Shown here in pieces: positions 1 through 64,000 of a stretch of DNA of 64,000 nt (position 1 is its first letter; every line of letters starts with the position of its first letter). Below the pieces are notes generated by a model. It was not told the origin of the DNA. It searched no databases and was given only the letters and a program-made list of their open reading frames with translations. Made by a program: the position numbers and the translations under genes. The DNA comes from Chloroflexales bacterium ZM16-3 (GTDB taxonomy: Bacteria; Chloroflexota; Chloroflexia; Chloroflexales; Chloroflexaceae): the NCBI GenBank assembly GCA_004138175.2, contig RYFE02000013.1, positions 80,755 through 144,754 of the forward strand, written 5' to 3'.

Positions 1-2
1 CC

Positions 3-3000
3 GCAGCCGCCTATGAGCATCGCCGCCGGTACCTCAATGATGGGGGCGAGGAGGAGGCAGAGCCCAAACTCGCGGCGCTCCGCGAGCGGGTATTGGCTGC
101 CATAGAAGCGATGCGGGCAACCCTGGGGTTGACCGACGAACACGTCGCTTCGATCCAGGCAATCTTGCTGAACGTGATCGTGGAGGCCAACGCCTACCCG
201 AGCAAGAAGGCGCTGGTGGATGCGGTGCTGGCGGTTGTAAACCAGGCCCGAGCGGTGAAGTATGCCGGGCAGCCGCGCTTTGCCCGCCCCTGGAACGACC
301 TTGAACATGCGCCAAACATCAAGGCTGCCATAGACGCCTATGCGGATGTCGTCGCGACACATCTCAAACGACAGTCGGAGCTGCGGCTGTCCTACCGCGA
401 CACCCGTGTCGTCATGGAGGATTTTGCCGCCTGGCGCTCGCTCGTTCAGGAGACGGTGATCGGTGGCGGCACCGAGGAGCAACAGGCGACAGAGTTCGCG
501 CTTCAGGCCGCCTACGTAATCTTTATCCGCCTGCTGCTCATCCGCGTCTGCGAGGACAAGGGGCTCTTTCCCAATCGCTTCGTCTCAGATGGCGGCTTAA
601 AGCACTGGCAGAAGGACATTGAGCGCTATTTGCGCTTTGCCAGCGGCAACCCATACGCCCCGCTGCTCGATATGGCCTACGCCAACGCGCAGAATATCTA
701 TGCGCACTTCTTCACCGGGCGCGAGGTCTTCAACTGGTACCGCCTTGATCGCAGACAGCTCTTGATGGCGCTGCACCGCCTGAGCCGCTTCAACTTCGCC
801 GGGGTCAACGCCGACATTGTCGGCACGATCTACAACACCTACGTCGCCCGCAAGGAGAAGAAGGAGCGCGGCCAATACTACACCCCTCGGCCTATCGTTG
901 ACTATATGCTCGATGCGGTTGGCTATACCTCCGGGACAGAGATCATCGGCCCCGATAAGCGCCTGATCGACCCGGCCTGCGGCTCGGGGTCGTTCCTCGT
1001 CGCGGCGGCGCATCGCCTTGTGGCTGCATATCAGGCCGCCCCGCAGCAACCGCATCCAATGCAGGTGCTCCGCCGCATCCGTGAGTCGCTGTTCGGCTTC
1101 GACCTCAACCCCTTTGCCTGCTATCTGGCAGAGGTGAACCTGCTCATCCAGTCGCTCGACCTGGTGAAGCAGGCGCACGACCAGGATGTTCGCCAGCCGC
1201 TGGAGCGGTTTCACATCTACAACGAGGACGCGCTGACGAGCCCGACCGCTATGTTCTCATACAGCCGCTTCCAATCACGGCTGGCCGAGGAGAGCGCCGA
1301 GGCCGACCAGATCAAGCGCCGCGCACCTGGCACATCCTATGCTAATGGCTTTGCCTTCGTCATCGCCAATCCGCCTTTCGGTGCGAGCTTGAGCGACGAC
1401 TACAAGGCTACGCTGCGCAAAGACTGGGCCGATATCTTCTACGGCCAGCCCGACACCTACGTGTTCTTCTTCGCGCTAGCCCTCAAGCTGCTGGCGACAC
1501 GCGGGCGCATGGCGTTCATCACGCCAAACACCTACCTGATGGGCACGAACACGGCCAGGCTGCGCCGGGCGCTGCTCGACGCCGGGCGGGTCGATGAGAT
1601 TGTGGATCTGCCGCAGGGGATCTGGCCGGATGCCAACGTCGATTGTGCGATCACCGTGCTGACACACGATAGTGATGAGACAAGGCGCGCAGCACATCGG
1701 CCCGAGGCTCGCTTGATGGGATTGCGCGACGATCTGGGGAAGCTTACCCGTGGCGAGTGGCAGGAGGTGCTGATCCAAGATCAGGGGCGCTGGATGGCTG
1801 ACCCGAGCGCGGCAATAAACATCCGCTATGACACGCTTCTTCAGCGGATTGAGGACGCATGCCGTATCCCGAGCAACGGGGGGACAAAGGTGCTGCGCCT
1901 GGGGGATGTGGGTGATAGTATGCAGGGCATCATACCGTACAAAACCCGCGCAGATGGTACAGCGAACCTTCACATTCGGCCACGCATGCAACTTCCCAAC
2001 CCGGCTCCAAAATGGCACCCCCTTATTGATGGAAGCGGGTTTGTTGGGCGCTACGAACTTCGCTGGGGCGATGAGAAGCCGTATCTGCACTACGGTGATT
2101 GGCTATGGTGTCCTCGGTCGCCTAAGTATTTCGACTCACCAAAGCTTCTGTTCATCCGCCTCCGCAACCGGGCGTTGAAGCGGCGGCTGGTGGCGACGTA
2201 TGATGACAGGGGGTTCTACAACCGGCATAACTTCAGCAACATCATCGCCCGCGACGACTCAGGCTACAACCTGAAGTACATCCTTGCCCTGTTCAACTCG
2301 TCGCTGCTAAACTACTGGTATGCACGCCAGTTTCCCGATGTGGAGGTCGCGATTGATGACACGCGCAAGCTCCCCATCTTCCCCGCCGATACAGCAACAC
2401 AGGCGGAGATGGTGGCCCTCGTGGACGCCTTACTGGCTGAGCACGCCGCGCTGAACCGGCTGCGAGAGCAAGACTACCGCATTGTTCGGCGGGCGACGGG
2501 CGATGACAGCATCGAGCTACCCTATGACCGTTTGCTAGAGGAATTACAGGCAAAGAACCCGGAGGTTGCGCCGTACAAGCTACTCGACGCACTCTACACC
2601 GGCGTCATTGCGATCGCTACGGAGGTTGACCAGACGGAGACGGTCAGCAGCAACATATTCGTCGCGCCCAAGCACCCAACCAGCGTGGTGCTGCGGCGCA
2701 ACAAGCTCTGGCTCACGGTTCCCGATGCGGATGTGCGGGACTATCTGGTGAACTACCTCAGCCGCCCACGCTGGCGCGGGAAGAGGTGGGCGGACGTGGC
2801 AGAGGAGGCACTTATTCTGGTGCGCGAGGAGGATCGATCCGCCTTCTCAGCCCTTGTGCAGGCGCGACAGGCGGAGATTGTGGCCCGGCTGGATCGGATC
2901 GACCAGATCGATCAGGAGATCGACCGGCGGGTGTTGGCCCTCTACGGTATCACCGACCCCGCCGAACAGGCGCGGGTGCTGGGCAGCGCGCCAGATGATG

Positions 3001-3038
3001 GTGACGAGGCAGGCAATAGCGAGCCGCCGAGCGAATAG
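3..3038 (+). CDS. Eco57I/type IIG-like adenine-specific DNA methyltransferase (5' partial)
   Basis: The reading frame is open to the left edge, so the true start lies outside the window; the TTG at 93 is not the start because coding-like sequence continues upstream of it. The protein carries the SAM-binding motif DPACGSGSF about 290 residues after position 93 and the amino-methyltransferase motif NPPFG about 135 residues later. These define an N6-adenine methyltransferase of the gamma class. A region starting GQYYTP just before motif I is typical of type IIG and HsdM-like enzymes. The C-terminal third, after about residue 620, would be the target-recognition part. A nuclease domain, if present, would lie upstream of the window. 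It converges on gyrB. Whether it is a restriction enzyme or an orphan methylase cannot be told from this part. Confidence 0.85.
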   Translation, partial: AAAYEHRRRYLNDGGEEEAEPKLAALRERVLAAIEAMRATLGLTDEHVASIQAILLNVIVEANAYPSKKALVDAVLAVVNQARAVKYAGQPRFARPWNDLEHAPNIKAAIDAYADVVATHLKRQSELRLSYRDTRVVMEDFAAWRSLVQETVIGGGTEEQQATEFALQAAYVIFIRLLLIRVCEDKGLFPNRFVSDGGLKHWQKDIERYLRFASGNPYAPLLDMAYANAQNIYAHFFTGREVFNWYRLDRRQLLMALHRLSRFNFAGVNADIVGTIYNTYVARKEKKERGQYYTPRPIVDYMLDAVGYTSGTEIIGPDKRLIDPACGSGSFLVAAAHRLVAAYQAAPQQPHPMQVLRRIRESLFGFDLNPFACYLAEVNLLIQSLDLVKQAHDQDVRQPLERFHIYNEDALTSPTAMFSYSRFQSRLAEESAEADQIKRRAPGTSYANGFAFVIANPPFGASLSDDYKATLRKDWADIFYGQPDTYVFFFALALKLLATRGRMAFITPNTYLMGTNTARLRRALLDAGRVDEIVDLPQGIWPDANVDCAITVLTHDSDETRRAAHRPEARLMGLRDDLGKLTRGEWQEVLIQDQGRWMADPSAAINIRYDTLLQRIEDACRIPSNGGTKVLRLGDVGDSMQGIIPYKTRADGTANLHIRPRMQLPNPAPKWHPLIDGSGFVGRYELRWGDEKPYLHYGDWLWCPRSPKYFDSPKLLFIRLRNRALKRRLVATYDDRGFYNRHNFSNIIARDDSGYNLKYILALFNSSLLNYWYARQFPDVEVAIDDTRKLPIFPADTATQAEMVALVDALLAEHAALNRLREQDYRIVRRATGDDSIELPYDRLLEELQAKNPEVAPYKLLDALYTGVIAIATEVDQTETVSSNIFVAPKHPTSVVLRRNKLWLTVPDADVRDYLVNYLSRPRWRGKRWADVAEEALILVREEDRSAFSALVQARQAEIVARLDRIDQIDQEIDRRVLALYGITDPAEQARVLGSAPDDGDEAGNSEPPSE

Positions 3039-3056
3039 CCCGAGCGTGAGGGTTAC

Positions 3057-3166
3057 GCAATGCCGCAAAAGGAGCGCTCGGGCGTTTACCTGCTGAACGC
3101 AGCGAAGCGTCCCGACCGGGACGCTTCGCTGCGCTCAACGTGACAGGGCGAGTTTTGCGGTATGAC
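3057..3166. mobile_element. TIR mini-element, family 1, copy A
   Basis: The 110-bp element lies between two convergent genes. Its ends resemble the inverted ends of copies B (10868-10990) and C (59351-59464), but are degraded. The centre is a perfect 15-bp stem (3099-3113 pairing with 3118-3132, loop GACC). The flanking octamers AGGGTTAC (3049-3056) and AAGGTTTC (3167-3174) match at 6 of 8 positions, a decayed target duplication. The stem could also act as a two-way terminator for the genes on either side. Confidence 0.65.
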
Positions 3167-3204
3167 AAGGTTTCAGAGTACCTTGCCGTACCCTTGTCTG
3201 TCGC

Positions 3205-5142
3205 CTAAATATCCAGATCCCTGACCTCAGCCGCGTGGGTCTGGATGAAGCGCCGCCGTGGCGGCACCAGGTCGCCCATGAGCATGGTGAAGGTCTCATC
3301 GGCCAGCTGGGCGTCCTCCAGCGTCACCTGGAGAATGATCCGGTTGGCCGGGTTGAGCGTCGTCTCCCAGAGCTGCTCGGCGTTCATCTCGCCGAGCCCC
3401 TTGTAGCGCTGGATCTCGACCTTGGTGCCGGGGTTCAGCTTGCCGATGTAGGTATCGCGCTCGGCGTCGGAGTAGGTGTAGACCTGCTCGCGGCCGTGCT
3501 TGAGCCGGTAGAGCGGCGGCTGGGCGATATAGAGGTGCCCGTTGGTGATCAGCTGGCGCATGTGGCGGAAGAAGAAGGTGAGCAGCAGCGTGCGGATGTG
3601 GCTGCCGTCCACGTCGGCGTCGGCCATGAGGATGATGCGGTGGTAGCGCAGCTTCTCGGGCGCGAACGCCTCGCCGATCGCCGTGCCGATCGCCGTGATC
3701 AGCGCCTTGACCTCGGCGTTGGAGAGCATCTTATCGAGGCGGCTCTTCTCGACGTTGAGGATCTTGCCGCGCAGCGGCAGGATCGCCTGGAAGCGCCGGT
3801 CGCGGCCCTGCTTGGCCGTGCCGCCTGCCGAGTCGCCCTCGACGATGTAGAGCTCGGAGCGGGCCGGGTTCGTGTCCGAGCAGTCTGCCAGCTTGCCGGG
3901 CAGGGCGAAGCCCTCCATGGCGCTCTTGCGGGCCGTCTCGCGCACCTTCTGGACGGCCAGGCGGGTGCGGGCGGCCGAGACCGCCTTCTCGATGATCCGG
4001 CGGGCCTCGCCGGGGTTCTCGTCGAGCCATGCCCCGAAGGCGTCGCCCATCACTGTGCCCACGGCGCTGGCCGCCTCGGGGCTGACCAGCTTCTCCTTGG
4101 TCTGCGAGCTGAACTGCGGGTCCTTCAGCTTGACGCTGATCACCGCTGTGAGCCCTTCGCGGACATCGTCGCCGGTCAGGTTGGCGTCGTTATCCTTGAG
4201 CAGGCTCTTGGCGCGGCCGTAGGTATTGATCACGCGGGTGAGCGCGGTGCGGAAGCCAGAGAGGTGCGCGCCGCCATCGGTGTTGTTAATATTGTTGGCG
4301 AAGGAGTAGATCGCATCTGTCTCGTAGGTCTCGGTGTACTGCATGGCCACCTCGACCGCCACATCGCCGACGGTGCGCTCGACATAGAAGGGCAGCCGGT
4401 GCAGCGAGCCCTTGCCCTTATTCAGGTGGCGCACATAGGAGACGATGCCGCCCTCGAAGTAGAAGTTCACCTCATCGCCGGTGCGCTCGTCGGTGAACTT
4501 GAAGCGCAGCCCCTTGGTGAGGTAGGCCATCTCGCGCAGGCGCTGGGCGACGGTCTTGAAATGGTAGTCGATCCCGTCCTTAAAGATGGTGATGTCGGGC
4601 ATAAAGTGGATGGAGGTGCCGGTGCCCTCGGCCGGGCCAACCGCCGCGACCGGGCCCTGCGGCTTGCCGATGCGGTACTCTTGCACCCAGAGCTTGCCGT
4701 GGCGGCGCACCTCGGCCCGCATCCACTCGGAGAGCGCGTTGACCACCGAGAGGCCCACGCCGTGCAGGCCGGACGACACCTTGTAGCCGCCGTCGCCGAA
4801 CTTGCCGCCGGCGTGGAGCTCGGTGGTTGCGAGCTGCAGCGCCGAGACCTTATGCTTGGGGTGGATATCGACCGGGATGCCGCGGCCGTTGTCCGTCTCC
4901 GACACCGAGCCGTCGGCGTGGATCGTGATCGTGATCGTGTCGGCGTAGCCGGCCAGGGCCTCATCGACCGAGTTATCGACAATCTCTTTGATCATATGAT
5001 GCAGGCCGTTGATATCCGTCGGCCCGATATACATGCCGGGGCGCTTGCGCACCGCTTCCAGCCCCTCAAGCAACGTGATCTGGCTGGCGTCGTAGCCCTG
5101 CGGCTCTGTGGTCATATCGTAGTCCTGCGGCTCTGTGGTCAT
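3205..5142 (-). CDS. gyrB: DNA gyrase subunit B
   Basis: The ATPase subunit of type IIA topoisomerase, 645 residues from the chosen ATG. The order of motifs is canonical: EGLEAVRKRPGMYIG near the N-terminus, the GHKL ATP site (TDNGRGIP, GLHGVGLSVVNALS), then the TOPRIM signatures EGDSAGG and DADVDGSHI, and a C-terminal GLGEMN. The length suits a short GyrB or ParE without insertion; gyrB is preferred, but ParE is not excluded because no gyrA/parC neighbour is visible. The start at 5142 is preceded by AAGGA with a 10-nt spacer. A second in-frame ATG at 5115 lies in a perfect-length 27-bp duplication and has its own AGGA, so two starts are possible. Confidence 0.93.
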   Translation of the reverse strand: MTTEPQDYDMTTEPQGYDASQITLLEGLEAVRKRPGMYIGPTDINGLHHMIKEIVDNSVDEALAGYADTITITIHADGSVSETDNGRGIPVDIHPKHKVSALQLATTELHAGGKFGDGGYKVSSGLHGVGLSVVNALSEWMRAEVRRHGKLWVQEYRIGKPQGPVAAVGPAEGTGTSIHFMPDITIFKDGIDYHFKTVAQRLREMAYLTKGLRFKFTDERTGDEVNFYFEGGIVSYVRHLNKGKGSLHRLPFYVERTVGDVAVEVAMQYTETYETDAIYSFANNINNTDGGAHLSGFRTALTRVINTYGRAKSLLKDNDANLTGDDVREGLTAVISVKLKDPQFSSQTKEKLVSPEAASAVGTVMGDAFGAWLDENPGEARRIIEKAVSAARTRLAVQKVRETARKSAMEGFALPGKLADCSDTNPARSELYIVEGDSAGGTAKQGRDRRFQAILPLRGKILNVEKSRLDKMLSNAEVKALITAIGTAIGEAFAPEKLRYHRIILMADADVDGSHIRTLLLTFFFRHMRQLITNGHLYIAQPPLYRLKHGREQVYTYSDAERDTYIGKLNPGTKVEIQRYKGLGEMNAEQLWETTLNPANRIILQVTLEDAQLADETFTMLMGDLVPPRRRFIQTHAAEVRDLDI

Positions 5143-5143
5143 A
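5090..5143 (-). repeat. 27-bp tandem duplication covering the gyrB start
   Basis: Two adjacent 27-bp units (5090-5116 and 5117-5143) differ at one base. Each contains an ATG and encodes nine residues (MTTEPQDYD and MTTEPQGYD). The duplication doubles the start codon and keeps the frame. Confidence 0.9.
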
Positions 5144-5220
5144 TGTTCGTCGTCCTTATGATGAGAGTCATATCGCGGCGGGCGCGCCCGCCCAATGAAA
5201 TAGGCCAACAGCGCGACCCT

Positions 5221-5248
5221 ATCGGCTATCGGCTATCAGCTATCGGCG
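5221..5248. repeat. Heptanucleotide tandem repeat (ATCGGCT family)
   Basis: Four 7-bp units ATCGGCT, ATCGGCT, ATCAGCT, ATCGGCG. The stop codon of the minus-strand membrane protein gene (5236-5238) falls inside the repeat. The same heptamer recurs at 31718-31745. Confidence 0.85.
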
Positions 5249-6171
5249 CTGCCCCGCCAGCGGGCCGTCTGCTCACGGTAGAACTCCAGGCGGGCCGCGC
5301 TGAGCCCGCTGCCCATGTAGGCGCTGCCCAGAATAGCGGCGGCGGCCCCGAGCGGGCTAGAGGCCAGTCGCTGCCAGACCACGCCCAGGCCGCTGGCGAT
5401 CACGAAGCTCAGCAGCAGCAGGCCGATGGCGCCCATCAGGTTGCGGCGCACAATGTTGACGCTGTAGTAGAGCGCGCGCAGCGGGCCAGATCGGCTCATC
5501 AGGATGGCCTCGGGCGCGAAGCCGGCGTAGACATAGGCCCAGAAGCAGGCGATGTACCAGGCCAGGGCGACGGGCAGGGCGGCGGCGGGGATGGTGGCGA
5601 TGATGATCGCTGAGATCGCCAGGAAGGGCAGCCCGAGCAGTAGCCCCACCCCAATCGCCGCCAGCAGGGCGAGGCAGATCGTGCCGGCCACCTGGAGCGT
5701 GCGCTGGAGCGAGGGCACGAGCGCAAAGGGCTCGTCGCGCACCGCGCCGCCCAGCACCGTCAGAAAGAGGCTGCTGCATAGCAGGGCGAGCGCGTTGATC
5801 AGGGCGAAGGCGCCGAGCAGTTGGAGCGGGTCGGCCAGGGAGATCGCGCTCTGGCTGAGCGATGCCGCGCCCGCCGGGGCCAGCACCGGCACCATGTTCA
5901 GCCATGCCAGAGACAGCCGCATATCGCTGCGCAGAAGGGTATTGGCCAGATCCTGCTGGGCCTGCGGGCTGCCGCCGAGCGCCTTGGCCGCCGCGTGTAC
6001 GCCCGCGCGCAGGCTGCCCGACGATCCGCCCATCGCCAACGGGCTGCCCAGCCAAAGGTAGGCGCTCACGCCGGCGGGGATCAGGGCCACCCATGGCCGC
6101 CGGTACAGCGCGCGGTACCCTGCGCTTATTGTATCTACCAAACTGGGGCTCTGGGGCTTCACAACGGTCAA
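5236..6171 (-). CDS. Polytopic membrane protein of unknown function
   Basis: A 311-residue hydrophobic protein with about five to six predicted membrane segments, including a long Ala/Ile/Leu-rich segment in the middle (LLGLPFLAISAIIIATIPAA). It looks like the broad group of bacterial membrane proteins with glycerophosphoryl-diester-phosphodiesterase-type membrane domains, but no diagnostic motif is visible. The start is the TTG at 6169-6171: an ideal GGAGGAGG (6177-6184) sits 5 nt upstream, and a strong promoter ends just beyond it. An upstream extension of the frame to 6363 would overlap feoC and the promoter, so it is rejected. The gene is transcribed away from the feo operon, by its own promoter. 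Confidence 0.75.
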   Translation of the reverse strand: MTVVKPQSPSLVDTISAGYRALYRRPWVALIPAGVSAYLWLGSPLAMGGSSGSLRAGVHAAAKALGGSPQAQQDLANTLLRSDMRLSLAWLNMVPVLAPAGAASLSQSAISLADPLQLLGAFALINALALLCSSLFLTVLGGAVRDEPFALVPSLQRTLQVAGTICLALLAAIGVGLLLGLPFLAISAIIIATIPAAALPVALAWYIACFWAYVYAGFAPEAILMSRSGPLRALYYSVNIVRRNLMGAIGLLLLSFVIASGLGVVWQRLASSPLGAAAAILGSAYMGSGLSAARLEFYREQTARWRGSADS

Positions 6172-6195
6172 GACGGCCTCCTCCACAACCGTCTC

Positions 6196-6224
6196 ATTAT
6201 ACCATATCCGGGCGCGCATGGGAA
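6196..6224 (-). promoter_or_regulatory. Sigma-70 promoter of the membrane protein gene
   Basis: Read on the minus strand: -35 TTCCCA (6219-6224), 17-nt spacer, and a perfect extended -10, TG-G-TATAAT (-10 at 6196-6201). It lies 25 nt upstream of the TTG start and downstream of feoC, so the membrane gene is a separate transcription unit. Confidence 0.7.
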
Positions 6225-6268
6225 GTTTCTTTGGTACATGTGTACGACTAGGACTCGTTTGCGTGTTG

Positions 6269-6296
6269 AACGCAACACTCAACGCGCAACACGCAA
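6269..6296. repeat. Heptanucleotide tandem repeat (GCAACAC family)
   Basis: Four 7-bp units AACGCAA, CACTCAA, CGCGCAA, CACGCAA. The feoC stop codon (6279-6281) is inside the repeat. The reverse complement of the same heptamer recurs at 49778-49805. Confidence 0.75.
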
Positions 6297-6524
6297 CATA
6301 TACCCCCGCTGGCCCAGGTCGAGCCCGCCGACGCAGATCTTCGTCAGCGGGCAGGCATCGCAATCAGAGCAGTGCTCCACCTCGATCAGGCGACCGCTCC
6401 GCACCAGCGTGCGCAGCATATGGTCGAGCATGCCGGGGCTCACACCCAGCTCGTCTGCAATCATGGCGTGGCTCAAGGTGGTGTCCGGCGCGCGCCGAAA
6501 AATCTCAAGCAGCTCGTGAAGCAT
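6279..6524 (-). CDS. feoC: FeoC-like [Fe-S] winged-helix regulator
   Basis: An 81-residue protein with an N-terminal winged helix (MLHELLEIFRRAPDTTLSHA onward) and a C-terminal cysteine cluster C-x2-C-x2-C-x5-C (CSDCDACPLTKIC), the pattern of FeoC proteins that bind an iron-sulphur cluster and modulate FeoB. It follows feoB in the same direction by 30 nt, which matches the usual feoABC order. Its last codons are written by a heptamer repeat, so the C-terminus may have been changed by repeat expansion. Confidence 0.8.
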   Translation of the reverse strand: MLHELLEIFRRAPDTTLSHAMIADELGVSPGMLDHMLRTLVRSGRLIEVEHCSDCDACPLTKICVGGLDLGQRGYMLRVAR

Positions 6525-6532
6525 GGTTCACC

Positions 6533-6553
6533 ATTTTGCATTTTGCATTTTGC
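6533..6553. repeat. Heptanucleotide tandem repeat (ATTTTGC family)
   Basis: Three perfect copies of ATTTTGC between feoB and feoC, directly abutting the feoB stop codon (6555-6557). Confidence 0.85.
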
Positions 6554-6554
6554 A

Positions 6555-8246
6555 TTACCCCATCCCCAGCAGCCGACCGACCTGGTAGACCGTGACGGCG
6601 GCCAGCCAGGGCACGGCCAGGGTCAGGCCCAGCGAGGCGAGCGCCCAGCGCGGGCCGAACTCCTGGATCTGCGCGCCCACGGTGGAGACGCAGGGCACGT
6701 AGAGCAGCACGAAGAGCATGAAGGCGACCGCCGAGAGCGGGGTGAAGGCCCGCTGGAGCGCCGCGCCCAGGGCGGTGTCCTGCGGCTCGGCCGCCGCCGG
6801 GAAGAGCGTCACCCCCGGCGTGAGCGCGTCGAGCAGCGCCCCGCCGGCCGCCCCCGTCGCCCGCAGCAGCCCGCCGAAGATCGTGTCGGCGTCATCGGCC
6901 AGGGTGGCCGGGGCCGCCGGGGCCGTCGGAGCCTCGCCCACATAGACCTGGGCCATGGTGGAGAGCACCACCTCTTTGGCCATCACCCCGGTGAGCAGGG
7001 AGCCCGCTGCCTGCCAGGTGCCGAAGCCTGTCGGGGCCAGCGCCAGCGCCGCAGCGCCGCTCAGCTGGCCGAAGGCGCTCTCACGCGGGCTGGCGACGCC
7101 CCAGGGAAGGTGCAGCAGCAGCCACAGGCCCAGCGAGGCGGCCAGGATAACCGTCCCGGCCTTACGCACGAACCCCGCCGTGTGCCGCCACGCCTGCCGC
7201 CAGAGCCCATACGGGGTGGGCAGCCGGTAGGGCGACAGCTCCATGATGAATGCCCCGCGCTGCCCCCCGCGAAACACCGTCTGCGAGAGGGCCACGCCCA
7301 CCGTCGCCGCGACCACGATCCCCGACAGGTACATCGCCCAGATCACCATATTGGCGCGCTGCGGGAAGAAGGCCATGCCGAAGATCACATACACCGGCAG
7401 GCGGGCTGAGCACGACATGAAGGGGATGAGCAGGCCGGTCAGAATGCGGGCCGGCCTGCTCTCGATCGTGCGGGTCGCGTAGATCGCCGGCACATTGCAG
7501 CCGAAGCCCAGGATCATCGGGATGAACGACTTGCCGTGCAGGCCAAGGGCGCTGATTGCCCGATCCATTACAAAGGCCGCCCGAGCCAGGTAGCCGCTCT
7601 CCTCCAGCATGGCCAGGATGAGGTAGAGCACCAGCAGGCCGGGCACAAAGGCCAGCACCCCGCCCACCCCGGTGATCGCGCCGTCTACCACCATTGAGGT
7701 GAGCCAGGTCGGGGCGTGCGCGGCGGACAGCAGCGCCCCAGCCCAGCGCGTCACCGGCCCGGAGATCACCGCATCTGTCCAGTCGACATAAGGCGCAGAG
7801 ACATTCTGCACCAGGCCGAAGACCAGCAGCATCAGGGCCATGAAGATCGGGATGCCCAGGTACTTGTGGGTGGCGATACGGTCGATCCGCTCGGAGAGGG
7901 TGATCTCCGGCGAATCGGGGCGGGCCAGGGATTGCGCCACCACCTGGCGGATCACCCGGTAGCGCGCATCGGCGATCACCAGGTCAAGCTCATCGCCATA
8001 GGCGGCCATCAGCCGCGCCCGGCTCGTGGCGACCGCCTGCTCGGCGGCGGCCTGCTCGGCGGGCGGGGACTCGCCGAGCAGGCCATCCTCGCCCTCAAGC
8101 AGCTGGATGGCCAGCCAGCGCGGCGGGTAGATCGCGGCGATGGCTGGCAGGTTCGCCAGATGCTCGGCAAGCTTGGCAATCTCGCCATCTAGCGGGTCGC
8201 CATAGGTCGGCAGCACGCCGACGGAGATCAGCGGCAGTGTGGACAT
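6555..8246 (-). CDS. feoB: Ferrous iron transporter FeoB, membrane (permease) part
   Basis: A 563-residue protein equal to the part of FeoB that follows the G domain. It holds the linker/GDI region (about 1-130) and then the membrane core with two Gate domains. The Gate 1 signatures GFGCNVPA and [12 protein letters not shown] are intact, as are the second gate (AKEVVLSTM) and a late Cys in CVSTVGAQ. The start ATG at 8246 has GAGGAG 7 nt upstream and overlaps the end of the G-domain gene by 19 nt, so translation is probably coupled. In most bacteria these two parts are one protein; here they are in different frames. Either a genuine split or a frameshift at about 8230-8270 explains this. Confidence 0.88.
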
Positions 8247-8752
8247 GCCGGCGCTCCTCTTCCGTGGCGCTGCACCGCAGCGCGTAGCTCATCCATCCCC
8301 GCGCCGGTGTGACCTACGCACGACACCACCGCCACGCCGCCGAGCGCCGTCGAGAGCGCCCCGTAGTCGATCCGCAGCCCGCGCTGGCGGGCCAGGTCGG
8401 TCATCGTCAGCGCCACCACCAGCGGGGTGCCCGTCTCAATGATCTGAAGCGTCAGGTAGAGGTTGCGCTCCAGGTTTGCGGCGTCCACCACATTAATGAC
8501 CAGGGAAGGCCGCTCGCGCACCAGGTAGTCGCGGGTGATAGCCTCCTCGGGCGAGTAGGCCGAGAGGCTGTAGGCCCCCGGCAGATCGACCAGATCGACA
8601 GCCAGGTCGCCCGCCTGGAAGCGCCCCGTCGCCCGCTCGACCGTCTTGCCCGGCCAGTTGCCGGTGTGCTGCTGCGCCCCAGTCAGGGCGTTGAAGATAC
8701 TGCTCTTGCCGACGTTTGGGTTGCCGGCGAGGGCGGTGTGGAGGGCGGACAT
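8228..8752 (-). CDS. feoB: Ferrous iron transporter FeoB, GTPase part
   Basis: A 174-residue stand-alone G domain with G1 GNPNVGKS, the switch region around TGNWPGKT, and G3 DLPG. The G4 guanine-specificity motif, usually NxxD, reads TMTD, so the Asn is replaced by Thr. The frame ends shortly after the G domain with a short Cys-containing tail (ACPHCR) that looks like out-of-frame read-through. The start ATG has AAAGG 7 nt upstream. It lies 27 nt after feoA and overlaps the membrane part of feoB by 19 nt. Confidence 0.88.
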
Positions 8753-8779
8753 GCGCGAGCCTTTCCGATGATCTTCGTG

Positions 8780-9016
8780 TCACCCACTCACCAAAATCTG
8801 CCCCGCATCGGCCTTGCGCAGCGAGAGGCGGTAGCCCTTCAGCTCAATCTCTAGCGGGTCCCCTAGAGGTGCCACCCGCGTGACAGTGAGCGTCTCGCCG
8901 GGGATGAGGCCGAGGGCCAGCAGGCGGCGGCGCAGCGGTCCAACGACGCCAAGGGTGATGATAGTTGCGGACTGGCCGACGGGAACATCGCTGAGCGGGA
9001 TGCGGGGAGCGGTCAT
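8780..9016 (-). CDS. feoA: Ferrous iron transport protein FeoA
   Basis: A 78-residue SH3-like protein of the FeoA family, with the typical RRRLLALGLIPGETLTV core and the closing GYRLSLRKADAGQILV. FeoA binds FeoB at the membrane and supports Fe2+ uptake. It overlaps the upstream regulator gene in an ATGA arrangement, and a GAGGAA lies 6 nt before its ATG inside the regulator gene. Confidence 0.9.
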   Translation of the reverse strand: MTAPRIPLSDVPVGQSATIITLGVVGPLRRRLLALGLIPGETLTVTRVAPLGDPLEIELKGYRLSLRKADAGQILVSG

Positions 9017-9711
9017 GGGGTATTCCTCGGTTCATGATGCAAGGGCAGGGCGCGAATGGCGATGGCGATCTCAGGCGCGAGCCGCAGCTCGCGACCGCCC
9101 ACATCGATCAGGGCTGACCCGGTGGCCCCAAGGGCCAGCAGGCGCAGCTCGACGCCCGGCAGCAGCCCCTCATCGGCGAGGAATGCCCGTGCGGCAGGGT
9201 CGGCATCAATGGCGACCACACGGGCAGCTTGGCCGACGGCGATATGCTCCAGCGGTAGCCCGCCCGCCCCCGGCGCGCGGTCGCCCGGCCCAGGGATGGG
9301 CTTGCCCTGCGGGCTGAGCTGCGGACAGCCGAGGAACTGCGCCAGCCGGTCAGAGACATCGACCGAGGTCAGGTGCTCCATGCGGCAGGCCAGCGCATCG
9401 GCATCCTCGACCGACATGCCCAGCCGTTCGACCAGAAAGACCTCCCAGAGCCTGCGGTAGCGCAGCACCAGGGTGGCCGCTGCCCTACCCTCGGGCGTCA
9501 GCTCGACGCCTCGGTAGGGCACATAGGTAAGCAGGCCGGCATCGGCCAGCTTGCGCACCATCTGGTTGGCCGAGACGGGCTGGATGTCCAGCGAATGAGC
9601 CAGCTGGGCCAGGGGAATAGGCGGCGGCACACCATCCTCGGCCAGCATGGCCACGGTGAGCAGGTACATCTGCTCGCTCTCACTCATCGGGTGGAAGTTT
9701 TGGTCGGCCAT
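9013..9711 (-). CDS. DtxR/MntR-family metal-dependent regulator with FeoA-like domain
   Basis: A 232-residue protein. The N-terminal winged helix (LAQLAHSLDIQPVSANQMVR) is followed by a dimerisation/metal-binding region with characteristic residues (YRRLWEVFLVERLGM, CRMEH), and then a C-terminal SH3/FeoA-like domain from about residue 150. This is the IdeR/MntR layout. As first gene of the feo operon it most likely represses iron uptake when metal is bound. The ATG at 9711 starts the frame; an internal ATG eight codons later is an alternative. A DtxR-like operator lies 20-40 nt upstream. Confidence 0.87.
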   Translation of the reverse strand: MADQNFHPMSESEQMYLLTVAMLAEDGVPPPIPLAQLAHSLDIQPVSANQMVRKLADAGLLTYVPYRGVELTPEGRAAATLVLRYRRLWEVFLVERLGMSVEDADALACRMEHLTSVDVSDRLAQFLGCPQLSPQGKPIPGPGDRAPGAGGLPLEHIAVGQAARVVAIDADPAARAFLADEGLLPGVELRLLALGATGSALIDVGGRELRLAPEIAIAIRALPLHHEPRNTP

Positions 9712-9731
9712 TGATTTTAACAGTTTTTTCT

Positions 9732-9750
9732 TACGGCTAGCCTAATCATA
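9732..9750. promoter_or_regulatory. Putative DtxR/IdeR-type operator
   Basis: A dyad centred on GGCTAGCC, with CTAA on one side and TTAC on the other. It matches the 19-bp DtxR consensus at 13 positions by my alignment. It sits just upstream of the regulator start, as expected for an autoregulated feo operon. Confidence 0.55.
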
Positions 9751-9857
9751 TCAGCACAGATATTGCCGCACAAGCGATGCTGGGTGGATATCCAATAACC
9801 AGATGGCTGACTGGAGCCAATCCAGCTTAGCGAGGTCTGGGATGTGGCACCAGGTAT

Positions 9858-10020
9858 CAGGGCTGATGCAACATCACGCGCCCGGCCCGTAAACGGGCGG
9901 GCTCTGGTCTACGAAGGCCGCCTGCGCGGCCTACCGGAGGCCGCGCAGGCGGCCTTCGTAGATGAGAGCCCGCGACTTCAGTCGCCGGGCGGCGGCATCC
10001 GGCGATGCTGCAACAGCTCT
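9858..10020 (+). repeat. Dispersed palindromic element, family 2, copy 1
   Basis: The core is a perfect 23-bp inverted repeat (9909-9931 and 9939-9961, 7-nt loop), flanked by two small hairpins (CCCG-TAAA-CGGG and GCGAC-TTCA-GTCGC). An 11-bp direct repeat GCACCAGGTAT flanks the unit (9847-9857 and 10021-10031), which suggests a target duplication. A second copy lies inverted at 44345-44466 and a half copy at 46932-46956. Together with the flanks it fills the gap 9712-10098. Confidence 0.75.
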
Positions 10021-10059
10021 GCACCAGGTATGTTGTGACGACCCCAAGGGCGGCCCCGG

Positions 10060-10068
10060 TGCTATAAT
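10060..10068 (+). promoter_or_regulatory. Extended -10 promoter of the 10099 gene
   Basis: TG-C-TATAAT, a perfect -10 hexamer at 10063-10068 with the extended TG. No good -35 was found at the right distance, which is common for extended -10 promoters. It lies 30 nt upstream of the ATG. Confidence 0.6.
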
Positions 10069-10098
10069 GGGAAGACAGCAACATGTAAGGGGAGGTAC

Positions 10099-10791
10099 AT
10101 GCTCACCTACGAGAACTTTGTCTCTGTCCTGCTGACCAGTATCGAGCAGGCCGGCCTGAATATCGCCTACACCCAAGAGCTGATCGACACCCACGCCCTC
10201 GGGAGAAGCCTCAGCATCACCTGCCTCCCCGACGGGATAGAGGACGACCGCAGCCCCCAGGAGCCCTCGCTGCGGGCGATGGTCGCCTTCCGCTGGTCGC
10301 CCGAGTTCACTGTCTTCTCGCTGCGCGGCGTCGACTCGCTCGACAACATCGAGCGCTTCGTCGACGAGCGGCTCTTCGCGCATACCCGCAGCGGCCCCTC
10401 CCTCGATGTCGAGGTGACCTACCACATCCCGCTGCGGCCCGAGCAGCAGCGGGATGTGAACACCCTCCCGGCCATGGCCCGCTCGATTCACGAGATCCAC
10501 GCGGCCCTGGCTGACTCCGACGATATGGTGCGCATCAACAGCCAGCTGGTCTTCTTCCCCGGCCAGATGCCGCGCATCGAGAGCCTGACCGCCCAGCGAG
10601 TCTGGAGCATCGACGATGCCCTCTACGATCCCGACCTGCTGGCGGCGGTTTTTGAGGAGCTGTGCAGCGAGCTCCACGCCATGCTGGAGCTGCTCTATGT
10701 CAACTACGGCATCCGCGACGAGAGCGCCGGGAACAGCGAGGCCGACGCGCTGCCTGTCGACCGGCAGTACCTCAAGCCCCCCACCGCATGA
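10099..10791 (+). CDS. Conserved-looking protein of unknown function
   Basis: A 230-residue soluble, acidic protein without signal peptide or membrane segment. I do not recognise a family. It has a good ribosome site (GGGGAGG, 4 nt before the ATG) and its own extended -10 promoter, so it is very likely a real gene. The first two thirds look like an alpha/beta fold with short hydrophobic strands (LRAMVAFRWSPEFTVFSL, SLDVEVTYHIPL), and the C-terminal third is helical (ELCSELHAMLELLYVNYGI). It is a lone gene between the palindromic element and an IS3 relic. Confidence 0.7.
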   Translation: MLTYENFVSVLLTSIEQAGLNIAYTQELIDTHALGRSLSITCLPDGIEDDRSPQEPSLRAMVAFRWSPEFTVFSLRGVDSLDNIERFVDERLFAHTRSGPSLDVEVTYHIPLRPEQQRDVNTLPAMARSIHEIHAALADSDDMVRINSQLVFFPGQMPRIESLTAQRVWSIDDALYDPDLLAAVFEELCSELHAMLELLYVNYGIRDESAGNSEADALPVDRQYLKPPTA

Positions 10792-10850
10792 CTATAATGG
10801 CTCAAGGAATTCGGACACTCGGTCAGGCAACAGAAAGGAAGTCTGACCCG

Positions 10851-11090
10851 ATGAAAAAGGTTTACACACAATACCGCAGAAGTAACCCTGTGAAGTGTTC
10901 TGTCATTCTGAGCGCAGCGAAGAATCCCGGCCGGGACGCTTCGCTGCGCTCAGCGTGACATGGGTGACAGGGTTACTTCTGCGGTATTGCGTTTACACGT
11001 CCGCCTTCAAAGCCCAGGTCGCGCTGGAGCTTCTCAAGGAAGAGAAGACCCTGGCTCAGCTCAGGAGCGAGCATGGGTGGGAACCACTGT
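10851..11090 (+). pseudogene. IS3-type transposase orfA relic, interrupted by a mini-element
   Basis: ATG AAA AAG GTT TAC AC at 10851-10867 resumes after the inserted element at 10999. When the element and one octamer copy are removed, the frame reads MKKVYT then SAFKAQVALELLKEEKTLAQ, which is the start of an IS3-family OrfA (helix-turn-helix part). The similarity stops soon after SEHGW, at about 11080, so only about 33 codons survive. The sequence before it (10811-10850) contains GGACACTCGGTCAG, like an IS left end. The rest of the stretch to 11175 shows no recognisable gene. Confidence 0.75.
10868..10990. mobile_element. TIR mini-element, family 1, copy B, with perfect 8-bp target duplication
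   Basis: A 123-bp non-coding element. Its terminal inverted repeats match over 23 bp (10869-10891 against the reverse of 10967-10989) and begin CAATACCGCAGAAG. The centre is a long GC-rich hairpin around CCCGGCCGGG. The octamer GTTTACAC is present on both sides (10860-10867 and 10991-10998). Removing one octamer and the element restores the IS3 orfA frame, which shows that this unit really transposed. Confidence 0.88.
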
Positions 11091-11175
11091 ACTGTGCGCG
11101 TGGCGGGCGATCACACGCAAGGGTCTGGCCTCGCTCTACCGTGCGCGGCCAGGGCTTCCAGTTTCGCGCTGCCGA

Positions 11176-14100
11176 TCAAGGCATGCGCTGAGTCTGAGCG
11201 ACCCAGTAGCTGAGCAGGCCCAGACGCCAACGGTAGCGCAGCCCGCCCTCCTCGGCCTCATCACGCTCGCCCTGTAGCAGGTCGCGCCAGGCGAGCCGCT
11301 GGAGGGCCGCCTCGATCAGGGGTTTGGCGAGCGTCAGGCCGCGGGCCTGCATAGCTGCGATGAGGTGCCCGGTGCCCTTCGCCGTGGTCAGCGGTAGGGT
11401 GCGGGTCAGGGCCGCGAGCACCGCCTGCTCATCGGCAGATGAGTCGCTCCAGAGGTCGGCCAGCGGTGCCTCGCCGAGCTCAAGCACATGCTCGCGCACC
11501 GCGAGCACGTGCTCCAGAGTGATTACGCTCTGCTGGCGCGTGTTCGCTGCGTCGACCAGGGTCTGGCAGAGTAGCTGGAGGAAATAGGGCTGGCCGCCGC
11601 TTAGCCGAAGCAGCTGGTCGATCGCCAGCTCATCATAGCGCAGCGCGTCGCTAAGTGGCGCGCTGATCAGGGCGCGTGCCTCATCGCTGCCCAGGCCACT
11701 GAGCCGGTGATGGAGAGCCGCGTTAAAGATGCCGGCCCATGCCGCCGGGCGGAGCTCGTCGAGTCGGTGCGCCCCGGCGATCACCAGCGTGAGCCGCGAC
11801 TCGTGCTGCATCAGGTGGCGTAGGTAGCCGAAGAAGGCCGGGTCGAGCCGGCCCTGGGCGCTGCGCTCTTCCAGGGCCTCGATCTCGTCGAGCAGAAGCA
11901 GCAATCGGCGCTCACCGGCAGCCGCCAGGATCGTGGGCAGGAATTCGTCGGCGAACGCGGACGCCGGCTCGACCGCGAAGCGCGCCGGGTCCGGCGCGGG
12001 CAGCGCGAGTGCTGCCGCGATCCGCGCGGCCATGCCGGCGAGCAGCTGCGGCAGCCCCGGGTCGATCGCGAGCCGCTGTCCATCGAGGTAGACCGCGACG
12101 ACGGAGTCGCCCATGCGGTCACCCAGCTGCTGGAGCAGCGAGGTCTTGCCCATGCGCCGCTGCCCAGTCAGCACCAGAGCCGTCGGCAGCGGGCGGGAGA
12201 TCGCCCGCGTGATCGCCGCGATGTCGCCTGTCCGCCCGACAAACACCTGACTGCCCGACCGCAGCGGCATGCCGGCAATATACGGGTTCGCGAGCGGCGC
12301 GCGCCAGGGCGGGGATGTCAGCACCGCCACCGCCAGCGTCTGGGTCTGGGGCGCGCGGTCGCCGGCGGCGTCGGCGTAGGTCAGGCGCAGGATCGGGCGC
12401 AGCGCGGCACCTCCGTCCGGACGGAGCACAAAGGTGATCAGGCGCGTCTCGCCCGCCGGTAGCTCTGCTATCTGCTGCTCCGGGTCTTGCACAATAATGC
12501 CATCCTCTGGCAGAAGACGCAGCGCGACCGCGCGGGCCGGGCCGTAGCCGTGGTTCGTCAGCTCTAGGGCCAGGGTGATCTCGGGGGCGGCGACCACGCT
12601 GCCGGTGATCAGCCGCAGCGCAAGCTGAGCTCGGCCCTGGATGTCCTGGAGATGCTGATCAATGCGGGCGAGCCAGTGACTTGCGATGCTGCGGGCGATC
12701 TGACGGGCAACCAGGGTGAGGGCGTCGGGCAGGCGCCCCTCTAGCAGCTCAAGCTGGGCCCGCGCCTGCTGAAGGCACGTCACCTGGCCGGCAGTCGTCA
12801 CCTGGCGCGGCAGCGCGGCCAGCGTGTCGAGGATGGCGGCGAAGCTGGTCAGGGCTGCGGCGAGCGGTGCCGCTGGCGCACTGTCCAGGACCAGCGCCTG
12901 AACCGGTGCCGCCAGCGCCCCCAGATCGGTCACGGAAGTGGCATCCAGCGCGATGTGACAGAGCTGATACAGCTGTGCGCTCGGGGCCGGCACCGCAGGG
13001 GCCTCGGCCAGCATGCGCAGACCGGCGATAAGCAGGGTGGGATCATGGTGGCCCTCTACGATCAGGCGGTAGCCCGTGGCGAGATCGGCCAGTGTGGGCG
13101 CGTCGTGGCGCTGAAGGGCCGCAGGCAGCGCCGCCAGGATCGCGGCTGCCTCCGCGCTTGCCAGCGCCTCTCCGGCAAGCCTTTGGAGCGTGGCGATCTC
13201 CGTCTCAGGGGCGCGGGCCAGCGTTTGGGCCAGCGCCTCAGCCCGCCCGGCGGGCGCGAGCTGGTAGGCGACCAGCTGGGCGACGGCGATAGCCGTGCCG
13301 GTGCGCTCCGCAAGGGCCAGTAGCAGCTCGATCGTGACGCGGGTGTAGGGCTCCTCCGAGCGGCGCGGGCCGAGGGCCAGCGTGCCGATCACCGTGCGGT
13401 CGCCGTCGCGGAGCGCCGTCAGCGGCAGGATGAGCGGCCAGCGCTGATCGGTGGGTCGGTGCCACTCCGTATCGGGCTTGAGCTGATCTGCTGTTTGGCG
13501 GTCAAGCGTTGTGGGCGTATCTGCGGGGGGCGCTTGGGCGTGGGACAGGTGAAACTGATCGTCCTGGGCGCGGAGATAGATGACACCGTAGGAGATCTTG
13601 AGCAGGTCGGTGCTCGTCCTCAGCAAGGCATCGAGCAGCTCGGGGGTGGTGCGTCGCTGGTTTAGTGCGCGGGTGAAGGCGATCACCGTCGGGCGGAAGT
13701 CGATCGTCACGCGGTCGAAGCGCCGGTCGATCAGGCCCTGAAAGCGGGGGTAGAGCGGGCCGACCAGCAGCATACAGACCATCGTGGTCATCACCGCAGT
13801 CAGCTCGTTGTCGATGCTGGTCAGGTTGCGCAGCAGGGCCTGACTGACCAGCACGGTTATGCCGCCGACGGCGACCAGCGTGGTGCTCAGCGCCCCATAG
13901 AGCAGCGTGCGCCGGATGACAGTCTCGATGCCCCAGAGCCGGTAGCGCAGCATGGCCATGGTGAAGCAGCCGGCGATCCCGATCAGGGTGAGCTCGTAGA
14001 GCAGGTTGCTCAGCAGTTCATAGACAAACTGAGGAGCAAGGCTCGGTGCGATTGCGAAGCGCACGATCCAGCGGCCAAGATAATAGCTGATCACCACGGC

Positions 14101-14862
14101 CAGCCCGATCAGCAGCCCGAAGACCGCCCACTGCATTTGCCGACGCTGGGTCGGCGTGCTATGGTTGCGGTAGCGGATGACCATTGCGATCACCCCGCTG
14201 GCCTGCCAGCTCAACGTGAAAAACAGTGAGCCCAGCGGGGTCGCGTTGAGGTTGCCACCCGGCAGCGGGCTGAAGGGCATCGCCGGGACGAACAGCCAGA
14301 TCACGATCAGGACGCCGTAGACCAGGGCGAGCCAGCGGGTAGGGCGCGGCACAAAACGCCCATCGGGGAAGATGTAGAAGATCACCAGGCCAAGGTAGAT
14401 GGCGATCGCCTGCAGCCCGAGGTGGATGCTCGACCAGCGTGGGCCGAGCGTGCCGAGCGACTGGGTATAGTTGCTCTCGCTACAGCCCAGGCTGATGCAG
14501 AGCAGGGCGGTGATCAGCGCGCCAGTATTGCTGGGCTGGCGCCAGACGATCAGCGCGCTCAGGGTGAGGGTTGTCGCGGCCAGGAGCAACTCGGCGAGCA
14601 GAACCGTCCAGAAGTAGGCCGGCAGTGGGATGCCCCAGCTCGTGAGGACCTGGGCCTCGCCGAGGGTGAGGCTCGACCAGGAGCCGCCGAAGGGCAGCAC
14701 GGTGGTGAGGACGGCGATGCGCAGCGGCAGGGCCAGCGTGTAGAGTCCCACCAGCAGGGTGAAGGTGAGCAGCCAGACAGCGCGGAGGAGCAGCACCACT
14801 GCCCAGGCGCGGCGCTCGTCTGCGGAGGCCTGATGCGAAGAGCGCTGAGAGAACGTAGACAT
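11176..14862 (-). CDS. Membrane sensor with GAF-like region and C-terminal P-loop ATPase
   Basis: A 1228-residue multi-domain protein. Residues about 25-380 form an N-terminal block of roughly ten membrane segments of the kind found in 7TM-type sensor kinases. A FQGLIDRRFDR motif follows, as in those proteins. Residues about 400-525 look like a GAF domain. A helical stretch and a CARDB/Ig-like segment (about 800-890) come next. The C-terminal part from about 890 is a STAND/AAA ATPase with Walker A GQRRMGKTSLL (about 899) and Walker B LLLLLDEIEAL (about 990). No kinase or output DNA-binding domain is seen. It is divergent from a lipoprotein gene and close to the eCIS locus, so a signalling role there is possible but not shown. 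Confidence 0.75.
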   Translation of the reverse strand: MSTFSQRSSHQASADERRAWAVVLLLRAVWLLTFTLLVGLYTLALPLRIAVLTTVLPFGGSWSSLTLGEAQVLTSWGIPLPAYFWTVLLAELLLAATTLTLSALIVWRQPSNTGALITALLCISLGCSESNYTQSLGTLGPRWSSIHLGLQAIAIYLGLVIFYIFPDGRFVPRPTRWLALVYGVLIVIWLFVPAMPFSPLPGGNLNATPLGSLFFTLSWQASGVIAMVIRYRNHSTPTQRRQMQWAVFGLLIGLAVVISYYLGRWIVRFAIAPSLAPQFVYELLSNLLYELTLIGIAGCFTMAMLRYRLWGIETVIRRTLLYGALSTTLVAVGGITVLVSQALLRNLTSIDNELTAVMTTMVCMLLVGPLYPRFQGLIDRRFDRVTIDFRPTVIAFTRALNQRRTTPELLDALLRTSTDLLKISYGVIYLRAQDDQFHLSHAQAPPADTPTTLDRQTADQLKPDTEWHRPTDQRWPLILPLTALRDGDRTVIGTLALGPRRSEEPYTRVTIELLLALAERTGTAIAVAQLVAYQLAPAGRAEALAQTLARAPETEIATLQRLAGEALASAEAAAILAALPAALQRHDAPTLADLATGYRLIVEGHHDPTLLIAGLRMLAEAPAVPAPSAQLYQLCHIALDATSVTDLGALAAPVQALVLDSAPAAPLAAALTSFAAILDTLAALPRQVTTAGQVTCLQQARAQLELLEGRLPDALTLVARQIARSIASHWLARIDQHLQDIQGRAQLALRLITGSVVAAPEITLALELTNHGYGPARAVALRLLPEDGIIVQDPEQQIAELPAGETRLITFVLRPDGGAALRPILRLTYADAAGDRAPQTQTLAVAVLTSPPWRAPLANPYIAGMPLRSGSQVFVGRTGDIAAITRAISRPLPTALVLTGQRRMGKTSLLQQLGDRMGDSVVAVYLDGQRLAIDPGLPQLLAGMAARIAAALALPAPDPARFAVEPASAFADEFLPTILAAAGERRLLLLLDEIEALEERSAQGRLDPAFFGYLRHLMQHESRLTLVIAGAHRLDELRPAAWAGIFNAALHHRLSGLGSDEARALISAPLSDALRYDELAIDQLLRLSGGQPYFLQLLCQTLVDAANTRQQSVITLEHVLAVREHVLELGEAPLADLWSDSSADEQAVLAALTRTLPLTTAKGTGHLIAAMQARGLTLAKPLIEAALQRLAWRDLLQGERDEAEEGGLRYRWRLGLLSYWVAQTQRMP

Positions 14863-15516
14863 AGGGATACCTGCTGGCTACGCGGCCTGTTCGTCTGGGT
14901 CGGGCTTTCGCTCGCGCTGCTGGGCGGCTGTGGGCTGGAGCCGCGCTACGTACTGCCGCCGCCCGAGAGCAATGACGGCACCTTTCGCTGGGTCGATGCG
15001 CTGGATGTGCCCCCCGCTGACTACCTGCCGGTGACGTTCGCTGACCCGGCGAGCGGGCGTCAGATCGCGGTCTGCCGGGGCTTTATCGTGGACGACATCG
15101 ATCAGGCGCAGGGCTATCACACGGGCGAGCTCGTGATCGACGCAGGCGAGCCGGCCTGCTGGGTCCCACATCGCGGCGGGCTGCTGCGCTTTGCGCGGCG
15201 TGACAACGCCTACCAGCAACTCTGGGCCCGCGCCGGCGCCGCCTATAGCTGGGTGGCGATCGACACCATCCCCGAGCGCCCGCTCACGCTCTCGGCGATC
15301 TGGCAGAACAACCGCCTGCCCTCCAACTATGTGCGACGCCTGGACTCAGGCGCGCCCTTTCAGTACTGGACACCCTGCGCCGCGCAGGTCGACGGCGCGT
15401 GGCACCTGGGCAAGCTCGGCATGCAGGACAACGTACTACGCTGCTACATCCAGCTTGATCAGCGCGAGACGCTGGTCACTACAGACGTGCGTGTGCTCTA
15501 CGCGCCGGTACACTGA
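14833..15516 (+). CDS. Secreted lipoprotein of unknown function
   Basis: A 227-residue protein with an Arg-rich n-region, a hydrophobic core and a lipobox (LALLGGC), so it should be a lipid-anchored exported protein. The mature part has several Cys and Trp residues (CRGF, CWVPH, YWTPCAAQ, VLRCYI) but no family I recognise. The ATG at 14833 overlaps the first 30 nt of the divergent sensor gene. A longer upstream frame to 14422 is antisense to that gene and is rejected. Its position next to the sensor suggests a shared regulatory region. Confidence 0.7.
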   Translation: MRRALRERRHRDTCWLRGLFVWVGLSLALLGGCGLEPRYVLPPPESNDGTFRWVDALDVPPADYLPVTFADPASGRQIAVCRGFIVDDIDQAQGYHTGELVIDAGEPACWVPHRGGLLRFARRDNAYQQLWARAGAAYSWVAIDTIPERPLTLSAIWQNNRLPSNYVRRLDSGAPFQYWTPCAAQVDGAWHLGKLGMQDNVLRCYIQLDQRETLVTTDVRVLYAPVH

Positions 15517-15585
15517 CTCTTCATTCCGCTCAAGTATAGCCGCTTCTTTATACACATGCCAGCAAAAATCGAACGCCAATTCACC

Positions 15586-16920
15586 CTATTGCCCGCTAAA
15601 GAGATACCCTGCCCCGCGCACATTTTGTATGCATCCGGCATCTCTATTAAGGATGCGCCGGATGTTCTTTATTGCGCTCTTAAGGCGCTCACCTCCCACA
15701 ACGTCAGAATCGTTCCAGACATGCTGCTCAATCTGTGATGGGGAGACGATCTGACCGGAGTTCGCTATGAGGTAAGCCAGGAGCTCAAATTCGGCTGGAG
15801 GAAGCGGCACGAGCACCCCTCGGCAAAGCGCAATTCGCCGCTGAGGGTCAAGCGTAATTGGGGGTGACTGAAAGAGGCCGGGGATGGGCTGATGTATCAG
15901 AAACTCCTTGAAGGCACTGGAGAAGACTTGGATCTCGCCTTCGTTTCTGATCACAAGGGCCGCATTGAGCAGCCGCTGCACACCCTGCGGATCCGTTCGC
16001 CAGATAATAGGTAGCAGCGCCAGAAGCCGGCGGTCGCTTGTGGATAGCGTATGCCAGAAGTACATCCAGTGGATCTCCGCGTCAGTCCCAAAGCGTTCAC
16101 CCGTAACGGCACGGCACTCGCTCGCCTGGCTCGGATCACCATGCTGTCGCCACTCAAAGAGCTGATAGGCCGCCATCTGAAGCAAGAGTGGGTGCGGACC
16201 AGCCAGAGAGATCAGCCACGCGATCTCGTCTTGCTCAAGCGGGAGGCTGCTCTGGCCTGAGAGGTGGCGCACCATCGTCTCGGCTTCGTCATATGAGAAG
16301 AGCCGCAAGCGAATCTGAGCGAAGACATTAAAGAATGGCGAGCTCAGGATGCGAGTCTCTGCGAAGCCGAGCTCGAAGAGCGGCTTCGTTGAGACCGTCA
16401 CAAAGACAACCCCTAAACTATTGAAGATCGCCCGCAGTCCTGAGAAGAAGTTCGGGTCGAGATTGGGATTCTCGCTCAATGTATCAAACTCGTCGAGCAA
16501 AAAGACCAACTGGACCCCTTGGTCACCGATCCTGCGCACCAAATCCTCAAACTGACGATAGCTCATTGTTGAATCATTTTCGTCTGGAAATCCCAGGGAT
16601 GTATCACCGCCGTGCATGCTGCGCCCAATCTCTCGGGCGAACACCCCAAACAGCTCATCGGGCGTGAGCATTCCGCAGCTCTCGCAATCAACATACATCA
16701 TCTGTAACGAACCCGGTTCGAGATCGTGGGACTGCTGGACATGGGGGCGTGCGAGGTGCATAAGAAGCGATGTCTTCCCAATACGCCGTGGGCCGACGAT
16801 GGAGATACATTGCCCACCCCGAAGGAGATTCAAGATCTGCCGCAACTCGCGCTCACGACCGAAGAAGTAGGCCGGGTCGCGAATGGGGCCCCTGTGAAAA
16901 AACGGGTTGCCTGACAGCAT
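15586..16920 (-). CDS. STAND/AAA ATPase with C-terminal OmpR-type winged helix
   Basis: A 444-residue protein. An N-terminal P-loop ATPase has Walker A GPRRIGKTSLL (about residue 42) and Walker B LVFLLDEFD (about 138), and is related to the archaeal-type ATPase family. A winged-helix domain (about 345-444) carries the Trans_Reg_C pattern (LPPAEFELLAYLIANSGQIV, RGAGYLF). This looks like an ATP-controlled transcription factor. The start at 16920 is chosen because GGGAGAAG lies 6 nt upstream. It is the last gene of the minus-strand block that contains the contractile injection genes, 45 nt after the FHA kinase, so it may control that locus. Confidence 0.78.
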   Translation of the reverse strand: MLSGNPFFHRGPIRDPAYFFGRERELRQILNLLRGGQCISIVGPRRIGKTSLLMHLARPHVQQSHDLEPGSLQMMYVDCESCGMLTPDELFGVFAREIGRSMHGGDTSLGFPDENDSTMSYRQFEDLVRRIGDQGVQLVFLLDEFDTLSENPNLDPNFFSGLRAIFNSLGVVFVTVSTKPLFELGFAETRILSSPFFNVFAQIRLRLFSYDEAETMVRHLSGQSSLPLEQDEIAWLISLAGPHPLLLQMAAYQLFEWRQHGDPSQASECRAVTGERFGTDAEIHWMYFWHTLSTSDRRLLALLPIIWRTDPQGVQRLLNAALVIRNEGEIQVFSSAFKEFLIHQPIPGLFQSPPITLDPQRRIALCRGVLVPLPPAEFELLAYLIANSGQIVSPSQIEQHVWNDSDVVGGERLKSAIKNIRRILNRDAGCIQNVRGAGYLFSGQ

Positions 16921-16965
16921 GGTAGCTTCTCCCTCAGTGGGTACTAGTGGCACAAGTGCTGTTCG

Positions 16966-18399
16966 CTACGGCACCGGCCTGAACAGCAGCACTGCGGCAA
17001 ATACAAGCAGCAGCACTCCCACAAAAGCTATAAGCCCCTGTGTCGTCCCCGCCGCCGCCGTGGCGAGGCCAAGGGCGCCGAATCCGAGCGCTGCAACAGC
17101 CCATCCGGCCCATCGATTGCCCTGATGTGTTTTCGGCTGGGCTGTCGGGATTGGGGGTGAAGGGGCACTCACGATGGTTGGAGGTGGCGGCGCAGGCGGC
17201 TGGGGCGTTTCAAGCAGCAATCGGTACGCGCCAACATGCACCTCGTCGCCGACATGCCAACTTGCCGGCTGCTTTGGCGATAGGCGCTGCCCCCGCAACA
17301 CCGTTCCATTTCCTGACCCCAGATCTTCGACGATAATCTGTCCGCCGTCCCAGTGAATCCGCAGGTGATAGCGCGAGATCAGCGTATCGTGAGGGGGGAG
17401 CCGGATTTCGTTATCCGGCTCGCGCCCGACGCGTAGGTCTGCCAGCCCGATCTGCCACTTGCCAAGAGGCTGGCCCGTCGCGCTCTCCAGCCGCACGCGC
17501 AGATTCGGTGGGGGGGCGACCGGCTGGGGCAACACGGGCGGAGTGGGGATCGTTTTTGGAGCCGGCGGATGGAGTGGGCCGATAGCAGAAGAGAGCGCGT
17601 CGGCGAGCAATTCGGCTGATGCGTAGCGAAGGAGAGGATCTTTTTCCAGGCAGCAGCCGATAATTGCCTCTATGGAGGTGGGGATATCTGGAGCAAACAT
17701 ACGGATCGGCGGCGGAGGCTCGCTGTGATGTTTCTGCGCGGCCTCCATACGCGTCCCCGTATGGAAGGGAACGCGTCCGGCGCAGAGCTCGTACAGCACC
17801 ACGCCAAACGCATAAATATCCGCCGACGTGCTCATCTGGTTCTGACGCCAGCGCTCGGGCGCAATATATGCCGCATCTCCTTCAGTAGTGCTGCGAAGCA
17901 GGGCGATACCATAATCGGAAAGCCGGGCCGCCAATGTAGCGCTCGTAGAAGGAGATGGGCTGGGTCGCGAGTCGAGCAGGATGTTCGATGAAGTGATATC
18001 GCCGTGCATGAGACCGTATTGGTGGAGCTTTGCCAGCCCAAGAGCGCATTGCCACGCAATCGTGAGCCGCTCTAGAAGAAGCGTTTCAGATTGCCGTAAG
18101 CGGCTCCGTAATGTGCCACCTGATGCGTAATCCTGCACCAGGTAGGCATGGCCCTGCTCCACCCCAGCGCTCTGAACAGCAACCAGATATGCATCACGTA
18201 TCGAGCTGACCTGCATGGCATAGTCGCTCAGCAGGCGCTGAAAGATCGCGTCGCCGCTGTACGCCGGCGCGAAAACCTTGATTGCGGCAGTCTGCCCCCT
18301 GACGGTATTTCGGCCAAGGAAGACCCGTGCGCGAGATCCACGTCCAATCTCTTGCTCTAGGCGCATCCCGCCAAACGATGTCCCTATCAATTCCGTCAT
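16966..18399 (-). CDS. Ser/Thr kinase-like protein with FHA domain and C-terminal membrane hairpin
   Basis: A 477-residue protein. The kinase fold fills about 1-270. Its catalytic loop reads HGDITSSN instead of HRDxKxxN, so the HRD Arg and the Lys after Asp are missing, and the DFG motif reads DYG. A Pro-rich linker leads to an FHA domain (about 320-395, RVGREPDNEI and SRYHLRIHW and GSGNGT). Two adjacent hydrophobic helices close the protein (WAGWAVAALGFGALGLATAA and LIAFVGVLLLVFAAVLLF), so it should sit on the cytoplasmic face. The gene starts in a TGATG overlap with the FHA-tail protein gene, which strongly links the two. It may be a weak kinase or a pseudokinase scaffold. Confidence 0.82.
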   Translation of the reverse strand: MTELIGTSFGGMRLEQEIGRGSRARVFLGRNTVRGQTAAIKVFAPAYSGDAIFQRLLSDYAMQVSSIRDAYLVAVQSAGVEQGHAYLVQDYASGGTLRSRLRQSETLLLERLTIAWQCALGLAKLHQYGLMHGDITSSNILLDSRPSPSPSTSATLAARLSDYGIALLRSTTEGDAAYIAPERWRQNQMSTSADIYAFGVVLYELCAGRVPFHTGTRMEAAQKHHSEPPPPIRMFAPDIPTSIEAIIGCCLEKDPLLRYASAELLADALSSAIGPLHPPAPKTIPTPPVLPQPVAPPPNLRVRLESATGQPLGKWQIGLADLRVGREPDNEIRLPPHDTLISRYHLRIHWDGGQIIVEDLGSGNGTVLRGQRLSPKQPASWHVGDEVHVGAYRLLLETPQPPAPPPPTIVSAPSPPIPTAQPKTHQGNRWAGWAVAALGFGALGLATAAAGTTQGLIAFVGVLLLVFAAVLLFRPVP

Positions 18400-19373
18400 C
18401 AGAACAGCTCCAGATAGTAGCCAACATGGGCGGGCTTGTACAGCTCAATGATCGCAGCCAGCCAGTCCTCGCTCACACCGCTACTCCGTGGCACCTGCAC
18501 CCGGAAGGTATGCGGATTACCTGTTTGATCAATCTTAACCTCGTTTTGAAGACCTGTATACGCCTTGATCGCGAGGAGCAACCCGGCCTGGGTGCCGCGT
18601 TGCTCGTGGAGCGTGGGCGCATGCACCAAAATACCTCTGCGCCGCTCAAGGGGTGTGCCCGGCAGAAATTCGATCCCGAGCCAGCGGGCTAGGAGGTCGA
18701 GGAAAGGCTCGGGGCATGTGGCGGGGTGAAACCATGCATCGATATAATCCTGGCGCTGCTCTAATGGCTCCCATATCTCCTCGAAGATTTTTAGATAGCG
18801 GGCGAGGAAGCCGGGGGCATCAGATCGTTCGCCCACCTGAAAGATGATTGGCAACAATGCTAGGTATTGTGATGGGCCGGGCTGTGCAACAGGCCATATG
18901 ATCGGCCTCCTCTGGGCGTCCCCCGCTGCTGCTTGTGTTGAAGGTGCAGATAGCCGGATCGTGCCACCGGTCGCCTGTGCCGGCACCTGCTTAGGGGCGG
19001 GTGCGGGGGGCGGCGCGGGGGCGGGCGCGGGGGGCGGGGGGGCGCGCAGGATCTGGATCTGTAGCTGGAAGGAGGTGATGGAAATCTTGTCTCCATCGCG
19101 CAGCGTGACCGCAGGGCTCCCCTGGGTGAGCGGCTGCCCATTGAGGACGGTCGGCTGGCTGGAGCTCCGATGGACAAGCTGCACCTCATCGCCGACCAGA
19201 CGAAGCTCGGCGTGCTGGCGTGAGACGTGGGCTTTGCCATCATCGATCAGCACATCAGGGATCACGGCGCCATCGCCGCGCCCGATCACCACGCCCGCCC
19301 GCAGCGCCGCTGCGTCAAACTCCTGTGGCGCTCGTCCATCACTCACCGTCACGCGGAGGCGTTGTACTGCCAT
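18399..19373 (-). CDS. FHA domain fused to phage tail protein I-like baseplate protein
   Basis: A 324-residue protein. The N-terminal half is an FHA domain (GVVIGRGDG, HVSRQHAELRLVG), then a Pro/Ala linker (about 120-150). The C-terminal half matches the tail-protein-I family of contractile tails (YLALLPIIFQ, FLARYLKIFEEIWEPLEQRQDYID, LARWLGIEF, RGTQAGLLLAIKAYTG). The start at 19373 has GAGGGG 7 nt upstream; a longer frame to 19616 overlaps the baseplate J gene and is rejected. FHA domains bind phosphothreonine, so the fusion would let a kinase product recruit or lock the baseplate. That role is inferred. Confidence 0.82.
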   Translation of the reverse strand: MAVQRLRVTVSDGRAPQEFDAAALRAGVVIGRGDGAVIPDVLIDDGKAHVSRQHAELRLVGDEVQLVHRSSSQPTVLNGQPLTQGSPAVTLRDGDKISITSFQLQIQILRAPPPPAPAPAPPPAPAPKQVPAQATGGTIRLSAPSTQAAAGDAQRRPIIWPVAQPGPSQYLALLPIIFQVGERSDAPGFLARYLKIFEEIWEPLEQRQDYIDAWFHPATCPEPFLDLLARWLGIEFLPGTPLERRRGILVHAPTLHEQRGTQAGLLLAIKAYTGLQNEVKIDQTGNPHTFRVQVPRSSGVSEDWLAAIIELYKPAHVGYYLELF

Positions 19374-19383
19374 TGTCAGCCCC

Positions 19384-21465
19384 TCAAGTAGGATCTTCTT
19401 GTACTCGTACCATGTGTACATCGGAGCAGATGATGCCGTAGACCGGGAACGACGCGATCTCTGCGATGATCTCCTGGCTTCTGCCACCTCGCCGCAGCGT
19501 TGCTTTGAGCGCCTGCGCTGGAACGTACGCACTCCCGAGAAGAGGCTGGATGCGCCCGTAGATCTCGTTGACTCGTAGGGTTCGGCCAAATGGCCAGCCG
19601 GCCCCGCCTGGCCCACCGGTATACGGATTAAGATAGCGATAGAGTTCCTGGGCGACCGTCTGCTCGATCATCCGCTGGATTGGTGCCGGCGTTCCGCGAG
19701 GGACGCGCAGATCGAGCACGATCTGCACCGGGTAGATCTCGGGTGCCCGAAAGCGTACGCTGGTGCCAAGCATCACACAGGGTGCGATCTTTTTTTCGAG
19801 ATCCACCTCCAACTGGCTAGCAAGCGTCTCAATCTTATCAATCGGGATCTGACCGTCCTCCGCCTCGACATTGGGAAGCACCACCAGCACCACTTCACCA
19901 GGGGTAGGTCGTGGCATCCCTGGCGTAGCGCCGGTGCCCTGGCGCCCTGGCGTGTATGCGTATGCGCGGCTCACATCACGTACCTGCTGGGCGAGTGTGA
20001 CGAAGTCGGCGGCGGTTACGGCACGATCGCGCGTGCGCAACGTCTCAGGCGCACGGGTGGCTACGTCCTCGATGCTCTGTGCGTCCGCGCCACCGTGGGT
20101 TCGCGCCCGGTTACGCGCCGACTTTATGTAGGACGGTGCGCTCTTGAGCACAATCAGCTCGTTTGCGGCCAAGTTCCCATCCCGGCCTCCACCGTGCCGA
20201 TAGTGAGAAAAGCGTAGCCTGCTGCCGAGCGGCGGCACCATCCCAAAACTATGCAGCGCCCCGTCGGGCTGGACAAGCGCTGGCCCCAGGCGCACGGTGC
20301 CGTCGATTGGGTCGAGCGTATAGTGGCGGCTTTGCCCGCTGGAGCCGCCAAAATCGTTGCACTTTGTCCACAGCTCCTCGCGCCCCTCGAAACGTACCAC
20401 CAATTGCTCATCGGCGGTCGGATCGAGCACTGGCGCGTAGCGTAGTCGAAATGTCTGTCCAGGGGTGCCGTCGCTGCGGCCGAGCTCCTCGTCACGCACC
20501 AGCCGGGCGTGCGATGCATCCACCGTCCCGCCCCATGTCTCTGCAGTGATATCAACCGCTGTCGGCGACTCCTGGTACCAGTTCGTCGGCTGCTGCTGCC
20601 CGTTGATCACACAGCGCAGCCAATACCCGCTCACGCCTCCATGGGTAGTCTCGACCATCGCTTCGGGTAGGTGGAACGCGATGTTTCCCGTCTCACTGAA
20701 ACCTCGCGTCGTGTTGGTAAATCCGTTTGCCACATCATGCTCGGGGGGGACGCGCTGCCACCCAAGCATGCTGTCGCCAAGCAGGCACTGGGCCTCCCAG
20801 CGTAGCGGCGGCCGATCCGGCTGAAGCCCCACTGGCTTAGCATCCACGACGGTGAACGTGAGCTGGACGAGCTGGCTGCTTGGGTCCTGCGCAAAGCCAA
20901 TGTAGAAGGCATCGCCATTATCAGGGCGTCGATTTGATCGCTGCTTCTTATCATCGGGGAAGAGAGCGATCGGGAGGCTCAGCCGCTGCTGGGAGTTCAG
21001 CACGTGGCGGGTCATGTGATCAGTTCGACCGATAGCGCTTGCATTCTCTGTGAGGAAGGCTTTGATCTGGGCTGGCCTGATAATCAGCAGCTTGCTGGTG
21101 CTGAAGACAACTTCGGGGCTCTCGGCCTTGCGGCGGGTGGCGATCTCGGTGCCTGGCTTCACCTCTACCTCGGCTGGCTGCGGCGCCGACAGGTAGAACG
21201 TTATCTCCGCCTCGGCCGCCTTCGGGCCACTCCGCTTCACACCAATGAGTTCGAGCAGCCGGTTCTGTAGCCGGTCGGGGATGCGATTGACCCGAAAGAG
21301 CAGGGTCTCGGTCATTGCCGCAAAGATCTCGATCAGCGCGACACCGGGGTCGCTGACGTTGTGATCGGTCCACTCCGGGCAGTATCTAGGGATGAGTTCG
21401 GTCTTGGCCCAATCGACAAGATCCTGGGCGGTGCGCTCGTCGAGAGCTGGTGTCACAGGCGGCAT
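19384..21465 (-). CDS. eCIS baseplate protein, gpJ/Afp11-like
   Basis: A 693-residue protein of the putative baseplate assembly J family. Its N-terminus (DLVDWAKTELIPRYCPEW, DPGVALIEIFAAMTETLLFR) and the segment RDRAVTAADFVTLAQQVRDVSRAYA are characteristic. It forms the wedge of the baseplate around the spike. GGAGG lies 5 nt before the ATG. It is followed after 10 nt by the FHA-tail protein I gene and preceded by gp25, the standard baseplate order. Confidence 0.9.
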   Translation of the reverse strand: MPPVTPALDERTAQDLVDWAKTELIPRYCPEWTDHNVSDPGVALIEIFAAMTETLLFRVNRIPDRLQNRLLELIGVKRSGPKAAEAEITFYLSAPQPAEVEVKPGTEIATRRKAESPEVVFSTSKLLIIRPAQIKAFLTENASAIGRTDHMTRHVLNSQQRLSLPIALFPDDKKQRSNRRPDNGDAFYIGFAQDPSSQLVQLTFTVVDAKPVGLQPDRPPLRWEAQCLLGDSMLGWQRVPPEHDVANGFTNTTRGFSETGNIAFHLPEAMVETTHGGVSGYWLRCVINGQQQPTNWYQESPTAVDITAETWGGTVDASHARLVRDEELGRSDGTPGQTFRLRYAPVLDPTADEQLVVRFEGREELWTKCNDFGGSSGQSRHYTLDPIDGTVRLGPALVQPDGALHSFGMVPPLGSRLRFSHYRHGGGRDGNLAANELIVLKSAPSYIKSARNRARTHGGADAQSIEDVATRAPETLRTRDRAVTAADFVTLAQQVRDVSRAYAYTPGRQGTGATPGMPRPTPGEVVLVVLPNVEAEDGQIPIDKIETLASQLEVDLEKKIAPCVMLGTSVRFRAPEIYPVQIVLDLRVPRGTPAPIQRMIEQTVAQELYRYLNPYTGGPGGAGWPFGRTLRVNEIYGRIQPLLGSAYVPAQALKATLRRGGRSQEIIAEIASFPVYGIICSDVHMVRVQEDPT

Positions 21466-21479
21466 GCGTCCCTCCGCAA

Positions 21480-21872
21480 CTATTCCTCGGGGATGCGATA
21501 GAACGGGTAAACAAGCGACCGGCGGTCGAGGGTTGCTTTCAGCTCATACTCGATCATGATCAGCAGCCGCTCCATCGCCTTTGGGTCGAGGCGTACCTGA
21601 ACATCAAGGAGACGAATACGTGGCTCCCACATTCCAAGCGCCTGCTCCACATAGTACATGGCGAGGCCGATGGTATTCGCGTCGCTCGGCGCAAAGAGCA
21701 GATCGTGGATCTCGCAGCCGAACTCGGGTCGCAGCGGCCGCTGTCCCTTTGGCGTGGACAAGATCATGATGATCGCCTCCTCTACATCCTGCACGCCAGC
21801 CGATAGGGCGACCTGTCCGCTGGCGTCGAGATGCACCGGAAACGCCCATCCCCGACCAAGAATGTCGGTCAT
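21480..21872 (-). CDS. gp25/GPW baseplate wedge protein
   Basis: A 130-residue protein of the gp25 family (Afp9-like), with the conserved EEAIIMILSTPKGQRPLRPEFG and an acidic-aromatic C-terminal half. It joins sheath and baseplate in contractile particles. The start is the ATG at 21872, with GGAGG 6 nt upstream. An upstream TTG in the same frame (21884) overlaps the PAAR gene stop and is less likely. Confidence 0.9.
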   Translation of the reverse strand: MTDILGRGWAFPVHLDASGQVALSAGVQDVEEAIIMILSTPKGQRPLRPEFGCEIHDLLFAPSDANTIGLAMYYVEQALGMWEPRIRLLDVQVRLDPKAMERLLIMIEYELKATLDRRSLVYPFYRIPEE

Positions 21873-21873
21873 G

Positions 21874-22371
21874 TTAGCCTCCAATAATGACGCTCTGCTC
21901 GCCTGCGATGATCGTGTCCGGCGGCCCGAGGGCCTCTAGCACCGTATCGCCGACGCGACACGCCGGCAGCCCTTCGATGAAAACTGACGTTGACCCATTG
22001 ATGACGACCCCCGGCCCATGCGGCGGGATCGGCAGCGGCATCCCACATGTGTGGATGTCGCTTGGGCCAGCCGTGGCCATCACGAGGGCGCCCATCGCCA
22101 GCCCCTCGGCCGTCTTGAGCGCCTGCTCGCTCGCCTTGGCGGCTGGAAATCCGGGCGTCCCAGCGGCGGCGGCAGTAGCAGCCTCTGCCGCTGTAATCCT
22201 GGCCTCCGACGCCTGCTTCGCCGATGTCAGCCCGCTCACTGCTGCTGTGGGAATACCGCGCCAGGCCGGGCGCTTCCCAATACGAACGCTGGGGCTCCCC
22301 ACTCCGGTGAGCGTCCCCGGAGGGGCATGGGCGACACCATCGGTGACACGAGCTGCTGATCCCTTTGGCAT
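21874..22371 (-). CDS. PAAR-type spike tip protein
   Basis: A 165-residue PAAR-repeat protein that would cap the spike. PAAR-like signatures lie at both ends (AARVTDGVAHAP, then DIHTCGMPLPIPPHGPG and GLPACRVGDTV). Between them is an Ala-rich helical insertion of about 55 residues (about 48-100) that ordinary PAAR tips lack. Such an insert could be an extra docking segment. GAGGAG lies 6 nt before the ATG. It sits directly between the spike and gp25 genes. Confidence 0.87.
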   Translation of the reverse strand: MPKGSAARVTDGVAHAPPGTLTGVGSPSVRIGKRPAWRGIPTAAVSGLTSAKQASEARITAAEAATAAAAGTPGFPAAKASEQALKTAEGLAMGALVMATAGPSDIHTCGMPLPIPPHGPGVVINGSTSVFIEGLPACRVGDTVLEALGPPDTIIAGEQSVIIGG

Positions 22372-22381
22372 ACCGTACTCC

Positions 22382-24100
22382 TCAGTTCAGATTGATGAAT
22401 GTTCCGTTGATGTCGACATTCTTAGGCCTGCTGTCAACCGCAATGCCCTTCTTGCCCTTGATGCTCACGCTACCCGCAGCGTCAAGCGCCAGATCACCAC
22501 CGGCCTTGAGCGTGAGGTCGCCGCTGCTCTCGACGACCAGCGGGTGCTGGCCTTCGGTGCCGACCTTGATCGCGGCGTCGCCCTTGATCGTGATCTCCAG
22601 GCGCTTTTCTTTGCTCTTCAGGTGAATGGTGTTGCCCTCACGGTCGGCGATGCAGACGCCGCCCTCTGCCGGGTCATCGTCAAAGACCAGCAGGTGCCCA
22701 GTTCGTGAGCGGAATAGCCGCTGACGCACCTTGCCCGACTTCACGACCGTATCAGTGGGCCGGGGCGGCACATCCAGCTTGTTCCACAAGCCACCGATGA
22801 TGTAGGGGTAGTTGATGTCGCCGAGCTCGAAGGCAACAAGTACTTCATCATTAATCTCGGGAATGAGCTGGAGCCCGCGCTCGCCGCCGCCGCCAGGCAC
22901 AACAACCCGAGCCCAATCACTCGTATGCTCGCTCGACAGGTAGGGGAATCGCACCTTGACCCGACCGAGCCCATTGGGGTCCTGGTTATCAGTGACAATG
23001 CCGATCATCGGCAGCGCGCCCTCCGTCGCGGAGGCGCGCGGCAGCAGCCGGGCCAGCAGCGTCGCCGGGTTGAGCCCCGAGATGGTAAACTCGGTCTGGT
23101 AGCTCCCGCCGCTGTGGCGATGAAGCGCCGAGGTGACGAGGTACTCGCCCCCAAAGCGGTCGCCGACGGCGCTAATGCGAACCTTTGTGCCTGCGATAAT
23201 TGCGGGGTTCCCGACACAGACACCATCGGCCTCGACATACCGGCCGGCATGCTGATCAGCCACAGCCTGAGCCAGGCGCTCGGCATCAGCCTGCGTGCGT
23301 ACCGTGATGTGTGAGATAAGCGCCTCGGGCTGTAGCTTAAAGGCCGAGCGCACGAGTTCCCCGCCGCTGCGCCCATCGCCGATATGCGGCGCGCCCTGAC
23401 CTGTCTCGGCCTCGCCGATAATCTCCTCGCGCGTATCCGGATTCCAGCCCCGCGCCGTCACCTTGCTCAGCTGCCCGGCGGTGGTGAGGTGTGGGCGAAA
23501 ACTGACGAGCCCGGCGCCCCACTGGAGCTCGACCGGCTTCCCTTCAGCTGCCAACGGCTCGCAGCACAGGGTCTCGCCCTCGACAAAGAGCAGATTACCC
23601 AGGGCAGCGGCGCGCGTGCGGAGAAACTCCAGGTTGCTGGTGTTGGCCTGAATGAGGTAGGGCCGAACCTCGTTGGCCTGCGTAGCCTTTGCCTGAAGCC
23701 CGGCCTCCTCGGCCAGCTTTCGCATCAGATCGCTGTCCGTCATATTGGTGAAGCTACGCACCTGGCGGATATGCCCGAGGCGGTGGAGCCGATCAAAGGC
23801 GCGAACGACGAGGTGATGGGTATGATCGTCGAAATCTGGCTCGATCTCGACGATCTCGCCATCAAAGATCTGCTCCTCGCTCGCGCCGTCGGTTGCCCAG
23901 ATGCTGACTTTGACCCCAGGGTCGAGCGTATCGGCATCAATCCACGCAAGCTTTGGGTCATGGATCACCAGGGTGGCCACGTCGGGCAGGTGCAGGCTGC
24001 TCTCGACAGTGATGGACTCGAGGGCGGCGAGTAGTTCCTCAGGCGCATCATTGTCGTTGAGCGTTACATAGCACTGGGTCATGCGGGCCTTGTCACTCAT
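22382..24100 (-). CDS. VgrG/gpD-like spike protein (Afp8-like)
   Basis: A 572-residue spike. The N-terminal part to about 330 is the gp27/phage late control D fold (ARGWNPDTREEIIGEA). The gp5 OB-fold follows (GIVTDNQDPNGLGRVKVRFPYL, SDWARVV, ELGDINYPYIIGGLW). The C-terminal beta-helix has short repeats of alternating hydrophobic residues (GDLTLKAGGDLALDAAGSVSIKG). The start at 24100 has GGAGG 5 nt upstream; a longer frame to 24154 is rejected. It overlaps the LysM hub gene by 8 nt. Confidence 0.92.
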   Translation of the reverse strand: MSDKARMTQCYVTLNDNDAPEELLAALESITVESSLHLPDVATLVIHDPKLAWIDADTLDPGVKVSIWATDGASEEQIFDGEIVEIEPDFDDHTHHLVVRAFDRLHRLGHIRQVRSFTNMTDSDLMRKLAEEAGLQAKATQANEVRPYLIQANTSNLEFLRTRAAALGNLLFVEGETLCCEPLAAEGKPVELQWGAGLVSFRPHLTTAGQLSKVTARGWNPDTREEIIGEAETGQGAPHIGDGRSGGELVRSAFKLQPEALISHITVRTQADAERLAQAVADQHAGRYVEADGVCVGNPAIIAGTKVRISAVGDRFGGEYLVTSALHRHSGGSYQTEFTISGLNPATLLARLLPRASATEGALPMIGIVTDNQDPNGLGRVKVRFPYLSSEHTSDWARVVVPGGGGERGLQLIPEINDEVLVAFELGDINYPYIIGGLWNKLDVPPRPTDTVVKSGKVRQRLFRSRTGHLLVFDDDPAEGGVCIADREGNTIHLKSKEKRLEITIKGDAAIKVGTEGQHPLVVESSGDLTLKAGGDLALDAAGSVSIKGKKGIAVDSRPKNVDINGTFINLN

Positions 24101-24824
24101 GGGTGCCTCCGCGTACCTGGAGCCGTCGCTCGCCCGTGGCCGCCGTGCGTGCATCGCCGCCGCGCGGACGGGGCGGGATCGTCAGCTGCGCGCCTGGCCG
24201 CAGATGGCGCAGATCGTCGAGTCTGTTCGCCTCGGCGATCAGCTTCCACTGACCCACATCGCCATACTCGCGATAGGCGATCTGGCGTAAGGTGTCGCCC
24301 TCCTGCACGGTCCAAACCCGCTCGCCGCCCACACCGCCAGAGGTCGGGTTCTGCTTTGGGAAGAGCTTCTCGTCGGTGATCTGCTGAAAGCTCATGTCGA
24401 GCAGGGCGCGCACTGGCGTTCCGTCGGCCAGAAACAAGGTGAAGCGCTGCGTGATGCTGGTGATCACGGCATCAAAAGACCAGCTGCTCCCCCAGTGGAA
24501 GCGCACTTTTGGCGGGCGGCCCTTCTGGTTCTTCTTATCCTTCAGCCCCTCGTCCACCAGCATGAGCGCCCACACCCTGTCGGTGTAGACTTTGCGCACA
24601 TCTTTCCCCTCGGTGTAGGTGTCAAAGAGCAGCTGCATCTGAAGCGTGGCGGGCTGGCCATTGCTGAACTCCACCTGGGGCACATTGGCACCATTTGTCT
24701 TGACTGGCGCCCAGGTGTTCTGCTTGCTGAAGCTGTACTCGCTTGGGTTGAAGTGGCAGGGGATCGGTGCCTCCTTCGTGTCAAGGTTCATGATCGAGGC
24801 GTGGGCGATTGTCGGCTCAGTCAT
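24093..24824 (-). CDS. CIS tube/hub protein with C-terminal LysM domain (Afp7-like)
   Basis: A 243-residue protein. The N-terminal part (PCHFNPSEYSFSKQNTW, LQMQLLFDTYTEGKDV) is the contractile-injection tube-domain family that joins spike and tube. The C-terminal LysM domain (about 170-220, TVQEGDTLRQIAYREYGD) is usual in this family. The start ATG at 24824 has GAGGAG 7 nt upstream. It overlaps the spike gene, so the two are translationally coupled. Confidence 0.88.
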   Translation of the reverse strand: MTEPTIAHASIMNLDTKEAPIPCHFNPSEYSFSKQNTWAPVKTNGANVPQVEFSNGQPATLQMQLLFDTYTEGKDVRKVYTDRVWALMLVDEGLKDKKNQKGRPPKVRFHWGSSWSFDAVITSITQRFTLFLADGTPVRALLDMSFQQITDEKLFPKQNPTSGGVGGERVWTVQEGDTLRQIAYREYGDVGQWKLIAEANRLDDLRHLRPGAQLTIPPRPRGGDARTAATGERRLQVRGGTHE

Positions 24825-24835
24825 GGCATGGCTCC

Positions 24836-26689
24836 TCACCACTCACCAGAGCGCCGCTGCTCTGCCAGCAGGCGTCGGCGCAGTACGGCATAGACATCAC
24901 GGGCCAGCGCGTCCAGATCCGGGGCGACCTCTGGTGGTGGGGCAGGTTGTATTGATGATCGCTCGCCATCAGCTAGGGTGCGGCCGCGCTCAGCGAGCTC
25001 GTAGCCGGGCGGCGCGTTGCCCCCGTCCGGCGTCGTGGGTGCGGGCACGGCAGGCACAGGAACTGCCGCCGAAACAGGCGCTGTCGGCACTGCGGTGGCG
25101 GGCGAGTCCCACACGGGCATGGGGTCCCAGGGGGCCGGGAGCCCATACCAGGAGCGCTGTGGCAAATCTGACTCGGGGGGTGCGGCAGGCGCTCCCTGCG
25201 GACCGATGATCTCAGCGGCTGACTCGACAGGTGTACCTTCCGGCGCAAGGCCCATTTTGGCCCGGGCGGCCTGCCGGATCTCGGACTCGGTCTGTCGCGC
25301 AATGGCCTCCTCCCCAGTTGGAGGGGCCGCCATCGCCGCGCGCAGGGCTGGAGGGATGAAGCCCGGATTGCGCCGGCGCGCCACATGGGTGAGCTCGTGG
25401 CCGAGCAGGCCGAGCCCAGCCGGACTGTCCTCGCTCTGCCCGGCGGCAAAGGCCACGGTTTCACCAGCGGTGATCGCGTCCGCCCCAAGTGCGCTGGTCG
25501 CCCGATCCGCCTCGGGGCCGCGCAGGATGCGCACCTCGGCCGGGTCAATACCGACGAGCGGTCGGAGGAAGCGGCGGGTCGCGTCGCGCACGGGCGTAGC
25601 AGGGGTGGCTGCCAGGCGCGCGGGTGCTGCTGCTGGAGGTGTGCCTGCATCACTCCGCCTGCCCGTCGGCGTCATGGACGGCTCGTCAGTCGGCGTGCCG
25701 AAGAGTCGCGCTGCCCACACCACCGCATCTGATGGCGCGGTCGGCTCGACAGCGGGCGTCGTGGGAGGTAGGGTCTGTGCCGCCTGCGGTGTTGCTAGCC
25801 CAGGAGGCTGCCTCATAGGCAGATCGTCCGTGGGGTTGATCGGGGGCGGTGGCGGACTGAAAAGCCGTGCCGCCCACGCCGCCGGGCTGTCATCGCGCTC
25901 GGCGGCCGCTGGCAGCGCTTCGGGCTGCGCCGACGCGGTATCTTCCTGCGCCTGTGCGCGATCTCCTTCCGGCGCAGGCTGACGCTGCGTTGGTAGCGGT
26001 TGGGCTAACGCCGCAGGCGAACCGACAGGCGGCGGGGCGTCCCGCCCCTCCTGATCAGCCCTCGCTGTGGCAGCGCTGGCAGGCGAGGGGGCCTCCGCAT
26101 CTGTCTCAGCCACGGACGCCCCAATAACGAGAGGCGCATCCGATTCGGATGGGCTGACGCCCGCAGCCGCCAGGGGCACAGCAAGATCTTCAGAGACAGC
26201 CTTGGCGCCAGGGGGCGGGCCGGCATGCGCAGTGGTCGCGGGCTGGGGCGATGGCGTCGGCGGTCGGCTGGATGACTGCTCTGTAGCGGGGGCAGGTCGC
26301 CGCATCCTCCCGAGGAGTGGCGCAACAAGGCGGGCGAACCAGCTCGCCCCAGCGGAGAGCGGCGCGGGAGCCACAGGCGCTACGCCGCCTGCTGGTGGTA
26401 AGGCAGCGCGAACATTTGACTGGGAAGCGAGAGCAGGCTCTCGCCGGATCGCTGCGGCCAGATCTGAGCGGGACAAGTCTTCAAGTACGAAGGGGGACCC
26501 AACATCTCCCGCAGGATCGTCGGCGATCACATGGCCGGCATGGAAGGTCGGCGGGGCCACACGCTCAGCGTACGCCCCCTCCGCAAGCTCGTGCAAGATT
26601 GTGTGCTCGGTCAGCCGCAGCGCGAGCAGCTGCCGAGAGAGGATCTGGCGCGTCATGCGGCTAGCAGGCATTAGTTTTGGAGAGCTCAT
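24836..26689 (-). CDS. DUF4157 (eCIS core) protein with HExxH motif
   Basis: A 617-residue Pro/Ala-rich, low-complexity protein. A DUF4157 domain lies at about 385-450 (FLRPLVGIDPAEVRILRGPE, then LLGHELTHVARR). HELTH is an HExxH zinc-peptidase-like motif. DUF4157 proteins are markers of eCIS loci and often act as loaded cargo or adaptor proteins. The C-terminus has a helical tail (LDALARDVYAVLRRRLLAEQ). It stands between the second tube gene and the LysM gene. Since no other gene looks like a tape measure, this long, probably extended protein is the only candidate in the locus, but that is a guess. Confidence 0.82.
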   Translation of the reverse strand: MSSPKLMPASRMTRQILSRQLLALRLTEHTILHELAEGAYAERVAPPTFHAGHVIADDPAGDVGSPFVLEDLSRSDLAAAIRREPALASQSNVRAALPPAGGVAPVAPAPLSAGASWFARLVAPLLGRMRRPAPATEQSSSRPPTPSPQPATTAHAGPPPGAKAVSEDLAVPLAAAGVSPSESDAPLVIGASVAETDAEAPSPASAATARADQEGRDAPPPVGSPAALAQPLPTQRQPAPEGDRAQAQEDTASAQPEALPAAAERDDSPAAWAARLFSPPPPPINPTDDLPMRQPPGLATPQAAQTLPPTTPAVEPTAPSDAVVWAARLFGTPTDEPSMTPTGRRSDAGTPPAAAPARLAATPATPVRDATRRFLRPLVGIDPAEVRILRGPEADRATSALGADAITAGETVAFAAGQSEDSPAGLGLLGHELTHVARRRNPGFIPPALRAAMAAPPTGEEAIARQTESEIRQAARAKMGLAPEGTPVESAAEIIGPQGAPAAPPESDLPQRSWYGLPAPWDPMPVWDSPATAVPTAPVSAAVPVPAVPAPTTPDGGNAPPGYELAERGRTLADGERSSIQPAPPPEVAPDLDALARDVYAVLRRRLLAEQRRSGEW

Positions 26690-26690
26690 A

Positions 26691-27137
26691 CTATGTGCCT
26701 AACGCAATACCCTCGTGCGCAAGCTCAAGGGTCTCGATGGCGATCACGCTACTGTCAGCGGTGAGCTGCGGGCCGACCCACTTCACCGGGTAGGCGTCGC
26801 TAAAGTTCCAGCGCGCGATCGGCTCGCCGCGCAGGCTGTACTGAATCACTGATACCTGGCGACGGTCGATCTTCCCGCTCACAATATCGAGGTACCAGCG
26901 CAACAACTCGTGCGTGCTGGTAACGCCGCGCTTCAGGGTCAGGTTGCTCACCGTGGTTCGGCCAGGCAGGCGCCGGGCGAAGCCGTTGTTGCCGCCCTCG
27001 GCGTAGGTGGTCACCTCGGTCTCGATCTGTAAGCCGCTCACCTCCGTGAAGACCGCCTTCGCAATCTTGTCGATCTCCACATAGAAACGGCAGGCAGGGT
27101 TGGCCTCTTGCTTGCTGTTATCGTCCTGGGTCATCAC
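26691..27137 (-). CDS. eCIS inner tube protein 2 (gp19 family)
   Basis: A 148-residue tube protein with the gp19 pattern (CRFYVEIDKIAKAVFTEVSGL, LTLKRGVTSTHELLRWY, ETLELAHEGI). It is paralogous to the gene at 27539 and resembles Afp5-type tube-initiation proteins. AAGGA lies 6 nt before a GTG and 9 nt before the following ATG, so the start is uncertain by one codon. Confidence 0.9.
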   Translation of the reverse strand: MMTQDDNSKQEANPACRFYVEIDKIAKAVFTEVSGLQIETEVTTYAEGGNNGFARRLPGRTTVSNLTLKRGVTSTHELLRWYLDIVSGKIDRRQVSVIQYSLRGEPIARWNFSDAYPVKWVGPQLTADSSVIAIETLELAHEGIALGT

Positions 27138-27170
27138 TCGGGATCCTTACACGGTCGCCTGCGACCGCAC

Positions 27171-27530
27171 TCATGCCGGGTCAGCCAGATCAAGGGCGAA
27201 GTGTGAGCCGCAGGTCGGGCACTCCGTCTCGATCCGGCTCGTACCGGCCTCGTTGATCCGCACATAGAGATCCTGCAGGAAGAGGTAATCGGTGGCGAAG
27301 AGCGAGCCGATCACCTGCGGGCTCACGGGGCTGATCGGACCGAGCCGGGTGATCACCCGGCTCAGCACGAGCAGCCCGAGGTAGGCCCCGTTCGCGTGGA
27401 CGCGCGGATCCTGTAGCGGTTCGATCTCGTCGAACGCGACAGCCCGCCGTATCACCCCTTCTCGGATCAGGTTGCCGCTAGCGTCAATGAGGCCGCCTGG
27501 CAGCGTAAACGCGAACTCGGTCTGGAGCAT
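27171..27530 (-). CDS. eCIS tail-assembly protein with C-terminal CxxC
   Basis: A 119-residue protein found between the two tube genes in many eCIS loci and usually named phage tail assembly protein. It starts with TEFAFTLPGGLIDASGNLI and ends with a CPTCGSHF zinc-ribbon-like pair. The helical middle (LLVLSRVITRLGPI, LFLQDLYVRINE) suits a tail-assembly chaperone. The name rests on position and resemblance; no activity is known. Confidence 0.75.
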   Translation of the reverse strand: MLQTEFAFTLPGGLIDASGNLIREGVIRRAVAFDEIEPLQDPRVHANGAYLGLLVLSRVITRLGPISPVSPQVIGSLFATDYLFLQDLYVRINEAGTSRIETECPTCGSHFALDLADPA

Positions 27531-27538
27531 GGCGGCCT

Positions 27539-27979
27539 CTACTTCACGCGGGTGTAGCCCTCGTGGGTAATCTCAAGCTCTTCGATCGCGACCTCGTTAT
27601 TGTTGGCGTTGGCGGTCGGCCCGCTGATCTTGTTCGGCCAGGCGTTCACAAAGTCCCAGCGGGCCATCTCGTCGCCCTTCTGGTTGAACATCACCACCGA
27701 GCCGTTGCGGTAGGCATCGTCGAGCTTGCCCTCCTCAACCAGCTTGCGCCACTGCCACATATCCATGGCGTCGGTGATGCCGCGCTTGAGGGTGATCTTG
27801 TTCCACTTCATGCGGCCAGGCACCATCTTGATCACGTACTCGCCGCGGGCACCGCTGGCCTTGTACTCCACCACCTCATTCTCGCTGCCCAGGCCGGTAC
27901 ACTCGCGGAACGCGCCGCTGATCTTCCCCTGGAACTCCACACCAAACCACGCCGATACAACTGGGCTCTGATCTGCCAT
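27539..27979 (-). CDS. eCIS inner tube protein 1 (gp19 family)
   Basis: A 146-residue tube protein (FGVEFQGKISGAFRECTGLG, ITLKRGITDAMDMWQWRKLVEEG, EELEITHEGY). It should build the main inner tube inside the sheath. AAGGAG lies 8 nt before the ATG. It follows the sheath gene by 49 nt, the usual order. Confidence 0.93.
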   Translation of the reverse strand: MADQSPVVSAWFGVEFQGKISGAFRECTGLGSENEVVEYKASGARGEYVIKMVPGRMKWNKITLKRGITDAMDMWQWRKLVEEGKLDDAYRNGSVVMFNQKGDEMARWDFVNAWPNKISGPTANANNNEVAIEELEITHEGYTRVK

Positions 27980-28028
27980 CGGAGCTGCTCCTTATGCTAA
28001 TCATGTGATAGGTAGCTGGCCGACCCGC

Positions 28029-29903
28029 CTACTCGCCGCCGCCGGTGATCTGCTGGAAGCGGAAGACCACAAACTCGGCCGGCTTCACCGCCGCCAGGCC
28101 AATGTCGATATAGAGCCGCCCCAGATCGCGCTCCTCGCTGGGGTTGTTGCTTTCGTCGCAGATCACCTGGAATGCCTCCGAGGGGTTCTGGCCGAAGAGC
28201 GCCCCGCTGCGCCAGACCGTGGTCAGGAAGGCGGTCACATCACGCTTGACCCTGGCCCAGAGATCGTGGTTATTCGGCTCGAAGACGACCCACTGGGTGT
28301 TGCGCTCGATCGACTTCTCGACGAAGTTAAATAGCCGGCGCACATTGATATAGCGCCACTGCGGGTCGCTGCTCAGGGTGCGGCCGCCCCAGATCCGAAT
28401 GCCACGCCCAGGGAAGGCCCGGATACAGTTGATGCCCTCGGGGTTGAGCATGGCCTGGTCCTCGTGGCCCACCTGAGACTCCAGCTCAATCACACCGCGC
28501 AGCACCTCGTTGGCCGGTGCCTTGTGTACGCCGCGCTCGCGGTCGCTGCGGGCGTAGACGCCAGCGATGTGGCCGCAGGGCGGCACGCTAAGCAGCTTGC
28601 CGTCTGGGCCGGTGATCGTGATCCAGGGGTAGTAGAAGGCGGCGAAGGCCGAGTCGTAGTTAGCGATCTGGGTGCGCCACTCCAGCACCTGCTGCACATC
28701 CTGGCCAGGCAGCGGATCGAGGATAGCGATCCGGTCGCGTCGGAACGCATCCTCGCAGTGGGCGATCATCGCCAGCTGCACCGCCTTAGCCTGCAGGTCA
28801 TCGAGCCAGCCCTGCTGCACGGCCGCCATCAGGTCGGGGCAGCAGACCATGGTGGCCTCCTCGGCGATGGCCAGCCCATTGATCCCAGATTGCTCACGGC
28901 GGTCGCCCTTGAAGTGGTCGACCTGCACCTGCACCTCGACCAGCTTCGGCGCCTCGATCGCGAATGTCCCGGTCATTGGCACGTCGCCAGCAGAGGCATG
29001 GCGGTCAACCGCCACTGTCACCAGCTTGCTGCGCCGACGCACCATCTCCTCGATGTTATTGCGCGGGCCGAGGCCGACGTTGGAGACAATCACCGGGTCG
29101 GTATCCTGGCCGACGCTAATCTCCAAATTGAAGCGCGGCTCAGCCGGAGTCTGCTCCTCGGCGATCTCGATCATGACAGGTGGCGCGCCCGGCTTAAGGG
29201 TGATGAGATAGAGCGGGATGCCCTTTGTAGGTCGGTTAAAAATCTGCACCTCGCCCTTCGCCGTCGTGCGTGAGGAGCCAACATTTGGCTTGCGCTGCTC
29301 GGCGGAAAGCCCCACGGACTGCGGCGTCTCTCGGATCGTGATGTACTTGCTGTTCTGGTTGATCTGTTTGAGCGAGGCGAGTTCAGTGAATCTGCCCTTG
29401 GTCTCAGGGGGGAGTGTACTATCGGGGGCACTCTTATCATCGAGCGGTATGACACGCAGAGTGTAGGTTTTGGGAAGCGTAGAAGCGGCCTGCGGTGGCG
29501 CATCGACAATCCGTATCTGAATATCCTCAGTCGGTGTCTCGCGAGCGGTGATAGTGAGCAGCGGATTGCCCGAGCGCCCGTTAATGACCGTGCTTGCCAC
29601 GTTTGTGTCGCCGGCGCCGGGGGGCAGCACACGGGTGACATAGCAGCGTCCGCCGCCATTGAGGAAATAGCCCTCAACCGCGTGTGAGAGATAGGCACCG
29701 GGCAGGTGTGCGTTCTGCCGACCACCCTCATTCTTGCCGAACTTCTCGATGTACTGCTGCCAGCTGGTGATTAGCACCGGCCTATTGGCCGGGCCAGCGG
29801 GCGCAAAGCCGATAAATGCGGCAACCGCCGTCCCGACACCCTCGATCGGCCTGGGGCCACTGCGCTCTTCCCGATAAACTCCCGGGGTCAAGTACTCAGG
29901 CAT
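28029..29903 (-). CDS. eCIS contractile sheath protein
   Basis: A 624-residue tail sheath protein. The N-terminus (MPEYLTPGVYREERSGPRPIEGV) and the conserved C-terminal domain (GIRIWGGRTLSSDPQWRYIN, RRLFNFVEKSIERNTQWVVFEPN) are diagnostic. The long variable domain lies between about 180 and 350. The start at 29903 follows AAGGAG by 11 nt; the longer frame to 29933 lacks a better site. Only one sheath gene is present, unlike the three of Afp and PVC. Confidence 0.95.
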   Translation of the reverse strand: MPEYLTPGVYREERSGPRPIEGVGTAVAAFIGFAPAGPANRPVLITSWQQYIEKFGKNEGGRQNAHLPGAYLSHAVEGYFLNGGGRCYVTRVLPPGAGDTNVASTVINGRSGNPLLTITARETPTEDIQIRIVDAPPQAASTLPKTYTLRVIPLDDKSAPDSTLPPETKGRFTELASLKQINQNSKYITIRETPQSVGLSAEQRKPNVGSSRTTAKGEVQIFNRPTKGIPLYLITLKPGAPPVMIEIAEEQTPAEPRFNLEISVGQDTDPVIVSNVGLGPRNNIEEMVRRRSKLVTVAVDRHASAGDVPMTGTFAIEAPKLVEVQVQVDHFKGDRREQSGINGLAIAEEATMVCCPDLMAAVQQGWLDDLQAKAVQLAMIAHCEDAFRRDRIAILDPLPGQDVQQVLEWRTQIANYDSAFAAFYYPWITITGPDGKLLSVPPCGHIAGVYARSDRERGVHKAPANEVLRGVIELESQVGHEDQAMLNPEGINCIRAFPGRGIRIWGGRTLSSDPQWRYINVRRLFNFVEKSIERNTQWVVFEPNNHDLWARVKRDVTAFLTTVWRSGALFGQNPSEAFQVICDESNNPSEERDLGRLYIDIGLAAVKPAEFVVFRFQQITGGGE

Positions 29904-29929
29904 GGGTTGTGCCACTCCTTTTGCTACCG

Positions 29930-30766
29930 TCACTCGCCCGCGCGAGTGATCGTCGCGTCAGTGTCGATCATTATGGTGAGCGTCGCCTCGCGCTGGCCGG
30001 GCGCGATGGCGACGGGGAATGTCTGCGTATGGCCAGACTCGGTCGCGACGACTAGGCGCATTGGCCGGGCCGTGCTGGCGGTGAGCACGAAGCTGCCCTG
30101 GGCGCGGGTGCGGGCCGGGGCGTCGGTCGACTGCTCCTGGCGCACCTGGGCGTCGGCCACGGGCATGCCGGTCGAGTCGCGAACCACGCCGCGGATAATG
30201 ACCGGCGCGCCGATCTGGGTGATCCGCTGCTGCACCGGCGGGAACGGCCCCTGGGCCAGATCCAGCTCAACCGGCGCGGTGACGGTGTAGGTCAGGGCTG
30301 GGCGAGGAACCACGCCGAGGGCGTTCCAGAGGTCCAGCAGGCGGCCTGGCTCATCGCTGACCAGCCGGGTCTGCAGGGGCAGATCGAGCCGGCGCAGCGG
30401 CTCGGGCTGCCACTCAAGGGGCAGCGGCGAATGCTTCAGCATAGCGGTGAGCGCCTGCCAGAGCAGGGCGAACTCCTGCTCGGCGGCGGCCTCGCCCACG
30501 CCGAAGGCGCTGATCACATAGCGCAGGTCGAACATGCGCGGCGGCATGCGCTGGACGCCGCCGTTGGCCCGGCGGGCCGGCTGCGGATCGCCACGGCGCA
30601 GCTCGGTGTTCTCGCGCAGGTCGAGCAGGTGGCAGCAGAGCGTCGTTCGCCCCAGGTCCTGCGGCCAGCCGCGCTGCGGCGCCCGAAAGACCAGGTCGAC
30701 ATCGTCGGCCAGCCCGCCGCCCTCGCGCAGCAGCGCCGTGATTGTGCTGTGGATGTGGCTGAGCAT
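29930..30766 (-). CDS. eCIS tube/sheath terminator (DUF4255, Afp16/Pvc16-like) with C-terminal beta domain
   Basis: A 278-residue protein. The N-terminal about 180 residues are the DUF4255/Pvc16_N family (STITALLREG, TTLCCHLLDLREN, FDLRYVISAFG, EQEFALLWQALTAML), which caps the tail. The C-terminal about 90 residues form a carboxypeptidase-regulatory or Ig-like beta domain (VIIRGVVRDSTGMPVADAQVR). It starts 6 nt after the stop of the candidate cargo gene. Confidence 0.88.
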   Translation of the reverse strand: MLSHIHSTITALLREGGGLADDVDLVFRAPQRGWPQDLGRTTLCCHLLDLRENTELRRGDPQPARRANGGVQRMPPRMFDLRYVISAFGVGEAAAEQEFALLWQALTAMLKHSPLPLEWQPEPLRRLDLPLQTRLVSDEPGRLLDLWNALGVVPRPALTYTVTAPVELDLAQGPFPPVQQRITQIGAPVIIRGVVRDSTGMPVADAQVRQEQSTDAPARTRAQGSFVLTASTARPMRLVVATESGHTQTFPVAIAPGQREATLTIMIDTDATITRAGE

Positions 30767-30772
30767 ATCTGT

Positions 30773-31696
30773 TTACTCTCCCCCACCCAGGTCTTTATTA
30801 CGCTTTTTTTGGGCCTCTTTTGCGGCTTCGCGGGCGCGATCTTGATACGTCTTGCCTGAAGCGTACATATCGATATGTTCGGTAAGCCCCGATGTCGCCC
30901 GGATGTATTTCACCTCAAAAGCTTCCACGAGTCTCGTGTACAGTTCTAGGTAAAGTTGCTTGAGCGAAGCTTGCCCTGGTAGCCCGTATCGCGTAAGGCC
31001 ATCCCGAATCGTCTTCGGAGATGCAAGAAAGAATTGAACGAGGATATCTTGATCCTCGTCGTCGAGTGGCGCATTATCCTTCGCGTGAGCGAACAGTCGC
31101 TCACTCAACGACGAAAATGCCGTGTCCGTATTATTGGCAATCATCAAAACGCCATCCGTGTTAATGAGGATTAGCTGATCAAGGGCTTCCTGGAGCGACC
31201 GCGCATCGTCAGCGTTAGAAGCTGCCTTGCCGGCGGCAGCGCCCATGCTCTTTATCCCCTCGTCAACATACTTCTTGATAATTGCTTGCCAAAGCTTACT
31301 ACTGGTGATCTTGTTTGCCACTTCGCCGCCTACCACCCGGGCTGGTATTGTTACAAGAGCGATGAGCAGTTCGCTGGCAGTGATCTCACCGTCGAGCTTA
31401 GAAATCTTTGGTGTCGCATAGTGTTTGAAGTCTTCGCTAGCCTTGATGATTTGCAACTGCAAATCTTGGGCAGCATCCTTTGCGGTATTGTTGAGCGCAC
31501 GGGCTGTCTCGCGAACGTCGGCAGAGTATTGGTGTGGATCGCCGCTGGTGATAACGATTTCTGGAAGAATGGTCACCTTCGCTGCACTGTGCCCCCCTTG
31601 GGCAGCTTTCACGCCGTCCTCAGAGTGTGTCTTCGAATTCCCTTTATGCGAGCGCCCCCGCCGCCCCCGCCGCTGCTTGCGTGTTGTCTCAGGCAT
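30773..31696 (-). CDS. Unknown protein; candidate eCIS cargo
   Basis: A 307-residue protein I do not recognise. It has a basic, disordered N-terminus (TRKQRRGRRGRSHKGNSK), a helical body, one short hydrophobic segment (ELLIALVTIPARVVGG, about 110-125) and a Lys-rich tail. The base composition is visibly more AT-rich than the structural genes on both sides, which suggests recent acquisition. It has a very strong ribosome site (GGAGGAG, 7 nt before ATG). It lies between the AAA+ ATPase and cap genes, a place where eCIS loci often carry toxins. Cargo status is an inference; a structural or accessory role is also possible. Confidence 0.6.
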   Translation of the reverse strand: MPETTRKQRRGRRGRSHKGNSKTHSEDGVKAAQGGHSAAKVTILPEIVITSGDPHQYSADVRETARALNNTAKDAAQDLQLQIIKASEDFKHYATPKISKLDGEITASELLIALVTIPARVVGGEVANKITSSKLWQAIIKKYVDEGIKSMGAAAGKAASNADDARSLQEALDQLILINTDGVLMIANNTDTAFSSLSERLFAHAKDNAPLDDEDQDILVQFFLASPKTIRDGLTRYGLPGQASLKQLYLELYTRLVEAFEVKYIRATSGLTEHIDMYASGKTYQDRAREAAKEAQKKRNKDLGGGE

Positions 31697-31717
31697 TGTG
31701 TCTCTCCTCCGCGCCAG

Positions 31718-31745
31718 TATCGGCTATCGGCTATTGGCTATCGGC
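31718..31745. repeat. Heptanucleotide tandem repeat (TATCGGC family)
   Basis: Four 7-bp units TATCGGC, TATCGGC, TATTGGC, TATCGGC. The repeat writes the last codons and the stop (31724-31726) of the minus-strand AAA+ ATPase gene. Same heptamer as at 5221-5248. Confidence 0.88.
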
Positions 31746-33640
31746 TCCGCCCACCCGGCCACCTCGGCATCGGGCAGGGGCTTGTCGAGCTTGGCGAACT
31801 CGTGGCGGGCGGCGCGGAGCATGTGGGCCATGCCCAGCGGCGCGCCGGCGTCGGCGGCCAGGAAGGCCGCGCCCAGGGCGATGTTGCGGATGCTGCCGCC
31901 GGAGACGCTCAGCCGAGCCAGCCGCACATAGTCCAGCCCGGCGGTCGGCGCATGGGGCGGGATGGCCCGCCGCCAGATCGCCGCCCGCTGCTCGGCCGCC
32001 GGGAAGGGGAAGCTGACCACGAAGCTCAGCCGGCGCAGGAAGGCGCTATCGACCGCCTGGCGCAGGTTGGTGGTCAGAATGGCCAGGCCGCTATATGCCT
32101 CCAGGCGCTGCAGCAGGTAGCTCACTTCGATGTTAGCGTAACGGTCATGGCTGTCCTTGACCTCCGAGCGCTTGCCGAACAGGGCGTCGGCCTCATCGAA
32201 GAGCAGCACCGCCCCGCCGGCCTCGGCGGCGTCGAAGATCCGCCGCAGCTGCTTCTCGGTCTCGCCCACGTACTTGCTCACCACGCTGGCCAGGTCGACC
32301 CGGTAGAGGTCGAGGCCCAGCTCCCCGGCGATCACCTCGGCGGCCAAGGTCTTGCCGGTGCCGCTGGCCCCGGCGAAGAGCGCGCTCAGCCCGAGGCCGC
32401 GCCCGCCGCCCGCGCCGAATCCCCAGCTGTGCAGCACTAGGCTGCGGCTGCGCGCCCGGGCGACGATCGCCCGCAGGGTGTCGGCCTGGGCCTCGGGCAG
32501 CACTAGGGCGGCCCAGTCGGCCGCCGGTGCGATCCGCTGGGCCAGGCTATCGAGCCGTGGCCGGGCCTGGGCGCCGCCGGCCGCCCAGGCGGCGGCATCC
32601 AGCGGCGCATCGGACTCGCGGGCCTCGGCGGCGGCGGCGCGGATGGCCGCCGGGCCGAGGGCGAACTGGGCGGCCAGCCGGTCGATCTGGCCGTTCAGCC
32701 GCTCGGCATCCGGCCCGAGGGCCGCGCGCCAGATCGCGCCGCGCTCGGAGGCGCTCGGCGCGGGCGCATCGACCCGCAGCAGCGGTCGGTCGATGGCTGG
32801 GCAGGGGCCGAGCGCGCCCATCGGGCCGGGGAAGCGCTCGACAAGGTGGCGGGCCGCCGCCGATGCCTGCGGGTCGCCCGCATCGAGGCCGCAGCAGTCG
32901 AGCAGCAGGGCGGCATAGCTCAGTCGGGCCTCGCGCGCCCAGAGGGTCGTCAGCTCATCCAGTTCCTCGGAGTCGGCGGGCAGCAGCACGGCGTCGATAA
33001 CGTAGGGCCGCGCGCCCAGTTCGGCGCATGCCGCCGCGAAGAGCGCCCGCGCGGCATGGTCGTCGCCGTCGAGCAGGGCCAGGGGGGACGGGATACCGGG
33101 CGCAGCCCAGCGCCGGGACAGCCGCTCGGCCGCCGCGAGCTGCGAGGGGGCCAGCTCATCGGCCACGGCAAGGGGCGCGGCCAGCGCGGCGAGGCGCGGG
33201 TGGAGCTGGCGCAGCCCGCTGAGCATGTGCAGGATCTGCTCATCGATGCGCAGCGGGCTGTAGACCGGGCCGTGGCCGCCCTCTAGGGCGAGCAGCCGCC
33301 AGCGGCGCAGCGGACCCTCGGGGGTCAGTGCGCCCCAGTGAGCGCCGGGCAGCGCGGCCAGGGCCAGGCTGAAGCCCGGCCGGCGGGCCGCCGGGTCGCC
33401 CTGGGCCTCGGCCACCAGCGCGGCCAGCCCGCTATCCAGCTCGACCCCGGCGCAGAGCAGCAGGGCCAGCCGCTCGAAGGCCGAGAGGCCCAGCGCCGCA
33501 GCGATTCGCTCCAGGGAAGGCAGCGCCGGCGGCGGCGGCAGATCCTCGCCCGCGCCGTCGATATGCCGGCGCAGCAGATCGACCAGCCACGCGATGGCGG
33601 CGGGGAGGGGCTGTTTGATCTGACTGCTCGCTGAAATCAT
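31724..33640 (-). CDS. eCIS AAA+ ATPase (Afp15/Pvc15-like)
   Basis: A 638-residue protein. The N-terminal half is an all-helical domain found in eCIS ATPases. The C-terminal AAA+ module has Walker A GASGTGKT (about 424), Walker B VLLFDEADALFGKRSEV, and a sensor region (LAILTTNLRQAVD). These ATPases are needed for particle assembly. The start is set at the ATG at 33640; the frame to 33694 has no ribosome site. Its last codons come from a heptamer repeat. Confidence 0.9.
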   Translation of the reverse strand: MISASSQIKQPLPAAIAWLVDLLRRHIDGAGEDLPPPPALPSLERIAAALGLSAFERLALLLCAGVELDSGLAALVAEAQGDPAARRPGFSLALAALPGAHWGALTPEGPLRRWRLLALEGGHGPVYSPLRIDEQILHMLSGLRQLHPRLAALAAPLAVADELAPSQLAAAERLSRRWAAPGIPSPLALLDGDDHAARALFAAACAELGARPYVIDAVLLPADSEELDELTTLWAREARLSYAALLLDCCGLDAGDPQASAAARHLVERFPGPMGALGPCPAIDRPLLRVDAPAPSASERGAIWRAALGPDAERLNGQIDRLAAQFALGPAAIRAAAAEARESDAPLDAAAWAAGGAQARPRLDSLAQRIAPAADWAALVLPEAQADTLRAIVARARSRSLVLHSWGFGAGGGRGLGLSALFAGASGTGKTLAAEVIAGELGLDLYRVDLASVVSKYVGETEKQLRRIFDAAEAGGAVLLFDEADALFGKRSEVKDSHDRYANIEVSYLLQRLEAYSGLAILTTNLRQAVDSAFLRRLSFVVSFPFPAAEQRAAIWRRAIPPHAPTAGLDYVRLARLSVSGGSIRNIALGAAFLAADAGAPLGMAHMLRAARHEFAKLDKPLPDAEVAGWAEPIANSR

Positions 33641-33675
33641 CACAATTGTCCCGTCTTGCTGAAGACAGCTGCTTA

Positions 33676-34206
33676 CTACTGCGCAGATGTGCAAACATCG
33701 GCGATATAGCGATCGCGGGCAGCCGGATCGGAGATGCCTATGGCGGCGACATAACGTTCTATCGTCACCAGACTGTCGCCCATGGACTTGAGCCGAGCAA
33801 TGGGCGGGGATGGGATTTGCCCCCGCACATATTGCTGTAGCAAAAAGAGGCTGTACTCTCCCGCAGAGGTTGTCTGACCCGCCTGTAGTCGTTTTATCCC
33901 GTAACAGTGGGTGTCAATGACCATTGTGCCAATGTCCGCGACGTTCTCGACCTGCTCGAAGCTGGTCTTGAGAGCGCCCAGCGCCTGGCGAGCGCGCTGC
34001 TCATTCGTCGCCACGATGGGATCAGGATGGAGGTTTCCAATATGAGGAAGCTCGATATCATGCGGCTTGGGAATGCCCCCCTCATGAGGTTGCGGGAGAG
34101 ATGAATGTTCGACCGCCTGGATAATTGGCTTGGCACGACCGGCGCAAGCCGACGTTCCCATGACGGCGAGCAGCAGCACGAGGGTCATTGTGATCTTCCG
34201 GGGCAT
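33676..34206 (-). CDS. Exported protein, probable lipoprotein, in the eCIS block
   Basis: A 176-residue protein with a signal sequence (MPRKITMTLVLLLAVMGTSA) followed by Cys at about residue 21; the lipobox is weak because -3 is Thr. The mature part is helical and has no family I recognise. It stands between the AAA+ gene and the kinase with SUMF1-like domain and has its own long upstream region carrying one of two homologous 126-nt segments. Confidence 0.65.
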   Translation of the reverse strand: MPRKITMTLVLLLAVMGTSACAGRAKPIIQAVEHSSLPQPHEGGIPKPHDIELPHIGNLHPDPIVATNEQRARQALGALKTSFEQVENVADIGTMVIDTHCYGIKRLQAGQTTSAGEYSLFLLQQYVRGQIPSPPIARLKSMGDSLVTIERYVAAIGISDPAARDRYIADVCTSAQ

Positions 34207-34383
34207 GGGCTTCCTCCCTGTAGCTATCTGTTTAGTCGCTCAGCGAGCTATGCGCCGCCAAGCATGTTCATCAGGATCATTGTCGAGGCCGCCGCCGCAC
34301 AGGTGCCTCCTGGGGGCCATACTTAGTTGTGGGCCAGTGTACGAGGGAGGAGTGAGAGGAGAGGGAGATATCTCGCGGTGTCT

Positions 34384-34509
34384 CTAGTATGTCAGACTAT
34401 TCATTTTCGGGCTATTAACTACGTTACGGACGCAGTGTTACGTAGATTACATTTGGGCTGACTGTTTACTGATGCCGCTGAAAGGCAGCTGAGCGGGGTG
34501 AGCGCGGGC
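34384..34509. promoter_or_regulatory. Duplicated 126-nt regulatory segment, copy 1, with 9-9-9 dyad
   Basis: It is collinear and without gaps with 38577-38702 (100 of 126 bases identical by hand count). Within it, 34419-34445 forms a dyad: CTACGTTAC, 9-nt spacer, GTTACGTAG. In copy 2 both arms change together. It lies upstream of the 34206 lipoprotein gene (minus strand). The rest of the gap 34207-34560 shows no gene. Confidence 0.65.
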
Positions 34510-34560
34510 GTTCCTCACGCCGGGCTACAGAACACAGGACACGAAAATAACTATGTACAC

Positions 34561-37545
34561 TCATGGGTGCCGGGAAAGACGGAATCCAACATCGCTGATA
34601 CGGAAGTCGGGCTTGTTGACGTAACGGTCGGCCGCGCGCAGGTAGATCGATTCATCGATCCAAGATCCCCCGCGAATTGTAAACTTTTTTTCGCGTGTAC
34701 CCGTCACATTTTCGCGCCCATCCTGCGCGTCATATGGGTAAGCCCGGAATTCACTGCGCGTCCACTCCGCCACATTCCCGGCCATATCTAGCGCGCCATA
34801 AGGGCTGGCCCCATCAGGGTACGTGCCGACAGCCGCCGTATATCCGATCACCATCAAGCCATTGGTTTGCCCATCTACCCAGGTATTGCCCCACGGGTAG
34901 ATCCCTCCATCGGTGCCACGAGCGGCCTTCTCCCACTCCGCCTCACTGGGAAGCCGGAAATCCAGCCCGGTTTGCGTACTCAGCCAGCGTACATATGCCA
35001 TAGCTTCGTACCAACTCACCCCGACAACCGGCCGATTGTCTGCGTTCCGATTCGAGTCGCGCCAGTACCCTGGTTCCGTGATTTGATTCGTCACACGCCA
35101 CTGCCAACCGTCATCTGTCCAGTAGTCCGGGTTCGTATAGCCATCGCCCTCGACAAAGGGCCGGAACTGGGCGTTGGTCACTTCGGTTTTGCCGATCCAG
35201 TAGGTCGGCAACGCTAGTGTATGCTGGGGCTTCTCATCATCAAAGGCCTGAGTATCGGCAGCGCTGCTGCCCATGAGGAAGGGGCCAGTCGGCACTTCGA
35301 CCAAATCGGGCAGCATCTCGCCGATTGCGGTGGGCACCATAGCGGTGGGCACCATAGCGGTGGCCGCCATAGCGGTGGGCGGCATTGCGGCCGGTGCGCC
35401 GCCGATTGAGGTGTTCATGAGGGCAATCAATATGCCTACGAGGGCGATGAAGAGGAGGAGGGCAGCGCACCCCAAGCCTGGCGGCAACCCAGCACGTACT
35501 ATCTGCTTCGTCTCCTGCACGTACTCGCCCCTGGTCGTCAGGGTCGCGCCGCCCCCCCTCGGCCGGGCGGTGATCGTGAAGCTATGTGTGCGCTCCTGGC
35601 TCAGCTCGGGCTGCTTCGGCCCCAGCGTGAGCGGCACATCGCAACTTGATCCCGCCAACACCAGAGCGCTCATATCATCCAGGCGGTAGTGCAAGGCCAG
35701 TTCGTCATCCTCGGCGCTGAGGTCGTAATACTGTGTCGCATTCCCATTGTTGTGAATAGTGATGCTATATACGCCCTGACTCACACCCCGCGAGCGTTTG
35801 GGAGAGAGCTTGATCTCGGCCGCCGCAAAAGGCAGCACCGTCCAGCGCATCTTCGCGGTCGCCGAGATCATGGGGTTCACCGCCGAGGTGGCGCGGATGA
35901 TTACCTCGTAGTCGCCGGCCTTGCTCGCCGCCACCTTCGGCACCGCCGCAACTAGCTGGAGCGTGGCCCGGTTGCCCTGGGCCGGGTTCAAGGCAACCGG
36001 CTGCGGCGGGATGCTGGCGACCCATCCGGCCGGGATGCCCTCCACTGTAACCTTCAGGTGATCGACATTCTGCCCAGCGTTGGCGAGCAGCGCCGCGAAG
36101 GGCTGCGGCTGGCCAGGGGTCAGCGTGAGCGCCTGCTGGCCCGGCTCCACATCGATCACGATCGGCGCGCCCGCCTGGAGCGATTGGGTCATGGCGACCG
36201 TCAGCCCTGGCCGGGCGATCGGCTGCGTCCCCGCCGCCGGCTGGTCGAGCTGGAGGAAGCTACCGCCAACCTGGATGCTGGCCTGCCAGGGCCAGTGCGT
36301 CGGGGCGTGAGGGGACAGGCGCTGGCCGTTGAGCAGGGTGCCGTTGGTCGAGCCGAGGTCGGTCACGCGCACCTGGGCGCCGTCCCAGTCGATCTGAAGG
36401 TGACGCCCTGATGCGGCCTGATCTGTCAGAGCGACCATGTTGTCGGCGGCCCGGCCTACGCTCAGCCCGGCGCGGGACAGATCCACATCGCGCCTGAGGC
36501 CCTGGGCATCGGTGATCCGCACCCGTGGCGCGGCCAGTGCGCTCTGCGTCACGCGAGCGGTGGGCGGTAGCTGATCTCCTCTCTTTGGATCCATCTGCAC
36601 GGTGCCGCGCACCGGGCCAACCGTCGGCAGGCGCGTCGGCCCGGCGGCTGTGGACAAAAGAGCCGCCTCCAGGGCCGCAGACAGCGCCGCCGCGCCAGCG
36701 AAGCGCAGCGCCGGGTCGCTGGCCAGGCACGAGCCGAGGATGGCCAGGATGGCCGGCCTGATACCGGGACGTAGCGCCTGAGCCGGCATGATCCGCCCGG
36801 CGCGCTGGATATCAAGCGCCTTGATAAAGCACTGGTGGTCGGTCTCGGTCGGCGCAAAGGTCACCGTCTGCGCGCCGGTGAGCAGCTCGTAGAAGACTGC
36901 GCCCAGGGCGTAGATATCGCTGCGCTCGTCGAGCGGGCGGCCCTCAAGCTGCTCCAGCGGCGCGTAGCCCAGCGTGCCGATAAAGCTGCCCAGCGTGGTT
37001 AGCTGCTGGGCACCCGGCAGGCCCTGGCGCAGGCGGGCGATGCCGAAGTCAGCGATCTTCACAATTCGCGTGACCGTGCCGTTCGCAGACTGCACCTTCA
37101 CAAAGAGCAGGTTGTCGGGCTTGATATCGCGGTGGATAACGCCTGCCGCGTGGGCGCAGGCCAGCCCCTCGGCTGCCTGGCGGCACAGCTCGATCGCGGC
37201 CTGCTCGGGGAGCCACTGGCCGCTGGCGCGGTAGGGCTTTAGCAGACGCGAGAACGAGCCGCCAGTGATCAGCTCCATCACCAGGTAGCAGAGGCCGGGC
37301 CGCTCGGCGAAGTCGGTCACCTGGACAATATTGGGGTGTTCGAGCATGGCCAGGGTCTGCGCCTCGCTGCGGAAGCGCTGCTGAAAGCCCGGGTCATTCG
37401 TGTAGTGCGTTTTGAGCACCTTCAGCGCCACGGCCTTGCCCAGGCGCAGGTCGGTCGCACGGTAGACCGCGCCCATCCCGCCGACGGCGATCTCCTGATC
37501 GACTCGGTAGCGGCTATCGATTGTCTGGCCGATGCTGACGCTCAT
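34561..37545 (-). CDS. Membrane Ser/Thr kinase with FHA, Ig-like and SUMF1/FGE-like domains
   Basis: A 994-residue protein. Kinase domain about 12-270, complete (HRDIKPDNLL, DFGIARL). FHA domain about 345-420 (VGRAADNM, SGRHLQIDW, GSTNGT). Two Ig-like/NEW3-like segments to about 680, one membrane helix (CAALLLFIALVGILIALM), a short repeat linker (TAMVPTAMVPTA), and an extracytosolic SUMF1-type C-terminus (VPTGPFLMGS, EVTNAQFRPFV, FRLPSEAEWEKAARG, RGGSW, DVGFRLSR). The Cys residues that follow RGGSW in active formylglycine enzymes are absent, so the domain is probably a sensor. It shares its overall plan with the 920-residue kinase. Confidence 0.88.
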   Translation of the reverse strand: MSVSIGQTIDSRYRVDQEIAVGGMGAVYRATDLRLGKAVALKVLKTHYTNDPGFQQRFRSEAQTLAMLEHPNIVQVTDFAERPGLCYLVMELITGGSFSRLLKPYRASGQWLPEQAAIELCRQAAEGLACAHAAGVIHRDIKPDNLLFVKVQSANGTVTRIVKIADFGIARLRQGLPGAQQLTTLGSFIGTLGYAPLEQLEGRPLDERSDIYALGAVFYELLTGAQTVTFAPTETDHQCFIKALDIQRAGRIMPAQALRPGIRPAILAILGSCLASDPALRFAGAAALSAALEAALLSTAAGPTRLPTVGPVRGTVQMDPKRGDQLPPTARVTQSALAAPRVRITDAQGLRRDVDLSRAGLSVGRAADNMVALTDQAASGRHLQIDWDGAQVRVTDLGSTNGTLLNGQRLSPHAPTHWPWQASIQVGGSFLQLDQPAAGTQPIARPGLTVAMTQSLQAGAPIVIDVEPGQQALTLTPGQPQPFAALLANAGQNVDHLKVTVEGIPAGWVASIPPQPVALNPAQGNRATLQLVAAVPKVAASKAGDYEVIIRATSAVNPMISATAKMRWTVLPFAAAEIKLSPKRSRGVSQGVYSITIHNNGNATQYYDLSAEDDELALHYRLDDMSALVLAGSSCDVPLTLGPKQPELSQERTHSFTITARPRGGGATLTTRGEYVQETKQIVRAGLPPGLGCAALLLFIALVGILIALMNTSIGGAPAAMPPTAMAATAMVPTAMVPTAIGEMLPDLVEVPTGPFLMGSSAADTQAFDDEKPQHTLALPTYWIGKTEVTNAQFRPFVEGDGYTNPDYWTDDGWQWRVTNQITEPGYWRDSNRNADNRPVVGVSWYEAMAYVRWLSTQTGLDFRLPSEAEWEKAARGTDGGIYPWGNTWVDGQTNGLMVIGYTAAVGTYPDGASPYGALDMAGNVAEWTRSEFRAYPYDAQDGRENVTGTREKKFTIRGGSWIDESIYLRAADRYVNKPDFRISDVGFRLSRHP
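35327..35386 (-). repeat. 15-bp in-frame tandem repeat in the kinase gene
   Basis: Four 15-bp units (GCGGTGGGCACCATA and variants) encode a PTAMV/ATAMV repeat in the linker just outside the membrane helix. Confidence 0.85.
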
Positions 37546-37643
37546 AGCTGGCTCCGCCCTACCAGTTGTGCCTGTTGATCACTCGTATCGGTCAACGCGA
37601 GGCGTTGTTCATGCTGATCAGCACGTCAAGCGCGGACTGTCAT

Positions 37644-38477
37644 CTAGTTGCTCATGCCGATCAGCACGCCAAGCGCGATGGAGAGCAGCATGACGACAAG
37701 GCTGGCCACGGCCCAGCCGCGCTGGGATCGCTTGAGGTGATCGACATCGCGCCAGGTGCGCTTGCGCCAGGCCCACTCATTCCCACTAAACAGGGCCACA
37801 AACGGAATGACCAGACCGACATAGGGGATAATGGACAAAATGAAAACTCCCCAGCAGCCGTGGGCAATCGCCCAGATCGGCGTCAGCATAAAGGCGCCGA
37901 AGTTCAGGCCACCGGCATCTTTGGGGAAGGACGACTGCGCGCCAAGGCCCGAGCTATTCGATAGCGCAGCGTCGTAGGCCAGTGCGGCAGGCACCTGTAT
38001 AAGCATCTGGTTCGCCGACATTGGCTGCACAATGGGTAGGGGCGTGGGTGCCAGCGGGGCAGGCGGCGACATCACCTGGGTCGTCGGCGTGGCCGGAGGC
38101 GGCATGAACTGGGTTGTCGCTGCGGGTGCCGCGCCGGGGATCTCCAGGCGCAGCAGGCAGTCGCCGACCTGGAGCGGCGTCCGCGCCGACCAGGGGTGCG
38201 CCGCGCCACTCTGGAGCTGCTGGCCCGCAAGGCGGCAGCCGTTCGTCGAGCCAAAGTCGGTGATGTATGACTGAGTGCCATCCCAGCTGATCTGCGCGTG
38301 GTGTCGCGAGACATTTTGCGAGTCCAGCACGATGTCACAGGTTGCCTCGCGGCCGACGCTCAGGCCGTTCGGGCCGAGGGACACCGTGCCCTGCGGGCCA
38401 TACTGGTTGCGGACTGAGACCTGCGGGGCATTGGCGAGCGTCGTCGGCATGAGCACGGTCGTCGGCATGTGGACCAT
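37644..38477 (-). CDS. FHA-domain membrane protein
   Basis: A 277-residue protein. The FHA domain fills about 25-105 (LSVGREATCDIVL, SRHHAQISWDG, GSTNGCRLAGQ). A Pro-rich linker follows, then a C-terminal region with two to three membrane segments (FGAFMLTPIWAIAHGCWGVF, WAVASLVVMLLSIALGVLIG). It would be a membrane-bound phosphothreonine reader, and a natural target for the neighbouring kinases. It lies between two kinase genes and carries copy 2 of the duplicated regulatory segment upstream. Confidence 0.8.
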   Translation of the reverse strand: MVHMPTTVLMPTTLANAPQVSVRNQYGPQGTVSLGPNGLSVGREATCDIVLDSQNVSRHHAQISWDGTQSYITDFGSTNGCRLAGQQLQSGAAHPWSARTPLQVGDCLLRLEIPGAAPAATTQFMPPPATPTTQVMSPPAPLAPTPLPIVQPMSANQMLIQVPAALAYDAALSNSSGLGAQSSFPKDAGGLNFGAFMLTPIWAIAHGCWGVFILSIIPYVGLVIPFVALFSGNEWAWRKRTWRDVDHLKRSQRGWAVASLVVMLLSIALGVLIGMSN

Positions 38478-38576
38478 CGCTTACCTCCAGTTCGGGTGGC
38501 TGCCTGATTGGCATCCGTTTGATGGCTGGTGTCTGCACGATGGGGAGAGATGTTGGTTGGGGTGTCTCGTGTGCCC

Positions 38577-38702
38577 CTAGTATGACAGGTCATTCATCTT
38601 CGTACTATTAGCTACTTTACTGACGTAGTGTTAAGTAGGATACATGTGGTCTGATGGCTTCCTGATGCGCCTGAAGGCTTGCTGAGCGGGGTGAGCGCGG
38701 GC
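38577..38702. promoter_or_regulatory. Duplicated 126-nt regulatory segment, copy 2, with 9-9-9 dyad
   Basis: The counterpart of 34384-34509. The dyad at 38612-38638 reads CTACTTTAC, 9-nt spacer, GTTAAGTAG. Relative to copy 1, G to T in the left arm is matched by C to A in the right arm, so the symmetry is kept. It lies upstream of the FHA membrane protein gene. Confidence 0.65.
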
Positions 38703-38717
38703 TGAGAAACTGCCTAG

Positions 38718-40049
38718 CTACTCGGACTCGGTGGTCGCTCCGGGCGGCAGCGGGGCGCGCGGCGCGGACTGGCGGGCCACCCTGGTGATCTGTAGCTCGG
38801 GCGGTGCCCCTGGCGCGGGCGGGGCGACCAGACGCAGCCGAAACGGGCCGACCTGGGCCTCGCCGCCGTAGGGCCAGGGCCGACGCTCATTCCGCTGGAG
38901 CTGCGCGCCGTCGAGCTTCGTGCCGTTGCTAGAGCCGAGGTCGGCCAGGAGCACGCCGCCGGTGGCCCAGCCGACCCACAGGTGCTGCCGCGACACCTTC
39001 GGGTCGTCAAGCACCAGGGCGTTGTTCGGCTCGCGCCCGACGGTAATCCCCGTCGCCGGCAGGCTCAGGCTGGACGCCGAGCCGTCGGGGGCGATCACAC
39101 GCAGGAGCTGGCCCTGCGCGTGGCTGTTGAGCAGCTCGGTGGGCGGCACCATCGGCCACCCGCCGATTACGGTCGGCCTGTCGGGGGTGAGGCTGGTCGC
39201 TAGTGCCGTGGCCAGCTCGGCGTCGTCGGCGTAGCGGTCGGCAGGGCTCTTGGCCAGGCAGCGCAGCACAATCGCCTCCAGGGCCGGCGGGATGTCCGGT
39301 CGCAGCGGGCGTGGCGACGGCGGCGGCGTATGCAGGTGGGCGTGGATCGCCGCCGGCAGATCACCGGGCGGGATGCTGAACGCCGTCTGCCCGATGAGCA
39401 GCTCGAAGAGCACCCCACCGAGGGCATAGATATCACAGCGATGATCGAGCGGCCCGCCGCTGAGCTGCTCGGGCGCGGCGTACTCCAGGGTCACCCAGAG
39501 GCTGCCGGGGCGGGTGACATAGGCCCCGACGCCATGCTGGAGCCGGGCCAGGCCGAAGTCGCCGATCTTGAGCGTCGGCGCGTCGCCAGGAGCCTCGCCT
39601 GGCTGGAGCAGCAGGTTATCGGGTTTGATGTCGCGGTGGACGACGCCGCGCCTGTGGGCGTAGGCTAGCCCGCGAGCGGCCTGGGCGGCCAGATCGACCA
39701 CCTCGGCCAGCGGCAGGGCCCGGCCACGCTGCTGGTAGCCGGCCAGCAGGCCGCGCAGCGAGCCGCCGGAGGCCAGCTCCATCACCAGGTAGAGGCGACC
39801 GCTGGCCGGGTCGAGGCCGCAGTCATAGGAGCGCACAATGTTCGGGTGGTCGAGCCGGTCGAGCGAGCGCGCCTCCCGCAGAAAGCGGTCGCGCAGCTCC
39901 TGGCTGGCCGCGAGCTGGGCGCTCAGCACCTTCACAGCCACCTGTCGTCCGGTGAGCGGGTTCACGCCCAGGTAGACCTCGCCCATGCCCCCGGCGCCGA
40001 GCTGGCGGTCGAGGCGGTAGTTGCCGAGGATGTGATTTATGAGCATCAT
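38718..40049 (-). CDS. Soluble Ser/Thr protein kinase with C-terminal FHA domain
   Basis: A 443-residue protein. A complete kinase domain occupies about 10-270 (GAGGMGEVY, VAVKVL, HRDIKPDNLLL, DFGLARL). An FHA domain at about 335-415 (VGREPNNALVL, SRQHLWVGW, GSSNGTKLDG) closes it. No membrane segment is seen, so unlike its neighbours it should be cytosolic. The gene starts in an ATGA overlap with the stop of the 920-residue kinase, so the two are co-translated. Confidence 0.87.
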   Translation of the reverse strand: MMLINHILGNYRLDRQLGAGGMGEVYLGVNPLTGRQVAVKVLSAQLAASQELRDRFLREARSLDRLDHPNIVRSYDCGLDPASGRLYLVMELASGGSLRGLLAGYQQRGRALPLAEVVDLAAQAARGLAYAHRRGVVHRDIKPDNLLLQPGEAPGDAPTLKIGDFGLARLQHGVGAYVTRPGSLWVTLEYAAPEQLSGGPLDHRCDIYALGGVLFELLIGQTAFSIPPGDLPAAIHAHLHTPPPSPRPLRPDIPPALEAIVLRCLAKSPADRYADDAELATALATSLTPDRPTVIGGWPMVPPTELLNSHAQGQLLRVIAPDGSASSLSLPATGITVGREPNNALVLDDPKVSRQHLWVGWATGGVLLADLGSSNGTKLDGAQLQRNERRPWPYGGEAQVGPFRLRLVAPPAPGAPPELQITRVARQSAPRAPLPPGATTESE

Positions 40050-42808
40050 TTCTGTAAACAGGGATTAGGGCTATTGCTGACCCGCGACCCACACCAGGGG
40101 TGGCTACCGCTCCAATTCCCACGAAATTGATCGGTACTAAGATCTACAAACCACCAACTAAAGGAACCTTTGTTCCTGGTGCTCCAAGTGCCACTTAAGC
40201 TCCAGGCTTTCACTCTTCCTTCAATAGTACCATTGGAGTACGATCCGCTAACATAGTCACCGGTCTGGGTTAGTTGTGCCCATGCATTACTAGGCATTTC
40301 ATCGCCGTAAAGCGTCCATCGTCCACTAAACCCGCAGCCATTAGGAAGCGATCCGCTACGAACACCACACCATTGATGAGAGCCTCGCCATCCGGACCAA
40401 TTGCCTTCGAAATAGTTGCCCCGTTCATTCATAACAAATTTGATACTGCTTTGTTCAGTCGATGACCCAACATAACCTTCTAATGTACGGTTCTGAATCG
40501 TGCCCTTAAGGGGTACTTCAACCGTTTCCCCGTAACGTACATAACTTCCGTATGCAGAATCACCATCCTGTGTAATTCGTACGGTCGCGAAATTAGTAAA
40601 CCAAGTACCCGAGAAATCTGCGCGACGCCGCTTTGCTTCTTCTGCAGTAGCCGTAAGGGCTACATCCCTCTGCCGAGCCGCTTCCTCGGCCTGACGACGG
40701 GTTTCCTCATCCGCCTGGTGCTGGCGCTCCGCCTCGGCGGTCTCGGCGGCAGCGGTCTGCTGGGCGACCGCCAACGCCTCGGCGGTCCCGGCGGCCGAAA
40801 TGGCGGAGGCGGTCTGGCTCGCGGCGACCTCAGCCTCGCGGGTCGCCGCTGCATCTGCTGCAGCCTGGACGGTCTGCTGGGCCGCGACGGCCGCCGCCGT
40901 CTGCGCGTTTACCGCAGCTTGGACGGTCTGCTGAGCGACAACGGCCGCCGCCGTCTGCGCGTTCGCCGCCGCTACCTCGGTCTGAGCGTTCCCTGCCTGA
41001 TCGGTGCTACGCACGGTCGTCTGGTTGAAGGATGCGACCTGGTTTGTCATGCGCGCCTCGACGGTTGCTGTGGCGTTTGCCGGCTGGTCAATATAGATTT
41101 GTTTTGCCAGCAGGCCGCCGCCGCCGCAGAGTAGCACCAGCAGCGGCAGTATGATCGCCAGCAGCGACGGCGGCACCCGCGCCCCCTGCACAAACTGGAG
41201 CGACGCGGCGCTGGGCTGGGCTCCGCCGCTGAGCCCAACCGTGATCGCGTGGGTCATCGGGCTGCCGATAAACCGGCCATGCCCTGTGGCCTCCACCCGG
41301 ATCTCGCCCTCGGCCCCCGGCTCTAGGCCGAAGCCGGCCGCCGGGTCAAGCTGTTGCCCGCCCGCGCTGAAGCGGTAGCGCAGCATGCCGCGCGGGTCCT
41401 CGGCCCGCAAGGTGTAGCGGGATGGAATGTTGCCGTCGTTGCGCACATTCAGCGTGTAGCTGGCGCTGCGCTGTCCGCTCGCCACCTGCGGTCGGGCCGT
41501 CAGCGCGCCGCCGGCGAAGGGCTGCACGCTCCACAGCGCCTGGGCCACGCCCGTCTCGGCCGGATTCGCCTGCGACTGAGCCTGGATCGTCACCGGATAG
41601 TCCCCCGCCCGGCTGGACGGGTCGCGCGGCACGGTCACGGTAAACTGCACCGGCCCGCTCTGGTTCGGGTTCAGCCCGATCTCTTCGCTTGACGGGCTGA
41701 CCCAGCCCGGCGGCACGCCCGCGACCGTCACGGTGAAGCGGTCAACCTGCGGGCCGAGGTTGGTTACCGCCACCGAGATCAGGGTCGAGTCACCCGGAGT
41801 GAGCGCTAGGCTGACCCGGTCGGGCGTGACCTGAATGTGGGCCACGGTGCCGAGCAGGGTGGTCTGCCGGGGCGCGGGCACCGCCTGGGCCATGTGCGGC
41901 GCGGTCTGCTGGAGCACGGCCCGCAGGGCGCTCGCCAGCTCCCCGGCTGTCTGGTGGCGATTGTCGGGGTTCTTCTCCAGGCAGCGCAGGATGATCGCCT
42001 CGACCTCGTGGGGCAGATCGGGGTTCAGCGTGCGCGGCAGCTGGGGCGTGTTGAAGATAATATTGAAGACCGCCGCCTCAGGGGTGTCGACATTCACCGG
42101 CAGGGCTCCGGTGGCGATCTCGTAGAGCACCACACCGAGCGCGTAGATATCGCTGCGGCCGTCGATCGCCGCCCCCTTGCACTGCTCGGGCGACATGTAG
42201 GCCGGCGTGCCGGGTTGCAGGCCAGTGCTGGTGAGCTGGGTGCGGTTGGACAGCCGGGCCACGCCGAAGTCAGCCACCTTGAGCTGATAGGACTCGACGG
42301 GCGTCTGCGGCAAACCGAGGAGCCCGGTGAGCAGATGGTTGGGGTCAGCGGCCGGGTCGATCCGGCGCAGCAGCAGGTTCTCGGGCTTGATATCGCGGTG
42401 GACGATGCCCTGGGCGTGGGCGTGGGCCAGGCCCTCGGCCGCTTGGGCGGCCAGGTCGAGCCCCAGCGAGAGCGGCCACGATCCGCGCGAGCGGCGCATC
42501 AGCAGGCCGCGCAGGGAGCCGTGCGTGATCAGCTCCATCACGAGATAGAGCTGGCCGTTCTCCTCGCCTGCCGCGTAGATCTCTACGATATTCGGGTGCT
42601 TCAGTTGCCCGGCCAGGCTGCCCTCGCGCCGGAAGCGCTCCTGGACTTTGGGATCACTGGCCAGGTTGGTGTGCAGCACCTTGAGGGCGACCAGGTCACT
42701 GCTCTGGGGAAGATGGGCGCGGTAAACCTGGCCGATGCCGCCGCTGCCCTGGGGCAGCACCGAGTCGATGATATAGCCGCCGAGCGTCTGGCCAATCTGG
42801 ATGCTCAC
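40046..42808 (-). CDS. Membrane Ser/Thr kinase with Ig-like stalk, Ala/Gln coiled coil and repeated external domain
   Basis: A 920-residue protein. Complete kinase domain about 10-290 (HRDIKPENLLL, DFGVARL), with an insertion of about 20 residues between catalytic loop and DFG. Ig-like/NEW3 segments to about 570, one membrane helix (LLAIILPLLVLLCGGGGLL), then an Ala/Gln/Val repeat region likely to be a coiled coil (about 615-720). The C-terminus has two FSGTW/FSGRW modules with conserved WCG (HQWCG, HPWCG), whose ligand is unknown. The start is the GTG at 42806-42808, with GAGGGG 7 nt upstream. It is the first gene of the kinase/eCIS block. Confidence 0.86.
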   Translation of the reverse strand: MSIQIGQTLGGYIIDSVLPQGSGGIGQVYRAHLPQSSDLVALKVLHTNLASDPKVQERFRREGSLAGQLKHPNIVEIYAAGEENGQLYLVMELITHGSLRGLLMRRSRGSWPLSLGLDLAAQAAEGLAHAHAQGIVHRDIKPENLLLRRIDPAADPNHLLTGLLGLPQTPVESYQLKVADFGVARLSNRTQLTSTGLQPGTPAYMSPEQCKGAAIDGRSDIYALGVVLYEIATGALPVNVDTPEAAVFNIIFNTPQLPRTLNPDLPHEVEAIILRCLEKNPDNRHQTAGELASALRAVLQQTAPHMAQAVPAPRQTTLLGTVAHIQVTPDRVSLALTPGDSTLISVAVTNLGPQVDRFTVTVAGVPPGWVSPSSEEIGLNPNQSGPVQFTVTVPRDPSSRAGDYPVTIQAQSQANPAETGVAQALWSVQPFAGGALTARPQVASGQRSASYTLNVRNDGNIPSRYTLRAEDPRGMLRYRFSAGGQQLDPAAGFGLEPGAEGEIRVEATGHGRFIGSPMTHAITVGLSGGAQPSAASLQFVQGARVPPSLLAIILPLLVLLCGGGGLLAKQIYIDQPANATATVEARMTNQVASFNQTTVRSTDQAGNAQTEVAAANAQTAAAVVAQQTVQAAVNAQTAAAVAAQQTVQAAADAAATREAEVAASQTASAISAAGTAEALAVAQQTAAAETAEAERQHQADEETRRQAEEAARQRDVALTATAEEAKRRRADFSGTWFTNFATVRITQDGDSAYGSYVRYGETVEVPLKGTIQNRTLEGYVGSSTEQSSIKFVMNERGNYFEGNWSGWRGSHQWCGVRSGSLPNGCGFSGRWTLYGDEMPSNAWAQLTQTGDYVSGSYSNGTIEGRVKAWSLSGTWSTRNKGSFSWWFVDLSTDQFRGNWSGSHPWCGSRVSNSPNPCLQK

Positions 42809-43048
42809 AATGCCACCCCTCAAGGTCGTCGCATAGCCGCTTTGTGTAGACGGCCAAGGGTACGCGCATGTATAGAGTACTCGGCTGGCTGGGATGGAGT
42901 GGTGGCGAGTTCATGATGATAAACAATTTACCGTGCGATTTTTTTCAATGAATTATTGTTAATTTTTTTACTCTGGCCGTTGCAGATCTGCCCTGGTATC
43001 TTGCTGTAATCTACGGGAGCGCCGGCGCGCGGACGTGCGGCGGTACCA
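42809..43048. other. Intergenic region upstream of the kinase block
   Basis: This gap holds the leader of the minus-strand 920-residue kinase and an AT-rich stretch (about 42920-42975). No gene or clear promoter pair was found; the AT-rich stretch is the likely site of a promoter or upstream element. A Crp/Fnr gene ends at its right side. Confidence 0.4.
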
Positions 43049-43744
43049 TCACTGTGATCGCTTGCTCAGGCTATCGATATCGTGCAGGGTGATGTAGTGC
43101 TTCTGTCCAAGGGAGATATGGCCAAGATCTTTGTACGTCGAGAGCACCTGGTTGACCCGCACCCGCGATGCGCCCACCAGGCTGGCCAGGTCGGTCTGGG
43201 TAAGCCGCAGGGGAATCTGGATGCTGCCGTCCTCTTGTGGTCGGCCATGCTCGCGAGCGAAGGCCAGCAGCATACAGGCGACCCGGCCGTAGACATCCTG
43301 GGTAGCGAAGAGCAAGATCTGCTCGTTGGCTAGGCGCAGCCGGCTGGCCAAGATGCGGGCAAGGTTGGTGGCCATTACCGACATTGTCTGCATGCACTCC
43401 TGAAACGTGGTCCGGTTCATCCAGAGCATTGTTGAGCGTTCCAGAGTGATGATGGTGGCCGAGCGGCCCGTATTCTGCACAACGCTCATCTCCCCAATTA
43501 CCTCCCCGGCACCTAGGATTGCCAATATCACGCTACTGCCGTCCGGTTGCTCAACTGCGATCTTAACCGTTCCCTCAACAATGAGATAGATGGCCTCGCC
43601 AGGGTCATCCATTCGCATAATTGCCGCTCCAGCGTGGTATACCGTGAGGTATAAATGCTCCAAAATGAGTAAGAGCTCAGGCTCGGCAAGCCCCTGAAAG
43701 AGCGGCATATCGCTCACAAGTGATAGCTCAACATTTGCAGGCAT
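43049..43744 (-). CDS. Crp/Fnr-family transcription regulator
   Basis: A 231-residue protein. The N-terminal cyclic-nucleotide-binding fold (about 10-125) has the usual GEVIGEMSVVQNTGRSATI, though the phosphate-binding Arg context is not that of classical CRP. The C-terminal winged helix has DLASLVGASRVRVNQVLS. No N-terminal Cys cluster is present, so it is not an oxygen-sensing FNR. The start at 43744 has GGAG 6 nt upstream. It is in the same orientation as, and directly upstream of, the kinase/eCIS block, so it may regulate it. Confidence 0.88.
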   Translation of the reverse strand: MPANVELSLVSDMPLFQGLAEPELLLILEHLYLTVYHAGAAIMRMDDPGEAIYLIVEGTVKIAVEQPDGSSVILAILGAGEVIGEMSVVQNTGRSATIITLERSTMLWMNRTTFQECMQTMSVMATNLARILASRLRLANEQILLFATQDVYGRVACMLLAFAREHGRPQEDGSIQIPLRLTQTDLASLVGASRVRVNQVLSTYKDLGHISLGQKHYITLHDIDSLSKRSQ

Positions 43745-43974
43745 CGCAGGCTCCAAACATAAAAATCAGCGTACTGATGCTTGAAATTATGCACTTTTCT
43801 CAAGGGGAGTATTTGGGGGGAAACGGAGGGGATATAGGGGTAGTTTGGGTATTCAACGATCTCTGTTTCTGATAACCTAAACCTAGCTCTCCCGCACTTC
43901 CCGTGCAGGCAGAACACATCCCCATGCACTATCATGATGGGCTGACCACTCTGCGGCACGAGGGATGTGGGGAG

Positions 43975-44200
43975 CAGGGCCATCGCATCTAATTCTGCAT
44001 TCCAATGCGGGAAATTGGTGGTGTCCGAGAGTGATTACCGTGGTTGACTGCCGCAGAAAGGCACAGACCGCGGTGCTCACCGCGCGGCGGCAATGCAGCG
44101 ATTTTCCGAAATCGTGTAAACGTCTGAGCTACCGATGTTTTTTACGCAAGAAACTGCCCGAATGCGTGATTGGAATGCGGAATTAGATGCGATGGCCCTG
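43975..44200. mobile_element. 226-bp mini-element with 32-bp terminal inverted repeats
   Basis: The ends 43975-44006 and 44169-44200 are inverted repeats identical at 31 of 32 positions, beginning CAGGGCCATCGCATCTAATT. The interior has no convincing gene. The right end abuts a transposase relic, so this may be a MITE or two opposed IS ends. No target duplication is visible. Confidence 0.75.
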
Positions 44201-44207
44201 GCTTCCC

Positions 44208-44738
44208 ATGCGCCCGGAGTTGGCAGTATGCCCCAACGCGGCCTGCGGCGCAACTGATCGGATCGGTATTCATTCGTTGGTCGAGCGGCGGTACACATGT
44301 CATACCTGCAGAAAGACGCAGTACCGCAAAAGGAACGCTGTGCGGCGTCGCCCGGCGGCTGAAGCCGCGGGCTCTTGGTTGACGAAGGCCGCCTGCGCGG
44401 CCGCAGGCAGGCCGCGCAGGCGGCCTTCGCAGCACCGTAGCCCGCCCGTTTACGGGCCGGGCACGTGCAGGGTGACCGCGTTCCTTGTGATCAACACGGC
44501 GTACATTGAGCGGCTGCATGCCACCTTTCGGACATGGCTGCCGGCATTGACCCGCCGCTCGCGTACGCCTGCGCGGCAGGTGCCACACCGCGAAGCCGCC
44601 ATGTTTTGGATGGGCGTGGTGTACACCTTCTGCCGTGTCCATGCGACACTCCAGGGAACACCCGCGATGGCCGCCGATTTGACCGACCATGTCTGGTCGA
44701 TACACGAACTTTTGTACTGCCAGGTCGGGCGTGCGTAG
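44208..44738 (+). pseudogene. Zinc-ribbon DDE transposase relic with internal replacement
   Basis: The N-terminal part (from the ATG at 44208) has a zinc ribbon CPNAACG and CHTC, as in IS1/ISXO2-like transposases. The C-terminal part (from about 44490) has INTAYIERLHATFR, MFWMGVVYTFCRVHATL and LTDHVWSIHELL, typical of the end of a DDE transposase. The middle, including most catalytic residues, is replaced by a palindromic element (44345-44466). The frame stays open by chance. It is a dead copy. Confidence 0.7.
44345..44466 (-). repeat. Dispersed palindromic element, family 2, copy 2
   Basis: Reverse-oriented relative to copy 1 (9858-10020). It keeps a perfect 20-bp inverted core (44383-44402 with 44410-44429) and both side hairpins (GCGGCT-GAA-GCCGC type and CCCG-TTTA-CGGG). 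The outer flanks AAGGAACGC (44330-44338) and GCGTTCCTT (44478-44486) are inverted and resemble the ends of the family 1 mini-elements. Confidence 0.75.
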
Positions 44739-44765
44739 CTCCACGGCGTCCTGCGGTGCTACCTC

Positions 44766-45066
44766 TGTTGGGCGAGACCACCATGTACTGGGCGAGGTCG
44801 GCAGCGATCGCGGCGTCCTCCAGCAGCCCGAACGAGCAGCCGTCGTCGTGCAGCACATCGAGCTTGTCCGCGCCGTCGTCGGTGGCCTGCTGGAGCGCGG
44901 TGCGCAGCTCGATCGGCGTCAGGAACGCCTTCCCGGCGCTATCGCTGGTGTTGTCCTGGCCGAAGCTGACCACGCCGTTGGCATGATTGACCAGGGAGCG
45001 CGCGTAGTAGTCGCTCTGGAAGGTCGCATAGTCCCAGCGGACAAAGTCGCGCAGGGTTGTCCCAGG
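44766..45066 (-). pseudogene. Clostripain-family (C11) cysteine peptidase fragment
   Basis: About 100 codons resemble the catalytic core of C11 peptidases: RDFVRWDYATFQSDYYARSL, NHANG with the likely catalytic His, LTPIELRTALQQAT, and KLDVLHDDGCSFGLLE with the likely catalytic Cys. Neither end of a normal peptidase is present. Its upstream end runs directly into an IS3 relic and its downstream end into noncoding sequence, so it is a gene fragment broken by transposition. Confidence 0.65.
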
Positions 45067-45079
45067 ATCAGACCTGGCA

Positions 45080-45547
45080 GGGGCCGGTCGCCAGCAGTTT
45101 GGGTGCCGTATAGGTCGGTCGTCGGCGCTGGGCACGGCGCTCGCGGGTCGCAGCATCCTCGGCCAAGATGTGATACATCTTTTTTTGAATCTCAATCACG
45201 ATCTGTGCTTTGTCCAGATCTGCCTGGAGGCGCGCGTTCTCGCGCTCAAGCCGGGCAAGCTGCTCCTGCTGTGGATCATGAACTTGCGCCGGGCGGCCCG
45301 CCGGGCGCGGCTGGAGACTGGCCAGGGCACCGCTCTGATGCTGGGCGCGCTATTTGGACATGTGTGAGGTATACAGCCCGTGGCGACGGAGCAGCTCGCC
45401 GCGTCGCGGATCACCTTTCGGATAGGACTCGTACGCGGTGAGGATGGACTGCCGCGCAGCGGCTGGCCATGTCCCCTGATGGAACTGGGCCTCCGTCGAT
45501 GGCCGTTCGGATGCAGATGGCTGGGCGGGCGTTCGCTTGGCGCTCAT
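45080..45547 (-). pseudogene. IS3-type transposase orfA pseudogene with internal stop
   Basis: The start (ATG at 45547) leads into RRGELLRRHGLYTSHMSK, an OrfA helix-turn-helix segment. The next codon is TAG (where Trp is expected), then the same frame continues with RAQHQSGALASLQPRPAGR and a leucine-zipper-like part (LARLERENARLQADLDKAQI, VIEIQKKMYHIL). One nonsense change thus kills an otherwise readable OrfA. The C-terminal end is fused to the clostripain fragment at about 45070. No orfB is seen. Confidence 0.75.
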
Positions 45548-45643
45548 TGGTGTATCCTTTCGTCCGCCCTCAATGCAAGAGGCCCGCTGGGCCGCCCTGG
45601 AGGCGGGGACGTGACTATTGCCTCGACGGTTTTTGGCCCCCGC

Positions 45644-46840
45644 TCAGGGTCGCCCGCACCACTCGCGCAGTTGGGCGTACACATCGCGGTGGTGCAACAG
45701 CTCCATGTGGTTCATATCGTAGCCGATCCAGCGCGCGTGCAGGGGAAGTGTACGTTCAGGGTTCGGGTGATCGCCGAGCGCACTATCCAGGGGCACGAGC
45801 CCGTCGCCGACAAGGTCGCCCTCAATGCTGCCGGTTGTGGCGGCGATCGTGTAGCAGGCCACGCCCTCGGGGAGCGGCACCTGCTGGCGTGGGTCGCCAG
45901 CGTGCGTGAATCGGTCGCGGTCCGCCCAGTCCTCATCGATCAGGCTGCCGTAGCGCAGGTCGGTGATGCCGGCGCTGCGGATCTGGCCAATGCGGGCGAA
46001 GGCGGCGGTGTAGGGGCTGCTCAGCAGCAGGGTGTCGAGCCAGTTGCCGGCGCGCTCCAGCTGGGAGCCGTGGTGCGGGGTGCCGAGAAAGATCATCGTG
46101 CGCAGGTGCTTTAGCCAGGCGTGTTCGGCGAGGGCGCCATAGTGGCAGGCGCTGCGCGATACCAGACCGCCCATGCTATGGGCGATGATCGTCAGCTCCT
46201 CGACCGGAACCGGCCACGCCTCCGTTAGCGCCGCAAGCATATTGGCCATATCTCGACCGTTGGACGAGATATGCAGGCCGCTGTTGTAGTGCAGGTAGAC
46301 GGGGGTGTAGCCAAGCTCTGCGGCAAGCTGCGCGCCGTGGTCGCGCCCCTCATTCTCCCAGTGCTGATCTGTCAGGCATAGCCCGTGAGCCAGCAGTAGG
46401 ATTTTGCCGCTGGCCTGCGGGATGGCGGCGTCGAGCGCCGCCCTGGTCAGCTCGACGGCCTGCCCATTGATGCGCAGACACATCTGGATGGCCAGCGGGT
46501 TGTTGCTATCCGCCAAGTAGTCGCCCAGGACGCCGTTGATCGCGGCGATCACCGCGTCGCGCTCGGGCGACGAGCGGCGCTCGCGGTGCAGGGGCTGAAG
46601 CGGTGCGAGGGCCAGATCGATCCCGCCGCCCACCAGCCCGGTGATCGTGCGGATGCTCGCGTAGACGAACCCGGTGATGCCGCCCGTCGGCTGGGTGACG
46701 GGCGCGCCGAAGATCGCGGGGAGGTGCAGGATGGTGCTGTGCATGGCCTCGACCAGATCGGTGATGCCGCGGGTGGCATCGATTGCCATGTGGCTGACGC
46801 CGCGCACATCGGCGGGGCGGACATGGGTTGGGTCAGGCAT
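45644..46840 (-). CDS. Lipase-like alpha/beta hydrolase
   Basis: A 398-residue alpha/beta hydrolase. The oxyanion-hole segment LLLAHGLCLTDQHW and the nucleophile elbow AHSMGG (Ser nucleophile) are clear, followed by MIFLGTPHHGS, typical of PGAP1/lipase-type esterases. A late Asp (DGLVPLDSALGD) and His (MNHMELLHH) complete the triad. There is no signal peptide, and the N-terminal 100 residues are helical. The start at 46840 has GGAGG 5 nt upstream. The substrate is unknown; an acyl ester is likely. Confidence 0.85.
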   Translation of the reverse strand: MPDPTHVRPADVRGVSHMAIDATRGITDLVEAMHSTILHLPAIFGAPVTQPTGGITGFVYASIRTITGLVGGGIDLALAPLQPLHRERRSSPERDAVIAAINGVLGDYLADSNNPLAIQMCLRINGQAVELTRAALDAAIPQASGKILLLAHGLCLTDQHWENEGRDHGAQLAAELGYTPVYLHYNSGLHISSNGRDMANMLAALTEAWPVPVEELTIIAHSMGGLVSRSACHYGALAEHAWLKHLRTMIFLGTPHHGSQLERAGNWLDTLLLSSPYTAAFARIGQIRSAGITDLRYGSLIDEDWADRDRFTHAGDPRQQVPLPEGVACYTIAATTGSIEGDLVGDGLVPLDSALGDHPNPERTLPLHARWIGYDMNHMELLHHRDVYAQLREWCGRP

Positions 46841-46931
46841 AGGCACCTCCGTGTTGTGGCGATCATGTGCCCATGCAGTGTACCACTTTGTCGCCATCTA
46901 CCAGAGCAGAGTCCTGAGCGCCCCCGGCTGC

Positions 46932-46956
46932 GGCTACGAAGGTCGCCTGCACGGTC
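46932..46956 (+). repeat. Half copy of palindromic element family 2
   Basis: A single arm, GCTACGAAGGTCGCCTGCAC and following bases, that differs at about three of 25 positions from the arm of copy 1. The second arm is missing. Confidence 0.55.
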
Positions 46957-47001
46957 TGGGGAAGCCATTCTTTGATGGAGGATGAAGGAGGTTGTTCCGG
47001 T

Positions 47002-47043
47002 TCATCCTCCATCCCTCATCCTTCATCATTGATCCTTCATCCT
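47002..47043. repeat. Heptanucleotide tandem repeat (TCATCCT family)
   Basis: Six 7-bp units: TCATCCT, CCATCCC, TCATCCT, TCATCAT, TGATCCT, TCATCCT. The pyrE stop codon (47037-47039) lies within it. Confidence 0.82.
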
Positions 47044-47666
47044 TTCACAAAGGCCGCCCCTTTGCCCAGCCGGGTGTTGACCGGCACACCCGAGGCGCAG
47101 AGCGGGCACTCCTCGGCCGACCAGGACTCCAGGGGCACGCTGGCCAGGCTGTAGAGCTCAGGCGCGCCCAGCAGGTCGGCCGTGATCCCGCCACGGTTGC
47201 AGAGCGCGCCCACCCCCACCACCGTGCCACCGAAGCGCTCCACTGCCTGCACCACCGTGCGCGCCGAGCCGCCCGTGGTGAGGATATCCTCGACCACCAG
47301 GATGCGCTGCCCGGCCACCAGAGCGTCGTAGCCACGGCGGAAGGTGCGCGTCTTGCCGGTCTCAGTCTGCTCCTCCTCGGCGTAGACGGCCAGCACCTCG
47401 CGGCCCTGGGCCAGCCCCAGGTGGTAGGCCGCCCACTGCGCGATGATGACGCCGCCCACCGTCGGCCCTGCCACCACATCGACGCCCGCCCCCGCAAAGT
47501 GGTGGGCGATCTGCGCGCAGACCTCGCTCGTGGCCGCCGTGTGCGGGTACAGCGCATCTTTGTTGACATAGCTGCTGCCATGACGGCCCGACGTATAGAC
47601 GATATGGTCGCCGGTGACGAGAGCCCCGACGCGGGCGAGGGTCTCAAGTACATCTGTCTCGGTCAT
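47037..47666 (-). CDS. pyrE: Orotate phosphoribosyltransferase
   Basis: A 209-residue PRTase. The PRPP-binding motif ILVVEDILTTGGSA is intact, and the N-terminal YTSGRHGSSYVNKD and TFRRGYD match the bacterial enzyme of the longer, archaeal-like branch. It converts orotate and PRPP to OMP, the step before PyrF. It lies downstream of pyrF on the minus strand, separated by a large hairpin. Its stop codon is inside a heptamer repeat. Confidence 0.93.
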   Translation of the reverse strand: MTETDVLETLARVGALVTGDHIVYTSGRHGSSYVNKDALYPHTAATSEVCAQIAHHFAGAGVDVVAGPTVGGVIIAQWAAYHLGLAQGREVLAVYAEEEQTETGKTRTFRRGYDALVAGQRILVVEDILTTGGSARTVVQAVERFGGTVVGVGALCNRGGITADLLGAPELYSLASVPLESWSAEECPLCASGVPVNTRLGKGAAFVKG

Positions 47667-47713
47667 AGAGTCTTCCTGTTTACATAATGCTTATGGGCCG
47701 CCCGGCACATTCA

Positions 47714-47766
47714 CACAGAGGTGGCGCAGGTTGCCCGCTTTGCTGGCAACCTGCGCCACCTCTGTG
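47714..47766. repeat. 22-bp perfect hairpin between pyrF and pyrE
   Basis: The arms 47714-47735 and 47745-47766 are perfectly complementary, with a 9-nt loop. There is no T-run on either side. It stands between the pyrF stop and the pyrE start, so it could process or attenuate the transcript, or be a mobile palindrome. Confidence 0.75.
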
Positions 47767-47771
47767 CCTGA

Positions 47772-48518
47772 TCAGGCCGCCGTAAGCTCCTCGGCGATCC
47801 GCATGGCCGCCTGGGCCGGGCCGCCAACATCGGCGGGGGCAGCGGTGATCGGCCTGCCGACCACCATATAGTCACAGCCGACGCGCAACGCCTCGACGGG
47901 AGTCATCACCCGGCGCTGGTCGCCGCTGGCGGCCCAGGCTGGGCGCACGCCGGGGGTGACGATCAGCAGATCCGGCCCGCAGGCCGCCCGGATCGCCGCG
48001 ATCTCGTGGGGCGAGGCGACTACCCCGTCCAGCCCGCACGCCTGGGCCATGCGCGCCAGGTGGACGACGTGAGCCTCAAGCCCCGCCGTGATCTCCAGCT
48101 CATCGCGCAGGGCCGCGCCGTCCAGGCTGGTCATCACGGTGACGCCGAGCAGCAGGGGGCGCGACTCGCCTGCGGTGCGGGCGGTCTCGGCGGCGGCCCG
48201 CAGCATGGCCGCGCCGCCGTGGCAGTGCAGGGTGAGCATACGCACGGCAGGGCCGAGGGCGCAGACCGAGCGCACCGCCCCAGCAACCGTGTTCGGGATA
48301 TCCGACAGCTTCAGGTCGAGGAAGACGCTGCCGCCGGCGGCGGCCACCGCCCGCACCACCTGAGGCGCGCCAACAGCCGTGCAGAGCTCCAGGCCGACCT
48401 TGAAGCCGCCGACACGACCGCGCAGCTGCTCGACCAGGCCGAGCGCGCTCGGCAGGTCGGGCACATCGAGGGCGGCCAGAATGCGATCTTGGGCGACGAG
48501 TGTGGGTTTCTCAGTCAT
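47772..48518 (-). CDS. pyrF: Orotidine 5'-phosphate decarboxylase
   Basis: A 248-residue OMP decarboxylase with the catalytic FLDLKLSDIPNT (Lys and Asp residues), GVTVMTSL, and the phosphate-binding LIVTPGVRP and VGRPIT. It makes UMP. The start at 48518 overlaps by 4 nt (ATGA) a small membrane ORF, so a longer frame to 48704 is rejected. It is followed by pyrE. Confidence 0.93.
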   Translation of the reverse strand: MTEKPTLVAQDRILAALDVPDLPSALGLVEQLRGRVGGFKVGLELCTAVGAPQVVRAVAAAGGSVFLDLKLSDIPNTVAGAVRSVCALGPAVRMLTLHCHGGAAMLRAAAETARTAGESRPLLLGVTVMTSLDGAALRDELEITAGLEAHVVHLARMAQACGLDGVVASPHEIAAIRAACGPDLLIVTPGVRPAWAASGDQRRVMTPVEALRVGCDYMVVGRPITAAPADVGGPAQAAMRIAEELTAA

Positions 48519-48601
48519 GTGTACAGCACCAGGTAGACCGCCACGCCCACCAGGGTGGCGGCTAGATAGAGCCCGTAGGCCACGCGAATAGCGGTAATCA
48601 T
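48515..48601 (-). CDS. Possible 28-residue single-pass membrane peptide
   Basis: ATG at 48599-48601; the peptide is one hydrophobic helix (VAYGLYLAATLVGVAVYLVL) with a short N-terminal MITAIR and a C-terminal YT. The stop overlaps the pyrF ATG in an ATGA arrangement, which is the main argument that it is translated. The ribosome site is weak. It may be a leader peptide for coupling or a real small membrane protein. Confidence 0.4.
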   Translation of the reverse strand: MITAIRVAYGLYLAATLVGVAVYLVLYT

Positions 48602-48793
48602 ACACGATCTTTGAGTCGCCTGCGCGCCGTTGCCGAGACGTATAGCGCCACGTTATGTGCGCCCGCCGCCGCCGCCGTCCGGCGATGGCGGCGTTGCCGT
48701 ACAAGACCCTACGTCACACCCGATTGCCCCGGCCCGCGCCGGTCTTTCGCCCCAACATGGTGTATACTGCTCGCGGCTCGGAGGCTGATCGAT

Positions 48794-49774
48794 GTGGTGG
48801 CAATGCGTACGAGGCTGATCTTTAACCCTACGGCGGGCAACGCCGAATCTCACGAGGCCGACCTGAGCGCTGCCGCTGCGGTGTGGCGTGAGCGTGGCTG
48901 GCAGGTGGAGTTGACCCCTACGGCCGGGCCGGGCGATGGGCGCCGCCTGGCCCGTGAGGCCGCCGATGAGGGCTACGATCTGGTGGTGGCCGCCGGCGGC
49001 GATGGGACGATCAACGAGGTTATCAACGGCCTGGCTGGCTCGAACACCGCCCTGGCAACCTTGCCCCTGGGGACGATGAATGTGTGGGCCCGCGAGCTGC
49101 GCCTGCCGCTTCAGCCACGGGCGGCCGCCACGGCTATGCTCACCTGGCAGATTCGGCCCATCGACCTTGGCCGCGCGGATGACCGCTACTTCCTGCTGAT
49201 GGCCGGGATCGGCTTCGACGCGGCGATCACGGCGGGTGTGGGGGCCGATGAGAAGCGCCGCTTTGGAGCGCTCGCCTATGTGCTGCGCGGGATCGAGCAG
49301 GCCATACGGGTGCGTGGCTCGCGCACCCGCATCCAGATCGACGGGCGCATCATCAGCGGCCGGGTGCTGATGGTGGTGGTGGGCAACAGTCAGCTCTATG
49401 GCGGTCTGGTGAAAATTACCCACCGGGCTAGTATCGACGATGGCCTGCTCGATGTCTGTGTGATCCGTGGCGATAACGGGGTCAGCGCCGTGCGCCGCCT
49501 GATCGCCATCCTGGGCCGACGCTACAGCCACGACCCCGAGATCGAGTACTACCGCGCCCGCTCGGTGCATGTCTCTGCGCGCCCACGCCTGCAGGTGCAG
49601 GTCGATGGCGATGCGATCGGCCAGACGCCAATGACCTTCACGGTGGCCCCGCGCGCCCTGCGCGCCCTGCTCCCGCCCGACCTGTCAGAGGATCTGGCCC
49701 AGCAGCCGGCCTCTCCCACCGAGCGGGCGCGGCGCGCCTTTCCCCGGCTGTTCCGCTGGCTCTCGCGGCGATAG
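48794..49774 (+). CDS. Diacylglycerol kinase-like lipid kinase (DagK/YegS family)
   Basis: A 326-residue protein of the DAGK catalytic family. The N-terminus (RLIFNPTAGN), the nucleotide site VAAGGDGTINEVINGL, and the LPLGTMNVWAREL segment are diagnostic; a C-terminal QVDGDAIGQTPM closes the fold. It should phosphorylate a diacylglycerol or a related lipid. The start chosen is the GTG at 48794, 9 nt after GGAGG; the ATG at 48803 is the alternative. A TATACT at 48763-48768 may be the -10. Confidence 0.88.
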   Translation: MVAMRTRLIFNPTAGNAESHEADLSAAAAVWRERGWQVELTPTAGPGDGRRLAREAADEGYDLVVAAGGDGTINEVINGLAGSNTALATLPLGTMNVWARELRLPLQPRAAATAMLTWQIRPIDLGRADDRYFLLMAGIGFDAAITAGVGADEKRRFGALAYVLRGIEQAIRVRGSRTRIQIDGRIISGRVLMVVVGNSQLYGGLVKITHRASIDDGLLDVCVIRGDNGVSAVRRLIAILGRRYSHDPEIEYYRARSVHVSARPRLQVQVDGDAIGQTPMTFTVAPRALRALLPPDLSEDLAQQPASPTERARRAFPRLFRWLSRR

Positions 49775-49777
49775 GAC

Positions 49778-49805
49778 GAGTGTTGCGTGTTGCGTGTTGA
49801 GTGCT
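49778..49805. repeat. Heptanucleotide tandem repeat (GCGTGTT family)
   Basis: Units GAGTGTT, GCGTGTT, GCGTGTT, GAGTGCT, starting 3 nt after the stop of the lipid kinase gene. The reverse complement matches the repeat at 6269-6296. Confidence 0.85.
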
Positions 49806-49877
49806 GGTTCTCTCGCATGCGCTGCGCCCAATCTGCGATCAGCAACCTGCACGCTACAATCGCGCGAGGAGCAGCGA

Positions 49878-50930
49878 ATGCGATCTGACCACTTGCGCCG
49901 TATCGGAGTGTTCTGCTGGCTCCTTCTGGCCCTGGCGGGCTGCGGTGGGGGCGCGTCTTCGGCGGGCTCTGCCGACACTCCAGCGCTTGCGCCCACGGCG
50001 GGCGCGGCACCGGAGCGGGCGGCGTTTCGCTCTGAGGATCTGGCCGGGCGGCTGCTCTTCGTGCGCGGCGGGGTGATCTGGCAGTGGAGCGGCCGCGAAT
50101 CGCGCCCGCTGCTCGGCGACGGGTCGGCCTTCCAGCCCGCCTGGGCGCCCGACGGCGGGCGGATCGCCTATGTGGCCAGGGGCAACGACTATAGCGATGT
50201 GCTGCTCGCCGACTCCTCGGGCGCGCCGCTTTCTCAGCTGACCTTCAACGGCTCGCGCCAGCCGATCAACAGTATCGAGCGGGTCTACGAGAGCACCTGG
50301 GCCTTCTACCCGGCCTGGGCACCAGGCGGGGCGCGGCTGACCGTGGCGGCGCAGTCATCCCCGCCGGGGGGCGACCCGCCCGCCGAGTATAACCTGGGTC
50401 TCTACGAGATGCCCGTGGGCGACGGGGCGCAGACGAGCCTCTACGCATCCGACAGCGCGCAGTGTGGGCGCAGCGTGTATACGCCCAGCGGCGACGCGCT
50501 GATCTTTGTGCGGGCCGGCAGCGGGGCGCAGGGCCAGCAGGAGCTCTACCGGCTCGATCTGACGGGCGGCGCGGCAGCGCCTGTTCCCGGCGCACTGACG
50601 CCCAGCTACGACCCGGCCATCTCGCCGGACGGGAGCTGGCTGGCCTTCGCCGCCCGCGACGGCGCGCGCACCGACATCTTCGCGCTGCCGCTGGCGGGCG
50701 GGCGCGCACCCGTGCGCCTGAGCGATATGGGCGCGGCCCGCGCGCCGGCCTTCTCCCCCGACGGACGGCAGCTTGCCTTCCTGGCGATCGCCCCTGGCGA
50801 GGGCGGCTTTGATCTGTGGGTGGCAGATCTGAGCGCCGACGCGGCGGGTGGCCTGCAGGCCGGTTCGCCCCGCCGCCTCACCAGCGGCCTCGGCCTCGAC
50901 GCGGACTCGGGCCTGTCATGGGCTCCGTGA
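49878..50930 (+). CDS. TolB-like WD40/PD40 repeat lipoprotein
   Basis: A 350-residue protein with a signal peptide and lipobox (LLALAGC). The mature part is a beta-propeller with PD40-like repeats: AFQPAWAPDGGRIAYVA, AFYPAWAPGGARLTV, YDPAISPDGSWLAFAA, APAFSPDGRQLAFLA. It should be anchored to the outer face of the membrane. GAGGAG lies 6 nt before the ATG. Its stop overlaps the MFS gene start (TGATG), so the two are coupled and may act together. Confidence 0.85.
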   Translation: MRSDHLRRIGVFCWLLLALAGCGGGASSAGSADTPALAPTAGAAPERAAFRSEDLAGRLLFVRGGVIWQWSGRESRPLLGDGSAFQPAWAPDGGRIAYVARGNDYSDVLLADSSGAPLSQLTFNGSRQPINSIERVYESTWAFYPAWAPGGARLTVAAQSSPPGGDPPAEYNLGLYEMPVGDGAQTSLYASDSAQCGRSVYTPSGDALIFVRAGSGAQGQQELYRLDLTGGAAAPVPGALTPSYDPAISPDGSWLAFAARDGARTDIFALPLAGGRAPVRLSDMGAARAPAFSPDGRQLAFLAIAPGEGGFDLWVADLSADAAGGLQAGSPRRLTSGLGLDADSGLSWAP

Positions 50931-52204
50931 TGCGACGCTTCGCGACGATCCTTGATCGGCGGGGCATCTTCTATGGCTGGGTGGTGGTGCTGGTCTGCTT
51001 CCTGGTACTCTGCGTAAACTTCGGGGTGCGCCTGAGCTTCGGGATCTTCTTCGAGGCGCTGACCAGGGGCGGCGAGTTCGGCTGGACCCGCGCTGACACG
51101 GCGGGTGTGTTCAGCCTCTCAGTGCTGGTGCAGGCATTCACCAGCGCCCTGGTGGGCTGGCTGCTGGATCGCTTCGGGGTGCGCTGGGTCTTCGCCATCG
51201 GCCTGCTGGTGCTTGGCAGCGGGCTGATTCTCACCAGCCGCATCCGTAGCCTGTTCGACTTCTACCTGGCCTTCGGGCTGGTGACGGGGCTTGGCACCGC
51301 GATCCTCGGCCTGACCATCCACGGCACCACGGTGAGCCGCTGGTTCGACCGGCGCGGCCCGCGCGGGCTGGCGATCGGCCTGGCCTACGCGGGCACGGGC
51401 ATCGGCATCCTGCTGCTGGCCCCGCTGATCGAGCGGGTGATCGCGGCCTCCGGCTGGCGCCCGGCCTACCTGCTGCTGGCTGCCCTGGCCCTGGCTGGCG
51501 CCCTGCCGATCAGCCTGCTGCTGCTGCGCGACACCCCCGCCGAGCTGGGGCTGCGCCCGCTGGGCGCCCCAGAGGCCGCCGCGACCGAGCCCCACGCTCG
51601 CCACGCGCCCGAGCGGCGCTGGACGTTTGCTGAGGCCGTGCGGACGCCGGCCTTCTGGCTGCTGATGCTCGCTGGCCTGTGCAGCCTCTACACCCTGCGC
51701 ATGGTGACGGTTCACCAGGTGGCGCACTTCGTGGATCGAGGTGTGTCGCGGGCCACGGCGGCCGCCGTCTTCGGCGGCTCGGGCCTGATCACGGCGGGCA
51801 GCTACATCGGCTTCGGCCTGCTGAGCGACCGGATCGGGCGCGAGCGCTCCTTCTACCTGGGGGCGGCGGCGCAGGCGGTGGCCCTGGCGATGCTGCTGGC
51901 CCTGCCGAGCGACGCGCCCCTGGCCTACCTCTACGCCTACGCTGTGCTCTGGGGCGTGGGCGAGGGCAGCCGCAGCGGGCTGCTCACCGCCATCGCCAGC
52001 GACCGCTTCGCCGGCCCGCAGCTCGGCTCAATCGTGGGCACCCTGGGTGCATTCTTCGGCCTCGGCGCAGCCATCGGCAGCTGGGCTGGCGGCCTGATCT
52101 TCGACGGCCTCGGCAGCTACACCCCGGCCTTCCTCTCGGCCCTCGTCGCCACCGGCGTGGCCTGCGCCTGCGTGGCGATCGCCAAGGCGAATGTTGAATG
52201 TTGA
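50930..52204 (+). CDS. MFS transporter (12 membrane segments)
   Basis: A 424-residue major facilitator. Membrane segments are seen throughout, and the MFS loop signature GFGLLSDRIGRERSF lies between the halves. The start resembles oxalate/formate or monocarboxylate-type carriers (GWVVVLVCFLVLCVNFGVRLSFGIFFE). The substrate is not known. The ATG at 50930 overlaps the stop of the lipoprotein gene; 50918 is an alternative. Its last codons are written by a heptamer repeat. Confidence 0.87.
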   Translation: MRRFATILDRRGIFYGWVVVLVCFLVLCVNFGVRLSFGIFFEALTRGGEFGWTRADTAGVFSLSVLVQAFTSALVGWLLDRFGVRWVFAIGLLVLGSGLILTSRIRSLFDFYLAFGLVTGLGTAILGLTIHGTTVSRWFDRRGPRGLAIGLAYAGTGIGILLLAPLIERVIAASGWRPAYLLLAALALAGALPISLLLLRDTPAELGLRPLGAPEAAATEPHARHAPERRWTFAEAVRTPAFWLLMLAGLCSLYTLRMVTVHQVAHFVDRGVSRATAAAVFGGSGLITAGSYIGFGLLSDRIGRERSFYLGAAAQAVALAMLLALPSDAPLAYLYAYAVLWGVGEGSRSGLLTAIASDRFAGPQLGSIVGTLGAFFGLGAAIGSWAGGLIFDGLGSYTPAFLSALVATGVACACVAIAKANVEC

Positions 52205-52255
52205 ATGTTGAATGGCGCGCCATTCAGCATTCAACATTCAGCATTCGGCATTCAG
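52189..52255. repeat. Heptanucleotide repeats in inverted arrangement (GAATGTT / CATTCAG)
   Basis: Three copies of GAATGTT (52189-52209), then a GGCGCGCC centre, then five copies of CATTCAG-type units (52221-52255). The two halves are roughly inverted, so the RNA could fold as a hairpin and end the MFS transcript. The MFS stop (52202-52204) is inside. Confidence 0.8.
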
Positions 52256-52335
52256 TATTGTGCCCGATTGACAGCCTCCCTCCGTCGCCCTATTATCAGG
52301 TATATATATCGCTTCAAATTCAACGGAGATTTCAT

Positions 52336-52806
52336 ATGCCTGACCATGAGTTCATCATGTCCGAGGTCGATCTGGGCGAGATCGGCGATGTGGAGGATCA
52401 GAAGGTAACTCCCGAGAAGGTGCGCGAGTTCGAGGCGAGTAACCAGGCACAGGGCAACTTCGCATGGACGATCGTCGCCCGCGAGGCGGCGACCGGGCAT
52501 ATGGTCGGCTTCACGGAGATCTTCGGCAACCCGGCCCGCCCAACTATCTTGCACCAGGGGGCCACGGCGGTGCGCCCAGAGTTTCGTGGGCACCGGATGG
52601 GCCGCTGGATGAAGGCGGCCATGCTAGAGAAGGTGCTGGCCGAGAAGCCCGAGGCGCGCTTCGTGCGCACCGGCAACGCCAGCAGCAACGCGCCCATGCT
52701 GGCGATCAACATCGACCTGGGATTCAAGCCGTATCTGCTTGTGACGATCTGGCAGGTGGAGACGGAGAAAGCGCTCGGCTACGCGGGGGAGGGCCAGGGA
52801 GGGTAA
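52336..52806 (+). CDS. GNAT acetyltransferase domain, possibly only the C-terminal half
   Basis: A 156-residue GNAT. The acetyl-CoA part reads TAVRPEFRGHRMGRWMKAAML. The N-terminus (DLGEIGDVEDQKVTPEKVREFE) looks like the middle of two-domain mycothiol-synthase-like proteins, so this may be the second half of a longer ancestor. It has a fair ribosome site (GGAG, 7 nt before ATG) and an AT-rich start region, so it seems to be expressed. The substrate is unknown. Confidence 0.75.
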   Translation: MPDHEFIMSEVDLGEIGDVEDQKVTPEKVREFEASNQAQGNFAWTIVAREAATGHMVGFTEIFGNPARPTILHQGATAVRPEFRGHRMGRWMKAAMLEKVLAEKPEARFVRTGNASSNAPMLAINIDLGFKPYLLVTIWQVETEKALGYAGEGQGG

Positions 52807-52836
52807 AACCCTCCCTGAGACCCTCCCGCCTGGGGG

Positions 52837-53823
52837 CTACGGCCGCTGGAAGGGCTGGCCCAGCGCGGCGGGGGCGGGGGTGGCAAGCCAGGCCACCAGT
52901 CGCTCTGCGGGGCGGCGCAGGGGCGGCGGCAGGGTGGCCAGGCGGCGGGCGGCGCCGGGGCTAGAGAGCAGGTTGACCAGGGCGAGCACGATGATCATCA
53001 GCACGAACGGGGCCACCTGGAAGACCTGGGTCGGCACGCCGGGGATGACGCCCTGCGAGCGCGATGCGACGGCCTGGAGCGCGGCGAAGAGGTAGCATCC
53101 GAGGGCGACGCGCCAGGGCTGCCAACCGCCGAAGATCACAATCGCCAGGGCGATCCAGCCGGTGCCGAAGGTGTGGCGGTAGCTCCAGCCCTGCTTCAGA
53201 TCGAGCGAGTAGGCCGCCCCGGCGATGCCGACCAGCGCCCCGCCGAGCAGCAGGTAGAGGTAGCGCAGCCGCACCACCGGCACCCCGCGCGCGTAGGCCG
53301 TCTGCGGGCGCTCGCCGAGGGCGCGCAGCACCAGACCGGCACGGGTGCGGTAGAGGAACCACCAGACGGCCGGCAGCAGCAGGAAGCTGGCGTAGATCAG
53401 CAGGTCGTGGTTGAAGAGCAGCGGGCCGAGCAGCGGCAGCTCCGCGAGGCCGGGCACGGGGGCGTGGGGCACCGCCGGGCCGGGCACGCGCACGTAGGGT
53501 GCGCCCAGGAACGATGAGAGGTCGGTGCAGAGCAGGGCCAGCACGAAGCCCACCGCCGTCTGCGACTGGCCGAGGCTGAGGCTGAGCACGCCAAGCACGA
53601 GGGCGACGAGGGCGCTGGTCAGGGCGGCGGCGGCGAAGCCGAGGGGCAGGCTGCCAGTGATCTTGGCCACGGCGAAGCCGGCCATGGCCGCGAGGAGCAT
53701 GCTGCCGTCGAGCGAGAGGTTGACGACGCCGGCGCGCTCGCTGATGGTCTCGCCCATGGTGGCGAAGATCAGGGGCGCGGCGGCGGCGAGCACGGCGGCG
53801 AGGTCGATCAGGATCTGCTCCAT
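52837..53823 (-). CDS. BmpA-type ABC importer, permease 2
   Basis: A 328-residue BPD_transp_2 permease with about eight to nine membrane segments (the second of the pair, YufQ/NupC-like). The N-terminus has MGETISERAGVVNLSLDGSML, the family signature, and RALGERPQTAYARGV marks the coupling loop. It forms the channel with the permease at 54270. It is the last gene of the operon and separated from its partner by a 446-nt GC-rich gap, unusual for this family. Confidence 0.9.
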   Translation of the reverse strand: MEQILIDLAAVLAAAAPLIFATMGETISERAGVVNLSLDGSMLLAAMAGFAVAKITGSLPLGFAAAALTSALVALVLGVLSLSLGQSQTAVGFVLALLCTDLSSFLGAPYVRVPGPAVPHAPVPGLAELPLLGPLLFNHDLLIYASFLLLPAVWWFLYRTRAGLVLRALGERPQTAYARGVPVVRLRYLYLLLGGALVGIAGAAYSLDLKQGWSYRHTFGTGWIALAIVIFGGWQPWRVALGCYLFAALQAVASRSQGVIPGVPTQVFQVAPFVLMIIVLALVNLLSSPGAARRLATLPPPLRRPAERLVAWLATPAPAALGQPFQRP

Positions 53824-54269
53824 AGGCCCTCCAGCTTACGGTAGTCTCCGTGTTTGCGGGCGCTGCGCCCCGCGCCCCGCTTCGGGTGCTCCGAGATCGC
53901 GTTTGCGGGCGCTGCGCCCCGCGCCCCGCCTCGGGGGCCAGCCCCCGAGACCCCCGAGGCGGGGCGCTACGCCCCCCAGACCCCCTGAATCTGATGCTGC
54001 GGTGTGCCGACGGCCCGTTGTTTGGCCTGTGCGCGGTGCGGGGGGCGCAGTACCAGTCTCTTCTCGTGTGTCGGGCAGGTGCATTGCCGTTGAGGTGCGA
54101 CCGCCCGCACCTGCGCAGCTGTCATGACAACGTGCATTGCATCGGTTACATGCCTAAGATTCCAGGGTTCGAAGGGGCGGAGCCCCTCGTGGGAGGTGCA
54201 GGAGGGCTAGCCCTTCTGCCGCGGGTCTGGGGCGCGCAGCCCCAGCATGAGTACCGGGTGCGCCGGCGC
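53824..54269. repeat. GC-rich repeat-filled gap in the ABC operon
   Basis: No gene was found. A 29-bp unit beginning GTTTGCGGGCGCTGCGCC is repeated exactly at 53852-53880 and 53901-53929. It is followed by nested hairpins (CCTCGGGGG with CCCCCGAGG). A further hairpin-rich stretch lies at 54165-54240 (GGGGCGGAGCCCC). This looks like dispersed-repeat insertion between the two permease genes. Confidence 0.7.
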
Positions 54270-55328
54270 TCACTTCCGGGCGCTCAGCCCGCGCGCCAGC
54301 AGCGCGAAGAGTACCAGGGCGCCCTGGAGCACCCCGGCGATGCTGCTGTCGGTGCCGAGGGCCAGCGGCAGCTGCACGCTGCCCACCGTGAAGACCGCGA
54401 AGGCGGCGGCGACCGGCAGCACCCAGGCCGGGTTCGCCCGCACGAGCAGCACCACCAGCAGGGCCAGCAGCCCGATCCCGCTGGAGATGCTCGGGATGAG
54501 CTGGTGGAACACGCCGATGATCTGGATGGCCCCGGCTAGGCCGGCCAGCGCCCCGCAGGCCGCCAGCGACTCCGCCAGCCGCCGGGCGGCCGGCACGCCC
54601 ATGCGCCCTGCCGCCTGCGGGTTCAGCCCCACCGCGCGCAGCTCCAGCCCCCAGCGCGTCCGCGTCACCGCCGCCCAGATGATCGCCAGGGCGATCAGGG
54701 CGACGATCGGCGCGATTGGGGCTAGGCGCAGCTTGTCCAGGGTGGGCAGCCAGAGCGCGTTGGGCAGCGGCTCGGTGCCCGAGGACGATGCCTGGCCGAC
54801 CCGCCGCCACGGCCCGAGCACGAGGTAGAGCGCGATCCCGCTGGCCAGGAAGTTCAGCCCCAGCCCGGCGAAGATCTCGTTGACCCGCAGGCCCACCCGC
54901 AGCCATGCCGCCAGGGTGGCCCACGCCGCGCCGCCCGCCGCCCCGCAGGCGAAGGCCAGCGCCCAGAGCAGCGGCGGCGGCAGGTCGGGGAAGAGGCGCA
55001 GCGGGATCATGGCCGCCACCGCGCCCAAGATCATCTGCCCCTCGACGCCCAGGTTGTACAGGCCGGCGGCGAAGGTGAGGGTGAGCCCAGCCGAGCAGAG
55101 CATCAGCGGCGCGGCCAGCATAATCATGTCGCTGATGCGCACCGGCGTGGAGAAGGCCCCCAGGAAGATCAGCCGGTAGGCTTCGAGGGGCGGCACACCG
55201 CTGCTCAGCAGCACGATGCTGGTGAAGATCAGCGCGCCGACGAGGGCCAGGGCACCGAAGAGCAGCGGTGAGCGGATGGCGGCCTTGGGGGGCTTCTGTG
55301 CCGGCGCGGCCTGATTGCTGGTGGTCAT
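54270..55328 (-). CDS. BmpA-type ABC importer, permease 1
   Basis: A 352-residue BPD_transp_2 permease (YufP-like) with about ten membrane segments; the family region FAAGLYNLGVEGQMILGAV and the loop ELRAVGLNPQAAGRMGVPAARR are clear. It starts 4 nt inside the end of the ATPase gene, so the pair is coupled. Confidence 0.9.
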   Translation of the reverse strand: MTTSNQAAPAQKPPKAAIRSPLLFGALALVGALIFTSIVLLSSGVPPLEAYRLIFLGAFSTPVRISDMIMLAAPLMLCSAGLTLTFAAGLYNLGVEGQMILGAVAAMIPLRLFPDLPPPLLWALAFACGAAGGAAWATLAAWLRVGLRVNEIFAGLGLNFLASGIALYLVLGPWRRVGQASSSGTEPLPNALWLPTLDKLRLAPIAPIVALIALAIIWAAVTRTRWGLELRAVGLNPQAAGRMGVPAARRLAESLAACGALAGLAGAIQIIGVFHQLIPSISSGIGLLALLVVLLVRANPAWVLPVAAAFAVFTVGSVQLPLALGTDSSIAGVLQGALVLFALLARGLSARK

Positions 55329-56842
55329 GTGGCGGTTGCTCCCCTGCTCCCGGCGACGGTGGCGAAGTCCACCCCGCCGATCAGCTCGGCCAGCCGGGGC
55401 GCGCTCAGCTCGGCCCTCGGCAGCAGCCGCGAGATCTGCCCGGCGAAGAAGACCAGCACGTAATCGCTGTACTCCAGGATCTCGTCGAGGTCGGCGGTGG
55501 CGAACACCACGGCGCAGCCCGCGTCGCGGCGGGCCAGCAGTCGGCCCCAGATCGCCCGCGCCGAGGCCACGTCTAGCCCGCGGGTGGGCTGCTCGCAGAC
55601 GAGGGCGCGCGTGTTGTCGGGGATCATCGCCAGCATGGCCCGCTGCTGGTTGCCGCCCGAGAGAGCCATAATCGGGCTGGCCGGCATAGCCTTGATGCTG
55701 TAGTCGGTAATCGCCTGGCGCGCAGCACCCTCGGCGGCGCGCCGGTCGATGATCGCCCCCTCGGGCTGGAGCAGGGCGAAGTGTTCGGCCAGGGTCAGCG
55801 GGCCGACCACCCCTTCCACGAGCCGGTCGGCGGGCAGGTACTCGACGCCGCCCCGGCGGAATGCGGCCGCCCCGGCCCCGGTGAGATCGGCCCCGGCCAG
55901 GCTGATCCGCCCGGCGCTGGGGCGGAACTGGCCGCAGAGCAGGCGCAGCAGGATCTGCTGGCCGCTGCCCTCAAGGCCGGCCAGTCCCACCACCGCCCCG
56001 GCGGGGATGGCGAGGTTCAGATCGGTCAGGGCCATATTGCCGTCGCGGGCGGCCACACGGTTGAGCTGCCATGCGGGCGGGGCCGTAGAGACGCCCCGCC
56101 GGGGCGTCTCTACCTGCGGCGAACTATGCCCCCCCCCGCCAAACATCATCCTCAGGAGGCGCTCCTGGGGCTGGGGCATGGCCATCTGGCCCTCGCCGAC
56201 CACCCGCCCGGCCCGCAGGACGCTGACCGTGTCGCAGAGGTCGGCCACCTCATCGAGCTTATGCGAGACGAAGAGCACTGTGTTGCCCTCGGCGGCCAGC
56301 CGACGCAGGGCGACGAAGAGCGATCTGGCCTGGGCGGCGGTGATCCCAGTGGTCGGCTCGTCGAGGATGAGCGCGCGGGCGCCGCAGGCCAACAGGCGGA
56401 TGATCTCAAGCTGCTGGCGCTGGCCGACGGTCAGGGCGGAGATGGGGTCATCGGGGGCGACGCTGAAGCCGAGGCGGCCGGCGAGCACCGTCAGGGTGTT
56501 GCGGGCCTCGGTGCGCGAGGGCAGCGCCCAGCGCGGCGCGGCGCAGAGCAGGTTCTCCAGCGCGCTGAAGCCTGGCACATCAAGCGGCTCCTGATGCACC
56601 ATGCCGACCCCGGCGCGCAGGGCCGCGCCCGGATCGCCCAGCGCCACCGGCTTGCCTTCCAGCAGCACCTCGCCGCCGTCGGGACGCAAAAAGCCGGAGA
56701 GCAGCTTCATCAGCGTGCTCTTACCGGCCCCATTCTCGCCCAGCACGCCGTGAATCTGCCCCTCGGCGAAGCGCAGGCTCACGCCGTCGTTGGCCCGCAG
56801 CGTGCCGAAGACCTTGGTCAGGTTGTGGACGCTTACTTCCAT
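55325..56842 (-). CDS. BmpA-type ABC importer, duplicated ATPase
   Basis: A 505-residue protein with two ABC domains. The first has Walker A GENGAGKSTLMKLL and a signature-like LTVGQRQQLEI. The second has a Walker A without Lys (GLEGSGQQILLRLL), the usual state for this family, and the signature LSGGNQQRAML. The linker between them (about residue 245-255) is encoded by a perfect palindrome that looks like an inserted repeat. The ribosome site before 56842 is poor, and hairpins precede it. Confidence 0.92.
   Translation of the reverse strand: MEVSVHNLTKVFGTLRANDGVSLRFAEGQIHGVLGENGAGKSTLMKLLSGFLRPDGGEVLLEGKPVALGDPGAALRAGVGMVHQEPLDVPGFSALENLLCAAPRWALPSRTEARNTLTVLAGRLGFSVAPDDPISALTVGQRQQLEIIRLLACGARALILDEPTTGITAAQARSLFVALRRLAAEGNTVLFVSHKLDEVADLCDTVSVLRAGRVVGEGQMAMPQPQERLLRMMFGGGGHSSPQVETPRRGVSTAPPAWQLNRVAARDGNMALTDLNLAIPAGAVVGLAGLEGSGQQILLRLLCGQFRPSAGRISLAGADLTGAGAAAFRRGGVEYLPADRLVEGVVGPLTLAEHFALLQPEGAIIDRRAAEGAARQAITDYSIKAMPASPIMALSGGNQQRAMLAMIPDNTRALVCEQPTRGLDVASARAIWGRLLARRDAGCAVVFATADLDEILEYSDYVLVFFAGQISRLLPRAELSAPRLAELIGGVDFATVAGSRGATAT
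56085..56113. repeat. 29-bp perfect palindrome inside the ABC ATPase gene
   Basis: The arms GTAGAGACGCCCC and GGGGCGTCTCTAC are perfectly complementary with a GCC loop. They encode VETPRRGVST in the inter-domain linker. The sequence looks like an intergenic palindromic repeat of the GTAGAGACG type, here tolerated in frame. Confidence 0.75.
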
Positions 56843-56850
56843 CGGTGGGG

Positions 56851-56875
56851 TGTGGGGCGGCTGCGCCGCCCCACA
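56851..56875 (-). repeat. 11-bp hairpin at the ABC ATPase start
   Basis: The arms TGTGGGGCGGC and GCCGCCCCACA with a TGC loop lie just upstream of the ATPase start on the minus strand. It could occlude or position the ribosome there. Confidence 0.6.
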
Positions 56876-56881
56876 GATTTC

Positions 56882-56928
56882 TTTTCATAAAGGCCGGGGC
56901 GGCGCATCCGCCCCGGCCTTTATGAAAA
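56882..56928 (-). terminator. Long hairpin after the binding-protein gene
   Basis: Perfect 21-bp arms (56882-56902 with 56908-56928), 5-nt loop, directly downstream of the BMP gene stop. On the minus strand it is preceded, not followed, by a T-run. It may stop most transcripts or protect the BMP mRNA, so that binding protein is made in excess over the ATPase and permeases. Confidence 0.6.
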
Positions 56929-56932
56929 AAGA

Positions 56933-58267
56933 TTACGGCGCGCTCTGGCCGTCCACGCCCTCAAGGAGCTGCTCGGAGTACCAGATCGTCTTATCGTCGG
57001 CCGTGGTGCCATCAGCCACGAAGGGCGTGCCATCCTGGTAGTTTAGCGGGCCGGTGTAGAGGTTCAGGCTGCCGTCGGCCAGCTGGGCGATAAACGCATC
57101 CAGCTTGGTCGCGTTATCGGCGCTGAGCGCGGCACCATTCTCGAAGCCGACGATGCTGGTGTCGGGGTTGTTGATGTTTGTCCAGTCGGGGGCGATCCAG
57201 TCAAAGCTCTGCTGGAAGGTGCCGGCCTTGGCGTCGCTGATTGCCTTGAGGTAGGTGGGACCCCAGTTGAAGTAGGGCACGCCCAGGCAGACGTCGGGGG
57301 CCTGCTCGCAGGCGGCCTTATAGTCGTAGGGGATAGCGTAGACCTTCTTACCGGCCTGGGTGGCCTTGTTGGCCTCGACAATCGCCTCGGTAGTGTCGAT
57401 GCCCGAGAGGATCACATCGCTGCCGCCATTGATGAAGTCGTTAGCGACCTGGGTCGGGTCGAGGGTCACGCCGGGAATATTGAACCAGAAGCCGATCCAG
57501 GTCACCTTAAAGGAGAGCTGGTCGGCGGGCTTGCCGAGCACGTCCGTCCAGCAGTACTTCGCGCCAAGGTAGGCCGAGTTGACCAGGCGACGGGTCTCGG
57601 GGTCGATCAGCGGGCCAAGGTAGGAGATCTTGCCGGTCTCGCTCTGGAGGGCGGCTGCGCACCCGGCCATCATCTTGCCGTAGATCATCTTGCCCATGAT
57701 ATTGCCGACGTTGGCCGGGGCCTTGCCAGCGAGCACCGAGTCGCCCGAGGCGTGGATGAAGGTGACGTCGGGGTTGGCCTCGGCGGCGATGTTAGTGCCA
57801 TCGCCGAACTCAGCCGAGTTGGTGACGACAAACGTAGCGCCCTGGGCGATCAGCTCATCGATCACCTGCTCAACCTTGACGTTGGGCCGGTCGGCGGGGT
57901 TAACCTTGTCGATGTAGATAAACTTGGAGCCGGGGATGCGCTCCTCGACGTACTTCATGCCCTCGTACTGGGCCTGGTTCCAGCCGCCGTCGTTGATCGG
58001 GCCGACCAGCACCATGCCGAAGATGTAGGGCTCAGCCTCGGTGGCGGGGGCCTCGGTGGCGGCTACGGGAGCCTCGGTGGCCTCGGTGGCGGGGGCTTCT
58101 GTGGCAGCTGCGGGGGCTTCTGTGGCTGCGGGTGCCTCGGCAGACTCGGTGGCCTCGGTGGCGGGGGACTCTGTGGGCGTGCTGGCAGGCGCGCCGCCAC
58201 AGGCGGAGAGGATCGCGCCAAGAACCAGGATGAGCAGGGCGGGCCAGCGGGTGAGTGCTCGCTTCAT
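56933..58267 (-). CDS. BmpA-family substrate-binding lipoprotein
   Basis: A 444-residue protein with a signal peptide and lipobox (ILVLGAILSACGG). A long Ala/Thr/Glu-rich linker of EATE/APAATEAP repeats (about 27-80) precedes the PnrA/Med-like domain (FGMVLVGPINDGGWNQAQYEGM, then FVVTNSAEFGDG and FIHASGD). Proteins of this family bind nucleosides or related ligands. It is first in the operon with the ABC ATPase and two permeases. A consensus promoter lies 185 nt upstream. Confidence 0.92.
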   Translation of the reverse strand: MKRALTRWPALLILVLGAILSACGGAPASTPTESPATEATESAEAPAATEAPAAATEAPATEATEAPVAATEAPATEAEPYIFGMVLVGPINDGGWNQAQYEGMKYVEERIPGSKFIYIDKVNPADRPNVKVEQVIDELIAQGATFVVTNSAEFGDGTNIAAEANPDVTFIHASGDSVLAGKAPANVGNIMGKMIYGKMMAGCAAALQSETGKISYLGPLIDPETRRLVNSAYLGAKYCWTDVLGKPADQLSFKVTWIGFWFNIPGVTLDPTQVANDFINGGSDVILSGIDTTEAIVEANKATQAGKKVYAIPYDYKAACEQAPDVCLGVPYFNWGPTYLKAISDAKAGTFQQSFDWIAPDWTNINNPDTSIVGFENGAALSADNATKLDAFIAQLADGSLNLYTGPLNYQDGTPFVADGTTADDKTIWYSEQLLEGVDGQSAP

Positions 58268-58446
58268 AAATACTCCTCGTGGACAATCTGCAAACGGGCG
58301 GGAATAACAATACGCGGGTGGCGGCGGACCATTCCGTCACCCTCCCGCGCAGGAAAAGCGCACATGGAAGCGGGGCCTTCAAACGAGGAGCATCCCCCTC
58401 AAAGCTGCGCCGCTTGCACTGATATTAAGTTCTGGTTAACTTGGCC
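58268..58446 (-). promoter_or_regulatory. Long 5' leader of the BMP operon, candidate structured RNA
   Basis: About 178 nt lie between the promoter and the BMP start. A strong helix pairs GGGTG with CACCC around an inner CGGA/TCCG hairpin (about 58312-58350), and a GGGG/CCCC pair encloses a smaller loop near 58372-58396. No known riboswitch consensus was recognised. GAGGAG lies 6 nt before the ATG. Confidence 0.45.
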
Positions 58447-58451
58447 GGATG

Positions 58452-58480
58452 AGTATAACGGATGGCCGCGAGACTGTCAA
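58452..58480 (-). promoter_or_regulatory. Sigma-70 promoter of the BMP operon
   Basis: On the minus strand: a perfect -35 TTGACA (58475-58480), 17-nt spacer, and -10 TATACT (58452-58457). The quality suggests a strong, perhaps repressible promoter. Confidence 0.82.
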
Positions 58481-58575
58481 TTTATCTCGGGTACGCCAGA
58501 ATCGGCAGCGTACAGGGCCGACGACATTGTCGCCGACCCTGTTGCCGTCTATACTTCGCCCCCTGGCCGTGAGTC

Positions 58576-59265
58576 TTACTCCTGCGTGCCGCCCAGGATG
58601 CGGTGAACCTCACGGCGCGCCCCGTCGAGCACCTGGATGATCATGCGCATCTGCTCGGGGCTGCCGTGGCGGGCCGACTGCATCACAACCTCCATCAGAG
58701 ACTTCATGTTCTGTCGCAGGGCGATCTGCCCCGCGCCATCATCGTCGGGGTGGAAGCCACGACGCTGGCCCTCGCCCTGGCGCTCGGCCAGCAGCTGTCG
58801 GCCGCTCTCGGTGATCGTGTAGATCCGCTTGCCCTCAACCTGCTCGCTCGTCAGGTGGCCCGCATCCTCAAGCAGTTGCAAGGTCGGGTAGACCGTGCCG
58901 GGGCTTGGGCGGTAGAAGCCGGCGTAGCGGCTCTCCAGCTCCTTGATCAGGTCGTAGCCGTGGCGGGGCTGCTCGGCCAGCAGCTCCAGCAGGGCGAACT
59001 TGATGTCGCCGCGCCGATGCCGTCGCCTGGGGCCGTCACCGCCGAAGGGGCCGTCGCTGCCGAAGGGGCCGTCGCCGCCGAAGGGGCCGTCGCCGCCGAA
59101 GGGGCCGAGCCCGCGCCGGGCCATCCGCAGAGCCTGTATACGCCGGGCCCAGGGCGGGCCGCCCTGCTCCTCGCTCTGCCGCGCCCAGGGCGGCCCGTGG
59201 CGATGCCCACGGCCCTCGCGGCCCTCGTATCGTTCGTTGTCCTCGTGGTGGTGTCGCTTGTGCAT
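58576..59265 (-). CDS. PadR-family transcription repressor
   Basis: A 229-residue protein. The basic His/Arg-rich N-terminus contains four GPFGGD-type repeats (about 55-78), after which comes the PadR winged helix (IKFALLELLAEQPRHGYDLIKELESR, PSPGTVYPTLQLLEDAG, GKRIYTITESGRQLL) and a C-terminal helix for dimerisation. The ligand is unknown. GATATATCG repeats flank its promoter. It is upstream of the BMP operon on the same strand, so it may control that importer. Confidence 0.88.
   Translation of the reverse strand: MHKRHHHEDNERYEGREGRGHRHGPPWARQSEEQGGPPWARRIQALRMARRGLGPFGGDGPFGGDGPFGSDGPFGGDGPRRRHRRGDIKFALLELLAEQPRHGYDLIKELESRYAGFYRPSPGTVYPTLQLLEDAGHLTSEQVEGKRIYTITESGRQLLAERQGEGQRRGFHPDDDGAGQIALRQNMKSLMEVVMQSARHGSPEQMRMIIQVLDGARREVHRILGGTQE
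59041..59112 (-). repeat. 18-bp in-frame tandem repeat in the padR-like gene
   Basis: Four units of 18 bp (GCCGAAGGGGCCGTCGCC and variants) encode GPFGGD/GPFGSD repeats. Confidence 0.85.
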
Positions 59266-59284
59266 ATCGTTAGTCCCTTTCTTT

Positions 59285-59338
59285 CGATATATCGTTACGT
59301 CGCAAAAAGACTATAGCACGATAAAGATATATCGTCAA
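59285..59338 (-). promoter_or_regulatory. padR promoter with two GATATATCG operator-like sites
   Basis: On the minus strand: -35 TTGACG (59333-59338), 17-nt spacer, -10 TATAGT (59310-59315). GATATATCG palindromes lie at 59326-59334, beside the -35, and at 59286-59294, downstream of the likely start site. This is the expected layout for an autorepressed gene. Confidence 0.75.
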
Positions 59339-59350
59339 TAGGCTGTTTTG

Positions 59351-59464
59351 GCAATAGAGCATACGTAACGCTGTCACCCTGAGCGAAGCGAAGGGTCCCG
59401 GCCGGGATTCTTCGCTTCGCTCAGAATGACAGGACGCCTCACAGCGTTACTTCTGCGGTATTGC
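59351..59464. mobile_element. TIR mini-element, family 1, copy C
   Basis: A 114-bp element with ends GCAATA and TATTGC, inner ends ACGTAACGCTGT and ACAGCGTTACTT, and a central hairpin around CCCGGCCGGG. The flanking octamers CTGTTTTG (59343-59350) and CTATTTTG (59465-59472) match at 7 of 8 positions. Confidence 0.8.
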
Positions 59465-59500
59465 CTATTTTGTTTGATTTGTGTTAGAGACCACGGCGTC

Positions 59501-60019
59501 TCACGTGCGCAGCATCACGATGTAGTCACGCCCGCTAGATGTCGAGGTGAAGCGTTGGATGTTGTAAAACCCGAGGTTGGCATACAGCCGCCGGGCCCGC
59601 GCATTGAATGCAGCCACCGTCAGCCGGAGGGCCGGGGGATGGAACTGCAGCTCGGCGAAGCTCAGGATCGCCCCCATATAGCGCCGCCCCATCCCCTGCC
59701 CGATCAGGTCGGGCCGCATAGCGATACCCACATCCAGCGCCAGCGCAGTGTAGTCGCCCCCGCGCACCCGGCCCTCATCACCGAAGCAGCAGAATCCCAC
59801 CAGATCGTCACCCTCGCGGATCTGGAAGTAGCCATAGGCCGGGTCGCTGAAGATCGCGATCAGCATACCCGGCTCCTCATCAAGGTTGTAGATGTCATAG
59901 GGCGGCGGGTAGCGCCAGCCGGTGGTCGTCTCGGCGGCGGCCGCATCCATCGGCGTGATCGTTAGTTGGCTCATGTTGGCATCTCGTAGCCGCCCCGCAT
60001 CCTCAGTATCCGTCGTCAT
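59501..60019 (-). CDS. GNAT-family acetyltransferase
   Basis: A 172-residue GNAT of the RimI/RimJ type. It has the acetyl-CoA loop GIAMRPDLIGQGMGRRYM and the closing RLYANLGFYNIQRF. The start at 60019 has GGAG 5 nt upstream. The substrate is unknown. Confidence 0.85.
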   Translation of the reverse strand: MTTDTEDAGRLRDANMSQLTITPMDAAAAETTTGWRYPPPYDIYNLDEEPGMLIAIFSDPAYGYFQIREGDDLVGFCCFGDEGRVRGGDYTALALDVGIAMRPDLIGQGMGRRYMGAILSFAELQFHPPALRLTVAAFNARARRLYANLGFYNIQRFTSTSSGRDYIVMLRT

Positions 60020-60444
60020 TGTGGCTCCACCTGGCGATACCGACTCCTGGACTTCACAGTACCATGTTTTGTCCTCTCCTCGCCATGAGAATCAGCAGGG
60101 GCGACGGTTACACCGTCGCCCCTGAATAATATTATCCAGCGACAGAAATGAGTGCAGCTTGGTAAAGGGGGCGCGTCCTGGTGCGCGAGCACGGCGAGCG
60201 GGTGCGCCAGGCCGAAATCGCGGCTGCCGAGGCGCTGCTGACCCGCCCCGATCTGGCTGACCTCACCCCCAAAGCTGGCCCCGCCGAAGGAGTGCGCGTG
60301 GCCGGGCCGCATGGCCCCCGTGACGCGGCTTCAGCCGCCAGCGACCATGCAACAGCCATGATCTACTCTACTCAGAGGGCCAGGGCTGATTTGGTGTATA
60401 CTTGGGGAAGAATCCGAAGGTATATATCACCTCTTGTGAACCTT
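60020..60444. other. Intergenic region before uraD
   Basis: The gap holds a strong hairpin at 60097-60123 (AGGGGCGACGG and CCGTCGCCCCT, TTACA loop). A stretch at about 60181-60330 is an open frame with no recognisable product, and short pieces of palindromic element family 2 (CGCGGCTTCAGCCGCC near 60317) appear. A TATACT at 60397-60402 may be the uraD -10. The long open frame from 60181 is probably not translated as part of uraD. Confidence 0.5.
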
Positions 60445-60960
60445 ATGCCGCAGCCAATCGCCCTGGCGGAGCTGAACCGCCTTGACTGTGCCGGCTTCGT
60501 GACCGTCGTCGGCCATGTCTTCGAGCACTCGCCCTGGATCGCCGAGGCCGCCTGGCCGACGCGCCCCTTCGCTGACCTGACCGCTCTCCACGCCGCCCTC
60601 TGCGCGGTGGTGGACGCATCTGGCCAGGAGCGCCAGCTGGCCCTCATCCGCGCCCACCCCGACCTGGCCGGCCGCCTGGCCCGCGCTGGGCAGCTCGGCG
60701 CAGACTCCACGCAGGAGCAGCAGTCCGCCGGCCTTGACGCCCTCTCCCCCGATGAGGCCGCCCAGTTCGACACTTACAACAGCACCTACCGCGAGCGCTT
60801 CGGTTTCCCCTTCGTGATCTGCGCCCGCGAGAATAAGAAGGCGGCCATCCTCGCCGCCTTTCCCATCCGCATCGCAAACACCCGCGAGGCGGAGATCGCC
60901 GTCGCCCTGGCCGAGATCGCCAAGATCGCTCTGCTGCGCCTCCAGGATGCCGTCCTTTGA
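60445..60960 (+). CDS. uraD: 2-oxo-4-hydroxy-4-carboxy-5-ureidoimidazoline (OHCU) decarboxylase
   Basis: A 171-residue protein of the OHCU decarboxylase family. It has the catalytic-His segment RAHPDLAGRLA, followed by the Gln/Ser-rich STQEQQSAGLD, and FGFPFVICARENKK. It makes S-allantoin in urate degradation. The start is uncertain: the ATG at 60445 or the GTG at 60436; neither has a clear ribosome site. The frame is open far upstream, but that part has no domain and holds a repeat. hiuH, the enzyme one step earlier, lies 1 kb downstream. Confidence 0.88.
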   Translation: MPQPIALAELNRLDCAGFVTVVGHVFEHSPWIAEAAWPTRPFADLTALHAALCAVVDASGQERQLALIRAHPDLAGRLARAGQLGADSTQEQQSAGLDALSPDEAAQFDTYNSTYRERFGFPFVICARENKKAAILAAFPIRIANTREAEIAVALAEIAKIALLRLQDAVL

Positions 60961-60979
60961 GCCGCCTGTAGGGATACCT

Positions 60980-61177
60980 ATGAGCACACCACAAACGCCC
61001 GCCTCCAACCGCTCGCGCTGGATGCTTGCCCTGCTTATCTTCTGCGTATTCCTGCTTGTGATCGTGGCGATCGGCGATGTCTTGTTCGCAGGGACAGCCA
61101 CGCCCGATGCCGAACCGACCGCTACACCGACATCCATGCTGTTTGAGCCTGGAGCCTCATATGTCGCCTATGCCTGA
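60980..61177 (+). CDS. Small single-pass membrane protein
   Basis: A 65-residue protein with one membrane helix (WMLALLIFCVFLLVIVAIGDVLF) and a Thr/Pro/Ala-rich tail (ATPDAEPTATPTS). No known family. AGGGA lies 5 nt before the ATG, and its end overlaps the start of the next gene by 17 nt. It lies between uraD and the GNAT gene of the urate cluster. Confidence 0.6.
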   Translation: MSTPQTPASNRSRWMLALLIFCVFLLVIVAIGDVLFAGTATPDAEPTATPTSMLFEPGASYVAYA

Positions 61178-61925
61178 CCAGATCGCGCTGATTGAGGAGC
61201 TGGCCGCTAATGCGGTGCCGGCGGCGGTGATCCAGGAGATCGATGGCTGGCGGCTGCGCTACAGCGGCGGGGTGACTCGGCGGGCCAACTCGGTGCTGGC
61301 CGCCCGCGACGCCAGATGGACGGGGCTGCACGAGCGGCTGTGTCTGGCAGAGGCGTTCTACGCCCGCTACGGGATGCCCTCCCGCTTCCAGATCTGCCCG
61401 GCCAGCCGCCCCGAGGGCCTGGCCGATGTGCTGCTCTCTCGGGGCTACCGCCCCACCTCGGCCACCAATGTGCAGGTCGGCCCGCTGGGGCCGATGCGCG
61501 CTGGGGCCACCGGGCGGGCGCGGGTCTCTGAGACGCTCGACGAGGACTGGCTGGCCGCCTATATCGAGGGCGAGGGCGAGACAAACCCGGCCAAGGTGGC
61601 TGCCCGCCGCGAGATGCTCCAGCGGATCGGCGCGCGCACCGGCTTCGCCGCGATCATGGAGGATGGCCAGATCGCCGCCGTGGCGCTGGGTGTGGTTGAG
61701 CGGGGATGCCTGGGGGTGTTCAATGTGGCCACCCGTCCCGCCTTCCGCCAACGTGGCCTGGCCCACGCCCTTCTCGGCGACCTGACGGCGTGGGCGGAGG
61801 ATCGCGGGGCCGTGCGAGGCTACCTCCAGGTCCATAGCCTCAACCAGCCGGCCCTGGCGCTCTACGCCGGGCTTCGCTTCCGCACCATGTACCAGTATGT
61901 CTACTACGAGAAGGAGGTGATCTGA
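61161..61925 (+). CDS. Two-domain GNAT acetyltransferase
   Basis: A 254-residue protein. The N-terminal half (DGWRLRYSGGVTRRANSVLA, FYARYGMPSRFQIC) is the degenerate GNAT domain of a known two-domain family, and the C-terminal half carries the acetyl-CoA site (NVATRPAFRQRGLAHALL, LYAGLRFRTMYQYVYY). GGAG lies 6 nt before the ATG. Its stop overlaps the hiuH start (TGATG). The substrate is unknown; a link to purine breakdown is only positional. Confidence 0.85.
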   Translation: MSPMPDQIALIEELAANAVPAAVIQEIDGWRLRYSGGVTRRANSVLAARDARWTGLHERLCLAEAFYARYGMPSRFQICPASRPEGLADVLLSRGYRPTSATNVQVGPLGPMRAGATGRARVSETLDEDWLAAYIEGEGETNPAKVAARREMLQRIGARTGFAAIMEDGQIAAVALGVVERGCLGVFNVATRPAFRQRGLAHALLGDLTAWAEDRGAVRGYLQVHSLNQPALALYAGLRFRTMYQYVYYEKEVI

Positions 61926-62278
61926 TGGGCCGTCTGACCACCCACGTGCTCGATACGGCCCACGGTCGCCCGGCCGCTGGCCTGCATATCGCCCTCTACC
62001 GCCTGGGCGATTCGGGAGAGGCGCTGGTGGCCGATGCCATCACCAATGCCGACGGGCGCACCGAGGCAGCGCTGCTGGAAGGCGACGCTCTGACGCCCGG
62101 CGTCTACGAGCTGCGCTTCGCCCTGGGTGCCTACTTCGCCGCTGTCGGGGTAGCTCTGCCCGAGCCACCCTTCCTCGACGTGGTGCCGGTGCGCTTTGGG
62201 ATCGCCAACCCCGCCGGCCACTATCACGTCCCCTTGCTGGCCTCGCCCTGGGCCTACTCGACCTACCGAGGGTCGTAG
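61925..62278 (+). CDS. hiuH: 5-hydroxyisourate hydrolase (transthyretin-related)
   Basis: A 117-residue protein with all family marks: N-terminal LTTHVLDTAHGRPA with the catalytic His, the central Arg in VPVRFGI, a late His in HYHVPLLASPWAYSTYRGS, and the C-terminal YRGS tetrapeptide. It hydrolyses 5-hydroxyisourate to OHCU, the substrate of UraD. Coupled to the GNAT gene by TGATG. No uricase is visible in the window. Confidence 0.95.
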   Translation: MGRLTTHVLDTAHGRPAAGLHIALYRLGDSGEALVADAITNADGRTEAALLEGDALTPGVYELRFALGAYFAAVGVALPEPPFLDVVPVRFGIANPAGHYHVPLLASPWAYSTYRGS

Positions 62279-62380
62279 GTGTCATATGCCTGGCAGGTAT
62301 GTTATCTGGCGACAGGAATTACTGCCACTTGGCGAGATAATTACTGCCGCTTTGATTATGTGCCGACACCATAGTCGAAA

Positions 62381-63295
62381 GTGAGGCACAAGCTGTCGTG
62401 TTTACGCGACACTCAGTTGGCTATTGTGGAATCACCATGGGCGCAATGCGGGAGGCTGACGCTGATTCTTTCGGCCCTGGCCCTGGCCCTGGCCCTGGCC
62501 CTGCGCGTCGAGGGTGGCACGTCTGCGCCGACGCAGGCTGCTGTGCGGGCCGACCTTGGCTGGCGTCTCATGGCCGACCGGCGACTATCGCTCAACGGGA
62601 ACATGGCATGCCTCGACTGCCACATGGCCGCATTCGGCTACGCCGACGGGAAGCCCGTCGCCACCGCCGACGGGCTGAACACCCCCACGCTCTACGGCCT
62701 AGCTGCGCGCACCACCTTCGGCTGGTTCACGCCCGAGGTGTCCACGCTCGAAGCCTTCATCCTGCGCCCGCTCGACAACCCCCGCGAGATGGGGCCGCTG
62801 GCCGAGACGACCCTGGATCGGCTCCGCGCCGACCCGGAGGCGCGGGCGGCCTACGCGGTCGCCTTCCCTAGTACGGGCCAGGTGATCACCTGGGAACGCA
62901 CCGCGCAGGCGATGGCCGCCGCCATCCGCACCATCCCCAGCCCGCCTACCGGCACGCTGACCCCGGCAGCGGCGCGGGGCCAGGCGCTCTTCGCCGAGGT
63001 CGGCTGCGCTGGCTGTCATCAGGGCGCGACCCTGAGCAGCGAGCGCTACCTGAACACGGGCGTCAGCGCTGACCTGCGCAACAACGGTGGGCAGGCCCGC
63101 GTCCCCTCGCTGATCGGGCTCGCCCAGACCGCGCCCTACTTTCACGATGGATCGGCGGCGACCCTGGAGGACGTGGTGCGCTTCTATGTGGCGGGCGGGC
63201 GAGTGCCGGGGCCGGGGGTGAGCCGGGGGGTGAGCCCCTTCGTCATCACCGATGCCGAGGTCGCCGACCTGGTGGCCTTTCTGTCGAGCCGCTAA
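62381..63295 (+). CDS. Dihaem cytochrome c peroxidase/MauG-like protein
   Basis: A 304-residue exported protein with two c-type haem sites, CLDCH (about 85) and CAGCH (about 211), and a third-ligand region (TAPYFHDGSAATLEDVV) typical of bacterial di-haem peroxidases. A long Leu/Ala signal core (SALALALALAL) is encoded by a 6-bp tandem repeat (62476-62502). The start is uncertain: the GTG at 62381 or the GTG at 62426 that gives a shorter signal. It would act outside the membrane, in peroxide or quinone-linked redox chemistry. A lipoprotein gene follows in the same direction. Confidence 0.88.
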   Translation: MRHKLSCLRDTQLAIVESPWAQCGRLTLILSALALALALALRVEGGTSAPTQAAVRADLGWRLMADRRLSLNGNMACLDCHMAAFGYADGKPVATADGLNTPTLYGLAARTTFGWFTPEVSTLEAFILRPLDNPREMGPLAETTLDRLRADPEARAAYAVAFPSTGQVITWERTAQAMAAAIRTIPSPPTGTLTPAAARGQALFAEVGCAGCHQGATLSSERYLNTGVSADLRNNGGQARVPSLIGLAQTAPYFHDGSAATLEDVVRFYVAGGRVPGPGVSRGVSPFVITDAEVADLVAFLSSR

Positions 63296-63330
63296 GCATA
63301 CCGTTGCGCCGCTCAGCCTTGGAGATAACG

Positions 63331-64000
63331 ATGCGTCGCCCCCTCTTCCTGCTCCTTATCCTGGCCCTGGTCGGCTGCGGCCCCGCCGTCCCCGGCTCCG
63401 CAGCGACGACGCCCATCAGCGGCGTCCAGCCGCCCGCCGCCTCTGCCATTGTGCTGGGTGATGGCCGCACCCCCGACCTCCCCGCCATCCGCGCCGAGCA
63501 GGAACGGCGGCGCGCGGCGCTCGCGACCGCGCCCTTCATCCTCCTGCGCCCCGGCCTCGACGCGGTGCGCGACGCGGCCCAGCGCGCCGCCGCCGCCGAC
63601 CCACGCGTGCAAGATGCGACCAGCCTGGCATCCGGCGCGCGCCTGCTGGCCGAGGTGATGGCCGTCGGTGTGGCCCGCGCGGGCGACCTGCCCGCCGCCC
63701 TCGTCTCGCGCTGCCCGCCCGGCAGCTGCACGCGGGTCGTGATCTACAGCTACCCGGATACGACCAGCCTGACCGTGGTGGTGGATGATCGCAATCAGGT
63801 GGTGGATGTCCAGGCGCTCGCCGCCAGCCAGCCGGAGATCCCGCAGGAGCTGGCCGACCTCGCCACGCAGATCGCGGTGGCCAGCCCTGAGACCGCCCAG
63901 GCGCTCGGGGTGCCGCCAACCGAGGCGATGGCCCTGGACTACGCCAGCGCCACCAAGACGAGCCTGATCGGCACGCCCTGCGAGCGCAGCCGCCACCTCT
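63331..64000 (+). CDS. Lipoprotein of unknown function (3' partial)
   Basis: A frame open to the right edge, at least 223 residues. The signal peptide and lipobox (LLLILALVGC) are clear. The mature part has a beta-rich middle (TRVVIYSYPDTTSLTVVVDD) with a CPPGSC pair and ends at the edge in LIGTPCERSRHL. No family was recognised with confidence. GGAG lies 6 nt before the ATG. It follows the dihaem peroxidase-like gene by 35 nt and may be in the same operon. Confidence 0.72.
   Translation, partial: MRRPLFLLLILALVGCGPAVPGSAATTPISGVQPPAASAIVLGDGRTPDLPAIRAEQERRRAALATAPFILLRPGLDAVRDAAQRAAAADPRVQDATSLASGARLLAEVMAVGVARAGDLPAALVSRCPPGSCTRVVIYSYPDTTSLTVVVDDRNQVVDVQALAASQPEIPQELADLATQIAVASPETAQALGVPPTEAMALDYASATKTSLIGTPCERSRHL

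What the first reader, a model, noticed from the sequence alone, without database searches (positions are those of the whole stretch)
15586..42808. A contractile injection system wired to a Ser/Thr kinase and FHA circuit
Every gene from 42808 down to 15586 runs on the minus strand with short gaps or overlaps. The block contains a nearly complete eCIS (sheath, two tubes, cap, AAA+, LysM hub, spike, PAAR, gp25, gpJ, tail protein I). It also holds four kinase-type proteins (920, 994, 443 and 477 residues), three of which carry their own FHA domains, plus an FHA membrane protein and an FHA-baseplate fusion. Type VI secretion is known to use a PpkA-Fha1 phosphothreonine switch; here the same logic appears to be applied to an eCIS. 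Two kinases are single-pass membrane proteins with external sensor domains and one ends in a membrane hairpin, so the particle could be membrane-docked and triggered by an external cue. No PP2C phosphatase is seen in the window.
Basis: partly seen in the sequence, partly recalled or inferred. Interest (0 to 1): 0.92.

Follow-up and report, generated by a model that had tools for sequence, protein, structure and literature searches.

The report
Injection machine with phospho-sensing baseplate
Some Chloroflexota bacteria encode a phage-tail-like injection machine whose baseplate protein carries a domain predicted to bind phosphorylated threonine, usually with kinase genes, many of them for predicted membrane-spanning proteins, right next to it, so an outside signal would likely dock and fire the machine through phosphorylation.

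Summary
The window carries a contractile injection system (CIS: ten structural genes plus AAA+ and eCIS_core), four kinase-type proteins and five FHA domains on one strand. The decisive feature is the FHA domain fused to the baseplate wedge protein (Tail_P2_I; matches a baseplate chain of the Streptomyces CIS, taken as Cis12). This fusion was found in 33 loci, 30 from Chloroflexota and 3 from Deinococcales. A kinase gene follows within 10 kb in 26 of 30 scorable fusion loci, against 1 of 18 CIS loci with an unfused wedge protein; genome-wide kinase counts predict 0.6 of 23 where 19 were seen. Twelve aligned kinases share a Pkinase-FHA-Ig-Ig-membrane-span chassis; their external parts differ. 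A 2026 cryoET study finds free cytoplasmic particles in this lineage and no close homologue of the Streptomyces trigger CisA in Roseiflexus; its main text mentions neither kinase nor FHA. I propose that FHA-phosphothreonine binding docks and fires the particle. Against it: no biochemistry; the window's upstream kinase cluster is missing in its sister species; one of its four kinases looks impaired; one subclade has lost key residues; the loci are not phylogenetically independent.

The parts
40046..42823 (-). Ser/Thr kinase, 925 aa: Pkinase, Ig-like domain(s) (NPCBM_assoc/FixG_C), one predicted membrane span, C-terminal part predicted outside; no FHA; catalytic residues intact
38718..40049 (-). 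Ser/Thr kinase + FHA without predicted span, 443 aa; catalytic residues and FHA pocket intact
37644..38477 (-). FHA + two predicted C-terminal membrane spans, 277 aa
34561..37545 (-). Receptor kinase, 994 aa: Pkinase 13-287, FHA 362-416, two Ig-like domains, predicted membrane helix ~690-710, FGE-sulfatase domain 745-990
33676..34206 (-). Predicted small lipoprotein, 176 aa (hydrophobic N-terminus ending TSAC); no family match
   Evidence: lipobox read by eye
31724..33694 (-). AAA+ ATPase with winged-helix domain, 656 aa
30773..31696 (-). Orphan 307-aa protein between AAA+ and cap; one 62% relative found
29930..30766 (-). Cap protein (Pvc16_N)
28029..29933 (-). Contractile sheath
27539..27979 (-). 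Inner tube protein 1 (T4 gp19)
27171..27530 (-). Tail-assembly-chaperone-like protein, 119 aa
   Evidence: phrog_508, weak
26691..27137 (-). Inner tube protein 2 (T4 gp19)
24836..26689 (-). eCIS_core (DUF4157) protein, 617 aa
24093..24842 (-). CIS_tube + LysM hub protein
22382..24154 (-). VgrG-like spike
21874..22371 (-). PAAR spike tip
21480..21884 (-). gp25-like baseplate protein
19384..21465 (-). Baseplate wedge gpJ (TIGR02243, taken as Cis11-like)
18399..19616 (-). KEY PART: FHA domain fused to baseplate wedge protein Tail_P2_I (taken as Cis12-like); true start probably at 19373 (324 aa)
16966..18399 (-). Kinase-like + FHA + C-terminal hydrophobic stretch, 477 aa; alphaC Glu and catalytic-loop Lys lost, probably impaired
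15586..16953 (-). nSTAND NTPase + winged-helix regulator, 455 aa; 3' end of the block, membership uncertain

Best explanation
This is a contractile injection system whose baseplate wedge protein carries an FHA domain and whose locus encodes Ser/Thr kinase-FHA proteins, two of its kinases with a predicted single membrane span; on an external cue these kinases would phosphorylate threonines that the baseplate FHA likely binds, docking the cytoplasmic particle at the membrane and triggering firing. Shown by sequence: the fusion, its spread, the neighbouring kinase genes, conserved catalytic and FHA pocket residues in most members. Predicted: topology (kinase, FHA and Ig domains inside, variable part outside), and a flexible tether of about 50 residues that would let the FHA reach out from the wedge. 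Inferred: that the kinases phosphorylate themselves or partners in this locus, that the wedge FHA reads that mark, and that docking causes contraction. The receptors would do the job that CisA does in Streptomyces.
For: (1) The fusion is a kept architecture: full-length or near-full-length matches in 23 loci of 21 of 400 phylum genomes, a 24th found on annotation (G240), 33 loci in all with the named ones. (2) Kinase within 10 kb downstream, same strand: 26 of 30 fused, 1 of 18 unfused (with 3 kb or more downstream required: 23 of 27 and 0 of 17). (3) Against genome-wide kinase counts: 19 of 23 loci, 0.62 expected; by genus 10 of 14, 0.34 expected; three of these genomes have only 4-5 kinases in all. 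(4) Shared chassis Pkinase-FHA-Ig-Ig-span in 12 aligned kinases; identity to the window's protein is 22-49% per 50-residue bin up to residue 700 and 5-16% beyond; parts beyond the span differ: FGE in the window, a weak PQQ-propeller match in G050, and in FHA-only partners of G158 Calx-beta or Big_13. (5) Residues: wedge FHA GR 31/33, S 25/33, H 32/33, N 20/33; 26 of 42 kinase domains keep all six residues tested. (6) The wedge half matches a 190-aa chain of the S. coelicolor CIS baseplate 9gtp (E 4.9e-28; 9gtp is also the top Foldseek hit). (7) Of 25 loci with a kinase in view and a readable wedge FHA, the 5 that lost the FHA Ser have no kinase keeping K, D and D, while 18 of the 20 that kept it do: joint loss, though mostly in one clade. 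(8) PMC12998442: particles of this lineage are cytoplasmic, close CisA homologues absent in Roseiflexus.
Against: No biochemistry. The fusion needs only one change on the gpJ tree among scorable rows, so the fused/unfused contrast is not phylogenetically independent, and near-copies are counted (five Thermogemmatispora, L177/L179). Four scorable fusion loci have no kinase: G161 (19 kb seen), L175 (10 kb), G240 (3.9 kb), G238_C158 (3.3 kb), the last being the window's nearest relative. The window's wedge FHA lacks the NG pair, and its adjacent 477-aa kinase looks impaired; its three intact kinases sit at the other end of the block, and the 994-aa one has no full-length counterpart in the sister species. 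In one subclade, including this genome's second CIS, kinases and FHA pocket have decayed, so phosphorylation cannot be essential for all members. Particles were seen unanchored (PMC12998442). Five unfused CIS loci have FHA genes but no kinase behind the wedge gene.
Confidence: 0.5

Rival explanations
1. The kinases control assembly, cargo loading or synthesis of the particle rather than docking: the FHA on the wedge binds a phosphorylated baseplate or regulator protein in the cytoplasm and licenses baseplate completion, as phosphorylated Fha does for the T6SS.
For: Kinase-FHA proteins without a predicted span occur in several loci (443 aa in the window, 618-655 aa in G158, G323, L169). In the Serratia T6SS phosphorylated Fha overcomes a block on basal complex assembly (PMC6082577, passages).
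Against: Many fusion-adjacent kinases carry a predicted span followed by a variable part, and FHA-span proteins without kinase domain also occur, which fits docking or sensing at the membrane better than purely cytoplasmic assembly.
Confidence: 0.25
2. The wedge FHA docks to membrane FHA/Ig receptors without phosphorylation; the kinases are scaffolds or relics.
For: One subclade has kinases without the catalytic Asp together with a wedge FHA whose Ser is Ala; unfused loci G153, G209, G241, G325, G283 have FHA genes and no kinase behind the wedge gene.
Against: 29 of 41 kinase domains in loci with a readable wedge FHA keep K, D and D, and 25 of 33 wedge FHAs keep G-R, S and H together.
Confidence: 0.12
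3. The kinase and FHA genes are unrelated neighbours; genomes rich in such genes would show this by chance.
For: Kinases are numerous in some genomes (69-72 scored in each of five Thermogemmatispora genomes); the window's 5' kinase cluster is not seen in its sister species.
Against: 0.62 loci expected against 19 observed, including genomes with 4-5 kinases; the wedge fusion itself cannot be a neighbour effect.
Confidence: 0.03
4. The kinase-FHA proteins are injected effectors of the CIS.
For: eCIS-associated toxin genes tend to lie at the 3' end of such operons (PMC8213781, passages).
Against: Proteins of about 1,000 aa with a predicted membrane span are poor tube cargo; the FHA is on a structural wedge protein.
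Confidence: 0.03

Closest known systems
Chloroflexota/Deinococcota cytoplasmic CIS, lineage IId (Roseiflexus castenholzii, Thermogemmatispora carboxidivorans; PMC12998442: abstract and sections 21-24 read)
   Same: Same phylum and gene set; the T. carboxidivorans PM5 genome, of a species whose particles they purified, carries the FHA-wedge fusion plus a kinase-FHA-span gene (L170).
   Different: The main text contains neither 'kinase' nor 'FHA'; the phospho-module is not described there. Supplements were not seen.
Streptomyces coelicolor CIS with CisA (PMC12237407: passages only)
   Same: A 190-aa chain of its baseplate structure 9gtp (taken as Cis12) is the relative of the Tail_P2_I half; a membrane protein is needed for firing.
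   Different: That chain matches only the Tail_P2_I half; CisA is the membrane partner, predicted to touch Cis11; 'kinase' and 'FHA' do not occur in its main text.
T6SS threonine phosphorylation pathway PpkA-Fha-PppA with TagQRST (PMC10482370, PMC6082577: passages)
   Same: Membrane Ser/Thr kinase with periplasmic input, FHA reader, control of a contractile machine. An FGE-type external domain recalls TagR (that TagR is FGE-like is recalled, not from a call).
   Different: Reader is fused to the baseplate wedge, not a separate Fha; no PppA-type phosphatase and no TssJLM among the 30 window proteins scanned.
eCIS in general (Geller et al., PMC8213781: passages)
   Same: Core genes, DUF4157 protein, LysM and Tail_P2_I as shell domains.
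   Different: Regulators named in the passages are GerE/BTAD proteins with some histidine kinases; 'FHA' has 0 occurrences in the main text.

Membership tests
Contractile injection system (eCIS/CIS) | Sheath, tube, cap, spike, gp25, gpJ, Tail_P2_I, AAA+ in one locus, no capsid or DNA-packaging genes | tested here: met
   none of the 30 window proteins scanned against Pfam matched a capsid or terminase family
CIS lineage IId (cytoplasmic) | Placement with Streptomyces/Roseiflexus CIS on a sheath or gpJ tree | tested here: inconclusive
   Window gpJ falls in a 23-row clade (100/99) with Roseiflexus and Thermogemmatispora loci; PMC12998442 places Roseiflexus and related CISs within IId; no Streptomyces sequence was in my tree
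CIS lineage IId (cytoplasmic) | Particles free in the cytoplasm | not testable with these tools
   Reported for relatives, not for this organism
FHA domain, phosphothreonine reader | G-R, S, H and N pocket residues | tested here: met
   Window: 4 of 5 FHAs have all; the wedge FHA keeps G-R, S, H but has QP for NG
FHA domain, phosphothreonine reader | Binds phosphothreonine | not testable with these tools
   needs a binding assay
Active Hanks-type Ser/Thr kinase | Lys, alphaC Glu, HRD Asp, catalytic Lys, Asn, DFG Asp | tested here: met
   925, 443 and 994 aa proteins KEDKND; the 477 aa protein KYDTND fails
T6SS threonine phosphorylation pathway | PppA (PP2C) phosphatase in the locus | tested here: not met
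   No PP2C match among 30 window proteins; the 7 PF13672 places of this genome lie on other contigs
T6SS threonine phosphorylation pathway | T6SS membrane complex TssJLM | tested here: not met
   No such match in the 30 window proteins scanned
CisA-triggered CIS | CisA homologue | not tested
   PMC12998442 states close cisA homologues are absent in Roseiflexus; I did not search this genome

The most novel reading that the evidence does not exclude
A contractile injection machine run by receptor kinases: a common cytoplasmic chassis (kinase-FHA-Ig-Ig-span) carries interchangeable external sensors, sometimes several in a row, and a tethered FHA on each of the baseplate's wedges reads the resulting phosphothreonines, so that several bound receptors pull a free particle onto the membrane and fire it. 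It would be the missing trigger of the Chloroflexota/Deinococcota cytoplasmic CIS and a second invention of phospho-control over a contractile machine.
Probability: 0.4. Interest if true: 0.93.

Novelty: new variant of a known kind. Interest (0 to 1): 0.85.

Why it matters
How free cytoplasmic CIS particles find the membrane and fire is open: Streptomyces needs CisA, and the 2026 Roseiflexus study says the mechanism may differ because close CisA homologues are absent. The FHA-wedge fusion and its kinase neighbours give a concrete, testable trigger, present in a cultured thermophile species whose particles have already been purified.

Tried and rejected
Chance neighbourhood in kinase-rich genomes: rejected by the density test. 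Phage or tailocin: no capsid or packaging match in the 30 proteins scanned; a viral-contig scan with the fusion alignment gave no relative. PP2C partner: none in the window; one PF13672 match lies beside the cap gene of the kinase-less G161 locus, not followed. The first named-genome scan with the window protein alone found nothing; the alignment found 19 loci. A test with phylogenetically independent pairs had only one pair and no power. The 994-aa model is confident for kinase, FHA and two Ig-like domains, less so for the membrane helix, and not for the external part, where the alignment shares no homology. The FHA genes beside unfused wedge genes were looked at only by Pfam and hydropathy.

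Counting rules: 33 fused loci seen, 3 dropped for under 3 kb downstream and no kinase (G370 109 bp, L172 1,180 bp, G061 2,455 bp); 36 unfused seen, 18 dropped likewise. Short loci with a kinase in view were kept (G286, G156, L169, L174), which favours my reading; the strict count is given too. L174 is cut at its 5' end, so its FHA state is unknown. Eight named loci that repeat G-handle loci were left out of the count. One search left out L171 (wedge FHA cut off) and the fused loci without a kinase in view, among them G370 and G061, which also lack the FHA Ser.


Full report
OBSERVATION. Between 15586 and 42823 the genes described here are on the minus strand. Domain scans of 30 window proteins and PHROG/NCBIfam scans of ten each confirm a CIS: cap, sheath, two tube proteins, LysM hub, spike, PAAR, gp25, gpJ and Tail_P2_I, plus an AAA+ ATPase, an eCIS_core protein and a chaperone-like protein. 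Four kinase-type proteins are present, three with FHA, together with a 277-aa FHA membrane protein and an FHA-Tail_P2_I fusion. The genome (6.27 Mb, 127 contigs) has 36 kinase and 30 FHA matches; four and five of them lie here. Gaps in the upstream kinase cluster reach 354 bp, so a single transcript is not shown.

THE KEY FEATURE. It is not a window oddity: a protein search found five further proteins with the same two Pfam domains (P0003-P0007; alignments), and a profile search has 13 such proteins, window included, among the best 120 of 444 hits; the four with an organism name are from Chloroflexota. In 400 genomes of the phylum, full-length or nearly full-length matches to the fusion alignment lie in 23 loci of 21 genomes, in eight families (G238_C158 matched from position 34). 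One more appeared on annotation (G240). The named-genome scan (19 loci) names Thermogemmatispora tikiterensis, T. aurantia and T. carboxidivorans, Ca. Viridilinea, Roseiflexus, Oscillochloris and three Deinococcales MAGs among others; 17 of the 19 show the fusion, one (L174) is cut at its 5' end, one (L176, Acidobacteria) shows no FHA. The Tail_P2_I half matches a 190-aa chain of PDB 9gtp, E 4.9e-28, and 9gtp is the top Foldseek hit. 9gtp is the S. coelicolor CIS baseplate, whose wedges are Cis11 and Cis12 (PMC12237407, passages); that this chain is Cis12 is my inference, helped by a sub-threshold match to the CIS12 family. The AlphaFold model has a confident FHA domain (1-110) and wedge domain (169-324) joined by a poorly ordered stretch (128-162 below pLDDT 50).

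KINASES NEXT TO THE FUSION. PF14065 (cap) has matches in 82 of 400 genomes. I fetched the surroundings of most of these places (84 contig regions, not all) and annotated them with profiles grown from window proteins. A kinase lies within 10 kb downstream on the same strand in 26 of 30 fused loci and 1 of 18 unfused loci (Fisher p 2e-8). With 3 kb or more of downstream sequence required it is 23 of 27 and 0 of 17. G158, G323 and G335 (Roseiflexus and kin) have three or more kinase-FHA genes in a row. From genome-wide kinase counts 0.62 of 23 loci would have one by chance; 19 do; by genus 10 of 14 against 0.34. Scoring stopped at 72 kinases a genome, so the counts of the Thermogemmatispora genomes are slightly low; for G293 and G240 I used the larger candidate counts. 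G136, G382 and G025 have only 4, 5 and 4 kinases each, and one of them sits behind the fusion. Limits: on the gpJ tree (56 rows) the main fused clade has 23 rows at 100/99 support, L176 being its one unfused row; other fused rows (G136/G382, G240/L177/L179, G061, G370) lie elsewhere, but among the 42 scorable rows (22 of 26 fused and 0 of 16 unfused with a kinase) one change explains the fusion, so the contrast with unfused loci is not independent.

CHASSIS. Twelve of these kinases aligned over their full length share conserved columns through kinase, FHA and two Ig-like domains up to a membrane span near residue 700; per 50-residue bin, identity to the window's 994-aa protein is 0.22-0.49 up to 700 and 0.05-0.16 beyond. 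The model shows the same order. Parts beyond the span differ: FGE-sulfatase (window), weak PQQ-propeller match (G050), and Calx-beta or Big_13 in FHA-span proteins of G158. Topology is from hydropathy only.

RESIDUES. In regions with a fusion 26 of 42 kinase domains keep K, E, D, K, N and D; wedge FHAs keep GR in 31, S in 25, H in 32 and N in 20 of 33, one of the 33 being cut off. In the window the 925, 443 and 994 aa kinases are intact and the 477 aa one reads KYDTND. The window's wedge FHA reads GRSRH but QP for NG. Among 25 loci with a kinase in view and a readable wedge FHA, five have Ala for the FHA Ser, and none of their kinases keeps K, D and D; of the 20 with Ser, 18 have an intact kinase (p 4e-4, but four of the five sit in one clade, together with G302, which has Ser and decayed kinases). 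This genome carries one locus of each sort: C33, and a second CIS on C99, probably with C107; a kinase-FHA-Ig gene at the end of C35 may belong to it (not joined, residues not checked).

AGAINST. In the sister species (G238; its contig C158 has the length and ORF positions of Oscillochloris sp. ZM17-4 scaffold 77, L194/L178) the fusion is present without a kinase in the 3.3 kb to the contig end, the AAA+ and cap lie on another contig without the upstream kinase cluster, and the 994-aa protein has no full-length counterpart. G161 (19 kb) and L175 (10 kb) also lack kinases. Seven CIS loci with an unfused wedge protein (G153, G209, G241, G105, G325, G283, G356) have FHA genes nearby, and no kinase behind the wedge gene in the stretch seen, which is 280 bp in G105; G209 has a kinase on the other strand upstream.

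MECHANISM. In Gaisin et al. 2026 (PMC12998442; abstract and sections 21-24 read) CIS particles of R. castenholzii and of two Deinococcota were free in the cytoplasm; in Roseiflexus they were extended in intact cells and contracted only in lysed ones; particles were also purified from T. carboxidivorans. They note that CisA, needed for firing and possibly membrane attachment in Streptomyces, has no close homologue in Roseiflexus. The main text has no 'kinase' and no 'FHA'. A cytoplasmic FHA on the wedge and cytoplasmic kinase-FHA domains on membrane receptors have the right predicted topology for a conditional dock. I therefore favour phospho-dependent docking and firing (0.5), then assembly or licensing control (0.25). 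T6SS offers the analogy: PpkA and Fha, with periplasmic proteins acting on PpkA (PMC10482370 and PMC6082577, passages). That TagR has an FGE-like domain, as the window's 994-aa kinase does, is recalled only.

NOVELTY. Searches for CIS together with FHA or threonine kinase, with phosphorylation and with Chloroflexi listed no paper whose title or abstract start describes this link (listings seen; subscription papers and preprints are not in the library). Geller et al. 2021 has 0 'FHA' in its main text, and the only kinase type named in the passages seen as a regulator is the histidine kinase. NCBI names some of these proteins 'FHA domain-containing protein', so the domain is annotated but, as far as these searches reach, not discussed. 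It is a new variant of a known kind of machine.

Noticed in passing
G000 contigs C99 (L181:7106-14512), C107 (L034), C35 (L182): Second CIS in the same genome: FHA-wedge fusion (Ser to Ala in the FHA), a 1724-aa FHA-Ig open frame and, at the end of C99, a kinase with decayed catalytic residues; a kinase-FHA-Ig gene at the end of C35 may continue it.
   Followed up: partly
window 30773-31696: Orphan 307-aa protein between AAA+ and cap with a single 62% relative found in the protein database; possible cargo.
   Followed up: partly
window 15586-16953: nSTAND NTPase fused to a winged-helix DNA-binding domain at the 3' end of the block; candidate regulator.
   Followed up: no
window 43049-43756: Crp-type regulator just upstream of the block on the same strand.
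   Followed up: no
L160:112-1833, L100:10301-12142, L161:1503-4400: CIS loci with unfused wedge proteins have other FHA proteins nearby: FHA+DUF4159, VWA+FHA with hydrophobic stretches, and a tandem-FHA protein with a predicted span.
   Followed up: partly
G161:C165:5394-5969: PP2C phosphatase match right beside the cap gene of a fusion locus without a kinase behind the fusion.
   Followed up: no
L194:9798-12788: Behind the fusion in the sister species lies a 997-aa open frame that looks by eye like a nucleosidase domain with a late hydrophobic stretch, in place of a kinase.
   Followed up: no
L173: Deinococcales locus with the fusion and kinase but rearranged gene order (fusion and kinase upstream of LysM, spike, PAAR and sheath).
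   Followed up: no
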